Assembly: GCF_004402595.1 (NCBI RefSeq)
Contig: NZ_SOFY01000014.1
Span: forward strand, 62,001 to 126,000
DNA length: 64,000 nt
Reading direction: 5' to 3'
From: Cryobacterium shii
GTDB taxonomy: Bacteria > Actinomycetota > Actinomycetes > Actinomycetales > Microbacteriaceae
Part shown: in pieces, positions 1 through 64,000 of the stretch
How positions within the stretch are numbered: position 1 is the stretch's first letter
How the letters are laid out: every line of letters starts with the position of its first letter
Notes under the pieces: model-generated
Database searches by the model: none
Seen by the model: the letters and a program-made list of their open reading frames with translations, nothing else
What the model was told of the DNA's origin: nothing
Translations under genes and position numbers: made by a program

Positions 1-191
1 GGGGGAGACGAGCGTCATGTCTCAATCCTCCCACTGCCCTCCGACTGCGCAGAACGCGGATGTTGCGGGGTACGGCGGAAGGATCGGCCGAAAGAACCTG
101 CCGTGGTGCAACTATCCTGCGCAGAATGTTTCGCCTGTGTAACGTTTCCTCATTAGATTGTGCGAACGCAGTCCCGGCTCTTTAGGGTCAA

Positions 192-198
192 TATAACT
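192..198 (+). promoter_or_regulatory. Candidate -10 element (TATAACT) of the first ABC importer operon
   Basis: TATAACT is the best -10-like word in the AT-richer leader ahead of the first binding-protein gene. It would give a leader of about 50 nt that includes the strong AGGAGGA ribosome site just before the TTG start. No convincing -35 hexamer is visible. I see no gene in positions 1-253. Confidence 0.35.
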
Positions 199-253
199 GA
201 CGTGTCGGCGCGGTGATGAGCCGCGTGGCACATCCCTGCGCACAGGAGGAAAA

Positions 254-1873
254 TTGAAAATCAGGAGACTGGGCATACCAGCCATCGCTCTGGCCGCCGC
301 GGGAGCACTCATGCTCTCCGGGTGCGCGAGTGGAGAATCCACCCCGAAAGCCGCGACCGGCGACACCGCGGCGATCATCAGCACGAACGGCTCTGAGCCG
401 CAGAACCCGCTGATCCCGACGAACACCACCGAGACCGGTGGCGGCAAGATCACCACCTCGCTCTTCGCCGGACTCGTTTCCTACAACGCCAAGGGCGAGA
501 CCGAGAACGAGGTCGCGAAGTCCATCGAATCGGACGACGCGCAGAACTGGACCGTCACGATCAACGACGGCTGGAAGTTCACCGACGGCGAAGCCGTCAC
601 CGCTTCCTCCTTCGTGGACGCGTGGAACTTCGGCGCGAAGTTCAGCAACGCCCAGAGCGCTTCCTACTTCTTCGACGACATCGCCGGCTTCAGCTACGAC
701 GCCGACTCCGAACTGACCGGCCTCAAGGTCGTCGACGACAAGACCTTCACGGTCGAGCTGGCTTCCCCCGAGGCCGACTGGCCGCTGCGTCTGGGCTACA
801 CGGCGTTCATGCCGCTGCCCTCCTCCGCGTACGCGGACATGGCCGCCTTCGGTGAGAACCCGATCGGCAACGGCCCGTACATGCTGGCCAAGAAGGGCGC
901 CTGGGAGCACGAGGTCAAGATCGACCTCGTCACCAACCCCGACTACGACGGCGTGCGCAAGCCCGTCAACGGCGGCCTGAGCATCGTCTTCTACGCCTCG
1001 CAGGATGCCGCCTACGCGGACGTCCAGGGTGGAAACCTCGACGTGCTCGACGCCGTCCCGGATGCCGCATTCGCCTCCTACGAGTCGGACTTCCCGGACC
1101 GCTTCGTCAACCAGCCGGCCGCCATCTTCCAGGGCTTCAACATGCCGTACTACCTCGAGCACTGGAGTGGTGAGGAAGGCAAGCTGCGCCGCGCCGCCAT
1201 CTCGATGTCGATCGACCGCAAGGAAATCACCGACGTCATCTTCCAGGGCACCCGCACCCCGGCCACCGACTTCACCTCGCCGGTCATCGACGGTTACTCC
1301 GACTCTCTCAAGGGTGCCGACGTCCTCGCCTACAACCCGAAAGAGGCCAAAGCCAAGTGGGCCGAAGCCGACAAGATCGCGCCCTACACCGGCACGTTCG
1401 ACCTCGCCTACAACTCCGACGGCGGCCACGCGGCCTGGGTCGACGCTGTGACCAACAGCATCAAGAACACCCTGGGCATCGAAGCCATCGGCAAGCCGTA
1501 CCCGACCTTCGCCGCAGCCCTCGACGACCGCAAGGGTGACAAGCTGACCGGTGGAACCCGCGCCGGCTGGCAGGGCGACTACCCGTCGCTGTACAACTTC
1601 CTCGCCCCGCTGTACCAGACCGGTGCCGGCTCGAACTACGAGGACTACAGCAGCCCCGAATTCGACAAGCTGATCAAGGATGGCGCAGCGGCGTCGTCCG
1701 TCGAAGCCGCAACCAAGAAGTACCAGGAAGCTCAGGAAGTCCTGCTCAAGGACCTCCCGACCATCCCGCTCTGGTACTCCAACGTCACCGGCGTCTGGTC
1801 TGACAAGGTCGATAACGTCGTCTTCGGCTGGGACTCCGTGCCGCTGTACAGCAACATCACCAAGAGCGAGTAA
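254..1873 (+). CDS. Peptide-type ABC transporter substrate-binding lipoprotein
   Basis: 539 aa extracellular solute-binding protein of the OppA/DppA class (SBP_bac_5), expected to capture oligopeptides or similar solutes at the outer face of the membrane. The N-terminus has a basic start, a hydrophobic stretch and a lipobox (LMLSGCAS, Cys near residue 24), so it should be a lipid-anchored lipoprotein. Family features follow: an expected TSLFAGLVSYN segment near residues 75-85 and NPIGNGPY near residue 205. The start is TTG, chosen because a near-perfect AGGAGGA lies at 244-250. It heads an operon with two permeases and a fused double ATPase, and a stable hairpin separates it from them. The exact substrate cannot be read from sequence. 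Confidence 0.93.
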   Translation: MKIRRLGIPAIALAAAGALMLSGCASGESTPKAATGDTAAIISTNGSEPQNPLIPTNTTETGGGKITTSLFAGLVSYNAKGETENEVAKSIESDDAQNWTVTINDGWKFTDGEAVTASSFVDAWNFGAKFSNAQSASYFFDDIAGFSYDADSELTGLKVVDDKTFTVELASPEADWPLRLGYTAFMPLPSSAYADMAAFGENPIGNGPYMLAKKGAWEHEVKIDLVTNPDYDGVRKPVNGGLSIVFYASQDAAYADVQGGNLDVLDAVPDAAFASYESDFPDRFVNQPAAIFQGFNMPYYLEHWSGEEGKLRRAAISMSIDRKEITDVIFQGTRTPATDFTSPVIDGYSDSLKGADVLAYNPKEAKAKWAEADKIAPYTGTFDLAYNSDGGHAAWVDAVTNSIKNTLGIEAIGKPYPTFAAALDDRKGDKLTGGTRAGWQGDYPSLYNFLAPLYQTGAGSNYEDYSSPEFDKLIKDGAAASSVEAATKKYQEAQEVLLKDLPTIPLWYSNVTGVWSDKVDNVVFGWDSVPLYSNITKSE

Positions 1874-1913
1874 TACTCGTTCAATCCGTTTGACAGCAGT
1901 GAATAGATAAGAC

Positions 1914-1949
1914 GTGTGGGGCTCGGGGCGTCAGCCCCGGGCCCCACAC
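1914..1949 (+). terminator. Intra-operon hairpin between binding-protein and permease genes
   Basis: A 16-bp stem (arms 1914-1929 and 1934-1949, one G-U pair, loop GTCA) lies 40 nt after the binding-protein stop. It is not followed by a T-run, so it looks like a processing/stabilising or partial attenuation hairpin rather than a strong terminator. Such hairpins commonly give more binding protein than membrane components; that role is inferred. Confidence 0.6.
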
Positions 1950-2009
1950 TGACTAGACTCAACCAGTGATTGTGAATCTCATGTACATACGTTCTGGCTT
2001 GGGAACCTG

Positions 2010-2939
2010 ATGCTCTGGTATACGGGCAAACGCCTGCTCCAGATGATCCCGGTGTTTTTCGGTGCAACGCTGCTGATCTACTTCATGGTGTTTTCGTTGC
2101 CCGGGGACCCCATCGCGGCTCTCTACGGCGACCGGCCCCCGGCGCCCGGCGTGATCGAACAGATCCGCGCCCAGTACAACCTGGACAAGCCGTTCATCGT
2201 GCAGTACTTCATCTACATCGGCAACTTCTTCCAGGGTGACCTGGGCACCACGTACTCCGGCCGTCCCGTGAGCGACGTGATGGCCAAGGCCTTTCCGATC
2301 ACCGCCCGTCTGGCTCTGCTCGCGCTGGCCATCGAGGCCTTCTTCGGCATCCTCGTCGGACTGATCGCCGGCCTCCGCAAGGGCAAGTTCTTCGACGCGA
2401 GCGCCCTCGTGGTCAGCCTCCTCCTGATCAGTGTTCCCACGTTCGTAATCGGCTTCGTGCTGCAGTACGTCTTCGCCGTCAAGCTCGGCTGGGCTCGTAC
2501 GACGGTGAGCAGCGAGGCTCCCTTCAACGAGCTCCTCCTCCCCGCGCTCGTGCTGGCCTCGGTCTCGTTCGCCTACATCGTGCGGCTCACCCGCGCGAGC
2601 GTCTCCGACAACCTCAACGCGGACTTCGTGCGCACCGCGACCGCGAAGGGGCTGTCCCGCCGCCGCGTCGTGGGCGTGCACGTGCTGCGCAACTCCCTTG
2701 TTCCCGTCGTCACCTTCCTCGGCGTGGACCTCGGTTCACTCATGGTCGGTGCCATCGTCACAGAGGGCATCTTCAACATCAACGGCGTCGGCGGCACCGT
2801 CTACAAGGCGATCAAGCTGGGTGAAGGCCCCACCGTCGTGTCGTTCATCGCTGTCATGGTCGTGATCTTCGTGCTCGCCAACCTGCTCGTCGACCTCCTC
2901 TACGCAGCACTGGACCCGAGGATTCGTTATGCCAAATAA
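2010..2939 (+). CDS. Peptide ABC transporter permease (DppB/OppB type)
   Basis: 309 aa inner-membrane permease with the binding-protein-dependent transport fold. An N-terminal membrane segment (about residues 9-30) is followed by the family GDP-x-G-like periplasmic start (LPGDPIAALYGD). Several more helices follow, and the EAA-type coupling loop is near residues 205-225 (FVRTATAKGLSRRRVVGVHVLRN). It pairs with the next permease, whose start overlaps this stop by 11 nt, implying translational coupling. The ATG is weakly preceded by GGGAACC, so the start is probable rather than certain. Confidence 0.92.
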   Translation: MLWYTGKRLLQMIPVFFGATLLIYFMVFSLPGDPIAALYGDRPPAPGVIEQIRAQYNLDKPFIVQYFIYIGNFFQGDLGTTYSGRPVSDVMAKAFPITARLALLALAIEAFFGILVGLIAGLRKGKFFDASALVVSLLLISVPTFVIGFVLQYVFAVKLGWARTTVSSEAPFNELLLPALVLASVSFAYIVRLTRASVSDNLNADFVRTATAKGLSRRRVVGVHVLRNSLVPVVTFLGVDLGSLMVGAIVTEGIFNINGVGGTVYKAIKLGEGPTVVSFIAVMVVIFVLANLLVDLLYAALDPRIRYAK

Positions 2940-3876
2940 GAACCCGAACGCACAGACGCACTACGTCGCCGCGCTGGAAGAAACCCCGGTCGAAACCGTC
3001 GACCGCCTCGACGAGTCGCAGAAGGCACGCAGCACCTGGGCGGATGCCTGGGACGCGATGCGGGTACGGCCCTCCTTCTGGATCTCCTCGGCGCTGATCT
3101 TCCTGATCGTGATCGTCGCTCTGTTCCCGAGCCTGTTCGCCCACGTCTCGCCCACATCCTGCGACCTCGGCGACAGCCACGGTGCACCCTCAGACGGGCA
3201 TCCGCTCGGCTACACTCGCCAGGGCTGCGACATCTACGCCCGGATCATCTTCGGCACGCAGGCCTCGCTCACCGTCGGCCTGCTCGCCACGATCCTCGTC
3301 ACCTTCACGGGCATCATCGTCGGCGCGCTCGCGGGCTACTACGGCGGCATGCTGGACTCGATCGTCTCCCGCATCGGCGACATCTTCTTCGCCGTCCCCA
3401 CCGTGCTGGGCGCCATCGTGCTCATGTCGGTCCTGCCGGAGCGCACCCCGGTGACCATCGCTCTCGTGCTCTCGCTCTTCGCCTGGCCGCAGATCGCCCG
3501 AATCATGCGCGGCGCTGTGCTCTCGGCCCGCAACTCGGACTACGTGACGGCATCCATCGCCCTGGGCGTCAGCAAGTTCAAGATCCTGCTGCGTCACGTG
3601 GTGCCGAACTCGATCGCGCCCGTGATCGTCATCGCCACGGTCTCGCTGGGCACGTTCATCGTGGCCGAGGCCACCCTGTCATTCCTCGGGATCGGCCTTC
3701 CGCCGAACGTCATGAGCTGGGGTAACGACATCGACGCAGCGAAGAGCTCCCTCCGCACCAACCCGCAGGTGCTGCTCTACCCCGCGGCGGCGCTGTCCGT
3801 GACCGTTCTCGCGTTCCTCATGCTGGGCGACGTCGTGCGCGACGCCCTCGACCCCGAAGCGAGGGCCCGCCGATGA
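2929..3876 (+). CDS. Peptide ABC transporter permease (DppC/OppC type)
   Basis: 315 aa second permease of the first importer. It has a long cytosolic N-terminus (about 45 residues), a first membrane helix (about 48-70), a periplasmic segment with the LGYTRQGCDIYARIIFG motif typical of DppC proteins, then the permease core. The coupling loop reads SDYVTASIALGVSKFKILLRHVVPN. It overlaps the upstream permease by 11 nt and the downstream ATPase by 4 nt (ATGA), so the three genes are almost certainly cotranslated. Confidence 0.93.
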   Translation: MPNKNPNAQTHYVAALEETPVETVDRLDESQKARSTWADAWDAMRVRPSFWISSALIFLIVIVALFPSLFAHVSPTSCDLGDSHGAPSDGHPLGYTRQGCDIYARIIFGTQASLTVGLLATILVTFTGIIVGALAGYYGGMLDSIVSRIGDIFFAVPTVLGAIVLMSVLPERTPVTIALVLSLFAWPQIARIMRGAVLSARNSDYVTASIALGVSKFKILLRHVVPNSIAPVIVIATVSLGTFIVAEATLSFLGIGLPPNVMSWGNDIDAAKSSLRTNPQVLLYPAAALSVTVLAFLMLGDVVRDALDPEARARR

Positions 3877-5621
3877 GCCAGACCGTCATCGAACCCGTCA
3901 GCGAGAACGCCGACGCGTCCACGGAGCCTCTGCTCCAGATCCGCGACCTCGAGGTCGGCTTCCAGACCCAGCACGGTGTCGTCCCTGCCGTGCGTGGGGT
4001 CAGTCTGACCCTCTACGCCGGCCAGACCCTCGCGATCGTCGGTGAGTCCGGCTCGGGCAAGACCACGACCGCGCAGGCCATCATCAACCTCCTCGCCGGC
4101 ACCGGCAAGATCACGGCCGGACAGATACTGTTCGAGGGCCGCGACCTCACCGCCCTCTCGGCCAAGGAGATCCAGGATGTCCGCGGCCGCCTGATCGGCT
4201 ACGTGCCGCAGGACCCGATGAGCAACCTGAACCCGGTGTGGAACATCGGTTTCCAGGTCGAGGAGGCCATCAAGGCCAACAACGTCGCCCAGGGCAAGGC
4301 CGCACGCGAGCGCACCATCCAGGTGCTGCAGGAGGCCGGGCTCAGCGACGCCGAGGACCGGCTCAAGCAGTTCCCGCACCAGTTCTCCGGCGGCATGCGC
4401 CAGCGCGTGCTGATCGGCATCGGCCTGTCCGCACGGCCCAAGCTGCTCATCGCCGACGAGCCCACCTCGGCACTCGACGTCACCGTGCAGCGACAGATCC
4501 TCGACCACCTCGGCACCCTCACCCGCGACTACGGCACCTCCGTGCTGTTCATCACGCACGACCTCGGCCTCGCGGCCGAGCGGGCCGAACAGCTCGTGGT
4601 GATGTACAAGGGCAAGGTCGTCGAATCCGGCCCGTCGCAGGAGATCCTCGCCAACCCGCAGCACCCGTACACCCAGCGTCTCGTCGCGGCGGCCCCCAGC
4701 CTCGCGTCCCGTCGCATCCAGTCCGCCAAGACGGCCGGCGCCGGAGGAGAAGCCATCTTCTCCGAGGGCTCGCTCGACGCCACTCTCGTGGCCCGAGCGG
4801 CCGAGCGGGAGGCGGATGCGGCGGCGAAGGACCTGATCTCGATCCAGAACATCTCCAAGCTGTACCGCATCCGCACCAAGGGCCTGAAGTACAACGAACT
4901 GCTCGCCGTCAACGACGTCTCCTTCGGCATCAGGAAGGGCACCACCACGGCGCTCGTCGGGGAATCCGGGTCGGGCAAGTCCACCGTCGCGAAGCTCATC
5001 CTGCAGCTGGAGAGCATCACCAGCGGCCAGATCGAGTTCGACGGCCAGGATGTCGCCGGGCTCAAGGGGGCGGCGCTGCTCAAGTTCCGCCGCCGCGTGC
5101 AGCCGGTGTTCCAGGACCCGTACGGCTCCCTCGACCCGCAGTACAACGTGGGCAACACGATCGCCGAGCCCCTGCTGGCGCACAAGATCGGCTCCTCCAA
5201 AGAGCGCCAGGACCGCGTGCGCGAGCTGCTGGACCAGGTATCCCTGCCCTGGGCCACCCGGTACCGCTACCCGAGCGAACTGTCCGGCGGGCAGCGCCAG
5301 CGGATCGCGGTGGCCCGTGCCCTCGCGCTCAAGCCGGACGTGCTCGTGCTCGACGAGGCGGTATCCGCCCTCGACGTGCTCGTGCAGGGCCAGATCCTGA
5401 ACCTGCTCACCGAACTGCAGACCGAACTCGGCCTGACCTATTTGTTCATCACGCACGACCTCGCAGTCGTGCGGCTCGTGGCCGACAACGTCTGCGTCAT
5501 GCAGAAGGGGCGGATCGTCGAGACCGCGTCCACGGACGAGGTCTTCGACAACCCGCGTGAGGCGTACACCCAGGAACTGCTCGCAGCCATCCCGGGCGGC
5601 AACTTCCAGTTTGGCCGCTGA
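3873..5621 (+). CDS. Fused double ATP-binding protein of peptide ABC importer
   Basis: 582 aa cytosolic ATPase carrying two ABC domains, equivalent to DppD and DppF in one chain. Domain 1 has Walker A GESGSGKT (57-64), signature FSGGMRQR (171-178) and Walker B LLIADEP (191-197). Domain 2 repeats these with GESGSGKST near residue 370 and LSGGQRQR near 475. It powers the two upstream permeases. Unlike its paralogue at 8428-10647, it lacks the cysteine-rich tails that follow the ATPase domains in many OppD/DppD proteins. ATG overlaps the preceding stop as ATGA. Confidence 0.94.
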   Translation: MSQTVIEPVSENADASTEPLLQIRDLEVGFQTQHGVVPAVRGVSLTLYAGQTLAIVGESGSGKTTTAQAIINLLAGTGKITAGQILFEGRDLTALSAKEIQDVRGRLIGYVPQDPMSNLNPVWNIGFQVEEAIKANNVAQGKAARERTIQVLQEAGLSDAEDRLKQFPHQFSGGMRQRVLIGIGLSARPKLLIADEPTSALDVTVQRQILDHLGTLTRDYGTSVLFITHDLGLAAERAEQLVVMYKGKVVESGPSQEILANPQHPYTQRLVAAAPSLASRRIQSAKTAGAGGEAIFSEGSLDATLVARAAEREADAAAKDLISIQNISKLYRIRTKGLKYNELLAVNDVSFGIRKGTTTALVGESGSGKSTVAKLILQLESITSGQIEFDGQDVAGLKGAALLKFRRRVQPVFQDPYGSLDPQYNVGNTIAEPLLAHKIGSSKERQDRVRELLDQVSLPWATRYRYPSELSGGQRQRIAVARALALKPDVLVLDEAVSALDVLVQGQILNLLTELQTELGLTYLFITHDLAVVRLVADNVCVMQKGRIVETASTDEVFDNPREAYTQELLAAIPGGNFQFGR

Positions 5622-5642
5622 CCGCGGTTCGGCGGCGCGGGA

Positions 5643-6233
5643 GTGACTCCCGGGCGCGCGGCGATCGTCCTGCGGTCGCCGGCATCCGTCGCCGTCTTCG
5701 CGGCCGTGGCGCTGCTGTGCGCCGCGCTGCTGGTCGACGCGCTCCTGCGTGCGCGGGGGGCCGTGGCCCTGGTGTCCCTGCCGGCGGTGACGCTGGTGCT
5801 GTGGTCGGCCTGGCTCGTCTTCGCCCGGCCGTGCCTGCGGCTGTCCGGCACCGGGCTGACCATCGTCAACGTGCTGCGCACGACGACCGTGCCCTGGGGT
5901 GCGGTGGACGAGATCGTGCTGCGCCACCAGGTCGTCGTGGTGACCCGGTCAGGCGAGCGGCTGCGGTGCTGGGGAGCGCCGTCATCCGCCCGGTCGTCGA
6001 TGCCGGTCCGGTCGTCCGGGCCGGCCCCGCGGGCGGCGCAGGTGCGCGAGCCCAGCGGACGGATCAGCGGTAGCGCCGCCCACCGGGCGATCCAGGGCTA
6101 TTGGGAACGGCATGAGCGGCCGCAGGGCCCCACGGATGCCGCTGCACGCCGGTGGAACGGATGGTCGCTGCAGGTCGGCGTGGCGCTCCTCCTGGTCGTC
6201 GTCGCGCAGCTGATCTGGGCGGCGCAGGTCTGA
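5643..6233 (+). CDS. PH-domain-like membrane protein
   Basis: 196 aa protein of the small bacterial PH-domain type (bPH6/PF10756-like). Two membrane helices (about residues 10-60) precede a beta-rich segment (LRLSGTGLTIVN ... VPWGAVDEIVL) that matches the PH core. The linker is Ser/Pro/Arg-rich and a final hydrophobic helix ends the protein. GTG start 21 nt after the ATPase gene. It sits between two ABC operons but nothing ties it to peptide uptake. Function unknown; family placement is by pattern only. Confidence 0.7.
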   Translation: MTPGRAAIVLRSPASVAVFAAVALLCAALLVDALLRARGAVALVSLPAVTLVLWSAWLVFARPCLRLSGTGLTIVNVLRTTTVPWGAVDEIVLRHQVVVVTRSGERLRCWGAPSSARSSMPVRSSGPAPRAAQVREPSGRISGSAAHRAIQGYWERHERPQGPTDAAARRWNGWSLQVGVALLLVVVAQLIWAAQV

Positions 6234-6485
6234 GCGTTGCTCAATCCTCTGACCCCGGACTCAGCAAATTGCGACTTAAGTTTCGAAAATGTTACATGTT
6301 TTGTCAGGATCTGCCGCAGACTGTGATCTGGGGCAAAGGAGCTTCGCGCAGGCACAGGCTCGCCCCGTAACAACATTTGAAACGGTTCTGCCGCCGGGAA
6401 TCCTTCGGGCGGGAGCGCGACGGGGGAGTAAACAATGGGATCACTTCGTAGAACCATTCCGGCTGCCGTCTCTCGTTCCCCGTTC

Positions 6486-6491
6486 TAGGTT
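6486..6491 (+). promoter_or_regulatory. Candidate -10 (TAGGTT) for the second ABC importer operon
   Basis: TAGGTT lies 8 nt before the GTG at 6500, matching the TANNNT hexamers found upstream of many genes here. Transcription would begin at or within 2 nt of the start codon. The 266-nt gap 6234-6499 otherwise holds an AT-richer stretch (about 6265-6380) with no recognisable gene. Confidence 0.45.
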
Positions 6492-6499
6492 GACCGCGC

Positions 6500-7483
6500 G
6501 TGGCCTTCTACATCTTCCGACGTTTCGTCAACTACTTCTTCCTTTCGCTCATCGCGACGTGTCTGGCGTATGTCGTGTCCAGCCTGGCCCTCGACCCTGC
6601 TGCCAAGTACTACGGCCGCAACCCCCAGCCGACGCAGCAGACGATCGACAACATCCTGGACGGCCTCGGCGTCAACCCGAACGTGCCCGTGCTCCAGCGG
6701 CTCTGGGACTGGCTGGTGAACCTGGTCGTGCACGGCTCGCTGGGCACCGGGGTCAACGGCGTTTCCATTGGCGACCAGATCATCTCCCGCGCCGGTGTCA
6801 GTCTGCGACTGCTCCTGATCGGCTCGCTGATCGGGGCCCTCGTCGGGGTGACGCTGGGCGTCTGGGGCGCGGTGCGTCAGTACAAACTGAGCGACCAGGT
6901 CGTCACCTATGGCTCCTACCTGATTTTCGCCACGCCGACCTTCGTGATCGGGGTCCTACTCATGATCGCGGCGACCGCGCTGAACGGCGCAGCGGGAGCC
7001 CAGCTGATCAACTTCACCGGCGAATACTCGGCCGGGCTGAGCGGATCCTGGTGGGATCTGACCCTGGACCGCGGCGTCCACCTGCTCCTGCCCACCATCG
7101 CGCTCGTGCTGATCGGCGCGGCCGGCTACTCCCGCTACCAGCGCAGCGTCATGCTCGACGTGCTCTCGGCCGACTTCATCCGCACCGCCAGGGCCAAGGG
7201 GCGCTCCCGCAACTCGGCGCTCGTTCGCCACGGCGTGCGGGTCGCGCTCATCCCGATGTCCACGTTCTTCGCCTACAGCTTCGGCACGCTGGTCTCCGGC
7301 TCGATCATGCTCGAGATCGTCTTCTCCTTCCACGGGATGGGCGAATTCGCCCTGAACGCGATCAGCCAGAGCGACATCAACGCGGTCGCCGGGACCACGC
7401 TGTTCGTGGCCATCCTGATCCTGTTCTCCTCGACGCTCTCCGAAGTGCTCTACGCCGCGCTCGACCCGAGAGTGAGGAACTGA
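6500..7483 (+). CDS. Peptide ABC transporter permease (DppB/OppB type), second operon
   Basis: 327 aa permease; first gene of the second importer operon. N-terminal membrane helix (FFLSLIATCLAYVVSSLA), then a central five-helix core. The coupling loop is DFIRTARAKGRSRNSALVRHGVRVA (near residues 225-250). It differs from the OppB at 2010-2939 in lacking the usual GDP motif: the region reads SSLALDPAAKYYGRNP. GTG start with no clear ribosome site but a TANNNT hexamer just upstream, suggesting leaderless translation. The next gene begins 1 nt after the stop. Confidence 0.9.
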   Translation: MAFYIFRRFVNYFFLSLIATCLAYVVSSLALDPAAKYYGRNPQPTQQTIDNILDGLGVNPNVPVLQRLWDWLVNLVVHGSLGTGVNGVSIGDQIISRAGVSLRLLLIGSLIGALVGVTLGVWGAVRQYKLSDQVVTYGSYLIFATPTFVIGVLLMIAATALNGAAGAQLINFTGEYSAGLSGSWWDLTLDRGVHLLLPTIALVLIGAAGYSRYQRSVMLDVLSADFIRTARAKGRSRNSALVRHGVRVALIPMSTFFAYSFGTLVSGSIMLEIVFSFHGMGEFALNAISQSDINAVAGTTLFVAILILFSSTLSEVLYAALDPRVRN

Positions 7484-7484
7484 G

Positions 7485-8435
7485 ATGTCCCTGGTCGAAG
7501 AAACCAACGCCGAGCTCGGCTCCCCGGTCGTTCCGCTTCCCCCGCAGCCTCTCGGCACCGAGGTCACCCCGCCGAAGAAGGCGCGCTCCCGCGGGCGGCT
7601 GATCTGGTGGCGGCTGACCCAGACCTCGCGTTTCTGGGTGGGGGCGGTCACCATCGCCGTGATCCTGGCCTGGGCGCTGCTCGGTCCCCTGCTCTACCCC
7701 TACAACGCCACCGGCCGTGACCCGCTCAACATGGGGCTCGGCCCGACGCAGCTGCACTGGTTCGGCACCAACGGCATCGGCCAGGACCTCTACGCGCAGA
7801 CGCTGGTGGGGCTGCAGAAATCCCTGGTGATCGGCCTGATCGCCGGCCCGCTCGGCACGCTCATCGCCGCGGTCGTCGGCTCCGTGGCCGGCTACATGGG
7901 CGGCGTCGTCGACCGGGTCCTGGTCTGGTGCATCAACCTGCTGCTGGTGCTGCCGTCGTTCATCCTCCTGGTGATCCTGAGCCCCCTCTTCAAGGGGCTG
8001 TCCTGGGTCTTCCTGACCGTCTTCATCGCGGGCTTCAGCTGGATGATCATGGCCCAGGTGGTGCGGTCGCAGACCAAGTCGCTGCGCGACCGCGACTTCG
8101 TCAAGGCCGCCCGGTACATGGGCGTGCCGATGCGGAAGATCCTCGGCCGCCACATCATCCCCAACGTCGCGTCGCTCCTGATCATCGACGCGACGCTCGG
8201 AGTGGTGGCGGCGATCCTCGCCGAGACCAGCCTCAGCTACTTCGGCTTCGGTATCCGGGCACCCGACGTGTCCCTCGGCACCCTCCTGGCGGAGGGGACG
8301 AGTGCGGCCGTCACCCGGCCCTGGCTGTTCGTGTTCCCGGCCGGCGTGCTGATCGTGACCCTGTTCGCCGTCAGCCTGATCGGGGACGCCCTGCGCGACG
8401 CCGTCGACCCTACCTCGGGAGTCAACCGTGACTAA
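7485..8435 (+). CDS. Peptide ABC transporter permease (DppC/OppC type), second operon
   Basis: 316 aa permease with a proline-rich cytosolic N-terminus of about 45 residues, a first helix near 50-70 and the DppC-type periplasmic motif HWFGTNGIGQDLYAQTL. The coupling loop reads RDFVKAARYMGVPMRKILGRHIIPN. It partners the permease at 6500 and overlaps the downstream ATPase by 8 nt. Substrate unknown. Confidence 0.92.
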   Translation: MSLVEETNAELGSPVVPLPPQPLGTEVTPPKKARSRGRLIWWRLTQTSRFWVGAVTIAVILAWALLGPLLYPYNATGRDPLNMGLGPTQLHWFGTNGIGQDLYAQTLVGLQKSLVIGLIAGPLGTLIAAVVGSVAGYMGGVVDRVLVWCINLLLVLPSFILLVILSPLFKGLSWVFLTVFIAGFSWMIMAQVVRSQTKSLRDRDFVKAARYMGVPMRKILGRHIIPNVASLLIIDATLGVVAAILAETSLSYFGFGIRAPDVSLGTLLAEGTSAAVTRPWLFVFPAGVLIVTLFAVSLIGDALRDAVDPTSGVNRD

Positions 8436-10647
8436 TCTTCTGCTGAACGGGAGCCCGGCGCGGCCCGGCCGTGGCCAGACGCCGCTGCTGGAGGTCACCG
8501 ACCTCTCGGTCACGTTCCCCCAGCGGGGAGGCCCCGCGGTGCAGGCCGTGCGCGGGATCAGCTACCAGGTGCACAAGGGCGAGTTCCTCGGCATCGTGGG
8601 CGAGTCCGGCTCCGGCAAATCGGTGTCCTCGCTCGCGTTGATGGGTCTGCTGCCCAGTTCGGCGGTTGTCACCGGCAGCATCATGTTCGGCGGCCGGTCG
8701 CTGCTGGACCTGAACGACCAGCAGCTCTCCCGCATCCGTGGCCGCGAAATCTCGATGATCTTCCAGGACCCGCTGTCGGCGCTGACCCCGGTGTACACCG
8801 TGGGCGACCAGATCGCGGAGGCCCTGCTGCTGCACGACCCCGCGTTGACCAAGCGTGCGGCGCAGGTTCGGGCGGTCGAGCTGCTCACGGTGGTCGGGAT
8901 CCCGGCGCCCGAACGACGCGCGCGGGCCTTCCCGCACGAGTTCTCCGGCGGGATGCGCCAGCGCGCGATGATCGCCATGTCGATCGCCAACGACCCCCTG
9001 CTGATCATCGCCGATGAGCCCACCACGGCCCTGGACGTCACGATCCAGGCCCAGATCCTGGAGGTACTGGAGACGGCGAAGAACCTGACCGGCGCCGCCG
9101 TCGTGCTGATCACCCACGACCTGGGCGTGGTGGCCGGCCACGCCGACCGGATCGCCGTGATGTACGCCGGGAAGCTCGTCGAGAACGGCACCACCCAGGA
9201 GGTCTTCGCGGCCCCGCACATGCCCTACACGATCGGCCTGCTGCGCTCGGTGCCCAATATGCAGACCGCCGGAACGGAACGACTGGTGCCGCTCGAGGGA
9301 CGCCCGCCGTCGCTGACGGCCCTGCCGCGCGGCTGCCCGTTCGCGGCCCGCTGTCCGATCTCCCTCGACGCCTGCCACGAGACCGAACCGGTGCTTCTCG
9401 TGCACGGGAACGCCGGCCCGGCCGGCATGACCGCGCCCGGCACGGCCGCTCCCGGCGCGCCCGTGGCCGGTCTGGCGGAGGCCGCGCACGTGGCAGCCTG
9501 CCACCGCTCGGACGAGATCGCCGACGGTGTTTTGACCCGCCCCGACGTTTTCCCCCGCCCGGCACCGCTGGCCGTGGCGCACCGGGAGAAGGACCAGGAT
9601 GCCCAGCCGGTCCTGACGGTGACCGGGCTGGTGCGGCATTTCCCGCTCACCAAGGGCGGGGTGTTCTCCCGCCAGATCGGCACCGTACGCGCGGTCGACG
9701 GGGTGTCCTTCTCGATCCTGCCCGGCCAGACCCTGGGCCTGGTCGGCGAGTCCGGCTGTGGCAAGTCCACGACGATCCTCGAGATCCTGGAGATGACGAA
9801 GCCGCAGGCCGGCCAGATCCTGATCGACGGCCGGGATGTCACCGGGCTCGGCCGGGCCGAGCTGCTCCGGTTGCGGAAGGACGTGCAGATCGTCTTCCAG
9901 GACCCGATGGCCGCCCTGGACCCGAGGCTGCCGATCGGCGACATCATCGGCGAACCCCTCACCGTGCACGGGGTGAAGCCCGCGGCCCGGCGCGCCCGGG
10001 TGGCTGAACTGCTCGACCTCGTGGGACTCGACCCGCAGATGGCGGACCGTTACCCGCACGAGTTCTCCGGCGGACAGCGGCAGCGCGTGGGCATTGCCCG
10101 GGCTCTGGCGACCAACCCCCGGCTCGTCGTCCTCGACGAACCCGTGTCCGCCCTGGACGTCTCGATCCAGGCCGGGGTGATCAACCTGCTCGAGGACCTC
10201 AAGGAGCAGCTGAACCTCTCCTACCTGTTCGTCGCGCACGACCTGGCGATCGTGCGCCAGATCGCGGACACGGTCGCCGTGATGTACCTGGGACGAATCG
10301 TCGAGTACGGGCCGGTCGCCGAGGTGTTCGCCCGCCCGCGGCATCCGTATACCCAGGCCCTGATCTCGGCGGCGCCGATCCCGGACCCGGTGATCGAGCG
10401 CAGGCGCAAGCGGGTGCTGCTCCAGGGCGACCTGCCCAGCCCGACCGAGCAGATCGACGGCTGCAACTTCCGCAGCCGCTGCCCCCTGTACGCGCTGCTC
10501 GCGCCGCAGGACCGCTCGCTCTGCGAGAGCGTCGACCCGGTTCTGGAACTGCACGCCACCGTGCAGACTGCCTGCCACCACGTCGAGCAGAACGAGCTGG
10601 CCATCTCGGCGTCGCTGGCCGGCCGCGAGGAAGACCTCGTGCTCTAA
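8428..10647 (+). CDS. Fused double ATP-binding protein with two cysteine-rich tails, second operon
   Basis: 739 aa double ABC ATPase. Domain 1: GESGSGKS near residue 60, FSGGMRQR near 172. Domain 2: GESGCGKST near residue 440, FSGGQRQR near 548. Each domain is followed by the oligopeptide-transport C-terminal extension with clustered cysteines (GCPFAARCP plus a later Cys after domain 1; GCNFRSRCP plus a later Cys after domain 2). In OppD/DppD relatives such cysteines are known to bind an iron-sulfur cluster; here that is inferred. About 160 residues longer than the other ATPase in the window. ATG lies within the end of the preceding permease gene. Confidence 0.94.
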   Translation: MTNLLLNGSPARPGRGQTPLLEVTDLSVTFPQRGGPAVQAVRGISYQVHKGEFLGIVGESGSGKSVSSLALMGLLPSSAVVTGSIMFGGRSLLDLNDQQLSRIRGREISMIFQDPLSALTPVYTVGDQIAEALLLHDPALTKRAAQVRAVELLTVVGIPAPERRARAFPHEFSGGMRQRAMIAMSIANDPLLIIADEPTTALDVTIQAQILEVLETAKNLTGAAVVLITHDLGVVAGHADRIAVMYAGKLVENGTTQEVFAAPHMPYTIGLLRSVPNMQTAGTERLVPLEGRPPSLTALPRGCPFAARCPISLDACHETEPVLLVHGNAGPAGMTAPGTAAPGAPVAGLAEAAHVAACHRSDEIADGVLTRPDVFPRPAPLAVAHREKDQDAQPVLTVTGLVRHFPLTKGGVFSRQIGTVRAVDGVSFSILPGQTLGLVGESGCGKSTTILEILEMTKPQAGQILIDGRDVTGLGRAELLRLRKDVQIVFQDPMAALDPRLPIGDIIGEPLTVHGVKPAARRARVAELLDLVGLDPQMADRYPHEFSGGQRQRVGIARALATNPRLVVLDEPVSALDVSIQAGVINLLEDLKEQLNLSYLFVAHDLAIVRQIADTVAVMYLGRIVEYGPVAEVFARPRHPYTQALISAAPIPDPVIERRRKRVLLQGDLPSPTEQIDGCNFRSRCPLYALLAPQDRSLCESVDPVLELHATVQTACHHVEQNELAISASLAGREEDLVL

Positions 10648-10713
10648 ATTCTCAGTACTTCCATCCTTACGTCCCTCACCAGGAAAAGTCCCCACCAAGA
10701 AATGGAGAATCAC

Positions 10714-12399
10714 ATGAAACGGAAAACTACTGTTTTTGCAGCAGTGGCCGTTCTGAGTGCGTCCGCCTTGTTGCTCACGGCGTGCGCCCCCGGAAACACC
10801 GCAGGCAGCACCTCCCCGAAGGCGAGCAGCAAGGCGCTGCCCACCACCGCGTGGGAGGCTGCCGCCGCCGCCGACGTGCAGGTCGGCGGAACCCTGAACC
10901 TCGCCATCAACGCGATGCCCTCGAACTGGAACATCTACGAGGTCGACGGCAACGAGTCCGACACGGTCAACACCGTGGCGCCGACGTCCGGCGGCCCGAT
11001 CCGGGTCGCGGGCGACGGGACCACCCTGGTCGACCCCAACTACGCGACCAGCGTCGAGGTCGTCAGCGACGACCCGCAGGTCATCGAGATCAAGTTGAAC
11101 CCGAAGGCGGTCTGGGAAGACGGCACCCCGATCACCTACAAGGACTACGCGGCCACCTGGGCGGCCATGAACGGCAGTAACGAGGCCTATTCCCCGGCGT
11201 CCACGGCCATCTTCGAGCAGATCAGCGCGATCGAGTCGAAGGGCAGCGATTTCGACTTCACGGTGACCTTCGACTCGATCAACGCCGACTGGGCGTCGAT
11301 CTTCACGGGTGTTCTGCCCGCGGCGGTCGCATCCGATCCTGAGGCGTTCAACGCGGGGTACGTCACCACCCCGGTGCCGTCCTCCGGCCCGTTCGTGATC
11401 TCCTCGATCGACACGGTCGGCCAGGTCGTCACCCTGACCCGCAACCCGAAGTGGTGGGGCGAGGCGGCCAAGCTGGACACCATCGTCGTCAAGGTCGTCA
11501 GCGGCGCGTCGCAGGCCACCTCGTTCGGCAACTCCGAAACGGACGTGCTCTACATCTCGTCCAACGCTGACGCCTACCAGACGGCCGAGAAGCGAAAGGA
11601 TGCCGAGATCCAGGCATCCGGCGGCCTCACCTGGACGCACGTCACCATGAACGGCTCCAAGGGTCCGCTCAAGGACGTGTTGGTGCGCCAGGCCATCGGC
11701 CACGCGGTCAACCGCGAGCTCATCTCCGAGTCGGCCAACACCCCCGTCGGCGTGGACGCCACCACCCAGGGCAGCTACATCTTCATGCCGGGACAGAAGG
11801 GCTACGAAGACAACGTGGGCGACGCGATCGGCTATGACGTCGACGCGGCCAAGAAGCTCCTCGACGAGGCCGGTTACAAGGCCGGAAGCGACGGCACCCG
11901 CGAGAAGGACGGCAAGGCACTCAAGCTGTCCATCACCGTGCCCGCCGACACCCCGACGAACAAGCAGCGCGCCGTGCAGGTGCAGGCCGACCTCAAGGAG
12001 GTCGGCGTCACCGTCGAGCTCAACGAGGTCCCCGCCGCGAAGTACTTCTCGGATTACATCATCCCGGGCGACTTCGAGATGACGAGCTTCTCCTGGGTCG
12101 GCACCCCGTGGCCGATCTCCTCGAGCGAGGCGCTGTTCTCCCCGGTCGATTCCGAGTCGAACTTCACCGGCATCACCGACAAGAAGCTGTCCGCACTCTT
12201 CGACGAGGCCAACACCGAGCTCGACGGCGACAAGCGGATCGTCATCGCCAACAAGATCGACAAGGTGCTCGCCGCCTACGTGCCGATCATCCCGATCGCC
12301 CCGCTGCCGAACGTGTACGCGGTGAAGACCGGCCTGGTCAACTACGGCGCCACCCAGTTCGAAACGGTCGACTGGAGCATCGTCGGCTGGAAGAAGTAA
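10714..12399 (+). CDS. ABC transporter substrate-binding lipoprotein (SBP_bac_5), second operon
   Basis: 561 aa extracellular binding protein ending the second importer operon. The start chosen (MKRKTT...) has GGAGA at 10704-10708 as ribosome site; an in-frame ATG at 10702 overlaps that site and is less likely. Lipobox LLLTACAP gives a predicted lipid-anchored Cys near residue 23. The protein opens with NLAINAMPSNWNIYEVDGN, an atypical beginning that resembles LpqW/MonA-type proteins, and it sits directly before typA as lpqW does in mycobacteria (recalled synteny). It could be a true peptide receptor or a repurposed LpqW-like factor; the linked permease genes favour transport. Confidence 0.88.
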   Translation: MKRKTTVFAAVAVLSASALLLTACAPGNTAGSTSPKASSKALPTTAWEAAAAADVQVGGTLNLAINAMPSNWNIYEVDGNESDTVNTVAPTSGGPIRVAGDGTTLVDPNYATSVEVVSDDPQVIEIKLNPKAVWEDGTPITYKDYAATWAAMNGSNEAYSPASTAIFEQISAIESKGSDFDFTVTFDSINADWASIFTGVLPAAVASDPEAFNAGYVTTPVPSSGPFVISSIDTVGQVVTLTRNPKWWGEAAKLDTIVVKVVSGASQATSFGNSETDVLYISSNADAYQTAEKRKDAEIQASGGLTWTHVTMNGSKGPLKDVLVRQAIGHAVNRELISESANTPVGVDATTQGSYIFMPGQKGYEDNVGDAIGYDVDAAKKLLDEAGYKAGSDGTREKDGKALKLSITVPADTPTNKQRAVQVQADLKEVGVTVELNEVPAAKYFSDYIIPGDFEMTSFSWVGTPWPISSSEALFSPVDSESNFTGITDKKLSALFDEANTELDGDKRIVIANKIDKVLAAYVPIIPIAPLPNVYAVKTGLVNYGATQFETVDWSIVGWKK

Positions 12400-12432
12400 G
12401 CAGCAGAACCAGCGATACACCCGAACAGTGAC

Positions 12433-12474
12433 ACGCGGGGCGGGAACTTCGGTTCCCGCCCCGCGTTTCTTTTT
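12433..12474 (+). terminator. Strong intrinsic terminator of the second ABC operon
   Basis: Perfect 15-bp GC-rich stem (12433-12447 with 12452-12466), TTCG tetraloop, followed by TTCTTTTT. It begins about 30 nt after the binding-protein stop and separates this operon from typA. Confidence 0.92.
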
Positions 12475-12520
12475 GCCCGGTTGCCGGGCCGATTTTCCTG
12501 TCACGATGTCGAAGCTGAAT

Positions 12521-12558
12521 CCGCACTCAGCCTCCCGGCAGGGAGAGTGCGGTAGGAT
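12521..12558 (+). promoter_or_regulatory. Inverted repeat abutting a candidate typA -10
   Basis: CCGCACTC (12521-12528) and GAGTGCGG (12545-12552) are complementary, with an inner CTCCC/GGGAG pair. TAGGAT (12553-12558) follows immediately and fits a TANNNT -10. This would put the palindrome over the spacer/-35 area and give a typA leader of about 80 nt. It could be an operator or only a stem; the promoter call is inferred. Confidence 0.4.
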
Positions 12559-12646
12559 TATCCGTTGGGTCGGACCCTGACCACATACATCCACTCTTAG
12601 TCGCACGCGGTACTCTGCGGCATCATTCTTCGTAAGGATCTACTTC

Positions 12647-14557
<1,911 letters not shown>

Positions 14558-14684
14558 CACCCCAACGTAAACCGCAGCGGGTCTGGGGATGGATTCTCAT
14601 CGCCCGGCCCCTGCGGTTTCGTGGTTTAACGACAACGCGTGGTTTCACGACCACGCACAAACGACACCAGAAACGAGCCTGACG

Positions 14685-15119
14685 ATGGAAATGAAATGTG
14701 CACGAGTGGCGGCCGTTGCCGTGGCAGCGATGCTCCTGCTCTCCGGCTGTTCCGGCGCAACGGTCGGCGGTGCGGTCAACGGAGCCGTGAAAGAGGCCAC
14801 CGGCGGCGACGTGAGCCTCGCCGGGGAGCTGCCGGCGGGCTGGCCCAAGGAGATCCCGGTCATCGACGGGAACCTCGGCTTCGGCGCCGCAAACACGACG
14901 AACGGCGACACGGGCTGGGTGGTCACGGTCGCCACTTCGGCCGCCGACCCCCTCGCCGATGCCAAGAAGAAGCTCGAGGACGCCGGCTTCAGCTCCGACA
15001 CGAGTGCCACCGCGAACGTCGGCGAGGCCGGCGTGGCCGCTCTGACGAACGGCACCTGGTCCGTCGTGCTCGCCGGCACCCCCGAGGGCGTGCTCTACAC
15101 GGTCAACCCGGCCGCCTAA
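14685..15119 (+). CDS. Small hypothetical lipoprotein
   Basis: 144 aa. The N-terminus MEMKCARVAAVAVAAMLLLSG leads into a clear lipobox (LLLSGCSG), so it is probably an anchored extracytoplasmic protein. The mature part is Ala/Gly/Thr-rich with one compact domain (GELPAGWPKEIPVIDGNLGF ... TGWVVTVATSA ... LEDAGFSSD). It looks like a beta-alpha domain but I cannot name it. ATGs at 14685 and 14691 are both possible; an upstream in-frame extension would place residues ahead of the signal peptide and is rejected. No partner gene is evident. Confidence 0.75.
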   Translation: MEMKCARVAAVAVAAMLLLSGCSGATVGGAVNGAVKEATGGDVSLAGELPAGWPKEIPVIDGNLGFGAANTTNGDTGWVVTVATSAADPLADAKKKLEDAGFSSDTSATANVGEAGVAALTNGTWSVVLAGTPEGVLYTVNPAA

Positions 15120-15146
15120 TACCCGGCCCCTCCCCGCCCTCCCTTT

Positions 15147-15206
15147 AGTGCCCGTTCCGGTCGAGAGTGACCGCTTCGCCGGTCACTCTCGACCGGAACG
15201 GGCACT
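15147..15206. repeat. Perfect 26-bp inverted repeat, copy 1 of a dispersed palindrome
   Basis: Arms 15147-15172 and 15181-15206 are perfectly complementary over 26 bp with an 8-nt spacer. The element lies between the ends of two convergent units (the lipoprotein gene and the efeU remnant), where it could act as a bidirectional terminator. A diverged second copy occurs at 36549-36608, so it is a dispersed element rather than a local hairpin. Confidence 0.9.
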
Positions 15207-15229
15207 GTCGGCGGCAAGCTCGGGAACGG

Positions 15230-15628
15230 TCAGTGCGTGACCGAGGCGGGCCCCCGGTCGGACGCCGCCTGTTCCGGAGCGGCGAGGCGCGGCCGGCTGC
15301 CCTGGCGGCCCTGCCGGATGAAGAGCGTCATCACCGGGATCGTGTACCCGAGCCAGTCGACCAGCTGCAGCCAGGTGGTGGCGGGGGAGAAGTTGATGGT
15401 GCCCGGTCCAGGTGAAGAACCTCGCGAGGTTGATCTTCACCATGCCCGCGTAGATCAGCCAGCCGAGGACGACTGCGGTGAGGATGCCCAACGCGGCTCC
15501 GGCCAGCGGCAACGTGGACTCGCCGGTGGCCTGAACGGCGGCCGATCGTCAACGTCGGCCACGAGGATGGTCACGATCAGAGCGGCTTCGAGACCTTCGC
15601 GGAGGCCGATCAGGTAGTTGGCGAGCAC
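15230..15628 (-). pseudogene. efeU: Decayed EfeU/FTR1 iron permease
   Basis: Three blocks of an EfeU-like iron permease survive on the minus strand, in different frames. The N-terminus from a GTG at 15628 reads LANYLIGLREGLEAALIVTI and includes the diagnostic REGLE iron-binding motif. A middle block around 15540-15405 reads STLPLAGAALGILTAVVLGW and continues to INLARFFTWTG. The C-terminal block reads TINFSPATTWLQLVDWLGYT through to the stop at 15230-15232. Only about 130 of roughly 280 expected residues remain, with at least two internal deletions and frameshifts. No efeO or efeB gene follows. An iron-box-like palindrome is intact just upstream. Confidence 0.88.
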
Positions 15629-15672
15629 GGTACGTCCTGGTTCACATTGCTGGTGGCCTGGCGGGTAAGTGT

Positions 15673-15690
15673 GGTTAGGTTAACCTAACC
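15673..15690. promoter_or_regulatory. DtxR/IdeR-type iron-box-like palindrome
   Basis: GGTTAGGTTAACCTAACC is a perfect 18-bp palindrome 45 nt upstream of the efeU remnant. Its half-site TTAGGTTA matches the halves of the established DtxR/IdeR consensus (TTAGGTTAG-CTAACCTAA), with the central base pairs contracted. The most likely original role is iron repression of efeU. The site might now affect only the divergent gene at 15780, about 90 nt away. Confidence 0.8.
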
Positions 15691-15779
15691 CAGCACACTC
15701 TAGCTTCGATTCCGCGCCTGTGTCCAGCTATTATGCATCGGTGGGTGTCCGCCCGTCACAACCGCAGTGGAGCTCATCG

Positions 15780-16811
15780 ATGGTCATGTCCGGCAGCGCA
15801 GAGCGAGTCGTGTTCCTGCACGACCGTCCCGGTCAGGAGGCCCTGCTCACCGGAGGCACTATCTCCCGGCTGCGCTCCGACGGAGCCGAGGTCGTCGTGC
15901 TGTTCGGGGCGTCCGGCGCCGCCGCCGGGGGCGACGACGCCGCCGTGGGCTCGGCGATGGCGGAGTTGGACGTGAGCGACTGGCGGATGCTGCCCGCGGC
16001 ATCCGTCGCCTCGCCGGAAGCCGGGCCGGACCGGCAGGCCCTGGCCGCGGCCGTGGCCGACGTGCTCGACGAGATTCAGGCCACCGCCCTCGTGATCGGC
16101 ACCGAGGACGAGCGCCTCCGCGACGCGGCCGTCGGGGCCGCCGACACCCTGCACGTGCCCGTCTTCGCCAGCCGCAGCGTGTCGGGGGCCATCGGCCAGC
16201 GCATCGTCGCGATCGACGTCAGCGACCACGTCGAGCAGAAGCTGCGAGCCGTCTGGGCCTACCCCGGGCGCTGGAGCGTCACGGGTCACACCGTGCTCCC
16301 GGTCGGCGCCGGCACGGGCCCAAACACCGGCACGGGCTCAGGCACGGGCGCCGTGCCGGTCGTGATCGGCGGCACCGAGACCTATCTGCGCCTGGAATCC
16401 CCGCACCGGGCCGCCGCCGAGGTCGCCGCGGAGCCGGGACTGGTCAGCCGCGCCCTGGCCGGCGTCTTCGCCCTGCTGATCGGTGCGGCCTTCGGCGTGG
16501 TCGGCACCATCGCGCACCAGGCCACCGTGCCGATCGGACCGGTCACGATCCCGGTGGGACTGATCCTGGCCCTGACCGGAGTGACCGCGCTGCTGGTCGG
16601 CCTCCGTCTGGTGCTCGGCGACCGCATGATCGTCCTGTTCTGCGCGCTGGGGCTGCTCGGCAGCATCTTCCTGCTGTCGCTGCGCAGCACGGGGGGCTCC
16701 GTGCTCGTTCCCCAGGGCCTTCCCGGCATGCTGTGGACCGTCGTGCCGGCGCTGGTGGCCACCCTCGTGCTCGCCTGGCCTCGAATTCCGGCCCGGCCGG
16801 GTTCGCAATAG
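15780..16811 (+). CDS. Degenerate PIG-L deacetylase domain fused to a four-helix membrane domain (DUF6113-like)
   Basis: 343 aa. Residues about 8-180 resemble LmbE/PIG-L deacetylases such as MshB (RVVFLHDRPGQEALLTGGTI, aligning with the HPDDE zinc loop). The zinc ligands are replaced: the loop reads H14-D-R16-P-G18-Q19-E20. After a Gly/Thr-rich linker (near 185-200), residues about 225-335 form four membrane helices resembling the small membrane protein encoded next to mshB in mycobacteria. GGAG at 15769-15772 supports the ATG; an in-frame GTG at 15720 is less likely. It lies just before fdxA and dapC. Catalysis is unlikely; role unknown. Confidence 0.75.
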   Translation: MVMSGSAERVVFLHDRPGQEALLTGGTISRLRSDGAEVVVLFGASGAAAGGDDAAVGSAMAELDVSDWRMLPAASVASPEAGPDRQALAAAVADVLDEIQATALVIGTEDERLRDAAVGAADTLHVPVFASRSVSGAIGQRIVAIDVSDHVEQKLRAVWAYPGRWSVTGHTVLPVGAGTGPNTGTGSGTGAVPVVIGGTETYLRLESPHRAAAEVAAEPGLVSRALAGVFALLIGAAFGVVGTIAHQATVPIGPVTIPVGLILALTGVTALLVGLRLVLGDRMIVLFCALGLLGSIFLLSLRSTGGSVLVPQGLPGMLWTVVPALVATLVLAWPRIPARPGSQ

Positions 16812-16846
16812 ACTGATATTCCGCTCGTGAAGGGAGCTCCCCACCC

Positions 16847-17170
16847 GTGACATACGTCATTGCACTGCCGTGCGTCGATGTGAAAGACCGCGCCTGCGTC
16901 GACGAATGCCCGGTCGACTGCATCTACGAGGGTGACCGCTCGCTCTACATCCACCCCGACGAATGCGTCGACTGCGGTGCCTGCGAGCCCGTCTGCCCGG
17001 TCGAGGCCATCTACTACGAAGACGACACCCCCGAGCAGTGGGCCGAGTACTACAAGGCCAACGTCGAGTTCTTCGACGACCTCGGCTCTCCCGGCGGCGC
17101 GGCCAAAATCGGCGTGATCCACAAGGACCACCCCATCATTGCCGCCCTGCCCCCGCAGGTCCAGGCGTGA
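16847..17170 (+). CDS. fdxA: 7Fe-type ferredoxin
   Basis: 107 aa small electron carrier of the actinobacterial FdxA/FdxC type. The N-terminus TYVIALPCVDVKDRACVDECPVDC gives the degenerate 3Fe-4S-type cysteine set. CVDCGACEPVCPVEAI (near 43-58) is the 4Fe-4S set. GTG start with GGGAG about 10 nt upstream. It is followed directly by dapC, an arrangement common in actinobacteria. The partner reductase or enzyme is unknown. Confidence 0.95.
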   Translation: MTYVIALPCVDVKDRACVDECPVDCIYEGDRSLYIHPDECVDCGACEPVCPVEAIYYEDDTPEQWAEYYKANVEFFDDLGSPGGAAKIGVIHKDHPIIAALPPQVQA

Positions 17171-17177
17171 CCTGCGC

Positions 17178-18281
17178 GTGCTGAAGCCGCTCCCCGACTA
17201 CCCGTGGGACCAGATGGTTCCGTTCGCGGCCCGGGCCCGCGCCCACGCCGACGGCATCGTCGACCTGTCGATCGGCTCCCCGGTCGACCAGACGCCCGAG
17301 GTCATTCGCACGGCGCTGGCGGCCGCCACCGACGCCCACGCCTACCCGCAGACCGCCGGGACCCCGGAGCTGCTGCAGGCGATCATCGCCTGGTACGGGC
17401 GCCGGCGCGGCGTCATCGGCCTCACCGAGAAGAATGTGCTGCCGACCATCGGGTCCAAGGAGATGGTGGCGCTGCTGCCGTTCATGCTCGGCGTCGGTGA
17501 GGGCGACACGGTGGTGCACCCTTTGGCCGCCTACCCGACCTACAGCATCGGCGCGGCCATCGCCGGGGCCGAGGCGCTCGCCTCCGACGACCCGGCCGAG
17601 TGGCCGGCCACGACCAGGCTGATCTGGCTGAACAGCCCGGGCAACCCGGACGGCCGGGTGCTCCCGGTCGCGCACCTCCGTGCCGCGGTCGATCGGGCCC
17701 GGGAGCTCGGCGCGGTGATCGTCTCGGACGAGTGCTACGCCGAACTGGGCTGGACCGACGGCTGGGACACCGAGCCGATCCCCAGCATCCTCGACCCTCG
17801 GGTCGCCGGCACCGACCGAAGCAACGTGCTGGCGATCTACTCCCTGAGCAAGCAGTCGAACATGGCCGGCTACCGCGGGGCGTTCGCCGCCGGCTGCGCC
17901 GACCTGCTCGCGCGGGTGCTGACCGTGCGCAAGCATGCCGGCCTGATGCTTCCCGCACCCCTGCAGGCCGCCATGGTGGCCGCGCTGGGCGACGACGAGC
18001 ACGTGGCCGTGCAGCGTGAACGGTACCGGTCACGCCGTGCCGTGCTGCTGCCCGCCGTGGTCGCGGCCGGCTTCCGCGTCGAGCACAGCGAGGCGGGGCT
18101 GTACCTGTGGGCCACCGAGGGTGTCGACGCGTGGGAATCGATCGCCCGTCTGGCGGATCTGGGCATCCTCGCCGGCCCCGGCCATTTCTATGGCGACGGA
18201 TATCCCCAGCACGTGCGCTTCTCGCTCACGGCCACCGATGAGCGAATCGGGGCCGCCGCAGCGAGGCTCCGGGCCGGGTGA
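17178..18281 (+). CDS. dapC: Succinyldiaminopimelate transaminase DapC
   Basis: 367 aa PLP-dependent class I/II aminotransferase, predicted to form N-succinyl-L,L-2,6-diaminopimelate in the succinylase branch of lysine/DAP synthesis. It opens with KPLPDYPWDQ, typical of actinobacterial DapC. The PLP lysine lies in SLSKQSNMAGYRGAF (near residue 219), with NSPGNPDG near 150 and DECYAEL near 180. GTG at 17178 is chosen because earlier frames run into fdxA; it starts 7 nt after that stop. dapD and dapE lie 4-5 kb downstream, supporting the assignment. Confidence 0.9.
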   Translation: MLKPLPDYPWDQMVPFAARARAHADGIVDLSIGSPVDQTPEVIRTALAAATDAHAYPQTAGTPELLQAIIAWYGRRRGVIGLTEKNVLPTIGSKEMVALLPFMLGVGEGDTVVHPLAAYPTYSIGAAIAGAEALASDDPAEWPATTRLIWLNSPGNPDGRVLPVAHLRAAVDRARELGAVIVSDECYAELGWTDGWDTEPIPSILDPRVAGTDRSNVLAIYSLSKQSNMAGYRGAFAAGCADLLARVLTVRKHAGLMLPAPLQAAMVAALGDDEHVAVQRERYRSRRAVLLPAVVAAGFRVEHSEAGLYLWATEGVDAWESIARLADLGILAGPGHFYGDGYPQHVRFSLTATDERIGAAAARLRAG

Positions 18282-18490
18282 ATCAGGCATCCGCGGCCTT
18301 GTCAACTACCTCTAACCGAGAGGGGGCATTCTTGGCGAATGCAACAGTAGGCGGCTGAGCCTATTAGGCTGTATCCGCGTTGACGTCTACAGACACATCG
18401 GTGTGCTGTGGCCAATCGCCACAGACGGTCAGTCACCAGACGGTTAGGTAGTGATATTCAGTGACACTCAGTCAGACCCAGGGAGCCGCC

Positions 18491-19849
18491 GTGAGCGACA
18501 TTGCGCAGCGAACACCAGCCAGCGAGCCGGCCGATGAGGCCGCGAACGTACCGGCCGGCGAACCGTCCATCGAACCCCAGCGAGCCACGCTGACGTTCCC
18601 GGGCGGGTCCGCAGACTTACCGATCGTGCGCGGCACCGCCGGCGCGTCGGGCATCGACATCTCCACCCTCACCCGCCAGTCGGGCCTGATCACGCTCGAC
18701 TCCGGGTTCGTGAACACCGCGGCGACCCGCTCGGCGATCACCTTCATCGACGGCGACAAGGGCATCCTCCGCTATCGCGGCTTCCCGATCGAGCAGATCG
18801 CCCAGAACTCGAACTTCCTCGAGACCGCCTGGCTGCTGATCTACGGCACCCTGCCCAGCGCGAGCGAACTCGAAGCGTTCGACACCCGCATCCGTCGCCA
18901 CACCCTGCTGCATGAAGACCTCAAGGGCCTCTTCGACGTGCTGCCCTACAACGCCCACCCGATGGCCGTTCTGTCCGCCGGCACGTCGGCGCTGGCCGCG
19001 TACTACCAGGACTCGCTCAACCCGAACGACCCGGAACAGGTCGAACTGGCCACCGTGCACCTGCTCGCCAAGCTGCCCGTGATGGCCGCCTACGCCTACA
19101 AGAAGAGCATCGGCCAGGCGTTCCTCTACCCCGACAACTCGCTCGGCTACGTGGACAACTTCCTGCGCCTCATCTTCGGCACCCTCGCCGAACCCTACGA
19201 GGTCAACCCCGTGGTCAGCAAGGCGCTCGAGCGCCTGCTGATGCTGCACGAGGACCACGAGCAGAACGCGTCGACCTCGACGGTGCGCCTCGTCGGCTCC
19301 ACCGAAGCCAACCTGTTCGCCTCGGTGTCCGCGGGCATCAACGCGCTCTCCGGCCCGCTTCACGGCGGCGCGAACGAAGCCGTCCTGAAGATGCTCGGCG
19401 AGATCAAGGCATCCGGTGAAGGCGTCGAGAAGTTCGTCGAGCGCGTCAAGAACAAGGAACAGGGCGTTCGCCTGATGGGCTTCGGCCACCGGGTCTACAA
19501 GAACTACGACCCGCGGGCGACGCTGGTCAAGGAGAGCGCCGACGAGGTGCTCGCCGCCCTGGGCGTCAAGGACGACCTGCTCGACATCGCCAAGGAACTC
19601 GAGCACATCGCCCTGAACGACGACTACTTCAAGGAACGCAAGCTGTACCCGAACGTCGACTTCTACACCGGCGTCATCTACAAGGCCATGGGATTCCCCA
19701 CGAGCATGTTCACGGTGCTCTTCGCGATCGGCCGCCTGCCCGGGTGGGTCGCCCACTGGCGCGAGATGAACGAGGACCCGACCACCAAGATCGGTCGCCC
19801 GCAGCAGCTCTACATCGGTTCCCCGGCCCGCGACTTCCCGCGCCGCTAG
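18491..19849 (+). CDS. gltA: Citrate synthase
   Basis: 452 aa type II citrate synthase, condensing oxaloacetate and acetyl-CoA at entry to the TCA cycle. Catalytic regions are present: His in SGPLHGGANEAV, His in MGFGHRVYKNYDPR and Asp in YPNVDFYTG. An Ala/Pro/Glu-rich N-terminal stretch of about 35 residues precedes the core. AGGGAG at 18480-18485 supports the GTG at 18491. An in-frame GTG at 18461 would add ten residues and has TAGTGA six nt upstream, so a leaderless longer form is possible. Transcribed alone; a 7-bp-arm palindrome (18406-18424) lies upstream. Confidence 0.95.
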   Translation: MSDIAQRTPASEPADEAANVPAGEPSIEPQRATLTFPGGSADLPIVRGTAGASGIDISTLTRQSGLITLDSGFVNTAATRSAITFIDGDKGILRYRGFPIEQIAQNSNFLETAWLLIYGTLPSASELEAFDTRIRRHTLLHEDLKGLFDVLPYNAHPMAVLSAGTSALAAYYQDSLNPNDPEQVELATVHLLAKLPVMAAYAYKKSIGQAFLYPDNSLGYVDNFLRLIFGTLAEPYEVNPVVSKALERLLMLHEDHEQNASTSTVRLVGSTEANLFASVSAGINALSGPLHGGANEAVLKMLGEIKASGEGVEKFVERVKNKEQGVRLMGFGHRVYKNYDPRATLVKESADEVLAALGVKDDLLDIAKELEHIALNDDYFKERKLYPNVDFYTGVIYKAMGFPTSMFTVLFAIGRLPGWVAHWREMNEDPTTKIGRPQQLYIGSPARDFPRR

Positions 19850-19868
19850 GCAGCCGAGCCGGCACCGC

Positions 19869-22568
19869 TCACCTGGTTCGGGTGAGCGGACGCAGCACGA
19901 GGGTGTTGGTGGCCGCCGCCTTGACGGCGCCGAGCGAGAAGAGCCACGGCCGGGTCTCCTGGCGTTGCCAGAGCTCGGTCTGGTCGTCGTAGTTCGGGTG
20001 GAACGCATGCCCCGAACTGCCGGTCAGGTTCAGCCAGGTCGACCTGTCCCAGTCCGCCAGGCTCACGACCTGGCGCATCGACGGCACCCAGTCGACCGCG
20101 TAACCGGCCGTCGCGTCCCAGCCGACCGCGTCGACGACGGATGACCCGCCCGCGACCTGATACGGCCCGCGGTTGAAGAGCCACTCCAGCGGTGCGATCC
20201 CGGATTTGCCGAAGCTCGCATGCGTCATCTCGAGGGTGTGGATGCGGCCCCACTCCCAGCCGGAGACATCCGGCCCCATCAGTTTCTCGGCCTCCGCGGC
20301 GGCCTGACCGACCACCTTTTTGAGCATACTGTCGCGGCCCGCGGCCCCGACCTTGTCGTTGTTCCACCAGGGCGAGTCGGGGGTGTTGAGCAGTCCGATC
20401 ACGATCGCGAACGAACGGTCACCGCCGGTGAGCGAGGTTCCTTCCGGGAGCTTGCCGTCGAACATGTTCACGAGCAGGTTGCGCCAGATGATGTTGAAGT
20501 AGGCGGCTGCCGCGCTGTCCGCGTCGAGGTGGTAGTCCCAGTGGTCGAAGAGGGCGAGGGCGGCCCGGGTCTTGTCGGTGGGCGCGATCTTCTTCAGCGC
20601 GGGCACGAGGGCGGCCGCCAGGGGGCTGTAGGTGTCGGCCTGGATCTCGCTCATCATGGCTGTGGTGAGGGGGGTGGCGGCATCGATGCTGGCCTGCAGG
20701 CGTTTCGTGATCTCCGTCGCACGGTAGCCGAGGTCCCAGTCCTTGGTGATGAGGTACGGGTAGTCCGGGCCGACGGGGGAGTTGTTGGCGGTCACGATGA
20801 AGCCGGCCGGCGGGTTGTATGACTGCGGCAGCTCCTCGAACGGGATGTAGCCGGTCCACCCGTACTGGCTGGTCCAGCCGGGCGCCGGCACGGTGCCGTC
20901 CCCGGCGCGGCGGATCGGGATCAGGCCGGGCGCCTGGTAGCCGACGTTGCCGTCCACGTCCGCGTAGACGAGGTTCTGCGACGGCACGTCGAACAGCTGG
21001 GCCGCCGCCCGGAAGCTCGCCCAGTCGGTGGCGGCGTCGAGAGCGAAGACAGCGGATGCCGTGCGCCCGGGTGTCAGTGCCGTCCACTGCAGCGACAGCT
21101 GGTAGCTCGTGGGTTCGGGAGCCGGCGCCGCTGCGGGTGCCGCCGCGGCCGGGTCGGCCGGGGCTGCCGGGGCCTCCGGCACGGCGAGGTCGGGCAGGTC
21201 GATCGCCGACGGGTACTCCGTCGCGATCCCCGGAAAGGCGGTGCCGTCCAGGCCGCTGACGATCGGGCCGTGCTCCGTCGCCCGGATCTGGATCTTCACC
21301 GGGTCGCCGCCCGCCACCTTGATCCGCTCGTTGCGCACCAGCAGGGGCTTCTGTGCCCCGTCGTATTCGTAGGTGCTGCCGGTGACCTTTTCCAGGTAGA
21401 GGTCCGCGACATCCGGCCCCAGATTCGTGAAGCCCCAGGCGATGCGGCTGTTGTGGCCGATGATGATGCCCGGCAGCCCGGAGAAACCGTACCCGGCGAG
21501 GTCGAACGGGCACTCCGCGCTGAGGGTGCGGCACCGCAGGCCCACCTGGTACCAGACCGAGGGCATGACCGCGCCCAGGTGCGGATCGTTGGCCAGGATC
21601 GGTTTGCCCGTGTCCGTGTGCGCGCCGGACACCACCCAGGAGTTCGAGCCGAGCTCGTTGTCGGCACCGGCCGGGCCGAGCAGCTCCGGCACCCCCGCGA
21701 GCGTGCCGTGCAGCCCGGTCAGGGCGGAGGCGAGAGCGGTTTGGGCCGGCTCCCCGGTTATCCCGTCGGCCGAACCGTCGCCCGAACCGTCGGTCTGTCC
21801 GTCGCTCACGTTCCCGTCGTCCGCTGCGGCCTCCGCCTGCTCGGGAGGCGCCCCGTCGAGGATCGTCGGATGATCCGCGTAGGAGTACGACGGATGCAGC
21901 TGCGCCACCTCGTCCGGGCTGAAACTACCGGCGAGGAGGGCCCGGTCCACCTCGTCGTCGAGGTTGGAGCGCAGGTCCCAGGCCATGGCCTTCAGCCACG
22001 CGACCGAGTCGGCCGGGGTCCACGGTTCGGGCGTGTAGCCGGGATTCTGCAGGGCCAGCGCCACGTACTCGAGGGAGAGGTCGGCGCCCTCGTGCGTGGC
22101 CAGGTAGGAGTTCACGCCCTCCGCGTAGGCCTGGTAGTAGCTCAGCGTGACGGGGTCGAGCTGGGCGACCTCCTGCTCGGCCACCGCGCGCCAGCCGAGG
22201 GTGCGGATGAACGTGTCCGTGCCGACCTGGCTCGCCCCGAAGAGCTCGGAGAGCCGCCCGCTGGTCACGTGCCGGCGAAAGTCCATCTCCCAGAACCGGT
22301 CCTGGGCGTGCACGTAGCCTTCGGCGCGGAACAGGTCGGTCGCGGTGTTCGCGACGATCTGGGGGATGCCGGCCTCGTCCCGGTACACCGTGACATCCGC
22401 TGCCAGGCCGCGCAGCGCGATCTCGCCGAACACCGTCGGGAACGACCGGGTCACGGTCCAGACGCCCGCCCCGGAGGCCAGCAGCACGAGGCTCAGGCAC
22501 ACGGCCAGGACGGTGACGGCCAGCCCGAACCTGCGGTGGCGTTTACTGCGCGGTGCGTCGGTTCCCAC
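19869..22568 (-). CDS. Penicillin acylase-family Ntn-hydrolase (secreted or membrane-anchored)
   Basis: 899 aa precursor of the penicillin amidase family (S45), which self-cleave into two subunits and hydrolyse amides such as beta-lactam side chains or acyl-homoserine lactones. A membrane/signal segment occupies about residues 15-38. The alpha-chain motif DRFWEMDFRRH is near residue 92. The expected nucleophile is Ser308 in ELGSNSWVVSGAHT, preceded by the spacer peptide; conserved NDPHL follows. An Ala/Pro repeat-like insertion lies near residues 460-485 and an Asp/Gly/Ser-rich one near 245-270. AGGAG precedes the GTG start. Convergent with gltA. Physiological substrate unknown. Confidence 0.9.
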   Translation of the reverse strand: MGTDAPRSKRHRRFGLAVTVLAVCLSLVLLASGAGVWTVTRSFPTVFGEIALRGLAADVTVYRDEAGIPQIVANTATDLFRAEGYVHAQDRFWEMDFRRHVTSGRLSELFGASQVGTDTFIRTLGWRAVAEQEVAQLDPVTLSYYQAYAEGVNSYLATHEGADLSLEYVALALQNPGYTPEPWTPADSVAWLKAMAWDLRSNLDDEVDRALLAGSFSPDEVAQLHPSYSYADHPTILDGAPPEQAEAAADDGNVSDGQTDGSGDGSADGITGEPAQTALASALTGLHGTLAGVPELLGPAGADNELGSNSWVVSGAHTDTGKPILANDPHLGAVMPSVWYQVGLRCRTLSAECPFDLAGYGFSGLPGIIIGHNSRIAWGFTNLGPDVADLYLEKVTGSTYEYDGAQKPLLVRNERIKVAGGDPVKIQIRATEHGPIVSGLDGTAFPGIATEYPSAIDLPDLAVPEAPAAPADPAAAAPAAAPAPEPTSYQLSLQWTALTPGRTASAVFALDAATDWASFRAAAQLFDVPSQNLVYADVDGNVGYQAPGLIPIRRAGDGTVPAPGWTSQYGWTGYIPFEELPQSYNPPAGFIVTANNSPVGPDYPYLITKDWDLGYRATEITKRLQASIDAATPLTTAMMSEIQADTYSPLAAALVPALKKIAPTDKTRAALALFDHWDYHLDADSAAAAYFNIIWRNLLVNMFDGKLPEGTSLTGGDRSFAIVIGLLNTPDSPWWNNDKVGAAGRDSMLKKVVGQAAAEAEKLMGPDVSGWEWGRIHTLEMTHASFGKSGIAPLEWLFNRGPYQVAGGSSVVDAVGWDATAGYAVDWVPSMRQVVSLADWDRSTWLNLTGSSGHAFHPNYDDQTELWQRQETRPWLFSLGAVKAAATNTLVLRPLTRTR

Positions 22569-22620
22569 GTCACTCCTTCTCGATTCGCAGCGTACCCCGA
22601 GAAGGATGCCGGAATCGAGG

Positions 22621-23601
22621 TTATGCGTGCAATTGGTCGTTCAGGACGATGCCGGTTCCGTCGCGCTGCAGGACCTCGACCGCGCCGGAGACCGAGTTGC
22701 GACGGAACAGCAGGTTGGGCACCCCGGAGAGTTCGACGGCCTTCACAGCGCGCAGGGCGCCATCCGCCGTGCGCGGCGCGCCGGGCAGCAGCACCTTGGT
22801 GCCGGCCGTCACGTAGAGGCCCGCCTCGACCACGGTGTCGTCGCCGATCGAGATGCCGACGCCCGAGTTCGCGCCGAGCAGGGCGCGCTTGCCGATCGAC
22901 ACGCGTTCGGTGCCGCCGCCGGACAGCGTCCCCATGATCGAGGCCCCGCCGCCGATGTCGGCGCCGTCGTCGACGACGACGCCCTGGGAGATCCGGCCCT
23001 CCACCATGGAGGTGCCGAGCGTGCCTGCGTTGAAGTTGACGAACCCCTCGTGCATGACGGTCGTGCCGGGGGAGAGGTGGGCCCCGAGGCGCACCCGGGA
23101 CGCATCCGCGATCCTGACCCGGTCGGGCGTGACGTAGTTGAGCAGCGGCGGGAACTTGTCGATCCCGGTCGTCTGGATGCCGTGACGCTGCAGCGAGGGG
23201 CGAAGCCGGGTGAAATCGGCGGGCAGCATGGGGCCCGCGTTGGTCCAGGCCACGGCGGGGAGGTGGCCGAAGATGCCGTCGAGGTTGATGCTGTTCGGAA
23301 GCACGAGGAGGTGGGATAGCAGGTGCAGGCGCAGGTAGGCGTCGGAGGTTCCGGTCGGCGCGGCAGCGAGATCGATCTCCACCGTGACGGCTTCCACCCG
23401 GACGTTCCGGCGCGGATCCTCGCGCGCGAATTCCTCCAGCTCGGACGGCACGATCCAGCGGTCGCGGCCCGCCGGCAGGGTGCCGAGCCGGGGAGCCGGA
23501 AACCAGGTGTCCAGCACGGTGCCGTCGCCAGCGACCGTGGCCAGGCCGTAGCCCCAGGCGTTCGAGGGGACGGCGGGCGGCGGGGACACGGCGGTGGTCA
23601 T
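22621..23601 (-). CDS. dapD: Tetrahydrodipicolinate N-succinyltransferase DapD (actinobacterial type)
   Basis: 326 aa trimeric left-handed beta-helix acyltransferase that succinylates tetrahydrodipicolinate using succinyl-CoA. An N-terminal domain of about 170 residues is followed by hexapeptide-repeat segments ([60 protein letters not shown]) and a short C-terminal domain. The Glu in MVEGRISQG matches the catalytic Glu region of mycobacterial DapD. It diverges from dapE with only 17 nt between start codons. There is no ribosome site; TAATCT six nt upstream suggests leaderless mRNA. Confidence 0.96.
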
Positions 23602-23606
23602 GGCTC

Positions 23607-23613
23607 TAGATTA
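23607..23613. promoter_or_regulatory. Overlapping divergent -10 hexamers of dapE and dapD
   Basis: TAGATT (23607-23612, plus strand) is 6 nt before the dapE GTG. TAATCT (23608-23613 read on the minus strand) is 6 nt before the dapD ATG. Both fit TANNNT at the spacing that places transcription at the start codon. GGGACA (23583-23588) with an 18-nt spacer is a possible dapE -35. Only one polymerase could bind at a time, so the two genes may exclude each other. Inferred from spacing. Confidence 0.65.
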
Positions 23614-23618
23614 GTAGA

Positions 23619-24713
23619 GTGCCCCAGAACCCCGTGACTCTAGACCTGTCCGCGTCCTCGATCGAACTCACCCGCGTGATCTGCGACATCGAGTCGGTCT
23701 CCGGCAACGAAACGGCCCTGGCCGATGCCATCGAGCAGGCGCTCGCCGGGTTCGATCACCTCGAGATCATCCGCGACGGCGACACGGTGGTCGCCCGCAC
23801 GAACCTCGGCCGGGCCCAGCGCGTGGTCATCGCCGGCCACATCGACACGGTTCCGCTGAACCGCAACCTGCCGACCCGGTTCGAGACCATCGACGGTGTC
23901 GACTACCTCTGGGGCCGCGGCACGGTCGACATGAAGGCCGGCGTGGCCGTGCAGCTGAAGCTGGCCGCCGAACTGACCGAACCCGTCGTCGACGTGACCT
24001 GGATGTGGTACGACCACGAGGAGGTCGCCGACGACCTCAACGGCCTCGGCCGCCTGGCCCGGAACCGGCCCGACCTGTTCGAGGGCGACTTCGCTATTCT
24101 CGGCGAGCCGACCAACAGCCGGATCGAGGGCGGCTGCAACGGCAATGTGCGCGTCGAAATCCGCACCTTCGGTTTGCGCGCGCACTCGGCGCGCAGCTGG
24201 GTCGGCGACAACGCCATCCACAAGGTCGGACCCATCCTCGAGATCCTTGCCGGCTATCAGGCGCGCGAGGTCGAGGTCGAGGGTCTCGTCTACCGGGAGG
24301 GCCTGAACGCGGTCGGCATCAGCGGCGGCATCGCCGGCAACGTGATCCCCGACGAGTGCATGGTGCACGTCAACTACCGGTTCGCCCCCAGTCGCACGTC
24401 GGCGGAGGCCGTCATGCACCTGGAGGACCTCTTCCAGGGTTACGAGATCACGATCGTCGACCGGGCGGAAGGAGCCCACCCCGGGCTCGACGCGGTCCTG
24501 GCCCGGGAATTCATGGCCGCGGTCGGCGGCGAGGCGCGCCCCAAATACGGCTGGACGGATGTCGCACGCTTCTCCGCGCTCGGCGTCCCGGCCGTCAACT
24601 ACGGCCCGGGTGACCCGCTCAAGGCCCACGCGGACGACGAGCGCGTCGCCCTGCAGCAGATCACGGAGTGCGAGGACGGCCTCCGTTCATGGCTGAGCGC
24701 ACCCGTCGGGTAG
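23619..24713 (+). CDS. dapE: Succinyl-diaminopimelate desuccinylase DapE
   Basis: 364 aa M20-family zinc hydrolase that releases succinate to give L,L-diaminopimelate. Motifs: AGHIDTVP (first zinc His, near 73-80), GRGTVDMKAG (bridging Asp near 100), WYDHEEVA (catalytic Glu pair near 131-137), EPTN near 163 and a C-terminal zinc His in PLKAHADDE. A dimerisation domain interrupts the core. GTG at 23619 fits a leaderless start; GTG at 23634 is an alternative five codons in. It works with DapC and DapD in this window. Confidence 0.96.
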   Translation: MPQNPVTLDLSASSIELTRVICDIESVSGNETALADAIEQALAGFDHLEIIRDGDTVVARTNLGRAQRVVIAGHIDTVPLNRNLPTRFETIDGVDYLWGRGTVDMKAGVAVQLKLAAELTEPVVDVTWMWYDHEEVADDLNGLGRLARNRPDLFEGDFAILGEPTNSRIEGGCNGNVRVEIRTFGLRAHSARSWVGDNAIHKVGPILEILAGYQAREVEVEGLVYREGLNAVGISGGIAGNVIPDECMVHVNYRFAPSRTSAEAVMHLEDLFQGYEITIVDRAEGAHPGLDAVLAREFMAAVGGEARPKYGWTDVARFSALGVPAVNYGPGDPLKAHADDERVALQQITECEDGLRSWLSAPVG

Positions 24714-25906
24714 CCGTGCTGCCCGCCCCGTGGCGGGCCCGTTATTGCGCCACCCCGTGGTGGGCGCGGGTCACCCTGATCTGGGCGGCGTCCCGGATCG
24801 TCACCACCGCGCTGGTGCTGCTCCTGGCGAACGTGCAGGGACCCAACGCGTGGACGTCCGCTTCGCCCGGATACGCGGACTTCGCGAACATGTGGGACGG
24901 CCGCTGGTACAACATCGTTGCCGTCGTCGGCTACCCCTCCACCCTGCCGTTCACCGCGGACGGGCACGTGGGGGAGAGCGCCTGGGCGTTCATGCCCGGA
25001 TATCCGGCGATCGTGCGCCTGCTGATGGTGCTGGTCGGGCAGCCGTGGGCGCCCATGGCCGTCCTCGTGTCCGTGGCCTTCAGCCTCGGCGCGGCACTGC
25101 TGTTCTACCGGCTGATGCGACGGGTGCTGGACTCGTCGACGGCTCTGTTCTCGGTGGTGTTGTTCTGCGTGGCGCCGCTGTCGCCGCTCCTGCAGTTCGG
25201 CTACGCCGAGTCGATGTACCTGTTCCTGCTGACCCTGGCCCTGCTCCTGCTGCTGCAACGTCGCTACGCCTTGCTGTTCCCGGTGATCACCGTGATGGCC
25301 CTGACGCGGCCGAGTGGCCTCGCCTTCGCGCTCGCCCTGGGGCTGCACACGGTGTACCGCGCTGTCACGCGCCGGCAGGACCCGTTCCCGGCGGCGGACC
25401 GGGTGCTGGCGGCATCCGTCACCGGGTACAGCCTGCTCGCGGGACTCGCCTGGCCGGCCATCGCCTGGATCGGCACCGGGTCGATCACCGCGTACACCGA
25501 CACCGAACTCGCCTGGCGGGCGCCGTACATCGGTTACCAGGAGCTCATCCCGTTCACCGCGTGGTTCCAGAGCGGGGTCTGGTGGCTGGGGATGCCGCTC
25601 GGCATCGTCGCCGTCATCGTGCTGATTCTCCTGTTCGGCGCGGCGTTATTCCTGCCCCCGGTGAAGCGTCTCGGCGTCGATCTGCGCCTGTGGTTGGCCA
25701 GCTACGCGCTGTACCTGCTCGCGGTCTTCTTCCCGCAGTCGAGTACGTTCCGGCTGCTGATGCCGATGTTCCCGCTGCTCGGAGCGCTCGCCCCGCCGCG
25801 GAACACCGGGTACCGCATCGCCCTGGTGCTGGCGGGCATCCTCGGGCAGTGGGGCTGGTTGTTGCTGTGCTGGGGCGTCGACGGCGCGGACTGGACGCCG
25901 CCCTAG
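24689..25906 (+). CDS. PIG-V-like integral membrane mannosyltransferase
   Basis: 405 aa protein with about nine membrane helices, resembling the PIG-V/GPI mannosyltransferase family (GT-C fold). Those enzymes use polyprenyl-phosphate sugars at the outer membrane face. The first extracytoplasmic loop contains the acidic-aromatic stretch FANMWDGRWYNIVAVVGYP with the Asp/Trp pair typical of GT-C active sites. Further conserved segments are SAWAFMPGYPAIVR and FGYAESMY. The start overlaps the end of dapE by 25 nt; ATG at 24689 is preferred over GTG at 24668, but neither has a good ribosome site. Acceptor unknown. Confidence 0.8.
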   Translation: MAERTRRVAVLPAPWRARYCATPWWARVTLIWAASRIVTTALVLLLANVQGPNAWTSASPGYADFANMWDGRWYNIVAVVGYPSTLPFTADGHVGESAWAFMPGYPAIVRLLMVLVGQPWAPMAVLVSVAFSLGAALLFYRLMRRVLDSSTALFSVVLFCVAPLSPLLQFGYAESMYLFLLTLALLLLLQRRYALLFPVITVMALTRPSGLAFALALGLHTVYRAVTRRQDPFPAADRVLAASVTGYSLLAGLAWPAIAWIGTGSITAYTDTELAWRAPYIGYQELIPFTAWFQSGVWWLGMPLGIVAVIVLILLFGAALFLPPVKRLGVDLRLWLASYALYLLAVFFPQSSTFRLLMPMFPLLGALAPPRNTGYRIALVLAGILGQWGWLLLCWGVDGADWTPP

Positions 25907-25988
25907 CGGCTGGCGGGGCCGCTAATTACTGTCTCGGGCCGCAATGGTCGATAATGGAGGTTCAGACGAATGAATGGAAGGGGAGTTC

Positions 25989-26165
25989 ATGGCGGCCATG
26001 AAGCCACGGACCGGAGACGGGCCAATGGAGGCTGTAAAAGAGGGGCGCCTCATCATCGTGCGGGTTCCGCTCGAAGGTGGAGGCCGACTCGTCGTCTCTG
26101 TGAACGACGCTGAAGCAAAAGAGCTTCACGATGCACTCGCCGGCGTAGTCCAGTCGACCGTGTAG
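25989..26165 (+). CDS. DUF3117 small protein
   Basis: 58 aa member of the highly conserved actinobacterial DUF3117 family: MAAMKPRTGDGPMEAVKEGR, then a beta-strand-rich half (LIIVRVPLEGGGRLVVSVND) and a short helix. GGGGAG just upstream fixes the ATG at 25989. Function unknown. Monocistronic, with a terminator right behind it. In mycobacteria the homologue lies in the same general region as dapD/dapE and tatB (from memory). Confidence 0.92.
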   Translation: MAAMKPRTGDGPMEAVKEGRLIIVRVPLEGGGRLVVSVNDAEAKELHDALAGVVQSTV

Positions 26166-26186
26166 TCACGTCCCAAAACATCACCG

Positions 26187-26226
26187 AAATCGGCTACGCG
26201 GCTCAGGCTGCGTGGCCGATTTTCTT
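26187..26226 (+). terminator. Intrinsic terminator after DUF3117 gene
   Basis: 13-bp stem (26187-26199 with 26210-26222, one G-U pair), 10-nt loop, ending in TTTTCTT. It also separates this gene from the convergent O-methyltransferase gene. Confidence 0.85.
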
Positions 26227-26270
26227 GTGCCCAGGCGGACGGCCGCTTGGCCGGACGGTCGCCGATCAGC

Positions 26271-26903
26271 TCAGGCGCGGATCTTGGTGATCTGCAGCAG
26301 CCCGTCGCCCACCGGCGAGAGCGCGCTGATCACGGCGGTCGAGGATGCGATCTCGGTCAGCAGGGTGCGGAAACCGGTGGCCACATCGTCGCGCTGGGCG
26401 GGGTTGGCGACCCGGCCGCGCCAGAGCGCGTGGGCCACGAGAACGGTTCCACCCGGACGCGCCAGGCGCAGGGCATGCTCGACGTACTCGATCACGGACT
26501 GCGGGTCGGCGTCCACGAAGACGATGTCGTAGGAGTTCTCATTCATCCGCGGCAGCACATCGGCGGCGCGGCCCGTGATCAGGCGCACCCGGTTCGCGGG
26601 GATGCCGGCCTCGAGGTAGCTGGCCCGGGCGTGCAGCTGGTGGTCGACCTCGGTGTCGATCGACGTGAGCGTGGCGCCGGGAGCGCCCCTGAGCAGCCAG
26701 ATGCCCGAGACTCCGGCCCCGGTACCCACCTCGAGGATGCTCCGTGCCCCGGTCGCCGCGGCGATCACGGCGGATTGCGCACCGACGGCCGGCGAGATCG
26801 AGTCGATCCCGAGCTCGAGGGATTGCTGCCTGGCCCTGGCCACAGCGTCGGATTCCACGACGGAATCGTCGGAGAACTTCCAGTTCAGATCTTTGTCAGA
26901 CAC
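26271..26903 (-). CDS. SAM-dependent O-methyltransferase (family 3)
   Basis: 210 aa caffeoyl-CoA-type O-methyltransferase. SAM motif I is EVGTGAGVSGIWLL (near 59-72), followed by TSIDTEVDHQLHARASYLEAG. The metal/active Asp is in YDIVFVDADPQSVIEYVEHA, and the final strand is LLQITKIRA. Small-molecule phenolic methylation is the family reaction; the real substrate is unknown. The GTG start has GGAG 7 nt upstream. Divergent from tatB, an arrangement resembling Rv1220c/tatB in mycobacteria. Confidence 0.92.
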   Translation of the reverse strand: MSDKDLNWKFSDDSVVESDAVARARQQSLELGIDSISPAVGAQSAVIAAATGARSILEVGTGAGVSGIWLLRGAPGATLTSIDTEVDHQLHARASYLEAGIPANRVRLITGRAADVLPRMNENSYDIVFVDADPQSVIEYVEHALRLARPGGTVLVAHALWRGRVANPAQRDDVATGFRTLLTEIASSTAVISALSPVGDGLLQITKIRA

Positions 26904-26978
26904 AGTGCAACTCCAGTAGGTGAATGGGTCAAGCCTAGGGGTGGGCCGGGCCTGGTCGGGGGAGGCCTCGCCGGGGGT

Positions 26979-26984
26979 TATTCT
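26979..26984 (+). promoter_or_regulatory. Leaderless -10 (TATTCT) for tatB
   Basis: TATTCT, six nt (GAGTGA), then the tatB ATG. No ribosome-binding site precedes the start, so transcription probably begins at the ATG. Confidence 0.6.
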
Positions 26985-26990
26985 GAGTGA

Positions 26991-27377
26991 ATGTTTGGAC
27001 TGACGTTCGAGAAGATCCTCCTGATCGGGATTGTCGCCGTCTTCCTGCTCGGACCGGAGAAACTGCCCCACTACGCGGCGCAGCTCGCGCGCCTGGTGAA
27101 GCAGCTCCGGAACATGGCGAACGGCGCCAAAGACCGGATGCGGGACGAGATGGGTCCGGACTTCGACGACGTCGACTGGAAGAAACTCGACCCGCGTCAG
27201 TATGACCCGCGCCGGATCATCCGGGAAGCACTCAGCGATGACGAGCCGGTGAAGGAACAGTCCGCCGTCGTCTCCCGGGCCGGCGTCAACCCGGACGGGG
27301 CCTACCTGCAACGCAAGCGCGCCCGTGAAGCGGCCGCCTCGCAGCAACCGGCGCCGTTCGACTCCGAAGCCACCTGA
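26991..27377 (+). CDS. tatB: Sec-independent protein translocase subunit TatB
   Basis: 128 aa. MFGLTFEKILLIGIVAVFLL is the single TatA/B-type membrane helix, followed by the hinge LGPEKLPHYA with its conserved Gly-Pro and a long amphipathic helix (LARLVKQLRNMANGAKDRMR). The Asp-rich DFDDVDWKKLDPRQYDPRRII segment is characteristic of actinobacterial TatB. It is part of the twin-arginine export receptor with TatC, which is not in this window. Monocistronic and probably leaderless. Confidence 0.95.
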   Translation: MFGLTFEKILLIGIVAVFLLGPEKLPHYAAQLARLVKQLRNMANGAKDRMRDEMGPDFDDVDWKKLDPRQYDPRRIIREALSDDEPVKEQSAVVSRAGVNPDGAYLQRKRAREAAASQQPAPFDSEAT

Positions 27378-27393
27378 CCGGTTCGCGGGGCGC

Positions 27394-27490
27394 CGAACCA
27401 ATTCGACGGAGATTTTGAGTTCGAGGCGGTTTCAGGGCCGATTAGGGCCGATTTGGGGCTGATTCGGAAAAATCTCCGTCGAATTCGTTA
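27394..27490. repeat. Long-spacer inverted repeat, family A copy 1
   Basis: ATTCGACGGAGATTTT (27401-27416) is perfectly complementary to 27469-27484. The similarity reaches outward to about 27394 and 27490. The 52-nt interior contains TTTCAGGGCCGATTAGGGCC, related to the interior of the second copy at 38841-38930. It lies between the convergent ends of tatB and the IclR gene. Probably a small non-autonomous repeat or structured transcript end. Confidence 0.85.
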
Positions 27491-27562
27491 GGGGAACCGC
27501 GGGGAGGGCGTGCGGGAGGGGGAGCGGGGGAGGGCCGCCGAGGTGGGCGACCCGGTGGGCCA

Positions 27563-28333
27563 CTAGGTCAGGGGGGAGGCGCCCAACTGGCACGAGAGGA
27601 TGTCGGCGGCGACCCGCAGCCGCCGCACCACGGCTCCGGCGTCGACCCCGTCACCCGGCACGGAGACGGCCAGGACCGCGATCAGGCCGGGGGCGCGAAC
27701 CGGGACCGCGATGCAGGCGGCGAGCCGGTCCGGATCGGGCGAAACGGGGGCATCCGTGCCGGGTGGTCGCTGGCCCCGAAGCACTCGCCGGTTGCCGGCG
27801 GAGTGCGCGGGCGGCGGCTCCGACGGATGCCGGGACAGGTAGTCAGAGCGCTGCTCCCGGCTGAGCTGGGCCAGGATCTGTCGCCCGACGGCGGCCGGCG
27901 GTGCACCGGCCCGGAAGCCGACCCTGGGCGCCCCGGCGGCGTCGACGCTGTCCACCAGGTGCACCTCGCCGGCCTGGTAGCGCGTGAACTGGGCCGGTGA
28001 GGCGTGCTCCCGGGCGACCCGGCGCAGGGTCTGCCGCACGAAGGCGGTGAACACGCCGGGACCGTCGTCGCCGCGCAGGCTCGGGAAGCGCGCCCCGAGC
28101 ACGAGGCCGTCCGGCTCGGCGGCCAGGTAACCCTCGTGCACGAGGGTGCGGGTGAGGTTGTAGGCGGTGCCGAGGCTGAGTCCGGACGCGCGCGCGATGG
28201 CCTTCACCGGCAACGGCCCGGCCGCGTCGGCGACGATGTCCACCAGCTTGAGCGCGCGCTGGACCGACGAAATGAGGGTTTGGGGCTGTGGCAAGATCCT
28301 GCTCCCGTGTTCGTCGGCAGGTGCTGGACACAC
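27563..28333 (-). CDS. IclR-family transcriptional regulator
   Basis: 256 aa. An N-terminal winged helix-turn-helix (SSVQRALKLVDIVADAAGPL, then KAIARASGLSLGTAYNLTRT) is followed by an IclR effector domain of about 170 residues (VHLVDSVDAAG, GRQILAQLSREQRSDYL). The Ala/Pro-rich loop near residues 175-195 is longer than usual. The GTG start has only a weak AGGA. It diverges from the PPK2 gene 85 nt away, but no linked catabolic operon identifies a ligand. Confidence 0.85.
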   Translation of the reverse strand: MCPAPADEHGSRILPQPQTLISSVQRALKLVDIVADAAGPLPVKAIARASGLSLGTAYNLTRTLVHEGYLAAEPDGLVLGARFPSLRGDDGPGVFTAFVRQTLRRVAREHASPAQFTRYQAGEVHLVDSVDAAGAPRVGFRAGAPPAAVGRQILAQLSREQRSDYLSRHPSEPPPAHSAGNRRVLRGQRPPGTDAPVSPDPDRLAACIAVPVRAPGLIAVLAVSVPGDGVDAGAVVRRLRVAADILSCQLGASPLT

Positions 28334-28417
28334 CTGTCCTGCACAGAGTAATCAGGCCGTCCGGATCGGGCTAGGCGCTCACGCTACGCTGAAGCCAGGT
28401 GTATGAGGAGCGTGCCC

Positions 28418-29470
28418 ATGTCGAACCCCGAGTCGAATCCGCGAACGAAACCCAAGCGGGTCAACCTTGCCGTCTACAGCGCCGAACTGCGGCGTTTGCA
28501 GACCGAACTGGTCGCCATGCAGGAGTGGGTCAAGGATTCCGGGGCCCGGATCGTCGTGATCTTCGAGGGCAGGGACGCGGCCGGAAAAGGGTCGGCGATC
28601 AAGCGGGTGACCGAGTTCCTCAACCCCCGGATCGCTCGCATCGTCGCGCTGCCCGTGCCGACCGAGCGCGAGCGCGGGCAGTGGTACTTCCAGCGCTACA
28701 TCGAGCACCTGCCCTCGACCGGTGAGATCGTGCTGATGGACCGGTCCTGGTACAACCGCGCCGGCGTCGAGCACGTGATGGGCTACTGCACGCCGGACGA
28801 GTACCGCCGGTTCCTGCACCAGGCACCGCTGTTTGAACGGATGCTGGTCGAAGACGGCATCCTGCTCGTCAAGTACTGGTTCTCGGTGTCCGACCACGAG
28901 CAGGAGGCGCGCTTCCGGTCTCGGTTGAAGGACCCGATGCGGCGGTGGAAGCTCTCGGGGACGGACCTGTTCTCGATCACCAAGTGGGTGGACTACTCCC
29001 GGGCCAAGGACGAGATGTTCGTGCACACCGACCTGCCCGAGGCGCCCTGGTGGGTGGTCGAGAGCGAGGACAAGCGCGCAGCCCGACTCAACATGATCAG
29101 CCACCTCCTGTCGATCGTGCCGTATGAGCACCGTGAACCGCCCACGGTGAACATCCCGTCGCGGCCCGTCGCGGCGGACTACGAGCGCCCGCCCCGCGAG
29201 CTGAACCGTCCGGTTCCGGACTACGCCGCGACGCTGGCCCAGCCGGGGCAGACGAAGCCCGCGTCCAGGAAATCGAAATCGGGGTCCGCGTCGAAATCGA
29301 GGTCCGCGTCGAAGTCGGCCGCCAAGGAGACCGCCAAGAAGACGGCGGCGACGTCCAAGTCGCAGTCGAAGCAGGAAAAGTCAAAGCAGGAGAAGTCGAA
29401 GCAGGACAAGGCCGCCAGGAAGGCGGCGGCAGGGCAGGCCGGGTCCCCGGCGGAGACCGCAGCCCCCTAG
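28418..29470 (+). CDS. ppk2: Polyphosphate kinase 2 (class I-like) with basic tail
   Basis: 350 aa. PPK2 enzymes move phosphate between polyphosphate and nucleotides, usually making GTP or ATP. Core residues about 15-255 carry Walker A EGRDAAGKGS, Walker B MDRSWYNRAG and the lid/helix EHVMGYCTPDEYRRFL. After the core comes a low-complexity tail of about 80 residues rich in Lys, Ser and Ala, with repeats such as SKSGSASKSRSASKS and KQEKSKQEKSKQDK, resembling histone-H1-like tails. GAGGAG at 28405-28410 supports ATG 28418 over the ATG at 28403. TACGCT at 28386-28391 is a possible -10. Confidence 0.92.
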   Translation: MSNPESNPRTKPKRVNLAVYSAELRRLQTELVAMQEWVKDSGARIVVIFEGRDAAGKGSAIKRVTEFLNPRIARIVALPVPTERERGQWYFQRYIEHLPSTGEIVLMDRSWYNRAGVEHVMGYCTPDEYRRFLHQAPLFERMLVEDGILLVKYWFSVSDHEQEARFRSRLKDPMRRWKLSGTDLFSITKWVDYSRAKDEMFVHTDLPEAPWWVVESEDKRAARLNMISHLLSIVPYEHREPPTVNIPSRPVAADYERPPRELNRPVPDYAATLAQPGQTKPASRKSKSGSASKSRSASKSAAKETAKKTAATSKSQSKQEKSKQEKSKQDKAARKAAAGQAGSPAETAAP

Positions 29471-29505
29471 CGCGGCGCCGGACGCCCGGCCTCAGGGCCT
29501 CCGCC

Positions 29506-31140
29506 TCAGGGCCGCCGGAGGCCCTTCAGTGCGGCGGACAGCAGCAGCATCGGGCCTGCCAGCCGCTCGAAGTCACGGCCGGTGCGCGGCAGCTGGAGGA
29601 TGCCGGTCGCGCGCGAGATCGTCACCGGCTCCACGAACCGGAGCAGGCCTTCCGGGCCGTTGCGCCGGCCGAGGCCGGACTGCTTCACCCCGCCCATCGG
29701 GGCGGCGACCGAAGAGAGCGAGCCGCGGTATCCCTCGTTGATGTTCACGCTGCCGGCCTCGATGCCGGCGGCCACGCGCAGGGCCCGTCGCACGGAGCCG
29801 GAGAACACCGACGCGTTGAGCCCGTAGTCGCTGTCGTTGGCGGCGAGGATCGCCTCCTGCTCCGTGTCCACCACGGACACGGCCACCACCGGCCCGAAGG
29901 TCTCCGACGCGAAACACTCCATCTCGGCGGTGACCCCGGTGAGCACGGTCGGTTCGTAGAAGTAGGGTCCGAGGTCGGGGCGGGCCCGGCCGCCGGCTTC
30001 GAGCACGGCGCCCGCGGCGACCGCGTCGGCCACCTGCCCGCTCACCCGGTCCAGCTGGGCCTGCGAGGTGAGGGAACCGACATCCGTCGAATAGTCGTAG
30101 GCGGCGCCGGACACGAGGGCGCGCGTGACCGCCACGAATTCGCGCAGGAACGCGTCCGCCACGCCCCGCTGCACGTAGATGCGCTCGATCGACACGCAGA
30201 GCTGGCCCATCGCCGTGAAGCAGGCCGTGGCGGCGTCGGCCGCCGCCCGGGCCGGATCGGCGTCATCGAGCACGATCAGAGGGTTGTTGCCGCCGAGTTC
30301 GAGGGAGACGCCGGTGAGATTCCCGGCCGCCTGCGCCGCGATCGTGCGCCCGGTGGCGGTCGAACCCGTGAAACAGATGTAGTCGGCCGCGTCGGTGACC
30401 GCGCCGCCGATCTCGGGACCGTCGCCGGTGACCACCGACCAGAGGGCCTCGGGGACCCCGGCGTCGATGAACGCGCGCCGTAGGGCGAGGATGCTCAGGG
30501 CGCCCTGGTCGTCCGCCTTCTGCACCACCGCGCAGCCAGCGGCCAGGGCCGGGGCCACGTCCATGGCGCCGAGGCTGAGCGGATAGTTCCATGGCGTGAT
30601 CACGCCGACGGTGCCCTTGGGCCGGTAGCGCACCCGCGTGGTGATCACGAGGGGGAGGGCGGAGGAGCGCCGATCGCCCCGCAGCACCCGGCCGGCGGCG
30701 ATGGCGTTGTACCGCGTGGCGCCGGCCGCCTGGACGACCTCCTCGAAAGCCTGGCCGCGGGTCTTCCCGCTCTCCGCCTGCACGATGTCGAGCAGCAGCT
30801 CGGTGCGCTCGAGGATCAGGTCGTGGGCGCGCAGGAGCACCGCGCGGCGGTGGGTGAACCCGGCCCGCGCCCAGGCCAGCTGGGCGAGGCGCGCCCGGGT
30901 GTAGGCCTCCTGCACATCGCTGACTCGGCTGACCGGCAGGTCGTGCAGCAGCTCGCCTGTGAACGGGGTGATCACCGCGATCGTGGCGCCCGCCCGCGAA
31001 CGGATGTCCCGGGTGAGCGCGGCGATGTCGGCGGCGCCCAGCCTGGCGGGAAGCAGCGTGGCGGGAGTCGACGCGGCGGGGGTCAGCGCGGCGGGGTTCC
31101 GCGGGGAGGGGACAGGCGGGTTCGGTGGGGAGGCAGGCAT
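29506..31140 (-). CDS. Succinate-semialdehyde dehydrogenase-type aldehyde dehydrogenase
   Basis: 544 aa NAD(P)-dependent aldehyde dehydrogenase, closest in style to actinobacterial GabD2 proteins. The catalytic Glu281 (LELGGNN) and Cys315 (GQLCVS) sit 34 residues apart, as in active ALDHs. NPWNYPLSLGAMDV supplies the cofactor Asn. The first 30 residues are Ala/Pro-rich low complexity and atypical. Last gene of a four-gene minus-strand unit: it begins 9 nt after mrp. Succinate semialdehyde is a family-level guess; no GABA transaminase is nearby. Confidence 0.85.
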   Translation of the reverse strand: MPASPPNPPVPSPRNPAALTPAASTPATLLPARLGAADIAALTRDIRSRAGATIAVITPFTGELLHDLPVSRVSDVQEAYTRARLAQLAWARAGFTHRRAVLLRAHDLILERTELLLDIVQAESGKTRGQAFEEVVQAAGATRYNAIAAGRVLRGDRRSSALPLVITTRVRYRPKGTVGVITPWNYPLSLGAMDVAPALAAGCAVVQKADDQGALSILALRRAFIDAGVPEALWSVVTGDGPEIGGAVTDAADYICFTGSTATGRTIAAQAAGNLTGVSLELGGNNPLIVLDDADPARAAADAATACFTAMGQLCVSIERIYVQRGVADAFLREFVAVTRALVSGAAYDYSTDVGSLTSQAQLDRVSGQVADAVAAGAVLEAGGRARPDLGPYFYEPTVLTGVTAEMECFASETFGPVVAVSVVDTEQEAILAANDSDYGLNASVFSGSVRRALRVAAGIEAGSVNINEGYRGSLSSVAAPMGGVKQSGLGRRNGPEGLLRFVEPVTISRATGILQLPRTGRDFERLAGPMLLLSAALKGLRRP

Positions 31141-31149
31141 GCCCGCAGT

Positions 31150-32325
31150 CTAGGCGGGCGGCGGCTGCCGGGGAGTGACGCCGAGATTCATCCCGGAGAG
31201 GCCCCTGGCCCGGGTGGCGAGCCGGTCGGCGACCGCCCGGATGGCGATGGCCGCTGGGTCGTCCGGGTCGCCCAGCACCACGGGCACCCCGCTGTCCCCG
31301 CCGCTTCGCAGCGGCACGCTCAGCGGCACCTGCGCGAGCAGGGGAACGGGAGCATCCTGGCCGGCGCCGAGCCGGCGGGCGACCTCCGCGCCGCCGCCCG
31401 ACCCGAACAGCTCCAGCACGCTGCCGTCCGGCTGCACGATGCCCGCCATGTTCTCGATCACGCCGTAGATGCTCTGGCCGGTCTGCCGGGCGACGACGCC
31501 GCTGCGTTCGGCGATGTCGGCGGCGGCCGGCTGCGGGGTCGTGACGACGATGACCTCGGCCTGGGGGAGCAATTGGCCGATGGAGATGGCCACGTCTCCG
31601 GTTCCCGGCGGCAGGTCGAGCAGCAGGATGTCCAGGTCGCCGAAGTAGACGTCGGTGAGGAACTGGGTGATGGTGCGGTGCAGCATCGGACCGCGCCAGG
31701 CCACCGCGACGGACGCGTCCTCGACGAACATGCCGATCGAGATGACCTTCACGTCGAAGGCGATCGGCGGCAGGATCATCTCGCCCACCTGGGTCGGCTT
31801 CACCGCGGCGGCCTTGCCCGTCTCGGGGGAGGGCGCGGTGACGAGACCGAGCAGTCCGGGGATCGAGAACCCGTAGACATCCGCGTCGACGATGCCGACC
31901 CGCAGCCCGCGCGCGGCCAGCGCGACGGCCAGGTTCGCGGTGATGGTCGACTTGCCGACGCCGCCCTTGCCGCTGGTGATGGCGTAGACCCGGGTGAGTG
32001 ACGTGGGACCGAACTGGTTGCTGCGCTGCGCTGCGCCGCCGCGGAGCTTCTCCGTCATGGCCCGGCGCTGTTCGGGGGTCATCACGGTCACGTCCACGGT
32101 GACGTTGCCGGCCCCGGCCACGGACTCCGCGGCCTGGAGCACGTCGCGCTCGATCTGGCGGGCGGCCGGGCAACCGGCGATGGTCAGGCGGATGCCGACG
32201 GCGGCGTGGCCGTCGACGACGTCGACCCCGGCGACCATGTCCAGGTCGGTGATCGGCCTGCGGATTTCGGGGTCGATCACCCGGCCCAGAGCCGTCAGGA
32301 CCTGGTCGGCGGAGAAATCAGGCAC
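31150..32325 (-). CDS. mrp: Mrp/NBP35-type P-loop ATPase (iron-sulfur carrier family), no CxxC
   Basis: 391 aa. An N-terminal DUF59/MIP18-like domain (about 1-95, with TIAGCPAAR) is joined to a ParA-like ATPase with the deviant Walker A SGKGGVGKST, Walker B LLDLPPGTGD and VTTPQPAAADIA. The family delivers Fe-S clusters through a C-terminal CxxC, but none is present: the equivalent region reads VLELFGSGGGAEVARR. GTG at 32325 overlaps the upstream DUF1003 stop by 8 nt (GTGCCTGA), which fits translational coupling; a longer start at 32355 is possible. Third gene of its operon. Confidence 0.88.
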   Translation of the reverse strand: MPDFSADQVLTALGRVIDPEIRRPITDLDMVAGVDVVDGHAAVGIRLTIAGCPAARQIERDVLQAAESVAGAGNVTVDVTVMTPEQRRAMTEKLRGGAAQRSNQFGPTSLTRVYAITSGKGGVGKSTITANLAVALAARGLRVGIVDADVYGFSIPGLLGLVTAPSPETGKAAAVKPTQVGEMILPPIAFDVKVISIGMFVEDASVAVAWRGPMLHRTITQFLTDVYFGDLDILLLDLPPGTGDVAISIGQLLPQAEVIVVTTPQPAAADIAERSGVVARQTGQSIYGVIENMAGIVQPDGSVLELFGSGGGAEVARRLGAGQDAPVPLLAQVPLSVPLRSGGDSGVPVVLGDPDDPAAIAIRAVADRLATRARGLSGMNLGVTPRQPPPA

Positions 32326-32908
32326 CCGGCGACCGCTCGTCCCGGTCGCGGTCACGGTCGCCCTTGCGGGAGCGCTTCCGCGCGGGCTTGTCCTGATCCT
32401 CGCGTTCTTCCAGGTTCTCGAGCAGGGCTCGCAGTTCGGACCGGAGGAAATCCTTCGACGCGAGGTCCTTCATCCCGAGGCGCAGGGCCACGACCTCGCG
32501 GGCGAGGTATTCCGTGTCGGCGAGGTTGCGTTCGGCGCGCTGCCGGTCCTGTTCGAACTGCACCCGGTCGCGGTCGTCCTGGCGGTTCTGCGCCAGCAGG
32601 ATCATCGGCGCCGCGTAGGAGGCCTGCATCGACAGGACCAGGGTGAGCGCGATGAAGCCGAGCGAGACGGAGTCGAAGCGCCACGCCGGCGGGGCCAGCG
32701 TGTTCCAGGCGATCCAGCCCACGGCGAAGAAGGTCAGCCCGAGCAGGAACCAGGGCGTGCCCATGGCGCGGGCGATGGCCTCGGTGAAGCGGCCGAACCG
32801 GTCGCGGCTGGCGCGGTCGCGGTTACGGCGGCGCTTGCGGCCGAGGGCGGGGGTGCGGAGACCCTTCGGTGAGTCGAGACGGAGATCGGAGCGGTTAGCT
32901 CGGGCCAT
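32318..32908 (-). CDS. DUF1003 membrane protein
   Basis: 196 aa. A very basic N-terminus (RKRRRNRDRASRDR) precedes two membrane helices (MGTPWFLLGLTFFAVGWIAW and LGFIALTLVLSMQASYAAP) and the diagnostic AAPMILLAQNRQDDRDR segment. A coiled-coil-like helix and an Arg/Lys/Asp-rich tail follow. DUF1003 has no settled function. Its start overlaps the MgtE_N gene end by 14 nt and its end overlaps mrp by 8 nt, so the set is one operon. Confidence 0.9.
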   Translation of the reverse strand: MARANRSDLRLDSPKGLRTPALGRKRRRNRDRASRDRFGRFTEAIARAMGTPWFLLGLTFFAVGWIAWNTLAPPAWRFDSVSLGFIALTLVLSMQASYAAPMILLAQNRQDDRDRVQFEQDRQRAERNLADTEYLAREVVALRLGMKDLASKDFLRSELRALLENLEEREDQDKPARKRSRKGDRDRDRDERSPGA

Positions 32909-34226
32909 TGCCGGTCCTCCTTCCGTGTTGCAGCGGGATGCTTCCCGTGGTCAGTTCGGTGCGGGCGGCGGCCCGGCGGCGCACATCGTCGTTGCCGTCG
33001 TGGCTGCGCCAGTCGTCGGGCAGCAGATAGTCGAGGACATCGTCAATCGTCACCACCCCGACGAGTCGGTGGTTGTCGTCGACGACGGGCACGGAGACGA
33101 GGTCGTAGCTGGCGAGGATGCGGGTGACCTCCGCCGCCGACGTGTCAGCGGTGACGGGATCGAGACCCTGGTCGAGCAGCGTGCCGAGGCGTTCGTGGGG
33201 CGGGTAGCGCAGCATCCGTTGAAAATGCACCATGCCGAGAAAGCGGCCGGTCGGCGGCTCGTAAGGCGGCAGGGTGACGCAGATGGCCGCGCCGAGGGCC
33301 GGGGCCAGATCGTGGCGACGGATGAGCGCGAGCCCCTCCGCGACGGTGGCATCGGCCGAGACGATGATCGGCTCCGGCGTCATCAGGCCGCCCGCCGTGT
33401 CGGGGGCGTAGGTCAGCAGGAAGCGGACGTCGTCGGCCTCCTCCGGTTCCATCAGGTCGAGCAGCTGCTCGCCGAGTTCTTCCGGCAGCTGCGCGATCAG
33501 GTCCGCGGCGTCGTCGGGCTGCATGTGGTCGAGAACGTCGGCGGCGCGGGCGTCGCCGAGCCGGGTCAGGATGCTGACCTGCTCGCGCTCGGGCATCTCC
33601 TCGAGCGCGTCGGCGAGGCGGCCGTCCGGCAGCTCGCCGGCGACCTCGTGCATGCGCTCCGGCGGCAGGTCGAGCAGCGTGTTCGCGAGGTCGGCTGGTT
33701 TGAGGTCGGAGTAGGTCGCGATCAGCTGTTCGGCCGACTGGGCCTGGCCGGCGGTGGTCTGCTCGCGCACCTCGTTCCAGGCGGCGAAGGTCGTGGCGCC
33801 CTTGGCGAAAAGGGACAGGCTGGTCTTGGGCCGGCGCACGAAGAGCTGGCTGATCGCCCAGCCGCCCTGCGGGGCCTGCTCGATCGAGACGTCCTCGATC
33901 GTCGCTTCGCCCGAGCCGTCGTTGAAGACGACCGTGCGGCCGAGCATCTCGGCGATGACGCGCACTTCGCCGCCGCGCTGCTCGAACCGGCGAACGTTGA
34001 TCAGGCCGGTCGTGATGATCTGGCCGGAGCCGATGCTGGTGACCCGTCCGATGGAGACGAACACGCGGCGTTTGCCCGGGATCTCCACGATCAGGCCGAC
34101 GACGAGGGGCGGGTCGTTTTTTCGGTAGACCACCAACACGTCGCGGACCTTGCCCACGCGGTCTCCCGCGGGGTCGAAAACGGTACACCCGGCCAAACGG
34201 GCAACAAAGACTCTGGTGGCACTCAC
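32895..34226 (-). CDS. Cytosolic PRC-barrel/MgtE_N/CBS protein (no transport domain)
   Basis: 443 aa. Residues about 1-80 form a PRC-barrel-like segment (GCTVFDPAGDRVGKVRDVLV), with a second PRC-like half near 80-150. The MgtE intracellular N-domain repeats (DLANTLLDLPPERMHEVAGE, ALEEMPEREQVSILTRLGDA, MQPDDAADLIAQLPEELGEQ) occupy about 175-290. Two CBS motifs follow (about 295-420). The MgtE magnesium channel domain is absent. It therefore looks like a soluble Mg/nucleotide-sensing module, possibly acting on the DUF1003 membrane protein encoded next. Leaderless start predicted (TAGATT, 6 nt, GTG). Confidence 0.85.
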   Translation of the reverse strand: MSATRVFVARLAGCTVFDPAGDRVGKVRDVLVVYRKNDPPLVVGLIVEIPGKRRVFVSIGRVTSIGSGQIITTGLINVRRFEQRGGEVRVIAEMLGRTVVFNDGSGEATIEDVSIEQAPQGGWAISQLFVRRPKTSLSLFAKGATTFAAWNEVREQTTAGQAQSAEQLIATYSDLKPADLANTLLDLPPERMHEVAGELPDGRLADALEEMPEREQVSILTRLGDARAADVLDHMQPDDAADLIAQLPEELGEQLLDLMEPEEADDVRFLLTYAPDTAGGLMTPEPIIVSADATVAEGLALIRRHDLAPALGAAICVTLPPYEPPTGRFLGMVHFQRMLRYPPHERLGTLLDQGLDPVTADTSAAEVTRILASYDLVSVPVVDDNHRLVGVVTIDDVLDYLLPDDWRSHDGNDDVRRRAAARTELTTGSIPLQHGRRTGNGPS

Positions 34227-34232
34227 AGTACA

Positions 34233-34238
34233 AATCTA
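34233..34238 (-). promoter_or_regulatory. Leaderless -10 (TAGATT) of the MgtE_N-DUF1003-mrp-ALDH operon
   Basis: Read on the minus strand, TAGATT is followed by six nt (TGTACT) and the GTG start. No ribosome site is present. It diverges from the gene at 34281, leaving 54 nt between starts. Confidence 0.6.
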
Positions 34239-34280
34239 GGCCACCTTCAGGGGATATCGGTCCTGTGGGAGAATGGCGCC

Positions 34281-34895
34281 ATGAGTAACCAGAGTCCGTT
34301 CGGCGGGCGGAGCCCCGCATTGTTCCCCGTTCTGCCCAAAGGCGAGGTCCTGGCGACGTATGCGACGTACTTCGAGGCGCAGGAAGCCGTGGACCAGCTG
34401 GCGAAGGCCGACTTCCCCGTGAAGCAGCTTTCCATCGTCGGAAACGACCTCAAGAGCGTCGAGCGGGTCACCGGCAAACTCACCTGGGGGCGCGTCGCGC
34501 TCGCCGGGGCGGCATCCGGGGCCTGGCTGGGCGTCTTCTTCGGACTGCTGTTCTTCATCTTCTCGCCCGCCGGGGCCGGCCTGCCGTTCGTGCTGGCCGC
34601 CGTGCTGATCGGCGCCGGGTTCGGCATGCTGTTCGGGCTGGTCAGCTACGGGCTCAACCGTCGCCGCCGCGACTTCACCTCCACCATGCAGGTCATCGCG
34701 AGCAACTACCAGGTGATCGTCGAGTCGGCCCTGGTCAATCGGGCGCGCAACCTCCTGCACGGGCACGTCGCCGACGTCGCCGCGGCGCCCCTGCCGCATC
34801 CGTCGGAGCCGCCGTACTCCGCCGCCCCGCCGACCGAGCCGCCCGCTGCGCCGCCCGCAGCCCCGTTCGCGCCGCCGTCCCGCGACAGCGTGTAG
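34281..34895 (+). CDS. General stress protein 17M-like membrane protein
   Basis: 204 aa. The N-terminal domain (YATYFEAQEAVDQLAKADFP ... LSIVGNDLKSVERVTGKLTW) is the general-stress-protein-17M/YflT-type fold. A Gly-rich two-helix membrane hairpin follows (about residues 75-125), then a short cytosolic domain and a Pro/Ala-rich tail (PPTEPPAAPPAAPFAPP). GAGAAT six nt before the ATG is a weak leaderless -10. Function unknown; stress role by family name only. Confidence 0.82.
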   Translation: MSNQSPFGGRSPALFPVLPKGEVLATYATYFEAQEAVDQLAKADFPVKQLSIVGNDLKSVERVTGKLTWGRVALAGAASGAWLGVFFGLLFFIFSPAGAGLPFVLAAVLIGAGFGMLFGLVSYGLNRRRRDFTSTMQVIASNYQVIVESALVNRARNLLHGHVADVAAAPLPHPSEPPYSAAPPTEPPAAPPAAPFAPPSRDSV

Positions 34896-34913
34896 CGGCG
34901 CCGGCTGCAACGC

Positions 34914-34950
34914 AAGAACGCCCCTTCACGGTTCGTGAAGGGGCGTTCTT
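34914..34950. terminator. Bidirectional intrinsic terminator
   Basis: Perfect 16-bp stem (34914-34929 with 34935-34950) and a 5-nt loop between two convergent genes. The arm ends supply short A and T runs on each strand (AAGAA / TTCTT), so it can serve both directions. Confidence 0.88.
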
Positions 34951-34978
34951 CGCGCTCTCGCGACGGGCGAGAAGGGCT

Positions 34979-36520
34979 TTAGGCGGTGAGGGTCGCGATC
35001 CAGGCCTCGACGTCGGCCGCGGAGCGGGGGATGCCGGCCGAGAGGTTCTCGGGGCCGTCGGCGGTGATCAGCACGTCGTCCTCGATGCGCACCCCGATGC
35101 CGCGGTATTCCAAGGGCACCGTCAGGTCGTCGGGCTGGAAGTACAGGCCGGGTTCGATCGTGAACACCATGCCGGGCTCGATCACGCCGTCCATGTACAT
35201 GTCGCGGCGTGCCTGGGCGCAGTCGTGCACGTCGAGGCCCAGGTGGTGGCTGGTGCCGTGCACCATGTACCGGCGGTGGTGGCCGTTGTCGGGCAGCAGG
35301 GCTTCCTCGGCGGTGACGGGTAGCATGCCCCACTCCGCGGTGCGGCGGGCGATGACCTCCATCGCGGCGGCGTGCACGTCGCGGAACACCGCGCCGGGTT
35401 TCGCGACGGCGAACGCGGCATCCGCTGCCTCGCGCACGGCCTCGTAGACGCGGCGCTGCACCTCGGTGAAGGTGCCGTCCACGGGCAGTGTGCGGGTGAT
35501 ATCGGCGGTGTAGTAGCTGTCGACCTCGACGCCGGCGTCGATCAGGATCAGGTCGCCCGGCACCACGGCGCCGTCGTTGCGGGTCCAGTGCAGGATGCAG
35601 GCGTGCGGGCCGGAGGCCGCGATGGTGTCGTAGCCGACGGCGTTCCCGTCGGACCGGGCGCGGGTGTTGAACACGCCCTCGACCAGTCGTTCGCCGCGCA
35701 GGTGCGCGCTCGAGCGGGGCAGGTCGCGGATGACGTCCTCGAAGCCGCGCGCGGTGGCCGCCACGGCGAGGCGCATCTGGGCGATCTCGTAGGAATCCTT
35801 GACCAGGCGCAACTCGGACAGGTCCCGAGCGAAGTGGTCGTCCGGTTCGTGTTCGGCGTTGATCTCGAGGCTGAACGGGGAATCGGCCGCGTTCGTGGTG
35901 AGCACCTTCTCGGCGGCGAAGCGGAGGCGGGCCTCGTCCACGTCGTCGGTCAGGGCCGGGTCGGCCTCCCTCAGCACGAGCGTTTCGGTGTCGACCGCGG
36001 CGAAGACGGCGGCCAGGTCGGCGATGCCGCGCACGGAGACCGCGAGGTCACCGGCGACCTGGGCGATCGACGGGCGCGGGCCGATCCAGAACTCGCCGAT
36101 CTCGGAGTTGGCGTAGAACTCGTCCGAGTCGCGCCCGGCGCGCTCACGGAAGTAGACGGTCGCGTCGTGGCCGTCGGCAGTGGGCTCGAGCACCAGCACG
36201 GCGCCGGGCTCGGCGTCGCTGCCCCACCCGGTGAGGTGGGCGAACGCAGAGTGCGCGCGGAACGCGTAATCGGTGTCGTTGGAACGCTGCTTCAGACGTC
36301 CGGCCGGGACGATCAGGCGCTGCCCCGGGTACATCGCGGAGAGGCGGGCGCGGCGGGCGGCGGCGAAGCCTGCCTGCTCACGCGCCGGCGGCACGACCTC
36401 GGCGCGTTCGGCCCAGCCGCTGGAGATGTAGTCCTTGAACCCCGCCGAACCGGGCGTGGTCGAGCGGTTCTCGTTCGTGCGCGGGGCGGGGGTGATCGCG
36501 GTTTCGGTGGAATGAGCCAT
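34979..36520 (-). CDS. pepP: Xaa-Pro aminopeptidase (aminopeptidase P)
   Basis: 513 aa metallopeptidase that removes N-terminal residues preceding proline. An AMP_N domain (about 45-200) is followed by the M24 pita-bread core. Metal ligands: Asp pair in LIDAGVEVDSYYTADITRTL, His in HGTSHHLGLDVHD and Glu in EPGMVFTIEPGLY and IGVRIEDDVLI. ATG at 36520 is chosen because the open frame upstream runs into the repeat at 36549-36608. GACAAT, six nt, then ATG suggests a leaderless start. Convergent with the stress-protein gene. Confidence 0.95.
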   Translation of the reverse strand: MAHSTETAITPAPRTNENRSTTPGSAGFKDYISSGWAERAEVVPPAREQAGFAAARRARLSAMYPGQRLIVPAGRLKQRSNDTDYAFRAHSAFAHLTGWGSDAEPGAVLVLEPTADGHDATVYFRERAGRDSDEFYANSEIGEFWIGPRPSIAQVAGDLAVSVRGIADLAAVFAAVDTETLVLREADPALTDDVDEARLRFAAEKVLTTNAADSPFSLEINAEHEPDDHFARDLSELRLVKDSYEIAQMRLAVAATARGFEDVIRDLPRSSAHLRGERLVEGVFNTRARSDGNAVGYDTIAASGPHACILHWTRNDGAVVPGDLILIDAGVEVDSYYTADITRTLPVDGTFTEVQRRVYEAVREAADAAFAVAKPGAVFRDVHAAAMEVIARRTAEWGMLPVTAEEALLPDNGHHRRYMVHGTSHHLGLDVHDCAQARRDMYMDGVIEPGMVFTIEPGLYFQPDDLTVPLEYRGIGVRIEDDVLITADGPENLSAGIPRSAADVEAWIATLTA

Positions 36521-36548
36521 ACGGCCATTGTCCCATTGCTCCCCGCAT

Positions 36549-36608
36549 AGTGCCTGTTCCGGTCGAGAGTGACCCGCGCACCGGCCACTCTCGACCGAAA
36601 CGGGCACT
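36549..36608. repeat. Dispersed palindrome, copy 2 (imperfect)
   Basis: Arms about 36549-36575 and 36582-36608 match the perfect palindrome at 15147-15206 closely (TTCCGGTCGAGAGTGACC shared) but carry three arm mismatches. It sits between the EEP gene end and the pepP start. Confidence 0.85.
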
Positions 36609-36634
36609 CTGGCCGGGCCGATCGGGGATCAAGC

Positions 36635-36711
36635 GGGCGGATTCCGGGGGCGGGATCAGGCGGGCGGGTTCAGGGGGCGGGATCAAGGGGCGGGATCAAG
36701 GGGCGGGGGAG
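36635..36711 (+). repeat. G-tract-rich repeat with G-quadruplex potential
   Basis: About ten runs of 3-5 G separated by short loops, with the unit GGGGCGGGATCAA repeated. It overlaps the last codons of the EEP gene. Plus-strand DNA here could form one or more G-quadruplexes; this is inferred from G-run spacing. Confidence 0.7.
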
Positions 36712-37757
36712 AGCGTGGCGACGAGGGGGCGGTGATCGCTGCCTGCGGCATCCTCGGTCTCGATCACCCTCATGCTCTGCGTCTGCCAGTTCGGGGTCGA
36801 GAGCACGTGGTCGATCGGGGCGCCGAGCAGGGCAGGCGCGAAAGCCGGCCAGGTGCCCACCGCGCCCGAGCCCGTCGCCAGGCCGGCGTCCCGGCAGCGG
36901 CCGAGAACGGCGCCCACGGATGCCTCCCGGCCGCTCAAATGGTCAACCGTCGCATTGAAATCCCCGGCCATGATCACATTCCCGCCGCCGCACTGGGTGG
37001 CCAGCCAGTCGAGGTCCGAGCGCCAGTTGGACATCTCGAACCGGATCGGGGCGACGGCGTGCACGGCGATGATGGTCGGACCGGTGCCGTCGGCCGGGAC
37101 CGCGACCACCGTGGGCAGAACGTTCGTGTTGCCCGGCGGCCCGGAACCGGCCGCGTTCGCAACCCTGTAGTCGCCGAGGTCCGGGCTGATCAGCAGGGTC
37201 GTGGAGCGTGCCTTCGAGATCTGGTCGAAGGCGAGGGTGTGCACCCACATCGGGCGTCCGCCGGCCTTCATGGCCTCCGCGACGGCCTCCCCGGTCGCCT
37301 CGGTGGTCTCCGGCAGGGTCACGACGTCGGCGCCCTGCTCGAGGGCGAGCGCTGCGATGGCGGCGGCACCCGGAGCGTCGCCGAGCGTGTTCCAGCTGAG
37401 CACGGTGACGGCATCCGTCGTCTCGGTGGCTGTGGCAGTGGCGGCAGTGGCAGGTACCCGGGTGCCGAGCCCGCGCACGATCAGGAGGCCCGCGTTGCCG
37501 GCGCCGAACAGCAGCAGGAGCACGATCAGGGCGCCGAGCAGGCGACGAAGCGGGCGGGCGCGCGTGAACAGCAACAGCACGAGGGCCAGCACCACGGCAC
37601 CGACGGCCACGGCCGCCTCGAGTCCGCGCAGGGACACGGCGTGCGCGGCCACCCAGGTGTTCTGCAGCCTGAACAACTGCGGCCAGCCGAGCACGGCCAG
37701 CGCGGCGGCGGTCGCCAGGACGAGTGGAACGGTCAGGGCGGTCAGCAGTCGGGTCAT
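36696..37757 (-). CDS. Membrane-anchored endonuclease/exonuclease/phosphatase-family protein
   Basis: 353 aa. Three membrane helices (about residues 1-95) precede an Ala/Thr linker and an EEP domain. The metal/catalytic residues are visible: SWNTLGD (Asn), LPETTEA (Glu), AGDFNAT (Asp/Asn) and the final GSDHRPL (Asp-His). The domain should face outward, as in the mycobacterial/corynebacterial EEP membrane proteins, so a phospho- or lipid-phosphodiester substrate outside the cytosol is plausible but unproven. Its 3' end lies in a G-rich repeat. Confidence 0.85.
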   Translation of the reverse strand: MTRLLTALTVPLVLATAAALAVLGWPQLFRLQNTWVAAHAVSLRGLEAAVAVGAVVLALVLLLFTRARPLRRLLGALIVLLLLFGAGNAGLLIVRGLGTRVPATAATATATETTDAVTVLSWNTLGDAPGAAAIAALALEQGADVVTLPETTEATGEAVAEAMKAGGRPMWVHTLAFDQISKARSTTLLISPDLGDYRVANAAGSGPPGNTNVLPTVVAVPADGTGPTIIAVHAVAPIRFEMSNWRSDLDWLATQCGGGNVIMAGDFNATVDHLSGREASVGAVLGRCRDAGLATGSGAVGTWPAFAPALLGAPIDHVLSTPNWQTQSMRVIETEDAAGSDHRPLVATLSPAP

Positions 37758-37856
37758 GGCCAGACCACGCTAGACGAGCCGGCTGGGCGAAGCCTCCGTC
37801 GTTGCGGCTGCAGCACCGCGGCGGTGCCCACACGCCTGCACCCGCGCGGCTGCAAC

Positions 37857-37862
37857 TAACAT
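37857..37862 (+). promoter_or_regulatory. Leaderless -10 (TAACAT) for the PHP gene
   Basis: TAACAT, six G residues, then ATG at 37869. The G6 run is too close to the start for a normal ribosome site. Confidence 0.6.
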
Positions 37863-37868
37863 GGGGGG

Positions 37869-38738
37869 ATGCCAGGTGAGCGTCGATTCCGCAGTCCGAT
37901 TGACCTGCATACGCACTCGAGTGTCTCCGACGGCACCGAAACCCCGTCGCAGCTCGTGCGGGCCGCCAAGGCCGCCGGACTCGGCACGGTCGCCCTCACC
38001 GACCATGACTCCACCGCCGGCTGGGTCGAGGCCGCCGGCGCCGCGCGCGCCGAGGGGATCACGCTCATTCCCGGCATGGAGTTCAGCACCCGGGTGGGGT
38101 TCGCCAGCGTGCACATGCTGGCCTACCTGTTCGACCCGTCCGACGCCGGCATCGTGGCCGAGACCGCCCGCGTGCGGCAGGCCCGGCTCGTGCGCGCCGA
38201 GCAGATGGTGGAACGCATCGGCGCCGACTACGCCCTCACCTGGGACGACGTGCTCGAGCAGACGACCCCGGATGCGACGGTCGGCCGCCCGCACATCGCC
38301 GACGCCCTGGTGGCGCGCGGCTTCGCGCTCACCCGGAGTGAGGCGTTCGCGGGCATCCTGCACTGGGACGCCGGCTACTACCAGCCGCACTACGCGCCCG
38401 AACCGCAGCGGGCCATCGCCCTGGTGCGGGCCGCCGGGGGAGTGCCGGTCATCGCGCACCCGGCGACGCGGGGCGTGGACGACGTGATCCAGGAAGCGAA
38501 CCTGGCCCGGCTGGTCGAGGCTGGACTGTTCGGCCTCGAGCTCGAGCACCGGGAGAACCGGCCGGAGGCGAAAGCCAGGCTCTACGAGCTCGCCGAGAAG
38601 TACGGACTCTTCGTCACCGGGTCCAGCGATTACCACGGCGAGGGCAAGCCCAACCGCCTGGGGGAGAACACGACCGCTCCCGAGGTACTCGAGCGCATCA
38701 TCGAGCAGGCCACGGGTGCCGAGCCGGTCTACGGCTGA
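37869..38738 (+). CDS. PHP-domain phosphoesterase
   Basis: 289 aa PHP-domain protein of the RNase AM/TrpH group. Metal-binding motifs are complete: DLHTHSSVSDGTE (near 12-24), TDHDST (near 44-49), PGMEFS (Glu near 72), the VIAHPATRG His near 200 and SSDYHGEGK near the C-terminus. Relatives hydrolyse 3',5'-bisphosphonucleotides or RNA 5' ends; which applies here is unknown. Monocistronic. Confidence 0.92.
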   Translation: MPGERRFRSPIDLHTHSSVSDGTETPSQLVRAAKAAGLGTVALTDHDSTAGWVEAAGAARAEGITLIPGMEFSTRVGFASVHMLAYLFDPSDAGIVAETARVRQARLVRAEQMVERIGADYALTWDDVLEQTTPDATVGRPHIADALVARGFALTRSEAFAGILHWDAGYYQPHYAPEPQRAIALVRAAGGVPVIAHPATRGVDDVIQEANLARLVEAGLFGLELEHRENRPEAKARLYELAEKYGLFVTGSSDYHGEGKPNRLGENTTAPEVLERIIEQATGAEPVYG

Positions 38739-38740
38739 CG

Positions 38741-38828
38741 CCCGCTCCCGCTCCCGCCGTCCCCGCTCCCGCTCCCGCCGTCCCCGTCCCCGCTCCCGCC
38801 CCCCGCTCCCGCCCCCGCTCCCGCTCCC
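38741..38828 (+). repeat. Pyrimidine-rich CCGCTCC tract
   Basis: About 88 nt made almost only of C, T and isolated G, built from CCCGCTCCCG and CCGTCCCC variants. It follows the PHP stop directly. It is compositionally unlike neighbouring genes and could adopt mirror-repeat or i-motif/G-quadruplex structures. Confidence 0.8.
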
Positions 38829-38840
38829 AAACACGAGCTC

Positions 38841-38930
38841 CGAACCAATTCGACGGAGATTTTGAGGCGAACCGGCCATTTCAGGCCGAAATTGGGCTTT
38901 TTAATGCAAAATCTCCGTCGAATTCGTTCG
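38841..38930. repeat. Long-spacer inverted repeat, family A copy 2
   Basis: Arms 38841-38864 and 38907-38930 pair over 24 bp with one mismatch. The core ATTCGACGGAGATTTT is identical to the copy at 27394-27490, and the 42-nt interior shares TTTCAGGCCGAAATTGGGC-like sequence. Both copies lie between convergent gene ends. Confidence 0.88.
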
Positions 38931-39395
38931 GCCGTCGGCACTTAGGTGGACCGGTAGGTGGACGGGGATGAGGACGGGGAGGAGTCCAGACCGGATGTCG
39001 GTCGGGAATCGGAGGGGTCTACGGTCGGGCAGCTCAGCGTCCGTCAGCGTTTCTTTACTCGAACTTTTTCGCGCCACGCGGTCTGAGCCGCTCGCGAAGG
39101 CGGCGTGTCGCGAATATGCCCGAGTTTAGGTAACGACGGATACAGCGTTTCCGATTCGACGACTGTCGTTGCAACGGATGCCGCGTGCAGGGTTCCGGCC
39201 ACCCTGCGCACGTCCGGTCCGGGCGGTCAGCATCCGGTGGCCGGTCTGGGGGCGCACGATGTGGCCCGGGGCGCATGGTCTAACGTGCGCCGCGAGCCGC
39301 AAGGTGCGCCGCGAGCACGAGGGATGCCGCGGGGCCGGCAACCGCTGGAGCGCGGGGTCTCGACCGGCTTGACGCGTGGCGATCGACCAGGGGGC
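38931..39395. other. Gene-free stretch
   Basis: I see no supportable gene or RNA here. Frames are short and lack ribosome sites or protein-like composition. Part is less GC-rich than its surroundings (about 39040-39170). Two GGATGC/GCATCC words with the enriched 9-mer or its shorter form occur (39174-39182, near 39230). Confidence 0.6.
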
Positions 39396-39443
39396 GCGGA
39401 CACGACAGCGCCCCCGCCGAAGCGGGGGCGCTGTCGTGTCCGC
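39396..39443 (-). terminator. 22-bp perfect hairpin terminating the RNA helicase gene
   Basis: Arms 39396-39417 and 39422-39443 are perfectly complementary with a 4-nt loop (CGAA on the plus strand). It starts 10 nt beyond the helicase stop in the direction of its transcription. No long T-run, as is common in GC-rich actinobacteria. Confidence 0.85.
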
Positions 39444-39452
39444 AGCAGCTGG

Positions 39453-41021
39453 TTAGCTGGGGGTGCCGGCCTGCGGGGCGTGGCGACGGGTACGGCTGCG
39501 GCGGCGCGGTGCGCTGTTGCCGTCGTGGTGCTCGGCTCCTCCGCCATCGTGGGTCCCGGCGGCGGGCGCGGTGGCCGGGGCATCCGGGTTCGTGCCCGAG
39601 CCGACGCGGGTGCGGGAGCGTGGCGGGCGGCCCCCGGCCTGCTCGCCGGAGCGGCTCGCGCCGGACCGAGCGGCGTCGGAGTGGCCGGCACCGGAGCGTC
39701 CCGCAGCGGAGCGTCCCGAGTCGGAGCGTCCCGCGTCGGAGCCTGCGGCACCGGATCGTCCGGCGCCGCCGGTGCGTCCGCCGGCCGAGCGGCCGGCGTC
39801 GGAGCGGCCCGCGCTGGCCGCGGTTTCGCGGATCGGCGAGGCGCGCAGGCGTCCCTTCGACCCGGCGGGGATGTTCAGGTCGGTGTAGAGGTGCGGTGAG
39901 GAGGAGTACGTCTCCATCGGAACCGGCGTGCCGAAGTCGAGCGCGTTGTTGATCAGCGTCCACTTGTGCATGTCGTCCCAGTCGACGAACGTGACGGCGA
40001 TGCCGGTCTTGCCGGCGCGGCCCGTGCGGCCCACGCGGTGCAGGTACGCCTTCTCGTCTTCCGGGATGGTGTGGTTGATCACGTGGGTGACGTCGTCGAC
40101 GTCGATGCCGCGGGCGGCGACATCCGTGGCGATCAGGATGTCTTTCTTGCCCGCCTTGAACGAGGCCATGGCGCGCTCGCGCTGTTCCTGGTTCAGGTCG
40201 CCGTGCACGGCGGTGGCGTTGAAGCCGCGGTCGCCGAGTTCTTCGACGAGCTTGGCGGCGGCCCGCTTGGTGCGGGTGAAGATGACGGTCTTGCCGCGGC
40301 CGTCGGCCATCAGGATGCGGCCGATCACCTCGTCCTTGTCCATGTTGTGCGCACGGTAGACGAGGTGCTCGATGTTGGCCTGCATCAGGCCCTCGTCGGG
40401 GTCGCTGGCACGGATGTGAATGGGCCGGTTCATGAACCGGCGCGCCAGGGCGACGATCGGGCCCGGCATGGTCGCCGAGAACAGCATCGTGTGGCGGGTG
40501 GAGGGCGTCTGCGAGAACAGCTTCTCGATGTCGGCGAGGAAGCCGAGGTCGAGCATCTTGTCGGCCTCGTCGAGCACCATCTCGGTCACGTTGGCGAGGC
40601 TGAGCAGGCGCTGGCTGGCCAGGTCGAGCAGCCGGCCGGGGGTGCCGACGACGATCTGCGCGCCGGCCTTGAGGGCTTCGATCTGGCCCTCGTAGGCCTT
40701 GCCGCCGTAAATCGAGACGACCTTGGTGTTGCGGTTGCCGGAGGCCATTTCGAGGTCTTCGGAGACCTGCACGCAGAGCTCGCGGGTGGGGACGACGACG
40801 AGCACCTGCACGCCCGGTGCCGGGTCGAGTCCGAGGCGCTGGATGATCGGGAGGCCGAAGCCGAGGGTCTTGCCGGTGCCGGTCTTGGCCTGGCCGATGA
40901 TGTCCTGGCCGGAGAGGGCGAGGGGGATGGTCTGCACCTGGATCGGGAAGGGCTCGATGATGCCTTTATCAGCGAGAGCCTGGACCATGTCCTGGTCGAT
41001 ATTGAGTTCGGAGAAAGTCAC
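39453..41021 (-). CDS. DEAD-box RNA helicase with Arg/Ser/Gly-rich tail (RhlE/CsdA type)
   Basis: 522 aa ATP-dependent RNA helicase. Motifs in order: Q motif region (FPIQVQTIP), AKTGTGKT, PTRELCVQV, VLDEADKMLD, SAT, then domain 2 with HRVGRTGRAGKTG. The last 120 residues are low-complexity and basic, with repeated GRS(D/A) units (SDAGRSAGGRTGGAGRSG and so on) and PPRSRTRVG, a typical RNA-binding tail. GTG start with AAGG upstream. It is divergent from the ferritin-like gene at 41225, as with the rhlE neighbourhood in mycobacteria (recalled). Confidence 0.93.
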   Translation of the reverse strand: MTFSELNIDQDMVQALADKGIIEPFPIQVQTIPLALSGQDIIGQAKTGTGKTLGFGLPIIQRLGLDPAPGVQVLVVVPTRELCVQVSEDLEMASGNRNTKVVSIYGGKAYEGQIEALKAGAQIVVGTPGRLLDLASQRLLSLANVTEMVLDEADKMLDLGFLADIEKLFSQTPSTRHTMLFSATMPGPIVALARRFMNRPIHIRASDPDEGLMQANIEHLVYRAHNMDKDEVIGRILMADGRGKTVIFTRTKRAAAKLVEELGDRGFNATAVHGDLNQEQRERAMASFKAGKKDILIATDVAARGIDVDDVTHVINHTIPEDEKAYLHRVGRTGRAGKTGIAVTFVDWDDMHKWTLINNALDFGTPVPMETYSSSPHLYTDLNIPAGSKGRLRASPIRETAASAGRSDAGRSAGGRTGGAGRSGAAGSDAGRSDSGRSAAGRSGAGHSDAARSGASRSGEQAGGRPPRSRTRVGSGTNPDAPATAPAAGTHDGGGAEHHDGNSAPRRRSRTRRHAPQAGTPS

Positions 41022-41212
41022 GAATTATTGCCTTGTCATTAGCTGGAAGCGGGATGCGCCCGTCTTTTGCTTCGGGCACCTGGCCACCGATCCCTGCCGA
41101 TGGCGTGGTCCAACCATATCGGGCGGCCCTGTGAACTGGCTTATACCGCACCACGGCGAGTCGAATGGCCCGACCCGAGCGCGCCAGCGGTGATCGGCGC
41201 GGGGCACTGTCC

Positions 41213-41218
41213 TAAGCT
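41213..41218 (+). promoter_or_regulatory. Leaderless -10 (TAAGCT) for the ferritin-like gene
   Basis: TAAGCT, six nt (GAGCGT), then GTG at 41225. No ribosome site. It lies in the 203-nt gap shared with the divergent helicase. Confidence 0.6.
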
Positions 41219-41224
41219 GAGCGT

Positions 41225-41938
41225 GTGATCTCGTGGATTGATCGGCGCACGAAGCGCGTGGAGGCTCCCCGGCCGTCGAGGCGGGCGGAACGTCAGTCGA
41301 CCAAGAAAGTGGACATCGCCGGCTTCACGCCCGAGCTGCTGCCCTACCTCGGTCAGGCGGCCTACTTCGAGCTGGGGATGTTCGAGAACCTCTCCCGCGC
41401 GATCGCGATCGCCCCCGACCTCGCTGCGAAGGAGGCGCTGAGCGCCGCCGCCGGACGGGCCCTGTCCAAGCACCAGGGACTGGTCGCCGAGATCCGTCGC
41501 CGCGGCGGGGAGCCCTCCGAGGTGATGGCCCCCTTCACGGCCGGACTCGACCTGTTCCGCTCCGAGACGGCCGGCGCCGACTGGCACGAGCTGCTGCTGA
41601 CCTGCTACCTCGCCGGAGGCCTGCTCGACGACTTCTTCATCCGGCTGTCCGCCGGGCTGCCCGGCGACGTGGGGCCGCGGGTGGCGCACCTGCTCGGCCA
41701 GGACGCCGGCACGGACGTGCTCGTCACCCACCTCAAGGCGGCCATCACTGCCAACCCGGCGCTCGGCTCGCACCTGGCGCTCTGGGGTCGACGACTGGTC
41801 GGCGACACACTCCTGGTCGCCCGCTCGGCGCTGCCGACCCCGGGGCAGACCCCGGACGAGGACCGGATCGAACCGGTGTACACCGAACTCATCGCCGCGC
41901 ACACGCGCCGGATGGACGGCCTCGGCCTGACCGCCTGA
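41225..41938 (+). CDS. Ferritin-like fold protein (MiaE_2 family)
   Basis: 237 aa helical protein of the actinobacterial ferritin-like family related to tRNA hydroxylase MiaE. A basic N-terminal tail (about 1-30) is followed by helices with potential di-iron ligands (QAAYFELGMFENLSRAI, RALSKHQGLVAEIRRRGGEP, HELLLTCYLAGGLLDDFFIR). The E...E..H pattern is partly visible, but I cannot confirm all metal ligands. Function unknown. Neighbouring DUF3107 and helicase genes match the order recalled around Rv3208A-Rv3211. Confidence 0.82.
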   Translation: MISWIDRRTKRVEAPRPSRRAERQSTKKVDIAGFTPELLPYLGQAAYFELGMFENLSRAIAIAPDLAAKEALSAAAGRALSKHQGLVAEIRRRGGEPSEVMAPFTAGLDLFRSETAGADWHELLLTCYLAGGLLDDFFIRLSAGLPGDVGPRVAHLLGQDAGTDVLVTHLKAAITANPALGSHLALWGRRLVGDTLLVARSALPTPGQTPDEDRIEPVYTELIAAHTRRMDGLGLTA

Positions 41939-41990
41939 GGCAGCGCCCGATCGTCTGACCGCGTGACGACCGGAGCAGCCGCCTGACGAC

Positions 41991-42088
41991 GGACCAGCTC
42001 GGGCGGACCAGCTCGGGCGGACCAGCTCGGGCGGACCAGCTCGGGCGGACCAGCTCGGGCGGACCAGCTCGGGCGGACCAGCACGGAC
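41991..42088 (+). repeat. 14-bp tandem repeat (VNTR)
   Basis: Six perfect copies of GGACCAGCTCGGGC (41991-42074) and one degenerate copy (42075-42088) between the ferritin-like gene and the convergent small membrane-protein gene. Non-coding; a likely site of copy-number variation. Confidence 0.95.
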
Positions 42089-42099
42089 GGACCAGCCGG

Positions 42100-42408
42100 T
42101 CAGGCGTGGTGCGGCTGGCCGGACCTCATCAGGGTGTGCAGCATCCGTTCGTCGCCGCGGGTGCGCGAACGCGTCACGACCAGGTCGGCGCCGACGGATG
42201 CCAGTGCGGCCACCCCGAGGGTGACCCACCAGATCCAGCCCTGGTCCCAGGCCAGGCCGAGCCAGGTCAGGGCGACCCAGACGACGGCCGCGATCATCGT
42301 GCCGATGGCCGGCACCAGCACCGAGCCGTGCGTGTGGCGCCCGGGCAGCGCATAGCGCGCCGCGAGCCCCAGCACCGCGCCGCCGAGGGCGATGAAGAGG
42401 AGTTCCAT
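42100..42408 (-). CDS. Small integral membrane protein
   Basis: 102 aa with three hydrophobic segments (MELLFIALGGAVLGLAARYA, VLVPAIGTMIAAVVWVALTW, GWIWWVTLGVAALASVGADL) and a short basic tail (TRSRTRGDER). No named family recognised. It begins 7 nt after the DUF3107 stop and is probably cotranscribed with it. No clear ribosome site. Confidence 0.7.
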   Translation of the reverse strand: MELLFIALGGAVLGLAARYALPGRHTHGSVLVPAIGTMIAAVVWVALTWLGLAWDQGWIWWVTLGVAALASVGADLVVTRSRTRGDERMLHTLMRSGQPHHA

Positions 42409-42415
42409 GGACCGG

Positions 42416-42640
42416 TTAGGCGACGAAGCCGACGCGGCGGGACTCCTCGGAGCCCAGCTCCACATACGCGAGACCGATGGTGGGAACGATGTAGACGCGT
42501 CCCTTGCTGTCGGAGAGCTTCAGGTACCCGGTCTGACCGGCGAGGGCGGCCGCAACCGTTTCCTCGATCTCGTTCGCGGGCTGTGAGGTCTCGAAGCCAA
42601 TCTCACGGGGAGAGTTGAAGATGCCAATGCGGATATCCAC
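42416..42640 (-). CDS. DUF3107 small protein
   Basis: 74 aa member of the DUF3107 family (Rv3208A/TB9.4-like): DIRIGIFNSPREIGFETSQP, a helix (IEETVAAALA) and strands ending LAYVELGSEESRRVGFVA. The GTG start is set by family length; AAAGG lies about 10 nt upstream. Function unknown, possibly an ATP-binding or stress-linked small protein. Divergent from adnA, with the small membrane gene downstream. Confidence 0.9.
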   Translation of the reverse strand: MDIRIGIFNSPREIGFETSQPANEIEETVAAALAGQTGYLKLSDSKGRVYIVPTIGLAYVELGSEESRRVGFVA

Positions 42641-42738
42641 CAGATGCGCCTTTCGTTGCCTAAGCGCCCAGATTACGACAGAACCGCGCGGCTGCCCGAC
42701 ATCGTTCACTGTCGGCGCAACCCGCTAGCTTTGAAAAC

Positions 42739-45700
42739 GTGACAACCCAGGCAATCCCGCTCCCGGCCGACGTCGATTCCCGCGTTCTCGACGACTCCCA
42801 GCGCGCCGTGCTGCGACTCGTCGCGGGCGGGAATCCGAGCGACGGCGCGACCGCGGGTGTCGGCGTCAGCCCTGCGGTGAGCGCCGCCGTGGTCGGCGCC
42901 CCCGGCACCGGCAAGACCACCACCCTGGTCGAGCTGGTGGCCGACTGCGTGCTGCGCCAGGGGTACTCGCCCAGCGAGATTCTCGTGCTGGTGCCCACGC
43001 GCATGGGCGCCACGGCCCTGCGCGACCGTCTCGCCCTGCGGCTCGGCGTGCCGACCAACGGCCCGCTCGCGCGCACCGCCAACTCCGTCGCCTTCCAGAT
43101 CGTGCGGGACGCCGTCACCCGGGCGGGCGGCCCGCCCCCCACCCTGCTGACCGGCGGGGAACAGGACCAGATCATCGCCGAACTGCTGGAGGGCCACCGG
43201 ATCGAGGGCACCGGTCCCGAGTGGCCGGCCACCCTCAGCGCCGACGTCCGGGGCCTCCGCGGTTTCCGCACGCAGCTGCGCGACCTGATGATGCGCGCCG
43301 TCGAGTACGGCGTCACCCCGGGTGGCCTGGCGGACCTCGGCCGGCGCACGCAGCGCCCGGAATGGGTGGCCGCCGCCGAGTTCATCCGCGGCTATGAAGA
43401 GGTGAAAGACCAGACCAGGCCCGGACAGTACGACTCAACCGAGCTGGCCCAGTTCGCGGCGGCCGTGGTGGCCGGGGCCCCGGCCGGGACGTGCGTGCTC
43501 GGCACCCTCGGCGGCCTCCGCCTGATCGTGCTCGACGACGCGCAGGAGCTCACCCAGGCAAATCTGACACTCCTGGCCCAGTTCCGGGCCCGCGGCGTCG
43601 GCATCGTGGCGTTCGGCGACCCCGACATCAGCACCGGGTCCTTCCACGGCGCGCACCCGGATGCCCTCGGTCGCCTCGGCGCCTACCTCGGCGCCCCGGC
43701 GCTGCCGACCCTGGTGCTCGGCACGGTGTACCGGCACGACGGCGTCATCCGTGGCGTGGTCCGGGAGATCACGCATCGCATCGGCGCCGCCTCGGCCGGC
43801 ACGCAGCGGTTCGCCCCGAGCGCCGAGCCCACCGCCGAGCCCGGCGCCGATCGCGCCGAGCCCGCGGAGCCCGGCCGGGTGCAGACCATGCTGGCCGGCA
43901 GCCCCGCCGACCAGCTCGCCCTGATCGCCCGCCGGCTGCGGGAACGGCACGTGATCGACGGCGTGCCGTGGGGCGAGATGGCGGTCATCGTGCGCAGCGG
44001 GTCGCTGGTGCCGTCCCTGTCCCGGGGGCTCGCCGCCCTGGAGGTGCCCACCCAGGTGTCCTCGGCGCAGACCGCGCTCCGCGACGAGTTCGCGGTCAAG
44101 GCCTTCATCCTCGCCCTCGACCTCACCCTGGGCCGCCGGAGCCTGAACGCGGAGACCGCGGTCGAACTGCTCCGCGGCCCGCTCGGCGGCCTCGACCCGA
44201 TCACCCTCCGGCGCCTCCGCGCCGCCCTGCGCCAGCAGGATCTCGGCGCCGACGCTACCGACGCTACCGACGCCGCCCCCGCCGCCTACCGCAGCGCAGA
44301 CGAGCTCCTGGTGCAGGCGCTCACCACCCCGAGCCTGCTGGCCGGCATCGACAATCGCACGGCCCGCCGGGCCGCGAGCTGCGGGGAGAGCCTGCGCACC
44401 GCCGCCGTGGAGCACGCGGCCGGGGCGACCATCGAAGAACTCCTCTGGGGGCTGTGGCAGCGCAGCGGCCTGGCCCGGGAATGGAAGGAACAGGCGGCCG
44501 GCACCGGAATCGTCGCCGACGAGGCCAACCACAACCTCGACGCCGTGGTCGCCCTCTTCTCCGCCGCGCAGCGCTACGTGGAGCGCACCCCGGCCGCCCC
44601 GCCGGTTCTCTTCGTCGGGCACCTCGTCGACACCGACGTGCCCGAAGACACTCTGGCCCCTCGCGCCCTCGGCGACGCGGTCGTCATCTCCACCCCGAGC
44701 GGGATGATCGGCCGCGACTTCGACCTGGTCGTGCTCGCCGGGGTGCAGGAGAACGTCTGGCCCGACCTGCGTATCCGTGGGTCCCTGCTCGGCGCCGGCG
44801 ACCTGGCCGCGCTCGCCTCAGGGCAGGACCCGCAGGAGGCGGGGGAGCGCACCGCCGTGCTGCACGACGAACTGCGGATGTTCGCCCAGGCGGCCAGCCG
44901 CGCCCGCACCGAACTGCTGGTGAGCGCGATCGACAACGAGGAGAACCAGCCGTCGGTCTTCCTGCGGCTGCTGCCCGATCCGGTCGTCGACGACAGCCTC
45001 GACCCGGCCGACATCAGCCGGTACCCTCTGTCCCTGCGCGGGCTCGTGGGCCGGCTCCGCCGCGACCTCACCCGCGACCTCACCCGGGCCGGCGCCTCGG
45101 TGCGTCACGACGACGACACCGCCAGGCGGGCAACGGATGCCGCGGCCACCCTCGCCCGGCTCGCCCGCGAAAACGTGCCCGGCGCCGCCCCCGGCCAGTG
45201 GTACGGCATGACCCCGCCGAGCACACTGCGCCCCCTGAACGACCCGGATGCCGGCGACCAGCCGGTGCGCGTCTCGCCGTCGCGGATGGCCGCGTTCGAG
45301 ACCTGCCCGCTGCACTGGGTGATCGGGCAGGTCGGCGGCGGCACCTCCAACACGGCCGCGAACCTCGGCACGATCATCCACAAGGTGATGGAGGACTCCA
45401 CCGACCGGAGCCCGGAGTCGTTGTGGCAGGGGGTCGAGGCGCGTTGGGGCGAACTGCAGTTCGACGCCGAGTGGCAGTCCCGGGTGCAGAAGGTCGAGGC
45501 CCGGGCCCTCACCGACCGGCTGGCCTCCTACCTGCTCGACTTCGAGCGCGGCGGCGGCAGCCTGCTCAGCGCGGAGGGTACCTTCCAGCTCGACGTCGGC
45601 GGAGCCGTGCTCTCCGGCACGGTCGACCGGGTCGAACGGCTCGGCGACGGGCGCGCCGTGATCGTCGACCTGAAGACCGGCCGCGGCGACCCCACCAGCG

Positions 45701-46023
45701 ATGCCGGGGTGGTCGACCACCCGCAGCTCGGCGCCTACCAGCTTGCCTTCAACGAGGGTGCCATCGACGGCATCCCGGAGGGCACGGACCTCGCCGGGGC
45801 CCGCCTCCTGATCGTGTCCAGCGGCACCGTCAAACAGAACTACCGCAACCCCACCCAGCCCACGTTCAGCCCCGATGAGCTCGCGGCCTTCCGCGCCCGG
45901 GTCGGCGCGGACGCCGTCGGCATGGGCGCCGCCACCTTCGTCGCCGAAATCAGTTCCCACTGCCTCGACCCGCGCTCGCACGGGTCCTGCCGAATCCACG
46001 TCATCAAGCAGGTCAGCGCATGA
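42739..46023 (+). CDS. adnA: AdnA-like helicase-nuclease subunit
   Basis: 1094 aa UvrD/Rep-like helicase with a C-terminal RecB-type nuclease, the first of an AdnA/AdnB pair that resects double-strand breaks. Walker A GAPGTGKT is at 53-60. The Walker-B equivalent is DDAQ (Asp266-Asp267) instead of DExQ, so this motor may be weak. The nuclease core shows GTVDRVERLG ... VIVDLKTGRG and Q..YQLAF (near 960-1020). A Cys at AFETCPLHW and two near the C-terminus recall AddB-type cluster cysteines but are too few to be sure. TAGCTT 7 nt before the GTG suggests a leaderless start. The stop overlaps adnB as ATGA. Confidence 0.88.
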   Translation: MTTQAIPLPADVDSRVLDDSQRAVLRLVAGGNPSDGATAGVGVSPAVSAAVVGAPGTGKTTTLVELVADCVLRQGYSPSEILVLVPTRMGATALRDRLALRLGVPTNGPLARTANSVAFQIVRDAVTRAGGPPPTLLTGGEQDQIIAELLEGHRIEGTGPEWPATLSADVRGLRGFRTQLRDLMMRAVEYGVTPGGLADLGRRTQRPEWVAAAEFIRGYEEVKDQTRPGQYDSTELAQFAAAVVAGAPAGTCVLGTLGGLRLIVLDDAQELTQANLTLLAQFRARGVGIVAFGDPDISTGSFHGAHPDALGRLGAYLGAPALPTLVLGTVYRHDGVIRGVVREITHRIGAASAGTQRFAPSAEPTAEPGADRAEPAEPGRVQTMLAGSPADQLALIARRLRERHVIDGVPWGEMAVIVRSGSLVPSLSRGLAALEVPTQVSSAQTALRDEFAVKAFILALDLTLGRRSLNAETAVELLRGPLGGLDPITLRRLRAALRQQDLGADATDATDAAPAAYRSADELLVQALTTPSLLAGIDNRTARRAASCGESLRTAAVEHAAGATIEELLWGLWQRSGLAREWKEQAAGTGIVADEANHNLDAVVALFSAAQRYVERTPAAPPVLFVGHLVDTDVPEDTLAPRALGDAVVISTPSGMIGRDFDLVVLAGVQENVWPDLRIRGSLLGAGDLAALASGQDPQEAGERTAVLHDELRMFAQAASRARTELLVSAIDNEENQPSVFLRLLPDPVVDDSLDPADISRYPLSLRGLVGRLRRDLTRDLTRAGASVRHDDDTARRATDAAATLARLARENVPGAAPGQWYGMTPPSTLRPLNDPDAGDQPVRVSPSRMAAFETCPLHWVIGQVGGGTSNTAANLGTIIHKVMEDSTDRSPESLWQGVEARWGELQFDAEWQSRVQKVEARALTDRLASYLLDFERGGGSLLSAEGTFQLDVGGAVLSGTVDRVERLGDGRAVIVDLKTGRGDPTSDAGVVDHPQLGAYQLAFNEGAIDGIPEGTDLAGARLLIVSSGTVKQNYRNPTQPTFSPDELAAFRARVGADAVGMGAATFVAEISSHCLDPRSHGSCRIHVIKQVSA

Positions 46024-49000
46024 ACCAGTCCCTCATCCCGGCGCCCAACTCCGCCGTCCAGATCTCCGCCCTTCGCATCGCCGAGGCGCTCGAGATGTTC
46101 CCGCCCACCCGCGAGCAGCAGGCGGTGATCGAGGCGCCCCTGGCGCCGACCCTCGTGGTCGCCGGGGCCGGGAGCGGCAAGACTGAGACCATGGCCAACC
46201 GGGTGCTCTGGCTGCTCGCCAACGGCCACGCGAGGCCCGACCAGATCCTCGGACTCACCTTCACCCGCAAGGCCGCCGGCGAGCTGAACGACCGCATCCG
46301 CACCCGCATCGGCCAGCTCGACGCGAAAGGCCTGCTGCCCGCGCCGCCCCGGCCCGCCGCCGACCAGGTCACGATCGACTCCTCCGACCTGTTCAACGCG
46401 CCCACCGTCTCCACCTACAACTCGTTCGCCAGCCGCCTGTTCACCGACAACGCCCTGCTCCTCGGCCGCGAGCCCGAATCGGTGCTGCTGAGCGAGACCA
46501 GCGCCTGGCTCCTCGCCCGGCGGGTCGTGATCGAGCACGGCGACAACCGGCTCGTCCCGTTCGGCAAGAAGCTCGACCTGGTGACGGATGCCGTGCTCTC
46601 CTTCAGCCGTTCCCTCGCCGAGAACCCCCCGCGGTTCGTCTCCGGCGAGGCGACCGCCCCGCACGACCTGGCCGGGCTGGCGCACGGTTTTGCCTACCTG
46701 CGGGACCTGCCCTACGGCAACCCGCGCAAGAAGATCCCGTACTCCTCGGTCGTGGAGTCCCTCGCGGCAGTGGAACCCCTGCCGGTCCTGTTCGAGCTGG
46801 CCGAACGGTACAGCAGCGAGAAACGACGCCTGGGGCTGATCGAGTTCTCCGACCAGGTCGCCCTGGCCCTGCAGGTCTGCCAGAAGGTCGAGCAGGTCGT
46901 CACCCGCTACCGCGACCAGTACCGGGTGGTGCTGCTCGACGAATACCAGGACACCTCCGTGCTGCAGACAGAACTGCTGCACACCCTCTTCAGCCGGCAC
47001 CCGGTGATGGCCGTGGGCGACCCGCACCAGTCCATCTACGGCTGGCGCGGGGCCAGCTCCGCCAACCTGCTCGGCTTCTCGCAGAGCTTCGCGGGCCTCT
47101 CCAACCGGGAGGCGCCGTCGATGAGTCTCTCCTATACCTGGCGCAACCCGGTCGCCGTGCTCGACGTCGCCAACGCCCTGGTGTCCCCGCTGAGCGACGC
47201 ACTGCGCGCCCGGCCCGACGGCATCCAGGTGGACACGCTCAAGGTGCCGGCCGGCAAAGAATCCGGCCGGGTCGAGGCTTCGATGCGGGAGACCATGGCC
47301 GACGAGGCCCGCGCGGTGGCGGACTGGTTCGCGACGCGCCTGCCGCCGGGCAGCGAGCGGTCCGGCGCGATGCTGTTCCGGGCCCGCCGGGACATGGAAT
47401 ACTTCGCCGAGGTGCTGCGCGAGAGGGGCGTCCGGGCCCACGTGCTCGGCCTCGGCGGGCTGCTGTCCACCCCCGAGGTCACCGACGTCGTGTGCGTGCT
47501 GCGGGTCGTGCACGACCCCTCCGCCGGCAGCGAGCTGGTGCGGCTGCTCGGCAGCGGCCGCTACCGGGTGGGCCCGCGCGACCTGCAGCACCTCGCCGCC
47601 GTGGCCCGCTGGCTGGCCGCGCACGACTGGGCGCAGCAGGCCGTGACCCAGGACCTCAAAGACAAGATGCGGGCATCCGTCGCCGTCGACGAGGGCGCTT
47701 CCCTCGTCGACGCCCTCGATTTCGTCGCCTCGGCGCCGGAGACGCACGGGCAACTGCAGGGCTTCAGCGACCAGGGCCGCTCCCGGGTGCGCGCGGCCGG
47801 ACGCCAGCTGGCCTGGCTCCGAGCGCGGGCCGGCCTGCCGCTGCTCGACTTCGTGCGGCTGATCGAACAGGAACTCCTGCTCGACGTCGAACTGGTCGCC
47901 AACGAGTCGAACGGCCTCGGCCTGGCCAACCTGTACGCCTTCCACGACACCGTCTCCGCGTTCCTGGCCAGCGACGAGCAGGGCAGCCTCTCCGCTTTCC
48001 TGCGCTGGCTGGACCGGGCGGCCCTCGCGGACGACATGGGCCCGCGGCTCGAGATGAGCGAGCACGGCACCGTGCAGCTGCTCACCATCCACGGGGCCAA
48101 AGGGCTCGAATGGGACTACGTCGCCATCCCCAACCTGACCGAGAAGAGCCTGCCGGCCCAGACCAGGGAGGGCTCCGGCTGGCTGCGCTTCGGCGAACTG
48201 CCCTACCCGTTCCGGGGCGACCGGGCCGAACTGCCGGAGCTGGCCTGGCGCGAGCACGAGACCCAGCTGTCGTACGAGACCGAGTTCCTCGCCTACAAGG
48301 AGCAGCTCGCGGCCCGCCACGACGACGAGGAGCGTCGCCTGATCTACGTGGCCACGACCAGGGCCCAGCGCGAGCTCCTCCTGACCGGCTCGTTCTGGGG
48401 CGGCGGCACCACCGTGCGGAAGCCCAGCCGGTACCTGGCGGAACTGGCCGAGGCCGGCCTGATCGACCCGCTGCCGGAGGGCAGTGTCGACGACGAGTTG
48501 CCCGGCGCCGACCAGGACAGCGCCGAACTCTGGCCGTTCGACCCCCTCGGCGCCCGGCGGGCGCTGGTCGAGGCCGCCGCGGCCCGGGTCAACGGGGAGG
48601 CGGACTCCGACGGCTCCGACCGGGAGACCCGCTGGACCCACGCGGTCACCCTCCTGCTCGAGGAGCGTGCGCTGCGGCTCGCCGGCGCGGCCTGGGCCCC
48701 GCCGCCGACCCGCATCCCGGCCTCCCGGTTCAAGGACTACCTCGACGACCCCGACGGGGTGGCCGCCCGGCTGCGGCGGCCGATGCCGGAACGGCCCTAC
48801 CGGGCCACCCGGCTCGGCACCCTCTTCCACTCCTGGGTGGAGCAGCGCGCCGGCGGGGCGTCCGGCGGCGACCTGATCGACGCGGGCGAGAACGAACTGG
48901 ACCTGGGCGACCTCGACCCGGACGCGTTCGACCTGGACCTCGACCAGAACCAGCCCCTGGAGCAGGCGCAGCTCGAGCGGCTGCAGCGCACCTTCGAGCA

Positions 49001-49403
49001 GTCACCGTGGGCTGCTCTGGCGCCCGAGGACGTCGAGATCGAGATCCACCACGTGCTGGCCGGGCAGGTCTTCGTCTGCAAGCTGGACGCGGTCTACCGC
49101 ACGGAGACCGGGTACCAGGTCGTGGACTGGAAGACCGGCCGGGCGCCGAAGAATGCGGCGGACCTCGAGCTCAAGCAGACGCAACTGGCCCTCTACCGGC
49201 TCGCGTACGCGCGCTGGAAGGGCATCGACCCAGGTCTCGTGGACGCGGTGTTCTACTTCGTCGCGGACGACACGATCGTCGCGCCCGCCCGGCTCTACTC
49301 GGAGGAGGACCTGGTGCGGGCCTGGTCGTCGGTCCGGCCGGCCGTGTCGCTGGCGGAGCCCGCCACGATGTCGATGGGGCCGGTGACCGCGTCGGCTCCA
49401 TGA
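46020..49403 (+). CDS. adnB: AdnB-like helicase-nuclease subunit
   Basis: 1127 aa partner of the preceding subunit. Canonical motor: Walker A AGAGSGKT (48-55), LTFTRKAAGEL, DEYQDTS (Asp307), GDPHQSIYGWRG, LLTIHGAKGLEWDYV and YVATTRAQRELLL. The C-terminal nuclease has CKLDAVYR, YQVVDWKTG and TQLALYRLAYAR, i.e. a complete D-DxK-Q set. It should supply most of the ATP-driven translocation. ATG overlaps adnA by 4 nt. The last 109 nt overlap the 3' end of the opposite-strand gene at 49295-50566. Confidence 0.92.
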   Translation: MNQSLIPAPNSAVQISALRIAEALEMFPPTREQQAVIEAPLAPTLVVAGAGSGKTETMANRVLWLLANGHARPDQILGLTFTRKAAGELNDRIRTRIGQLDAKGLLPAPPRPAADQVTIDSSDLFNAPTVSTYNSFASRLFTDNALLLGREPESVLLSETSAWLLARRVVIEHGDNRLVPFGKKLDLVTDAVLSFSRSLAENPPRFVSGEATAPHDLAGLAHGFAYLRDLPYGNPRKKIPYSSVVESLAAVEPLPVLFELAERYSSEKRRLGLIEFSDQVALALQVCQKVEQVVTRYRDQYRVVLLDEYQDTSVLQTELLHTLFSRHPVMAVGDPHQSIYGWRGASSANLLGFSQSFAGLSNREAPSMSLSYTWRNPVAVLDVANALVSPLSDALRARPDGIQVDTLKVPAGKESGRVEASMRETMADEARAVADWFATRLPPGSERSGAMLFRARRDMEYFAEVLRERGVRAHVLGLGGLLSTPEVTDVVCVLRVVHDPSAGSELVRLLGSGRYRVGPRDLQHLAAVARWLAAHDWAQQAVTQDLKDKMRASVAVDEGASLVDALDFVASAPETHGQLQGFSDQGRSRVRAAGRQLAWLRARAGLPLLDFVRLIEQELLLDVELVANESNGLGLANLYAFHDTVSAFLASDEQGSLSAFLRWLDRAALADDMGPRLEMSEHGTVQLLTIHGAKGLEWDYVAIPNLTEKSLPAQTREGSGWLRFGELPYPFRGDRAELPELAWREHETQLSYETEFLAYKEQLAARHDDEERRLIYVATTRAQRELLLTGSFWGGGTTVRKPSRYLAELAEAGLIDPLPEGSVDDELPGADQDSAELWPFDPLGARRALVEAAAARVNGEADSDGSDRETRWTHAVTLLLEERALRLAGAAWAPPPTRIPASRFKDYLDDPDGVAARLRRPMPERPYRATRLGTLFHSWVEQRAGGASGGDLIDAGENELDLGDLDPDAFDLDLDQNQPLEQAQLERLQRTFEQSPWAALAPEDVEIEIHHVLAGQVFVCKLDAVYRTETGYQVVDWKTGRAPKNAADLELKQTQLALYRLAYARWKGIDPGLVDAVFYFVADDTIVAPARLYSEEDLVRAWSSVRPAVSLAEPATMSMGPVTASAP

Positions 49404-50566
49404 CCGGCGGGCGCCGCCCCGGCGGACGAGGCCGCACCCGCACCGGTGCGGTCCCGGGTGGCTCCGTCGGCGTCGTCGTCATCGGCGAACTCGCTCGGCC
49501 CGAAGTCGGAGAGGTTGTAGGCATCCGTGTGCAGCGACGAGCTGAGGTCGCGCCGAGGGGTGTTCCGCGGTGTCGAGGCCAGCATGTTCTCGACGCCGGC
49601 GACGTCGAGGATAGGGCCGGTGTCGGGGGACAACGGATGCGAGGCGCTCCGGTGTACGTTGTCGACCAGCCCGTCGAGCATGGCGACGGCGTCGTCGACG
49701 ATGCCCTGGTTGCGGGTGTCCGTGCCGTGCAGCAGCCAGCGGGCCAGCTCCAGTTCGGCGTAGAGCATCGCGCGCTGCGTGATCCGCGGATCGTTGCCCT
49801 GGCGGGCGGTCGCGTAGGAGGCGACGGCGGTTTCGCCGGCCGCCCCGCGGGAGGCGAGCAGCCAGTGCAGGTCGCGGGCCGGGTCGCCCACGCTGAGCGC
49901 CGACCAGCCGAGCACGCCGGAGACGGAGTCCTCGCTGATCAAGAACGAGTCGGCGGACAGCGAGCCGTGCACCACGCACGGAGCGAACTGCCACAGGGAA
50001 TCGTCGTCCGTGGCCTGCTCCCACCGGCGGAGGAGGGCGGCGGGGAGGTAACCGGTGGCTGATGCGCGGTCGATCAGGTCGATGGCCCCGGTGCGGCAGT
50101 CCTGCGCGCTCTGCTGGGGGAGGCCGGCGGTGCCCACGAATGCGGTCGGCAGACCGTGGATCGCGGCGATGGCACGCCCGATCGACCCGGACACGCCGGC
50201 GTGGCCGGTCAGGGCATCCGCGTCGAACGAGTCGCCGTCCAGCAGCTCGTAGACGACGGCCCGGGTGCCGCTGAGCGGGGCCTGGCCCACGAACTCGGGC
50301 ACGTCGAAGGGGAGGCGGCTGCGGGTGCCGACCGTGAGGGCGCGCAGGGCCACGAGGTCGGCGGACTGCTCCGTTTCGGCGGCCTGGGAGACCGGTACGC
50401 GGATGATCAGCGACCGTCCCTCGGTGTCGATCAGCAGGGCGGAATCGAAGGAGCCGTTGGCTCCGGGAGTGCGTGCGCTGGAGCCGTAGGACCGGGCCCG
50501 GACGACGTCCAGTCCGGGAACGGCGGCAGTGGCCAGCGCGGCTAGAGTGAGAGGGGATCTGACCAT
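49295..50566 (-). CDS. Aminoglycoside-phosphotransferase-fold protein, probably inactive
   Basis: 423 aa protein with the APH/choline-kinase fold (VVYELLDGDSFDADALTGHA, PCVVHGSLSADSFLISEDSV, SVGDPARDLHWLLASRG). The catalytic HGDxxxxN loop reads His200-Gly-Ser202-Leu-Ser-Ala-Asp-Ser207, and the metal-binding Asp (usually IDW) is Gly220. Catalysis is therefore unlikely, pointing to a pseudokinase. The last ~70 residues are Asp/Ala/Gly-rich disorder and overlap adnB by 109 nt. TAACCT 7 nt before the ATG suggests a leaderless start. It is inserted on the opposite strand in an otherwise co-directional repair cluster. Confidence 0.8.
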   Translation of the reverse strand: MVRSPLTLAALATAAVPGLDVVRARSYGSSARTPGANGSFDSALLIDTEGRSLIIRVPVSQAAETEQSADLVALRALTVGTRSRLPFDVPEFVGQAPLSGTRAVVYELLDGDSFDADALTGHAGVSGSIGRAIAAIHGLPTAFVGTAGLPQQSAQDCRTGAIDLIDRASATGYLPAALLRRWEQATDDDSLWQFAPCVVHGSLSADSFLISEDSVSGVLGWSALSVGDPARDLHWLLASRGAAGETAVASYATARQGNDPRITQRAMLYAELELARWLLHGTDTRNQGIVDDAVAMLDGLVDNVHRSASHPLSPDTGPILDVAGVENMLASTPRNTPRRDLSSSLHTDAYNLSDFGPSEFADDDDADGATRDRTGAGAASSAGAAPAGHGADAVTGPIDIVAGSASDTAGRTDDQARTRSSSE

Positions 50567-50573
50567 ACCTTCT

Positions 50574-50579
50574 AGGTTA
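50574..50579 (-). promoter_or_regulatory. Candidate leaderless -10 (TAACCT) for the degenerate phosphotransferase
   Basis: On the minus strand, TAACCT is followed by 7 nt and the ATG at 50566. AAGG lies only one nt from the ATG and is too close to act as a ribosome site. Confidence 0.5.
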
Positions 50580-50657
50580 GGTCGACTTCCTCCCGGCGCG
50601 GTCGTTCGCCACGCCTCCACACAACTTCGGCAGAACTGCCCGAGCCCGGAGGGCACC

Positions 50658-51629
50658 ATGTCGTTTGCTTTCACGTCCCGCTTGCCGCTGTCGCGCCAGG
50701 CGGTGGATCGCGACCACGAGGCCCGGGCTACGCCAGACCTGCTCGACCGGCTGTGGGCGGATGCCTCCACGCGCGTGCTCGCGCTCCACCGCGGTTCCGC
50801 GCTGATGAGCCCCACCGGCGGCCCGGCGCGGCTCCGGCTGCTGGCGCCCGACCGGGAGCCGAGCGCGGAGCTGCGGCTCTACCTCGGTCGGTCCCTGGCC
50901 CCGGAGGAGTCCGAACCGGTGGGCACCCGGCTCGTCGCGGCCGTCCTGTCCGACGACGCGGCCGCGGCGCTCGAACCGGACCCGGCGCGCTGGGCGTCGC
51001 TCCGCACCGTGGCCACGGCCCTGACCGACCGCGACGCCGGCCTGCTGACCGAGACCCTCGGGGTGGTCAACTGGCACGGCTCCCACTCCCACTGCCCGCG
51101 GTGCGGCACGGCCACCCTGCTCGAGACCGCCGGCTGGACCCGCCGCTGCCCGTCCTGCGGCGGCCAGGTCTTCCCGCGCACCGACCCGGCCGTGATCGTG
51201 CTGATCACCGACGCCGACGACCGCATCCTGCTCGGCTCCAACGCCCTGTGGGAGAACAACCGCTACTCCCTCCTGGCTGGTTTCGTCGAACCGGGCGAGT
51301 CGCTCGAAGCGGCCGTGATCCGGGAGATGTTCGAGGAATCGGGCCTGCGCGTGACCGACCCGGTCTACCTCGGCTCCCAGCCCTGGCCGTTCCCGGCCTC
51401 GATCATGTTCGGCTTCACCCCGAGCCTCGCCGACGGGCAGCCGGCCTCGGGCCTGCTCCCCGACGGCGAGGAGATCCTCGACCTGCGCTGGTTCAGCCGG
51501 GACGAGCTCCGAGCCGCCGGCGACAGCATCATCCTGCCCGGCCGGTCCTCGATCGCCCGCGCGATCATCGAGCATTGGATGGGCGAGCCGCTGGACTTCG
51601 GTCCGGACGAGGTGCACGGATGGCGCTGA
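50658..51629 (+). CDS. nudC: NADH pyrophosphatase NudC
   Basis: 323 aa Nudix hydrolase that cleaves NAD(H) and can remove NAD caps from RNA. A four-Cys zinc ribbon is present (CPRCGTA ... CPSCGGQ, near residues 153-175). The Nudix box reads GFVEPGESLEAAVIREMFEE and continues SGL, and the NudC-specific SQPWPFPAS motif lies after it. GGAGGG at 50649-50654 fixes the ATG. The end overlaps uvrD2 by 10 nt. The nudC-uvrD2 pair behind adnAB matches mycobacterial order. Confidence 0.95.
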   Translation: MSFAFTSRLPLSRQAVDRDHEARATPDLLDRLWADASTRVLALHRGSALMSPTGGPARLRLLAPDREPSAELRLYLGRSLAPEESEPVGTRLVAAVLSDDAAAALEPDPARWASLRTVATALTDRDAGLLTETLGVVNWHGSHSHCPRCGTATLLETAGWTRRCPSCGGQVFPRTDPAVIVLITDADDRILLGSNALWENNRYSLLAGFVEPGESLEAAVIREMFEESGLRVTDPVYLGSQPWPFPASIMFGFTPSLADGQPASGLLPDGEEILDLRWFSRDELRAAGDSIILPGRSSIARAIIEHWMGEPLDFGPDEVHGWR

Positions 51630-53335
51630 CCGCCGCCTCCCTCCTGGCCGGCCTCGACGAGCAGCAGCGGGTGGCCGCCGAGGCCCTGGTCGGCCCGGTG
51701 TGCATGCTCGCCGGCGCCGGCACCGGCAAGACCCGCGCCATCACCCACCGGATCGCCTACGGCGTGATGACCGGCGCCTACTCGCCCGGCCGGGTGATGG
51801 CGCTCACGTTCACGGCGCGCGCCGCCGCGGAACTGCGCGGCCGGCTGCGCCAGCTGGGCGCGGGCGGCGTCGCCGCGCGCACGTTCCACGCGGCCGCCCT
51901 GTCCCAGCTGAACTATTTCTGGCCGCACGTGGTCGGCGGCCAGGCTCCCCGCATCCTCGACGGCAAGGGCCGTCTGCTCGGCCACGCCGCCGAAACCCTG
52001 AAACTCAAGCTGGACACCGCCACCCTGCGCGACCTGGCCGCCGAGATCGAGTGGCGCAAGACCTCCGGCCTCAGCATCGAGGCCTACGGCGCCGGGATCG
52101 CCCGGCGGAGCCTGCCCGGGCGGCTGGACGTGGACCAGGTCCTGACCATGCAGGAGACCTACGAGCGGCTCAAGGACGAACGCAAGCAGATCGACTTCGA
52201 GGACGTGCTGCTGGCCATGGCGGGGATGATCGAGGCGGAGCCGTCCGTGGCCCTGCAGGTGCGCGAGCAGTACCGCTTCTTCGTCGTCGACGAGTACCAG
52301 GACGTGTCGCCGCTGCAGCACGACCTGCTCTCGCTCTGGCTGGGGGAGCGGCGCGATCTCTGCGTGGTGGGCGACGCCAGCCAGACGATCTACTCGTTCA
52401 CCGGCGCCCGCAGCGACTACCTGCTCGACTTCCCGAAACGGTGGGAGGACGCGACCGTGGTGCGGCTGGAGCGCAACTACCGTTCCACCGCGTCGATCGT
52501 GTCCACCGCCAACCAGCTGATGCGCGGGCGGGCGGGGGCCCTGACGTTGCAGGCCAACGCCGCCGAGGCCGGCATCGAGCCGAGCGTGCGCGAGTACGCC
52601 AATGACATGGCCGAGGCGCGCGGCGTCGCGCAGAGCATCCTCGACCTGATCGAGGCCGGGACCAAGCCGGAGCAGATCGCCGTCCTGTTCCGGGTGAACG
52701 TGCAGGCGGCCTTTCTGGAGACCGCCCTCGGCGACGTCGGGGTGAGCTACCAGATCCGGGGCTCCAAGCGGTTCTTCGACCTCGCGGAGGTCAAGCAGGC
52801 GGTGATGCAGCTGCGGGCGGCATCCGTGTCGATCATTGGCGAGCCCCTGTTCAAATCCGTCAGCGATGTGCTGCGCTCCCTCGGCTGGAGCCAGAGCGCG
52901 CCGGAGGCCCCCGGGGCGGTGCGCGATCGCTGGGAGTCCCTCAACGCCATCATGGGCCTGGTCGATCAGGCGGCCCCGGGGACCACGTTCCGCCAGTTCA
53001 CCGACGAGCTGATGGAGCGCCAGGCCGGCCAGCACGAGCCGACGGTGTCCGCGGTGACGCTGGCGACCATGCACTCCGCGAAGGGTCTCGAGTGGGAGGC
53101 GGTCTTCCTGATCGGGCTGTCGGAGGGTCTGGTGCCAATCAGCTACGCCGGCACCTTCGAGCAGATCGACGAGGAACGCCGCCTGCTCTATGTGGGCATC
53201 ACCCGGGCCCGTCGCCGGCTCGCGCTGAGCTGGTCGGCGGCCGGACACCAGCAGCGCGCCCCGCGCGAGCGGTCCCGTTTCCTCGGCGAGATCGGCCTCC
53301 GCACCGCCCGTGCGGCCGGCGCCCGCGGCGCCTGA
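51620..53335 (+). CDS. uvrD2: UvrD2-like SF1 DNA helicase, short form without HRDC
   Basis: 571 aa 3'-5' helicase. Walker A is in LAGAGTGKT (near 30-38), then MALTFTARAAAEL, FFVVDEYQDVSPL, GDASQTIYSFTG, MHSAKGLEWEAV and YVGITRARRRLALSWS. Mycobacterial UvrD2 is near 700 aa and carries a C-terminal HRDC domain and a tetracysteine motif; this protein stops soon after helicase domain 2B, so both are missing. ATG lies in the NudC end (ATGGCGCTGA), implying coupled translation. Repetitive non-coding DNA follows at once. Confidence 0.93.
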   Translation: MALTAASLLAGLDEQQRVAAEALVGPVCMLAGAGTGKTRAITHRIAYGVMTGAYSPGRVMALTFTARAAAELRGRLRQLGAGGVAARTFHAAALSQLNYFWPHVVGGQAPRILDGKGRLLGHAAETLKLKLDTATLRDLAAEIEWRKTSGLSIEAYGAGIARRSLPGRLDVDQVLTMQETYERLKDERKQIDFEDVLLAMAGMIEAEPSVALQVREQYRFFVVDEYQDVSPLQHDLLSLWLGERRDLCVVGDASQTIYSFTGARSDYLLDFPKRWEDATVVRLERNYRSTASIVSTANQLMRGRAGALTLQANAAEAGIEPSVREYANDMAEARGVAQSILDLIEAGTKPEQIAVLFRVNVQAAFLETALGDVGVSYQIRGSKRFFDLAEVKQAVMQLRAASVSIIGEPLFKSVSDVLRSLGWSQSAPEAPGAVRDRWESLNAIMGLVDQAAPGTTFRQFTDELMERQAGQHEPTVSAVTLATMHSAKGLEWEAVFLIGLSEGLVPISYAGTFEQIDEERRLLYVGITRARRRLALSWSAAGHQQRAPRERSRFLGEIGLRTARAAGARGA

Positions 53336-53445
53336 CCTGCCTGCCCAGTCCGCCGCGCCTGACCTGGCCGCGTCCGCGGCGCCTGCCCGCCCTGCCCGCC
53401 TGACCTGCCTGCCCAGTCCGCCGCGCCTGACCTGGCCGCGTCCGC
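53333..53445 (+). repeat. Direct repeat of 45 bp
   Basis: Two identical 45-bp copies (53333-53377 and 53401-53445) start at the uvrD2 stop codon and are built from CGCCTGACCTGGCCGCGTCC-like words. The gene-free region 53336-54111 contains this and the four repeat features listed next. Confidence 0.9.
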
Positions 53446-53541
53446 CGCGCCTGACGTTGCTTACCGGTCTGCCCGCTCGCTTCTACCCCCGCCTCGCCCT
53501 CGACCTGGTTAGCACCACCACCAGCAGCACCCGAGGCCACG

Positions 53542-53638
53542 GTGGCTAATTCAGGAGATCCGCGCGGAATCGCAGGTTCCGCCGCACTGCTTCGGCGCCG
53601 AGGTCCGGCGGCCGGCCGACTTCTCCTGAATTAGCCAC
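53542..53638. repeat. Long-spacer inverted repeat (17-bp perfect arms)
   Basis: GTGGCTAATTCAGGAGA (53542-53558) pairs perfectly with 53622-53638 across a 63-nt spacer that itself is rich in short palindromes. The overall plan (total about 97 bp, AT-richer arms) matches the family A elements, but the arm sequence is different. Confidence 0.88.
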
Positions 53639-53706
53639 ACTCGGCGTCGGTCATTGGGCCTCCGGGCATCGCGGCACCGCGGCACCGCGGCATCGGGGCG
53701 CCGCGG

Positions 53707-53761
53707 CACCTGGGCACATACGCACCTGGGCACTTACGCACCTGGGCACCTACGCACCTGG
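53707..53761 (+). repeat. 16-bp tandem repeat, 3.4 copies
   Basis: CACCTGGGCACATACG, CACCTGGGCACTTACG and CACCTGGGCACCTACG follow each other, then a partial CACCTGG. The preceding 35 nt also consist of CGCGGCAC-type repeats. Confidence 0.92.
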
Positions 53762-53876
53762 TAGGCCTCGCCCGATCGCCCGACGGGATATCAGTGGCGA
53801 ACGAGGGACGAGGGACGAGAGACGAGGAACGAGGAACGCGGGGTGGGGGACGAGGTGTGTGGACCGCGCGGCCTGA

Positions 53877-53971
53877 GCATAACTCCTGCAGATTCTCAGA
53901 GGGGGCCGGGGCGCCGCCCAGTGAATTCGGGCTGCAGCGCACCCCGGCCGAGCAGATTGCAGGAGTTATGC
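53877..53971. repeat. Long-spacer inverted repeat (14-bp perfect arms)
   Basis: GCATAACTCCTGCA (53877-53890) pairs with 53958-53971 over a 67-nt GC-rich spacer. Same size class as the elements at 27394, 38841 and 53542, but unrelated arms. Confidence 0.85.
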
Positions 53972-54017
53972 ACGGGAGCCCGGCCTGCCTGCAGCTGTGG
54001 TTGCGGCTGTAGCTGAC

Positions 54018-54050
54018 GGTGGTGGTGGTGGTGGTGGTGGTGGTGGTGGT
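54018..54050 (+). repeat. (GGT)11 microsatellite
   Basis: Eleven uninterrupted GGT units about 60 nt upstream of the SGNH hydrolase start and 50 nt before its candidate -10. Trinucleotide slippage here could change promoter spacing or an upstream site without altering a coding frame. Confidence 0.95.
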
Positions 54051-54099
54051 GCGGGCGCCGGCGAGGCCGCCTCGCGGGCGGCTCCTCGGGGCGTCGGGG

Positions 54100-54105
54100 T
54101 AACCT
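54100..54105 (+). promoter_or_regulatory. Leaderless -10 (TAACCT) for the SGNH hydrolase gene
   Basis: TAACCT, six nt (CGACCC), then GTG at 54112; no ribosome site. Confidence 0.6.
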
Positions 54106-54111
54106 CGACCC

Positions 54112-54843
54112 GTGAATCCGTTTCCGTACACGCGACTTGCCGCGGTCCCGCTGGCGCCGCTGCTTGTGACCCAGGCACGGGCGCTTCGGCGCGACACCCC
54201 GCGGCTACCCGACGCAGCCCTGCCCTGGACCGGGTCCCGCCCCGGCCCCGACCCGCTGCGGATTCTGGTGCTCGGTGACTCGACCGCGGCCGGGGTCGGC
54301 GCCCTCACCCAGGACGAGGCGCTTCCGGGCTGGATCGCGCACGAGGTCGCCGTGCGCTGGGGCCGCGGAGCCAGCTGGCGTGCGATCGGGGAGAACGGAG
54401 CGACGGCCAAGGACGTGCGCGAGCGGTTCGTGGCGGAGGCGGCAGCGGTTCCCTTCGACCTGGCGCTGCTCACGATCGGCGCGAACGACGCGCTCGGCCT
54501 GCGGTCCCGCTCCGCGTTCACCCGCGACGTGCGGTCGATCGTGCGCACCCTGCGCGCGGCGGCCCCGCACGCGGATGTTCTCGTCTCGCTGATGCCGCGG
54601 TTCGACCGGTTCGACCTGCTGCCCGAACCGCTGCGCGCCACTCTCGCCCGGCACGCGGCCAGCCTGGACACCGGCGCCCGCCTCGCGGTGCAGGGCCTCG
54701 ACCGGGTCGTGGCGATCCCGACGCCGCCGCCCTATGTCGACGGGTTCTTCGCGAGCGACGGCTTCCACCCGAGTGCGCTCGGCTACCGGCTCTGGGCGGA
54801 ATTCGTGTTCGATTCGGCGCCGGGCCTCGACCTCGGCCACTGA
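54112..54843 (+). CDS. SGNH/GDSL-type hydrolase
   Basis: 243 aa esterase-fold protein. Catalytic blocks are intact: GDSTAAG (nucleophile Ser, near residue 53), GENGATAKD (Gly block), TIGANDAL (Asn) and DGFHPS (Asp-His). Resembles small cytosolic or peripheral acyl-esterases of actinobacteria; no signal peptide is obvious. Substrate unknown. 28 nt before the kinase gene. Confidence 0.9.
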   Translation: MNPFPYTRLAAVPLAPLLVTQARALRRDTPRLPDAALPWTGSRPGPDPLRILVLGDSTAAGVGALTQDEALPGWIAHEVAVRWGRGASWRAIGENGATAKDVRERFVAEAAAVPFDLALLTIGANDALGLRSRSAFTRDVRSIVRTLRAAAPHADVLVSLMPRFDRFDLLPEPLRATLARHAASLDTGARLAVQGLDRVVAIPTPPPYVDGFFASDGFHPSALGYRLWAEFVFDSAPGLDLGH

Positions 54844-54871
54844 CCGGCGCGCCCGGTTTCATACTGGGACC

Positions 54872-55585
54872 ATGCCCCTGCTCCGCACTCTCGACGAGAT
54901 CATCGCCGTCGTCACGACCGCCACGGCTATCACGACCGCCACGGCTGTCACGGCCCCCACGGATGCCGGCCCGCGCCCGCATTCCCCGGCCGCAGCATCC
55001 CGCGCCGACGCCCCTGCGCGCACGATCATCGGCATCACCGGTTCCCCCGGGACCGGCAAGACGACGTTCGCCGAGGCCCTCGTCGCGCGGCTCAACACGC
55101 CGGTGTCGCGCGCGCAACTGGTCTCGATGGACGGCTTCCACCTGCCGCAGGCCCGGCTGGTTGAGCTCGGCCGCCGCGACCGCATGGGCGCGCCGGACAC
55201 CCTCGACGTCGACGGCTTCGTGCACCTGCTGCGCCGGCTGCGGTCCACCGACGGCCCCGTCACGGCGCCCGGCTTCGACCGGGAGACCGAGGAGGCGACC
55301 CCCGGCACGGTTCAGATCGACCCCGACCGGCGCATCCTGGTGGTCGAGGGCAACTATCTGCTGCACGACCGGGCCGGCTGGAAGCGGGTAGCGCCGCTAC
55401 TGAACCTGAGCCTGTTCGTGGGAGTGGACCGTTCGCTGCACCTGGCCCGGCTCGTCGCCCGGCACGAGCGCTACGGCAAGTCGGCGACGGATGCCCGCGC
55501 CTGGGCCCTCGGCCCCGACGAGGCCAACGCGCGCCTGATCGAGCTCACCCGGGCCCGCGCCGATCACGAGATCCGGCTCGGCTGA
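54872..55585 (+). CDS. P-loop nucleoside/sugar kinase-like protein (uridine kinase/PanK superfamily)
   Basis: 237 aa. P-loop GITGSPGTGKTT (near residues 52-63), SMDGFHLPQARL (substrate loop with Asp/His) and VEGNYLLHD (Walker-B region). The family includes YfdG/FrcK-like proteins annotated as nucleoside or fructose kinases; the real substrate is unclear. The first 50 residues contain an Ala/Thr-rich linker encoded by an 18-bp tandem repeat (54912-54947), absent from typical relatives. CATACT six nt before the ATG is a weak -10. Confidence 0.82.
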   Translation: MPLLRTLDEIIAVVTTATAITTATAVTAPTDAGPRPHSPAAASRADAPARTIIGITGSPGTGKTTFAEALVARLNTPVSRAQLVSMDGFHLPQARLVELGRRDRMGAPDTLDVDGFVHLLRRLRSTDGPVTAPGFDRETEEATPGTVQIDPDRRILVVEGNYLLHDRAGWKRVAPLLNLSLFVGVDRSLHLARLVARHERYGKSATDARAWALGPDEANARLIELTRARADHEIRLG

Positions 55586-55618
55586 GGCCGGCTCGTCTGA
55601 GGCCGACCCCGGCACGCG

Positions 55619-56524
55619 TCACAACCGGTCGGCGCCGAGTGCAGTCGAGGCGGACAGGCTTCCCGGCACGGAGAGGCAGCCGCACCGCTCATGCGGCTGG
55701 TGCACGCGGCGCCGCAACAGACTGTTCTCCGCGTCGATCACCAGCGACGTGCCGGTCAGGACCGATCGGCCCGACGCCAGCCGGTCGTGCACGAGACCGG
55801 CGACGCGCGTGGACACATCGATGCTCTGACGCGGGGTCTCCGTCGGTGCCCGGCGGGTGAGCAGCTGGCAGGCGATGGCGGGCCAGGCCGGGTCCGCATC
55901 GATGTGGGCGAGCTCCAGGCAGGAGAGGCAGGCGCCGGTCCCGGGTTCGACCAGCGGCCCGATCCGCACCTGGCAGTCGCTGAACACCACGGGCAGATGC
56001 GGGATGTCCCGGCGCAGCCAGCGTCCGTGCCGGTCGGGTTCGAGCGCGAAGTGGGCCACCTCGACGGCCAGGGCCGCACCGTCGTTGTCTGCCCGCTCGG
56101 TCACCCGGAAGCCCAGATCCTCGAGTAGCCTCTTGATTCGCTCGGCGGTCGGGCCGTTCCCGCCCACGAAGACCGGGCCCGGAACAATCGCCGGGGGAGC
56201 CGGCTCCCGGGCCGGCGCGGACCCGGGAACAGACCCCGGCACGGATTCCCCTGCGATCTCGTCTGCCGGACGGCTCTCCCCCGTGACCAGCAGCACCGGG
56301 GCCAGGGCGTGGAGCAGCGCCAGGATGTCCTCGTCGGAGGCCCCGCCCTGCCGGCCGAGCATGAGCGCCCCCGAGTGGGGGATACCCACGAAGAGGGCGG
56401 AGATCACCCGTTCGAGTCCGTCGGCCACGGCGGAGAGCACGACGAGGGGCCGGTCGATTCCGACCTGGATGGTGTCGGGCGAGCGCCAGACGACGGGGTA
56501 GCGCGGGTCTAGTCGAAGTGTCAT
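55619..56524 (-). CDS. Orphan cyclodehydratase/E1-like zinc protein (TOMM C-protein-like)
   Basis: 301 aa. The C-terminal half has the arrangement seen in thiazole/oxazole-modified microcin C-proteins and related E1-like folds: a Cys pair in GACLSCLELAHIDADPAWP and a second pair in ERCGCL, together a likely zinc site. The N-terminal half contains a winged-helix/RRE-like region (VGIDRPLVVLSAVADGLERV) and a Pro/Gly-rich linker (ESVPGSVPGSAPAREPAPP). No YcaO partner, precursor peptide or dehydrogenase is in the window. It may be a conserved actinobacterial orphan with another role. Confidence 0.65.
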   Translation of the reverse strand: MTLRLDPRYPVVWRSPDTIQVGIDRPLVVLSAVADGLERVISALFVGIPHSGALMLGRQGGASDEDILALLHALAPVLLVTGESRPADEIAGESVPGSVPGSAPAREPAPPAIVPGPVFVGGNGPTAERIKRLLEDLGFRVTERADNDGAALAVEVAHFALEPDRHGRWLRRDIPHLPVVFSDCQVRIGPLVEPGTGACLSCLELAHIDADPAWPAIACQLLTRRAPTETPRQSIDVSTRVAGLVHDRLASGRSVLTGTSLVIDAENSLLRRRVHQPHERCGCLSVPGSLSASTALGADRL

Positions 56525-56646
56525 CCGGCGATGATGCTCCACTCCCGCAGCCGGCGCGCGAATCATCCACAGCCGGGTCCGCAGGCGCTCCGTGGGAGGC
56601 GCCTCCGAATCTCCCGAATCCCCGGCTCCCGGGCCGTAGAGGCACC

Positions 56647-56652
56647 TAGGCT
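56647..56652 (+). promoter_or_regulatory. Leaderless -10 (TAGGCT) for the SDR/DUF2867 gene
   Basis: TAGGCT, six nt (GGCGGG), then ATG at 56659. Confidence 0.6.
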
Positions 56653-56658
56653 GGCGGG

Positions 56659-58215
56659 ATGAAGCCTCGTCGCATTCTCGTCACCGGCGCCACCGGATAC
56701 ATCGGTGGCCGTCTGGTTCCCATGCTGCTGGAATCCGGGTTCGAGGTGCGAGTTCTCGTGCGCTCGCCGCAGAAGCTCAAGGACGTGCCCTGGGCGGGGC
56801 AGGTGGAGGTGGTCGAGGGTGACCTCGGGGACCTGGACTCGATGCGGGCCGCGTGCGCCGGCAGCGACGTGCTCTACTACCTCGTGCACTCCATGGGCAC
56901 GCGCGGCGATTTCGAGCGCACCGAGCGCACGGCGGCCCGGAATGTGGCGACCGCCGCCGCCGAGGCCGGCGTGTCCCGCATCATCTACCTCGGCGGGCTG
57001 CACCCCGACACCGCCGAGCTTTCCCAGCACCTGCGCTCGCGCGCCGAGGTCGGCCGTATTCTGCTGGAATCCGGTGTGCCCACGGCTGCGCTGCAGGCCG
57101 GCGTAGTGATCGGCTCCGGCTCGACCTCGTTCGAAATGATCCGCCACCTCACCGACGTGCTGCCGTATATGCCCGCACCGCAATGGGTGCGCAACAAGAT
57201 CCAGCCGATCGCCGTGCGCGACGTCCTCTACTACCTCGTCTCCTCGGTGGACCTGCCGGCGGACGTCAACCGCACGTTCGACATCGGCGGCCCCGACGTT
57301 CTCCGCTACGGCCAGATGATGAACGGCTACGCCCTCGAGGCCGGCCTGCGCCAGCGCCCGATCGCCTCGCTCCCCGTCTTCACTCCGTGGCTGGCCTCGC
57401 AGTGGGTGAACCTGGTCACCCCCATCCCGCGCAGCCTGGCCGTGCCCATCATCGCGTCGCTGCAGAACGACTGCGTCGTCCACGAGCGCGACATCGATGA
57501 GTACATTCCGCGACCGAAGGATGGCCTCACTCCCTACCGCACGGCCGTTCGGCTTGCCCTCGGACGCATGCGCGACGGTGACGTCGAGACCAGCTGGCGC
57601 AACGCGTCGATCGAGGGCGCGTCCAGCAACCCGCTGCCGAGCGACCCGGACTGGGCCGGACACCTCGTCTACACCGACCTGCGAGAAAAGCACACCGACG
57701 CGAAGCCGGCCGACCTGTGGCGTGTGATCGAGAGCATCGGCGGCGACAACGGCTGGTATTCCTTCCCACTGGCCTGGGCGGTGCGCGGCTGGATGGACAA
57801 GATCGTCGGCGGCGTGGGCCTCCGCCGCGGCCGCCGCAACCCCGACCACCTGCACACCGGGGACGTGCTCGACTTCTGGCGGGTCGAACAAATCGACCGA
57901 GGCAGGTTTCTGCGCCTGCGGGCCGAGATGCGGGTTCCCGGTCGGGCGTGGCTGGAGATGACCGCCGAGCCGGCACCGGACGGCGGCTCGATCTACCGGC
58001 AGCGAGCGGTCTTCTTCCCGCGCGGCCTGGGCGGACGCCTGTACTGGTTCTCCGTTCTCCCGTTCCACGGCGTGGTGTTCAGCGGGATGGCCAACCGCAT
58101 CACCGCTGCCGCGCTCGGGGAAGCGGCGCAAGCCGTCACGACCGACGCCGTCCAGACGGATGCCCGGAGCAGGGCGGACCCGGCATCCGTTGCCGCGCTG
58201 CCCGTCGAACCCTGA
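56659..58215 (+). CDS. NAD(P)-binding epimerase-like protein with DUF2867 domain
   Basis: 518 aa. An atypical SDR domain with GATGYIGGRLVP (6-17), LVHSMGTRGDFERTERTAAR and SRIIYLGGL occupies about 1-300. The C-terminal DUF2867 domain (about 330-490; NGWYSFPLAWAVRGWMDKIV, DFWRVEQIDRGRFLRLRAEM) resembles START-like ligand-binding folds. Widespread in actinobacteria and of unknown reaction, likely a lipid or sugar-lipid oxidoreductase by analogy. Length is normal for the two-domain family. Confidence 0.9.
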   Translation: MKPRRILVTGATGYIGGRLVPMLLESGFEVRVLVRSPQKLKDVPWAGQVEVVEGDLGDLDSMRAACAGSDVLYYLVHSMGTRGDFERTERTAARNVATAAAEAGVSRIIYLGGLHPDTAELSQHLRSRAEVGRILLESGVPTAALQAGVVIGSGSTSFEMIRHLTDVLPYMPAPQWVRNKIQPIAVRDVLYYLVSSVDLPADVNRTFDIGGPDVLRYGQMMNGYALEAGLRQRPIASLPVFTPWLASQWVNLVTPIPRSLAVPIIASLQNDCVVHERDIDEYIPRPKDGLTPYRTAVRLALGRMRDGDVETSWRNASIEGASSNPLPSDPDWAGHLVYTDLREKHTDAKPADLWRVIESIGGDNGWYSFPLAWAVRGWMDKIVGGVGLRRGRRNPDHLHTGDVLDFWRVEQIDRGRFLRLRAEMRVPGRAWLEMTAEPAPDGGSIYRQRAVFFPRGLGGRLYWFSVLPFHGVVFSGMANRITAAALGEAAQAVTTDAVQTDARSRADPASVAALPVEP

Positions 58216-58284
58216 TATCACCCGCAGGGGCTGGCCGCCTCGGCCCGGCGGATGCATGATGGAAGGGGTGCGAGGGAGGCAGCC

Positions 58285-58845
58285 ATGTCGGGATCTGTGG
58301 TGTTCATGGGAGGCGCACTGACCGCGAGCGGCCAGTGGGCGGAGTGGCTCCCCGAGTATGAGGTGCGCAATTTCGGCGTCAGCGGGTACACCACCGACGA
58401 GGTCGTGGCCGGCGTCGACGCGGTCATCGAGCTTGAGCCGGATGCGGTCGTGGTCGGGGCGGGAACGAACGACTTGGGCTGGCGCCGGTCAGACGAGTAC
58501 ATCGTGCGCAACCTGGAGACGGTGATCTGCGCGCTGCGCAAGGGGTTGCCGGGCGCGCGCCTCCTGGTCGTCTCGGTCCCGCCGCGGGAACGCGACTTCG
58601 CAAACACCCTCCGCTCGATCAACCGCCATCTGCGCCAGTTCGTGCCGACTCAGCACGCGGCCTTCCTGGACCTCTGGCCCCGGCTGGCCCAGCCCGACGG
58701 GGAGATCGACGTCAGCTTCTCCGACGATCGCCTCCACCTCAACGCCGACGGCTACGCGGCCTGGGCCAGTGAACTGCAGGCGGCGCTCGAGGCGATCTTC
58801 GAACGGCCGCCGTCGAGCACGGCGATCCCGATCTCGCACGTGTGA
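58285..58845 (+). CDS. SGNH-fold protein lacking the nucleophile serine
   Basis: 186 aa. Overall pattern is an SGNH/GDSL lipase: the oxyanion Asn62 (GAGTND) and the Asp148/His151 pair (DDRLHL) are kept. The expected GDSL block near the N-terminus is GGAL (residues 9-12), so the Ser nucleophile position is Ala11. This predicts loss of esterase activity unless another Ser substitutes. GGGAGG before the ATG is a good ribosome site. Convergent with the CsoR-type gene. Confidence 0.8.
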   Translation: MSGSVVFMGGALTASGQWAEWLPEYEVRNFGVSGYTTDEVVAGVDAVIELEPDAVVVGAGTNDLGWRRSDEYIVRNLETVICALRKGLPGARLLVVSVPPRERDFANTLRSINRHLRQFVPTQHAAFLDLWPRLAQPDGEIDVSFSDDRLHLNADGYAAWASELQAALEAIFERPPSSTAIPISHV

Positions 58846-58879
58846 CGGTACCGGGTGGCAGCACCGGCGCGGACGGGCG

Positions 58880-59155
58880 TCACCTGTTGTTGTTGAGTTC
58901 GAACACCTTGAGCAGCTCCGCGATGGCCGTGTCCCGCTCCTCGCCGCCGGCTTCGAACATCTGCGTGACGTGGGTCTGCAGGTGGTTGTCGACGATGAGT
59001 TTGTTAAGCGAGCCCAGAGACTTCTGAATCGAGAGGGACTGGGTGAGGATGTCGATGCAGTACTCCTCGTTCTCGATCATCTTCTCGAGGCCGCGCATCT
59101 GTCCCTCCAGGATGCGGGCACGGTGCAGGGCACGCCGTTTGATGTCTTTGATCAT
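58880..59155 (-). CDS. CsoR/RcnR-family metal-sensing repressor
   Basis: 91 aa all-helical repressor. The metal-site residues are Cys33 (EEYCIDI), His58 and His62 (NHLQTHV). Copper sensors normally have Cys-His-Cys, whereas nickel/cobalt RcnR uses Cys-His-His at the same spacing (plus an N-terminal His). The pattern therefore suggests Ni/Co-like or altered metal response rather than Cu. It likely represses its own promoter and perhaps the divergent DUF2207 gene through the palindrome at 59179-59197. TACTCT six nt before the ATG indicates leaderless transcription. No metal exporter gene is next to it. Confidence 0.9.
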   Translation of the reverse strand: MIKDIKRRALHRARILEGQMRGLEKMIENEEYCIDILTQSLSIQKSLGSLNKLIVDNHLQTHVTQMFEAGGEERDTAIAELLKVFELNNNR

Positions 59156-59161
59156 GCGTTC

Positions 59162-59167
59162 AGAGTA
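59162..59167 (-). promoter_or_regulatory. Leaderless -10 (TACTCT) of the CsoR-type gene
   Basis: On the minus strand TACTCT is followed by six nt (GAACGC) and the ATG. The -35 region, 17-18 nt further upstream, falls inside the operator palindrome. Confidence 0.6.
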
Positions 59168-59178
59168 CCGTGATGGGG

Positions 59179-59197
59179 CATACCCCGGAGGGGTATG
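59179..59197. promoter_or_regulatory. CsoR/RcnR-type operator palindrome
   Basis: CATACCCC-GGA-GGGGTATG is a perfect 8-bp inverted repeat with a 3-nt centre. It matches the G-tract/TA-flanked style of known CsoR-family operators (for example ATACCC...GGGTAT). It overlaps the predicted -35 of the regulator, so autoregulation is expected. Confidence 0.85.
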
Positions 59198-59228
59198 TTT
59201 GTGCCGTCGCGGATGCGGGGCCGCTGAG

Positions 59229-59234
59229 TAGAGT
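59229..59234 (+). promoter_or_regulatory. Leaderless -10 (TAGAGT) for the DUF2207 gene
   Basis: TAGAGT, six nt (GGGCGC), then ATG at 59241. The CsoR-type operator ends 32 nt upstream. Confidence 0.6.
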
Positions 59235-59240
59235 GGGCGC

Positions 59241-61118
59241 ATGCGCCGATCGGTCCGTTTCCTGCTCATTGCCGCGCTCGGCGGCCTCACCCTGGGCGGC
59301 CTCGCCGCTCCGGCGGCTGCCGCGCCCGCCATCGTGGCCACCGACACCTCGGACTTCACGTTCGACTCGTGGCACGCCGATTTCCGGCTCGGGCTCACCG
59401 GCGACGGCCACTCCGCGCTGACCACCACCGAGACGATCGTCGCCCGCTTCCCGGAGTCCGACCAGAACCGGGGCATCCGCCGGGCCATCCCCACCCACTA
59501 CGACGGGCATCCGACCGACCTGACCCTGGTCAGTGTGACCGACGAGAACGGGCGCCCGCGGGCGACCGAGACCGAGACCACCGACGTCGACGGTGACCAG
59601 TTCCTCGAGGTGACCATCGCGGCCGAGGACTACGTGCACGGCGCGAACACCTACGTGATCGAGTACCGGCAGGTCGACGTCACGCTTTTGCCGACGGATG
59701 CCGCGGCCCCGGAGTTCTACTGGAAGGCCAACGGCACCGGCTGGACGCAACCCTTCGGCGACGTTTCGGCGACCCTCACGGTGGCCCCGGACCTGGCACC
59801 CCGCTTGACCGGCCAGTCGGCGTGCTACCAGGGCGGCGTCGACTCCGGCGAGCCCTGCGCGGACCTGACCGAGACCAGCGTCGACGGCGCCACGGTGATC
59901 GACGCCTCCGCCGGCAGCCTCGGCCCCTACCAGGGGCTCACCGTGTCGGTCGCTTTCGAGCCCGGCACGTTCGTGCCCCGCGACCAGTCGTTCACGGCGA
60001 ACCCGTTCCCCGGCATCGGCCTCGGCGCGCTGCTGCTCGGTCTGGTCCTGGCGGCGGTGGCGGCCGTCGCCCGGGCCACCCGGTGGCGTTCCGCGCCGGG
60101 GCGGCCCACCATCATCGCGGAGTACCTGCCGCCGAAGGGCGTGAACCTGCTTCAATGCGGCGACGTGGCCCGAGCGTCGGCGAAGGCGATTACGGCCCAG
60201 TTCCTCAGCTTCGCCGTGCGCGGGAATCTGCGGGTGCTCGAAGGAACGGGCAAGAAGCACTACCTGCTCGAGCTGCGGCACGCGCAGGGGCTCGACCCGG
60301 CCGAGAAAGCGGTGCTCCGGCTGCTGTTCCCGGGGCTGCACGAGGGCACGCGCCGGGACCTCAAATCGAAGGACACCGTGCTGGGCAAGGGCCTGACGAA
60401 GCAGCTCCAGGCCGTCAGACAGCAGGTGCTGACGGACGGGCTGCGGGAGAAGAAGGGCGGCCGGCTCCGCGGCTGGCTGCTCACTGGCGCCCTGTTGACC
60501 GGGGTCATCTGCGTCGCTGGCAGCATCGGTGGCCTCGTGACCGAGGTCGGCGGGGCCTGGCCGGCCGTGATCCTGATTTTCGGGGCGCTGGTCTCCATCG
60601 CGACCATCGCGCTCGCCGCCAGCGTGCGGCCGCTCACCCCGGCCGGCGCCGAACTCCGCGACTACCTGGCGGGCGTGCGGCTGTACATCGGCGTCGCCGA
60701 GACCGAACGGCTGCGGGTGCTGCAGAGCCCCGAGGGAGCGCTGCGGTCGCCCTACCGGCCGGATGCGGCATCCGTTCTCGGCCCGGACGTCGTCCGGGAT
60801 GCCGCGCTCGACCCGGCCGATCCGCTGCAGGTGCTCAAGCTCTACGAGCGGCTGCTGCCCTTCGCGGTTCTCTTCGGCCAGGAGACCGCGTGGTCGCAGG
60901 TGCTCGGCGACTACTACGCCCGGAGCGGCTTGGAGCCGGACTGGTACGCTGGCTCCGCCCCGTTCAGTCCGGTCTGGTTCGCCGCCGGCCTGAACTCGTT
61001 CTCCAGCTCCACCTCGGCATCCTGGTCGGGGAGCGCCTCGAGTTCCTCCAGTTCCGGTTCGGGCGGGGGAGGCTCGGTCGGCGGGGGCGGCGGCGGTGGC
61101 GGAGGAGGAGGAGTCTGA
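59241..61118 (+). CDS. DUF2207 membrane protein
   Basis: 625 aa. Signal peptide (RRSVRFLLIAALGGLTLGGL ... AAAAPA), then an extracytoplasmic beta-rich DUF2207 domain (about 30-245; SDQNRGIRRAIPTHYDG is the family core). A membrane helix lies near 255-275, then a cytosolic segment, a helical hairpin (about 415-455) and a C-terminal Ser/Gly-rich tail ending in eleven Gly. That is the usual layout for YciQ-like DUF2207 proteins, whose function is unknown. The DUF6804-like gene starts inside its stop (TGATG). Confidence 0.9.
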   Translation: MRRSVRFLLIAALGGLTLGGLAAPAAAAPAIVATDTSDFTFDSWHADFRLGLTGDGHSALTTTETIVARFPESDQNRGIRRAIPTHYDGHPTDLTLVSVTDENGRPRATETETTDVDGDQFLEVTIAAEDYVHGANTYVIEYRQVDVTLLPTDAAAPEFYWKANGTGWTQPFGDVSATLTVAPDLAPRLTGQSACYQGGVDSGEPCADLTETSVDGATVIDASAGSLGPYQGLTVSVAFEPGTFVPRDQSFTANPFPGIGLGALLLGLVLAAVAAVARATRWRSAPGRPTIIAEYLPPKGVNLLQCGDVARASAKAITAQFLSFAVRGNLRVLEGTGKKHYLLELRHAQGLDPAEKAVLRLLFPGLHEGTRRDLKSKDTVLGKGLTKQLQAVRQQVLTDGLREKKGGRLRGWLLTGALLTGVICVAGSIGGLVTEVGGAWPAVILIFGALVSIATIALAASVRPLTPAGAELRDYLAGVRLYIGVAETERLRVLQSPEGALRSPYRPDAASVLGPDVVRDAALDPADPLQVLKLYERLLPFAVLFGQETAWSQVLGDYYARSGLEPDWYAGSAPFSPVWFAAGLNSFSSSTSASWSGSASSSSSSGSGGGGSVGGGGGGGGGGGV

Positions 61119-61450
61119 TGGGCACCCCGGTCGAACCCACATTCAGTCGTTCCGCGCTCGCGCCCGGCCTGCTCGGCGCCGTCATCCTGCTCGGCGGGCT
61201 GGCCCTGCTGGACTCGGAAAGCTACATCATCATCCGGTACGCGGTGAGCATCCTCGCGCTGATCATCTGCGTCTTCGCCGTCCAGTCGAAGGCGTACCTG
61301 TGGCTGATCGCGCTCGTGCCGATCGCCGTGCTGTGGAACCCGATCGTCGTGATCGAGCTGCACGGCCAGGGCTGGGTGTCCGCCCAGTTCATCGCCGCCC
61401 TGGTCTTCATCATCGTCGGCGTCAGAACCAAGGTGCCGGTGCATCAGTAG
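61118..61450 (+). CDS. Small membrane protein (DUF6804-like)
   Basis: 110 aa with four short membrane helices (LAPGLLGAVILLGGLALLD, YAVSILALIICVFAVQ, AYLWLIALVPIAVLWNPI, AQFIAALVFIIVGVRT) and the segment WNPIVVIELHGQGW typical of DUF6804. Translationally coupled to the DUF2207 gene. Role unknown; the coupling suggests a complex. Confidence 0.82.
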   Translation: MGTPVEPTFSRSALAPGLLGAVILLGGLALLDSESYIIIRYAVSILALIICVFAVQSKAYLWLIALVPIAVLWNPIVVIELHGQGWVSAQFIAALVFIIVGVRTKVPVHQ

Positions 61451-61685
61451 GGACCCGCGGGCGTAGACTGGCCCCACGCCGCGAAAGCCCGCTGACCGCC
61501 TCGACCGTGCTGCCACACTGACCGGCTGCCACATCGAGAATGCGGGCGCACGAATCTCGGTGCCACTAATGTCGGTGACACGATGCTTGATCAGGCCTCG
61601 GCGTATCGATCGCACCGGTATCCACGGATGCCGCACCACGTCGAGCACGGTTCTCTTTGCCGCGCTGCTGTGAAGTTGGAGAAGA

Positions 61686-63866
61686 ATGGCATACACCCGC
61701 CACCAGGCCGCCGGTTCGAATACCCGTGCCGCCGCCGGAGGTCGCCAGCGGCAGCGACCCCGTTCCCGTGACGATGACGCCCCCATCATCCCGATCCTCG
61801 CCCGCAAGGTGCGCGAGGTCGAGGCGAAGGCGCAGACCGGCGCGAAGCTCGGCCCGACCAACCGCACCAAGTACCAGGTCATCGCGCTGCTCATGCGCGA
61901 GGAGCGCGCCCGGGTCAAGGGCGACAAGGAACTCACCGACGCCAACCGCGCCGAACTCCTCAAGCGCCTCGACGGGATCGCGCAGATCCTGGCGAAGACC
62001 GCGGCACGCGACACCAGCCTGATCACCCTGCTCGAACCCGACGCGGGGGTGTCCACGGTCGCGCAGCGGTTCCGCCGCGACTGGCTGATCGAATCCGGCG
62101 CCGAGCTGTCCCCGGACGAGCTCATCATCACCCGGGAGCCCGAAGCCAAGCCCGAGATGCCGGTCAACCAGGTCATCCCGCAGTCGGTCAAGGCCCGGCA
62201 GCTGGCCAACCCGTTCCTCGCGCCCGATTTCAGTGCCGCGCAGGCTCCGCCGGTCGTCTCCGGCCGCCGTCTCGCCAACTGGGAGCTGATCGGCTCGCTG
62301 TTCAAATCCTTCGAGTACGGCTCCGGCGGCCAGGCCGCCAGCATGGACCTGCCCGAGGCGCCCCGCGTCGACCGGCTTTCGCCTCGCGGCATGGAGCTGA
62401 TGCGTCACCAGGCCCGGTTCGTCGAAAGCGCGCGCCTCGGCCACCGCAGCTACCTGCTCGCCGACGAGCCGGGACTCGGCAAGACGGCGCAGAGCCTGCT
62501 CGCGGCATCCGTCAGCGGGTCATACCCGCTGCTCGCCATCGTCCCCAACGTCGTCAAGATGAACTGGGTCCGTGAGGTGGAACTGTGGACGCCGAACCGC
62601 CGGGCCACCGTCATCCACGGTGACGGCGACACCCTCGACGCGTTCGCCGACGTGGTCATCGTCAACTACGACGTTCTCGACCGGCACCGCACCTGGCTCG
62701 GTACCCTCGGGTTCAAAGGCATGGTCGTCGACGAGGCGCACTTCATCAAGAACCTCCAGTCCCAGCGGTCCAAGCACGTGCTGGCCCTGGCCGAGCAGAT
62801 CCGCCGCCGCACCCCGGGAGGGAACCCGCTGCTGATGGCCCTGACCGGTACGCCGCTGATCAACGACGTCGACGATTTCCGTGCGATCTGGCAGTTCCTG
62901 GGCTGGATCGACGGCGACAAGCCCACCGCCAAGCTGATGGCCAGGCTCGAAGCCATCGGGCTGACCCCGGCGGATTCCGGCTTCTACTCCGCGGCGCGCG
63001 CCGCCGTGATCGACATGGGCATCGTGCGCCGCCGCAAGGTCGATGTCGCCGCCGACCTGCCGGCCAAGCGCATCGCCGACCTGCCGGTCGAGCTGGACGA
63101 CGACCTCGGGCGCTCCATCCGCCAGGCCGAACGCGAGCTCGCCGCCCGCCTGGTCACCCGGTACCACTCGCTCGTGGCCGCCCGCCACCCGGGCCAGACG
63201 CCGCCGGTGCTCGACGGCGAGCAGAGGGCCGCTTTCGTCCGCGCCGTCGCGCACGCCGAACTCGAGGAATCGAAGGGGCAGAGCACGGGGGAGAACGTCT
63301 TCACCATGGTGCGCAAGATCGGCCAGGCCAAGGCCGCCCTCGCGGCGGACTACGCCGTGCAGCTGGCACACTCGGTCGGCAAGGTCGTGTTCTTCGCCAA
63401 GCACATCGATGTGATGGATGCCGCGGAAGACATCTTCGCTCGGCGCGGCCTGCGCACGGTGTCCCTGCGCGGGGACCAGACCGCCCTGGCTCGCCAGGCG
63501 GCCATCGACGCCTTCAACGACGACCCGGGGGTGGCCGTCGTGGTCTGCTCCCTGTCCGCCGCCGGCGTCGGCGTCAACCTGCAGGCCGCATCCCACGTCG
63601 TGCTCGCCGAGCTCAGCTGGACCGCGGCGGAACAGACCCAGGCCATCGACCGGGTGCACCGGATCGGCCAGGACGAGCCGGTCACGGCCTGGCGGATCAT
63701 CGCCGCGCACACGATCGACGCGCGCATTGCCGAGCTGATCGGGAGCAAGCAGGGCCTCGCCGCCCGAGCCCTCGACGGCGCCGAGGAAGAAATCTCTTCC
63801 GCTGACTCCGTGCAGGCCAGCGCACTGATCTACCTGCTCACCCAGGCGCTCGACGGGGAGCTGTAG
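61686..63866 (+). CDS. SNF2-family DEAD/DEAH-box helicase
   Basis: 726 aa ATPase of the SWI2/SNF2 type. An N-terminal helical region of about 220 residues is unique to the group. The motor follows: DEPGLGKTAQSLL (Walker A near 264), VDEAHFIKN (DEAH), LTGTPLIND, then domain 2 with VVFFAKHIDVMD, SLSAAGVGVNLQAA and QAIDRVHRIGQ. Such proteins translocate on duplex DNA; partner and role are unknown, with no restriction or defence genes nearby. GGAGAAGA gives a good ribosome site. The 235-nt gap before it holds no recognisable gene. Confidence 0.88.
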   Translation: MAYTRHQAAGSNTRAAAGGRQRQRPRSRDDDAPIIPILARKVREVEAKAQTGAKLGPTNRTKYQVIALLMREERARVKGDKELTDANRAELLKRLDGIAQILAKTAARDTSLITLLEPDAGVSTVAQRFRRDWLIESGAELSPDELIITREPEAKPEMPVNQVIPQSVKARQLANPFLAPDFSAAQAPPVVSGRRLANWELIGSLFKSFEYGSGGQAASMDLPEAPRVDRLSPRGMELMRHQARFVESARLGHRSYLLADEPGLGKTAQSLLAASVSGSYPLLAIVPNVVKMNWVREVELWTPNRRATVIHGDGDTLDAFADVVIVNYDVLDRHRTWLGTLGFKGMVVDEAHFIKNLQSQRSKHVLALAEQIRRRTPGGNPLLMALTGTPLINDVDDFRAIWQFLGWIDGDKPTAKLMARLEAIGLTPADSGFYSAARAAVIDMGIVRRRKVDVAADLPAKRIADLPVELDDDLGRSIRQAERELAARLVTRYHSLVAARHPGQTPPVLDGEQRAAFVRAVAHAELEESKGQSTGENVFTMVRKIGQAKAALAADYAVQLAHSVGKVVFFAKHIDVMDAAEDIFARRGLRTVSLRGDQTALARQAAIDAFNDDPGVAVVVCSLSAAGVGVNLQAASHVVLAELSWTAAEQTQAIDRVHRIGQDEPVTAWRIIAAHTIDARIAELIGSKQGLAARALDGAEEEISSADSVQASALIYLLTQALDGEL

Positions 63867-63974
63867 GAAGCGCCCCTCACCGGCGTTGATTTGAAACCGG
63901 GCCCACCTCGGGTCCATCATGAGGAGGCGGTGAAGGCGCCGAACATGATCGCTCGCAACAAGGAGTAACCACAA

Positions 63975-64000
63975 ATGAAAATAGGTATCCTCACCAGCGG
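63975..64000 (+). CDS. pfkA: 6-phosphofructokinase, 5' end only
   Basis: The last 26 nt encode MKIGILTSG, the invariant N-terminus of bacterial ATP- or PPi-dependent phosphofructokinase (the phosphate-binding GG follows just beyond the edge). AAGGAG about 10 nt upstream supports the start. Only these codons are visible. Confidence 0.85.

What the first reader, a model, noticed from the sequence alone, without database searches (positions are those of the whole stretch)
5681..62512. A 9-mer, ACGGATGCC/GGCATCCGT, is about thirty-fold over-represented
By eye I count at least 24 copies in 64 kb: 12 as ACGGATGCC (6132, 27823, 36916, 39174, 42194, 45133, 46584, 54959, 55487, 58156, 59694, 61624) and 12 as GGCATCCGT (5681, 10340, 15998, 25411, 27749, 37410, 47672, 49520, 52819, 58182, 60767, 62504). 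Base composition near 68% GC predicts roughly one. The 8-mer CGGATGCC/GGCATCCG occurs about 40 times against about 5 expected. It appears in both orientations equally, in genes on both strands and in at least two non-coding sites. In genes it forces codons that are otherwise rare here (GCA for Ala, GAT for Asp) and encodes different peptides by orientation (T-D-A or A-S-V). That argues for selection on DNA rather than protein: a recombination hotspot for the AdnAB machinery, a nucleoid or segregation site, a methylation target or an uptake-type word are all possible.
Basis: partly seen in the sequence, partly recalled or inferred. Interest (0 to 1): 0.72.

Follow-up and report, generated by a model that had tools for sequence, protein, structure and literature searches.

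The report
Repeated DNA word across Microbacteriaceae
A nine-letter DNA word occurs about a thousand times in the genome of this Cryobacterium, and many related genera carry slightly altered versions of it, so it looks like a self-recognition tag for DNA uptake of a kind described so far in two other bacterial families.

Summary
In detail: 12 + 12 exact copies of ACGGATGCC in the window at the listed coordinates, about 1 expected. The genome, a Cryobacterium, has 1,031 copies; all 57 genomes examined in the genus are rich in it. It is not a codon effect: 110 coding copies in a 438 kb sample against 8.4 after synonymous shuffling. Copies are conserved beyond their amino acids, show no strand polarity and are absent from 29 kb of foreign-looking DNA. 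The wider finding is dialects: words sharing GGATG(C) with other flanks are enriched in many Microbacteriaceae genera, and two Cryobacterium genomes differ in one base. Best explanation: a DNA-uptake sequence, which would be a third family after Neisseriaceae and Pasteurellaceae. Shown: the word, its maintenance, its dialects. Inferred: uptake. Against it: type IV pilus genes do not track the word, inverted pairs are rare, and this genome's comEC is split. Main rival, untested: a HIP1-like methylation/repair word. Chi and KOPS are rejected for lack of polarity.

The parts
5681..5689 (-). word copy, in gene 5643-6233 (reads PASV)
6132..6140 (+). word copy, in gene 5643-6233 (TDA)
10340..10348 (-). 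word copy, in gene 8428-10647, an ABC transporter ATPase (RHPY)
15998..16006 (-). word copy, in gene 15780-16811 (AASV)
25411..25419 (-). word copy, in gene 24716-25906 (AASV)
27749..27757 (-). word copy, in gene 27563-28243 (TDA)
27823..27831 (+). word copy, in gene 27563-28243 (RHPS)
36916..36924 (+). word copy, in gene 36696-37757 (EASV)
37410..37418 (-). word copy, in gene 36696-37757 (TDA)
39174..39182 (+). word copy, outside called genes
42194..42202 (+). word copy, in a weakly supported ORF 42100-42408 (LASV)
45133..45141 (+). word copy, in the first of the two AdnAB-like genes, 42739-46023 (TDA)
46584..46592 (+). word copy, in the second AdnAB-like gene, 46020-49403 (TDA)
47672..47680 (-). 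word copy, in the second AdnAB-like gene (RASV)
49520..49528 (-). word copy, outside called genes
52819..52827 (-). word copy, in a UvrD-like helicase gene 51620-53335 (AASV)
54959..54967 (+). word copy, in gene 54872-55585 (TDA)
55487..55495 (+). word copy, in gene 54872-55585 (TDA)
58156..58164 (+). word copy (TDA), one half of a convergent pair with 58182
58182..58190 (-). word copy (PASV), other half of the convergent pair, near the end of gene 56659-58215
59694..59702 (+). word copy, in gene 59241-61118 (TDA)
60767..60775 (-). word copy, in gene 59241-61118 (AASV)
61624..61632 (+). word copy, in a short gap between called genes
62504..62512 (-). word copy, in a SNF2-type helicase gene 61686-63866 (AASV)

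Best explanation
The word is a DNA-uptake sequence. It marks Cryobacterium DNA so that a surface filament or DNA receptor of the natural-transformation machinery preferentially binds and imports DNA carrying it. Repeated import and recombination of word-bearing fragments spreads and maintains copies throughout the core genome (molecular drive, with or without selection). The receptor reads a strict core CGGATG with looser edges, roughly V-CGGATG-Y-N, and has drifted in specificity between species and genera, giving dialects around GGATG(C) across Microbacteriaceae. Shown here: enrichment, equal orientations, maintenance, strict core with loose edges, dialects, absence from a sample of foreign-looking DNA, and a comEC domain and a type IV pilus operon in the genus. 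Inferred: that uptake is the cause, and what the receptor is (a type IV minor pilin where that pilus exists; a Tad/Flp pilus part, as Tad pili serve transformation in Micrococcus luteus, where it does not).
For: (1) 1,031 copies in 3.49 Mb, 529/502 by strand. (2) DNA level: 110 coding copies against 8.4 in 30 synonymous shuffles, maximum 14; 0.315 per kb in genes, 0.390 in short gaps. (3) Maintenance: in the pairwise-identity bins from 82 to 88%, sites are exactly conserved in 61-68% against 20-28% for codon-phase-matched controls; where amino acids are identical, 103/150 against 3,014/9,467. (4) No replichore polarity: neighbours 55 same / 58 opposite; C. breve chromosome p = 0.77. (5) Single mismatches in CGGATG are mostly not enriched, those at the first and last two positions are. 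(6) Dialects sharing a core; A:G before CGGATGCC is 132:52 in this genome and 65:124 in C. breve at the same GC, p = 4.5e-13. DUS also has dialects with a conserved core (PMC3630211, passages). (7) 0 copies in 29.4 kb of long atypical low-GC stretches, p = 2.4e-4; DUS density also falls in islands (PMC7371117, passage). (8) Machinery in this genome: PilB, a second ATPase in pilT position, PilC, three ORFs with N_methyl matches (one below Pfam's cut-off), PilD, PilM, PilO. The ComEC domain is matched in 58 of 58 handles, 57 distinct genomes. (9) comEC is interrupted near one conserved position in 5 of 57, as mobile elements do to competence genes elsewhere (PMC4774983, passages).
Against: I know of no uptake experiment in any Microbacteriaceae; one search for the family with natural transformation and type IV pili gave one paper, on earthworm symbionts (listing only). 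Type IV pilus genes do not predict the word: 71 genomes, Fisher p = 0.12, 0.34 and 0.81 at three thresholds, rank test p = 0.61; strong dialects occur in genomes without PilM or PilB matches (G433, G150, G132, G151, G097). ComEC is matched in 79 of 80 genomes, although 22 of the 71 measured show a GGATGC ratio under 1.4. Inverted pairs are rare: 9 pairs within 60 bp among 405 sites, 4 of them convergent. At about one copy per 3.4 kb the word is sparser than the one per 400-1,100 bp quoted for DUS. The window's own comEC is split. Near-miss sites in excess at the edges only also fit the HIP1 pattern. Spacing is not unusually even (CV 1.10). In the lowest identity bin (72%) site conservation is 4/41 against a control of 5.4%.
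Confidence: 0.5

Rival explanations
1. A HIP1-like word: an orphan DNA methyltransferase recognises the core (GGATG or GATGC) and a methylation-linked mismatch-repair bias creates and protects copies; dialects reflect changes of enzyme.
For: In cyanobacteria HIP1 is enriched genome-wide, can be replaced by alternate words with matching methyltransferases, and its one-base deviations lie at the outer positions (PMC4390886, abstract and passages). Here too deviations lie at the edges and variants replace each other. GGATG and GCATC are, from memory, recognition sequences of the type IIS enzymes FokI and SfaNI.
Against: The word is not a palindrome. The shared core stays while flanks change by single bases, even within one genus at equal GC, which suits a drifting receptor. 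No methyltransferase was looked for.
Confidence: 0.22
2. Binding sites of a chromosome-organising (nucleoid) protein spread through the genome.
For: Both orientations, genes and gaps alike, sites conserved.
Against: Selection on a thousand separate sites is hard to picture; genus-to-genus dialects and absence in many genera would be unusual for such a protein (inference).
Confidence: 0.12
3. A relic: an uptake word of an ancestor, now decaying where the uptake machinery is lost.
For: Word-type enrichment in genomes without type IV pilus matches; comEC split in this genome.
Against: Sites conserved above control between Cryobacterium genomes; mismatches in the core not in excess.
Confidence: 0.09
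4. A Chi-like recombination hotspot for AdnAB.
For: AdnAB-like genes are in the window.
Against: No polarity. AdnA is found in Frigoribacterium, Rathayibacter, Planctomonas and other Leifsonia, where the 9-mer is absent or nearly so and the core only 1.3-1.7-fold.
Confidence: 0.04
5. A polar FtsK-type segregation word (KOPS).
For: High copy number only.
Against: No strand bias along the C. breve chromosome (p = 0.77).
Confidence: 0.02
6. By-product of codon or dipeptide usage.
For: 55 of 110 coding copies read TDA and 31 read ASV.
Against: Synonymous shuffles give 8.4 copies, not 110; short intergenic gaps are as dense; sites are conserved at identical amino acids.
Confidence: 0.01

Closest known systems
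DNA uptake sequence (DUS) of Neisseriaceae, receptor ComP
   Same: Short enriched word, dialects with a strict inner core, scarce in islands (PMC3630211 and PMC7371117, passages).
   Different: Unrelated sequence, Actinobacteria, sparser (about one per 3.4 kb against one per 400-1,100 bp), few inverted pairs, no receptor known, pilus genes do not track the word.
Uptake signal sequence (USS) of Pasteurellaceae, proposed receptor PpdA/ComN
   Same: A 9-mer, two variants with a conserved core (PMC12616744, passages).
   Different: Unrelated sequence and phylum; no transformation data here. [quoted passage not shown]
HIP1 and alternate HIPs of cyanobacteria
   Same: Genome-wide word, alternates in some lineages, deviations at the edges (PMC4390886, passages).
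   Different: HIPs are palindromes tied to methyltransferases; this word is not a palindrome and no methyltransferase was tested.
Chi and KOPS
   Same: High-copy short words.
   Different: Those are strand-polar (general knowledge); this word is not.

Membership tests
DNA uptake sequence (USS/DUS) | 9-12 nt word strongly enriched genome-wide | tested here: met
DNA uptake sequence (USS/DUS) | Both orientations equal, no replichore polarity | tested here: met
DNA uptake sequence (USS/DUS) | Enriched in coding DNA beyond codon usage | tested here: met
   on a 438 kb sample
DNA uptake sequence (USS/DUS) | Dialects with a conserved inner core among relatives | tested here: met
DNA uptake sequence (USS/DUS) | Scarce in recently acquired DNA | tested here: met
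   0 sites in 29.4 kb, p = 2.4e-4; seven stretches in a 438 kb sample
DNA uptake sequence (USS/DUS) | Frequent inverted pairs acting as terminators | tested here: not met
   4 convergent pairs within 60 bp among 405 sites; a common trait of the known cases, but a single motif suffices there
DNA uptake sequence (USS/DUS) | Competence machinery present | tested here: met
   ComEC domain matched in all 57 distinct Cryobacterium genomes, interrupted in 5 including this one; two more have partial matches. Pilus operon in this genome; PilM and PilB matches in the one other Cryobacterium tested, G002
DNA uptake sequence (USS/DUS) | Word presence tracks the uptake pilus across relatives | tested here: not met
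   71 genomes, Fisher p 0.12-0.81; Tad pili not tested
DNA uptake sequence (USS/DUS) | Preferential uptake of word-bearing DNA | not testable with these tools
   needs an experiment
DNA uptake sequence (USS/DUS) | Sequence-specific receptor | not tested
   prepilin-like ORFs seen in the operon, no binding test
Chi site | Strand polarity with respect to replication | tested here: not met
KOPS | Strong polarity from origin to terminus | tested here: not met
HIP1-type word | Palindromic | tested here: not met
   the sequence itself
HIP1-type word | Deviations concentrated at the outer positions | tested here: met
HIP1-type word | Cognate orphan methyltransferase | not tested

The most novel reading that the evidence does not exclude
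Microbacteriaceae, a family of monoderm Actinobacteria, evolved their own DNA-uptake language independently of Neisseriaceae and Pasteurellaceae: a GGATG(C)-centred word with genus- and species-level dialects, read by a pilus-borne receptor (type IV or Tad), gained and lost repeatedly across the family, with mobile elements answering by inserting into comEC.
Probability: 0.45. Interest if true: 0.93.

Novelty: new variant of a known kind. Interest (0 to 1): 0.8.

Why it matters
Discrimination of own DNA at the binding step is said to be known from two Gram-negative families only (PMC12616744, passage). A third, independent case in Actinobacteria, with several dialects in one family, would show that it evolves repeatedly and in cells without an outer membrane, would offer many natural contrasts for finding the receptor, and would predict which genera are transformable and with what tag. 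If it proves to be a methylation or repair word instead, it would be a non-palindromic counterpart of the HIP1 puzzle.

Tried and rejected
Strand polarity: lists showed runs of + sites in several genomes and suggested a polar word. Fetched stretches of G433 contain reverse sites that the list omitted, and again lists + sites first, so this is a listing artefact. The C. breve chromosome shows no polarity.

Reversed-word control of the genome search (15 copies): rejected as the yardstick because it contains TA; Markov and synonymous-shuffle nulls used instead.

Type IV pilus as the predictor of the word: tested with PilM and PilB over 80 genomes and not supported. Of 79 genomes with fetched stretches, 8 were dropped before the count because under 9 kb was held (G083, G115, G118, G119, G125, G136, G138, G142); 71 remain. 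For most of these one 20 kb stretch was measured, so single ratios are rough. G146, with a weak PilM match below the cut-off, was counted as lacking the pilus.

Inverted-repeat terminators: too few pairs. Even spacing: not seen.

The word-free comparison set was chosen by me from named and unnamed loci with low enrichment (it includes Leifsonia at 1.7-fold), so it serves as a baseline for the mismatch spectrum, not as independent proof of the word's excess.

Papers: PMC3630211, PMC12616744, PMC4322843, PMC4774983, PMC7371117, PMC4390886 and PMC6370729 were seen as passages only; others only as listings. Searches listed no paper on an uptake word in Actinobacteria; three of them showed only the first 10 to 15 of many hits. 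One search searched with a wrong genus guess (Brevibacterium).
Full report
WHAT WAS CLAIMED AND WHAT IS THERE. Dinucleotide shuffles expect 1.05 and never exceed 5 in 100; Markov models of order 1 to 4 expect 0.9 to 2.5, and the word has the highest z of the 9-mers with at least 8 copies. The window is positions 62,001-126,000 of contig C56 of a 3.49 Mb genome in 91 contigs with 529 forward and 502 reverse copies. The nearest named relatives of the window's AdnA-like gene are Cryobacterium, the best, a MAG, at 95%; the genus belongs to Microbacteriaceae.

NOT A CODON EFFECT. In 438 kb of this genome (window plus 20 stretches) there are 132 copies, 110 in genes called by my own simple caller and 22 outside. 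Shuffling synonymous codons within genes gives 8.4 on average and at most 14 in 30 trials. Short gaps between genes carry 0.390 per kb against 0.315 in genes. The reading frame is not free: TDA 55, ASV 31, GIR 17, other 7, as expected when a DNA word must be accommodated by tolerable peptides.

MAINTAINED. Between 43 loci of the AdnA region (42 named Cryobacterium and Glaciibacter superstes), sites stay identical more often than 9-mers at the same codon phase nearby: 36% against 11% in the 76% identity bin, 61% against 23% in the 84% bin; the lowest bin (72%) gives 4 of 41 against 5% (pairs are ordered and not independent). With amino acids identical in both, 103 of 150 site comparisons are identical in DNA against 3,014 of 9,467 controls (11 distinct sites, so also not independent).

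NO POLARITY. Neighbouring sites in this genome point the same way 55 times and oppositely 58 times; in the first listed sites of other contigs 35 and 50. In the complete C. breve chromosome the word extended to ACGGATGCCGCG occurs 128 times; the 100 listed show no two-replichore pattern (p = 0.77). This removes Chi-like and KOPS-like readings in their usual form.

CORE AND EDGES. In 1.72 Mb of pooled Cryobacterium DNA, ACGGATGCC occurs 405 times against 29.7 expected. Changes at the first position (G 7.1-fold, C 2.7-fold, T 0.7-fold) and at the last two positions (1.7 to 7.9-fold) are also enriched; changes inside CGGATG are mostly not, the exception being C to A at its first base (2.1-fold). 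A comparison with 0.66 Mb from low-enrichment relatives that I picked agrees: the degenerate word RCGGATGY is 4.6-fold here and 1.4-fold there. So the recognised unit is about six to nine bases with a strict centre.

FOREIGN-LOOKING DNA LACKS IT. Seven stretches of at least 1.5 kb in which no gene with host-like codon use was called (29.4 kb, GC 61%) hold 0 sites, p = 2.4e-4 against genes. They include a SIR2/HerA segment beside comEC and carbohydrate-use genes. Density per 20 kb correlates with GC (21 windows, rho 0.74), although the word, with six of nine bases G or C, should itself be barely sensitive to GC in this range (my arithmetic).

DISTRIBUTION. The 57 genomes examined in the genus, this one included, hold 272 to 1,390 copies. 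The 23 genomes of other families of the order hold 9 to 75. In the family, 398 genomes were counted: members of several genera exceed 1,100 copies, up to 1,564, others are at background. Named genera with many copies in one 23 kb locus are Leifsonia sp. Leaf264 (10), L. flava (11), Glaciibacter flavus (9) and Mycetocola manganoxydans (9). In 295 genomes of the class, by my reading of the table (sizes are rounded), GGATGC is at about 1.3 to 2.7 per kb in 16 of 17 family members, drawn from three genera, the exception being G227 at 0.7, and at no more than about 1.1 in the 278 others.

DIALECTS. Counts in relatives that did not presuppose the word return the same core with other flanks. G433 has CGGATGCGT as its top 9-mer (39 against 3.0), and G150 has CCGGATGCC (22 against 3.2) and CCGGATGCG (24 against 3.8). 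In six Subtercola loci GGATGCCC is the top 8-mer (66 against 3.6), and GGATGC is the top-ranked hexamer in Salinibacterium, Subtercola, the two Leifsonia genomes just named (pooled), Glaciibacter flavus and two MAGs. Over 71 genomes of 69 genera with at least 9 kb fetched (8 of 79 dropped as too short), GGATGC is the top hexamer in 11 and in the top ten in 25; 22 of 71 have a ratio under 1.4, among them 6 of the 9 genomes under 2 Mb. Inside Cryobacterium the first base differs: this genome has 132 ACGGATGCC to 52 GCGGATGCC, C. breve 65 to 124, at equal GC (p = 4.5e-13; table by species).

MACHINERY. The genome carries PilB and, next to it, a second T2SSE ATPase in the position of pilT (that it is PilT is inferred from place and size), in an operon with PilC, a pilin, two more ORFs with N_methyl matches (one below Pfam's cut-off), a large ORF without match, PilD and PilM, an ORF in pilN position without match, and PilO. 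Two further T2SSE ATPases, on C24 and C80, are presumably TadA (inference). The ComEC domain is matched in all 58 handles scanned, which are 57 genomes because G465 and G065 give the same place, and in 79 of 80 genomes across the family. PilM is matched in 46 of 80, one of them below the family cut-off, and MshEN, a domain of PilB, in 47 of 80, a few weakly. Pilus presence does not predict the word, which is the main weakness of the uptake reading. Transformation in Micrococcus luteus runs on Tad pili (PMC4322843, passages), so a Tad-borne receptor is a possible answer, not tested here.

comEC. In this genome the gene is in two places: the C-terminal part on C44 behind a SIR2/HerA segment and the N-terminal part on C83. 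Four other genomes (G002, G006, G014, G033) have a domain match that begins at nearly the same place; G011 has one that begins somewhat earlier, and G027 has its match on two contigs. The five C-terminal pieces resume at or just before the conserved SGANC residues. Mobile elements that break competence genes are read elsewhere as defending themselves against removal by transformation (PMC4774983, passages). That would support live transformation in the genus but makes this particular strain a doubtful transformer.

WEIGHING. An uptake word accounts for equal orientations, coding and intergenic sites, strict core with loose edges, maintenance, scarcity in foreign DNA, and drifting dialects with a fixed core; dialects with a fixed core and scarcity in islands are described for the known cases. 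The HIP1 model, a methyltransferase-linked repair bias, shares several of these, including edge-biased deviations and replacement words, and was not tested. I put uptake at 0.5, HIP1-like at 0.22, a nucleoid protein at 0.12, a decaying relic at 0.09, Chi and KOPS at 0.06 together, codon usage at 0.01.

LITERATURE. [quoted passage not shown] Searches in the held library listed no paper on an uptake word in Actinobacteria; some lists were capped, and most subscription journals and preprints are not in that library, so this is not proof of absence.

Noticed in passing
L036:4147-14117 (G000 C44) and L052 (G000 C83); L264-L267: comEC is split in this Cryobacterium; a SIR2-like/HerA segment precedes the C-terminal part, and four more of 57 Cryobacterium genomes have comEC interrupted at or just before the same conserved SGANC residues: apparently a recurrent insertion site in a competence gene.
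   Followed up: partly
438 kb sample of G000: Words around AATTCGACGGAGATT (24 to 28 copies) and runs of 12 C (22 counts) are also over-represented; not examined.
   Followed up: no
pooled Cryobacterium stretches: Some loci carry the word or near-copies in 15-bp tandem steps (ACGGATGCTGCGTCG and similar).
   Followed up: no
genus g99, genome G227: One genome has 38 copies of the 9-mer and background GGATGC, while the ten other sampled members of the genus have 119 to 947: a loss, or a natural contrast for finding the gene responsible.
   Followed up: no
L158 (G000 C91:1-20000): Complete-looking type IV pilus operon with two T2SSE ATPases, beside GGDEF/EAL genes.
   Followed up: partly
   Followed up: yes
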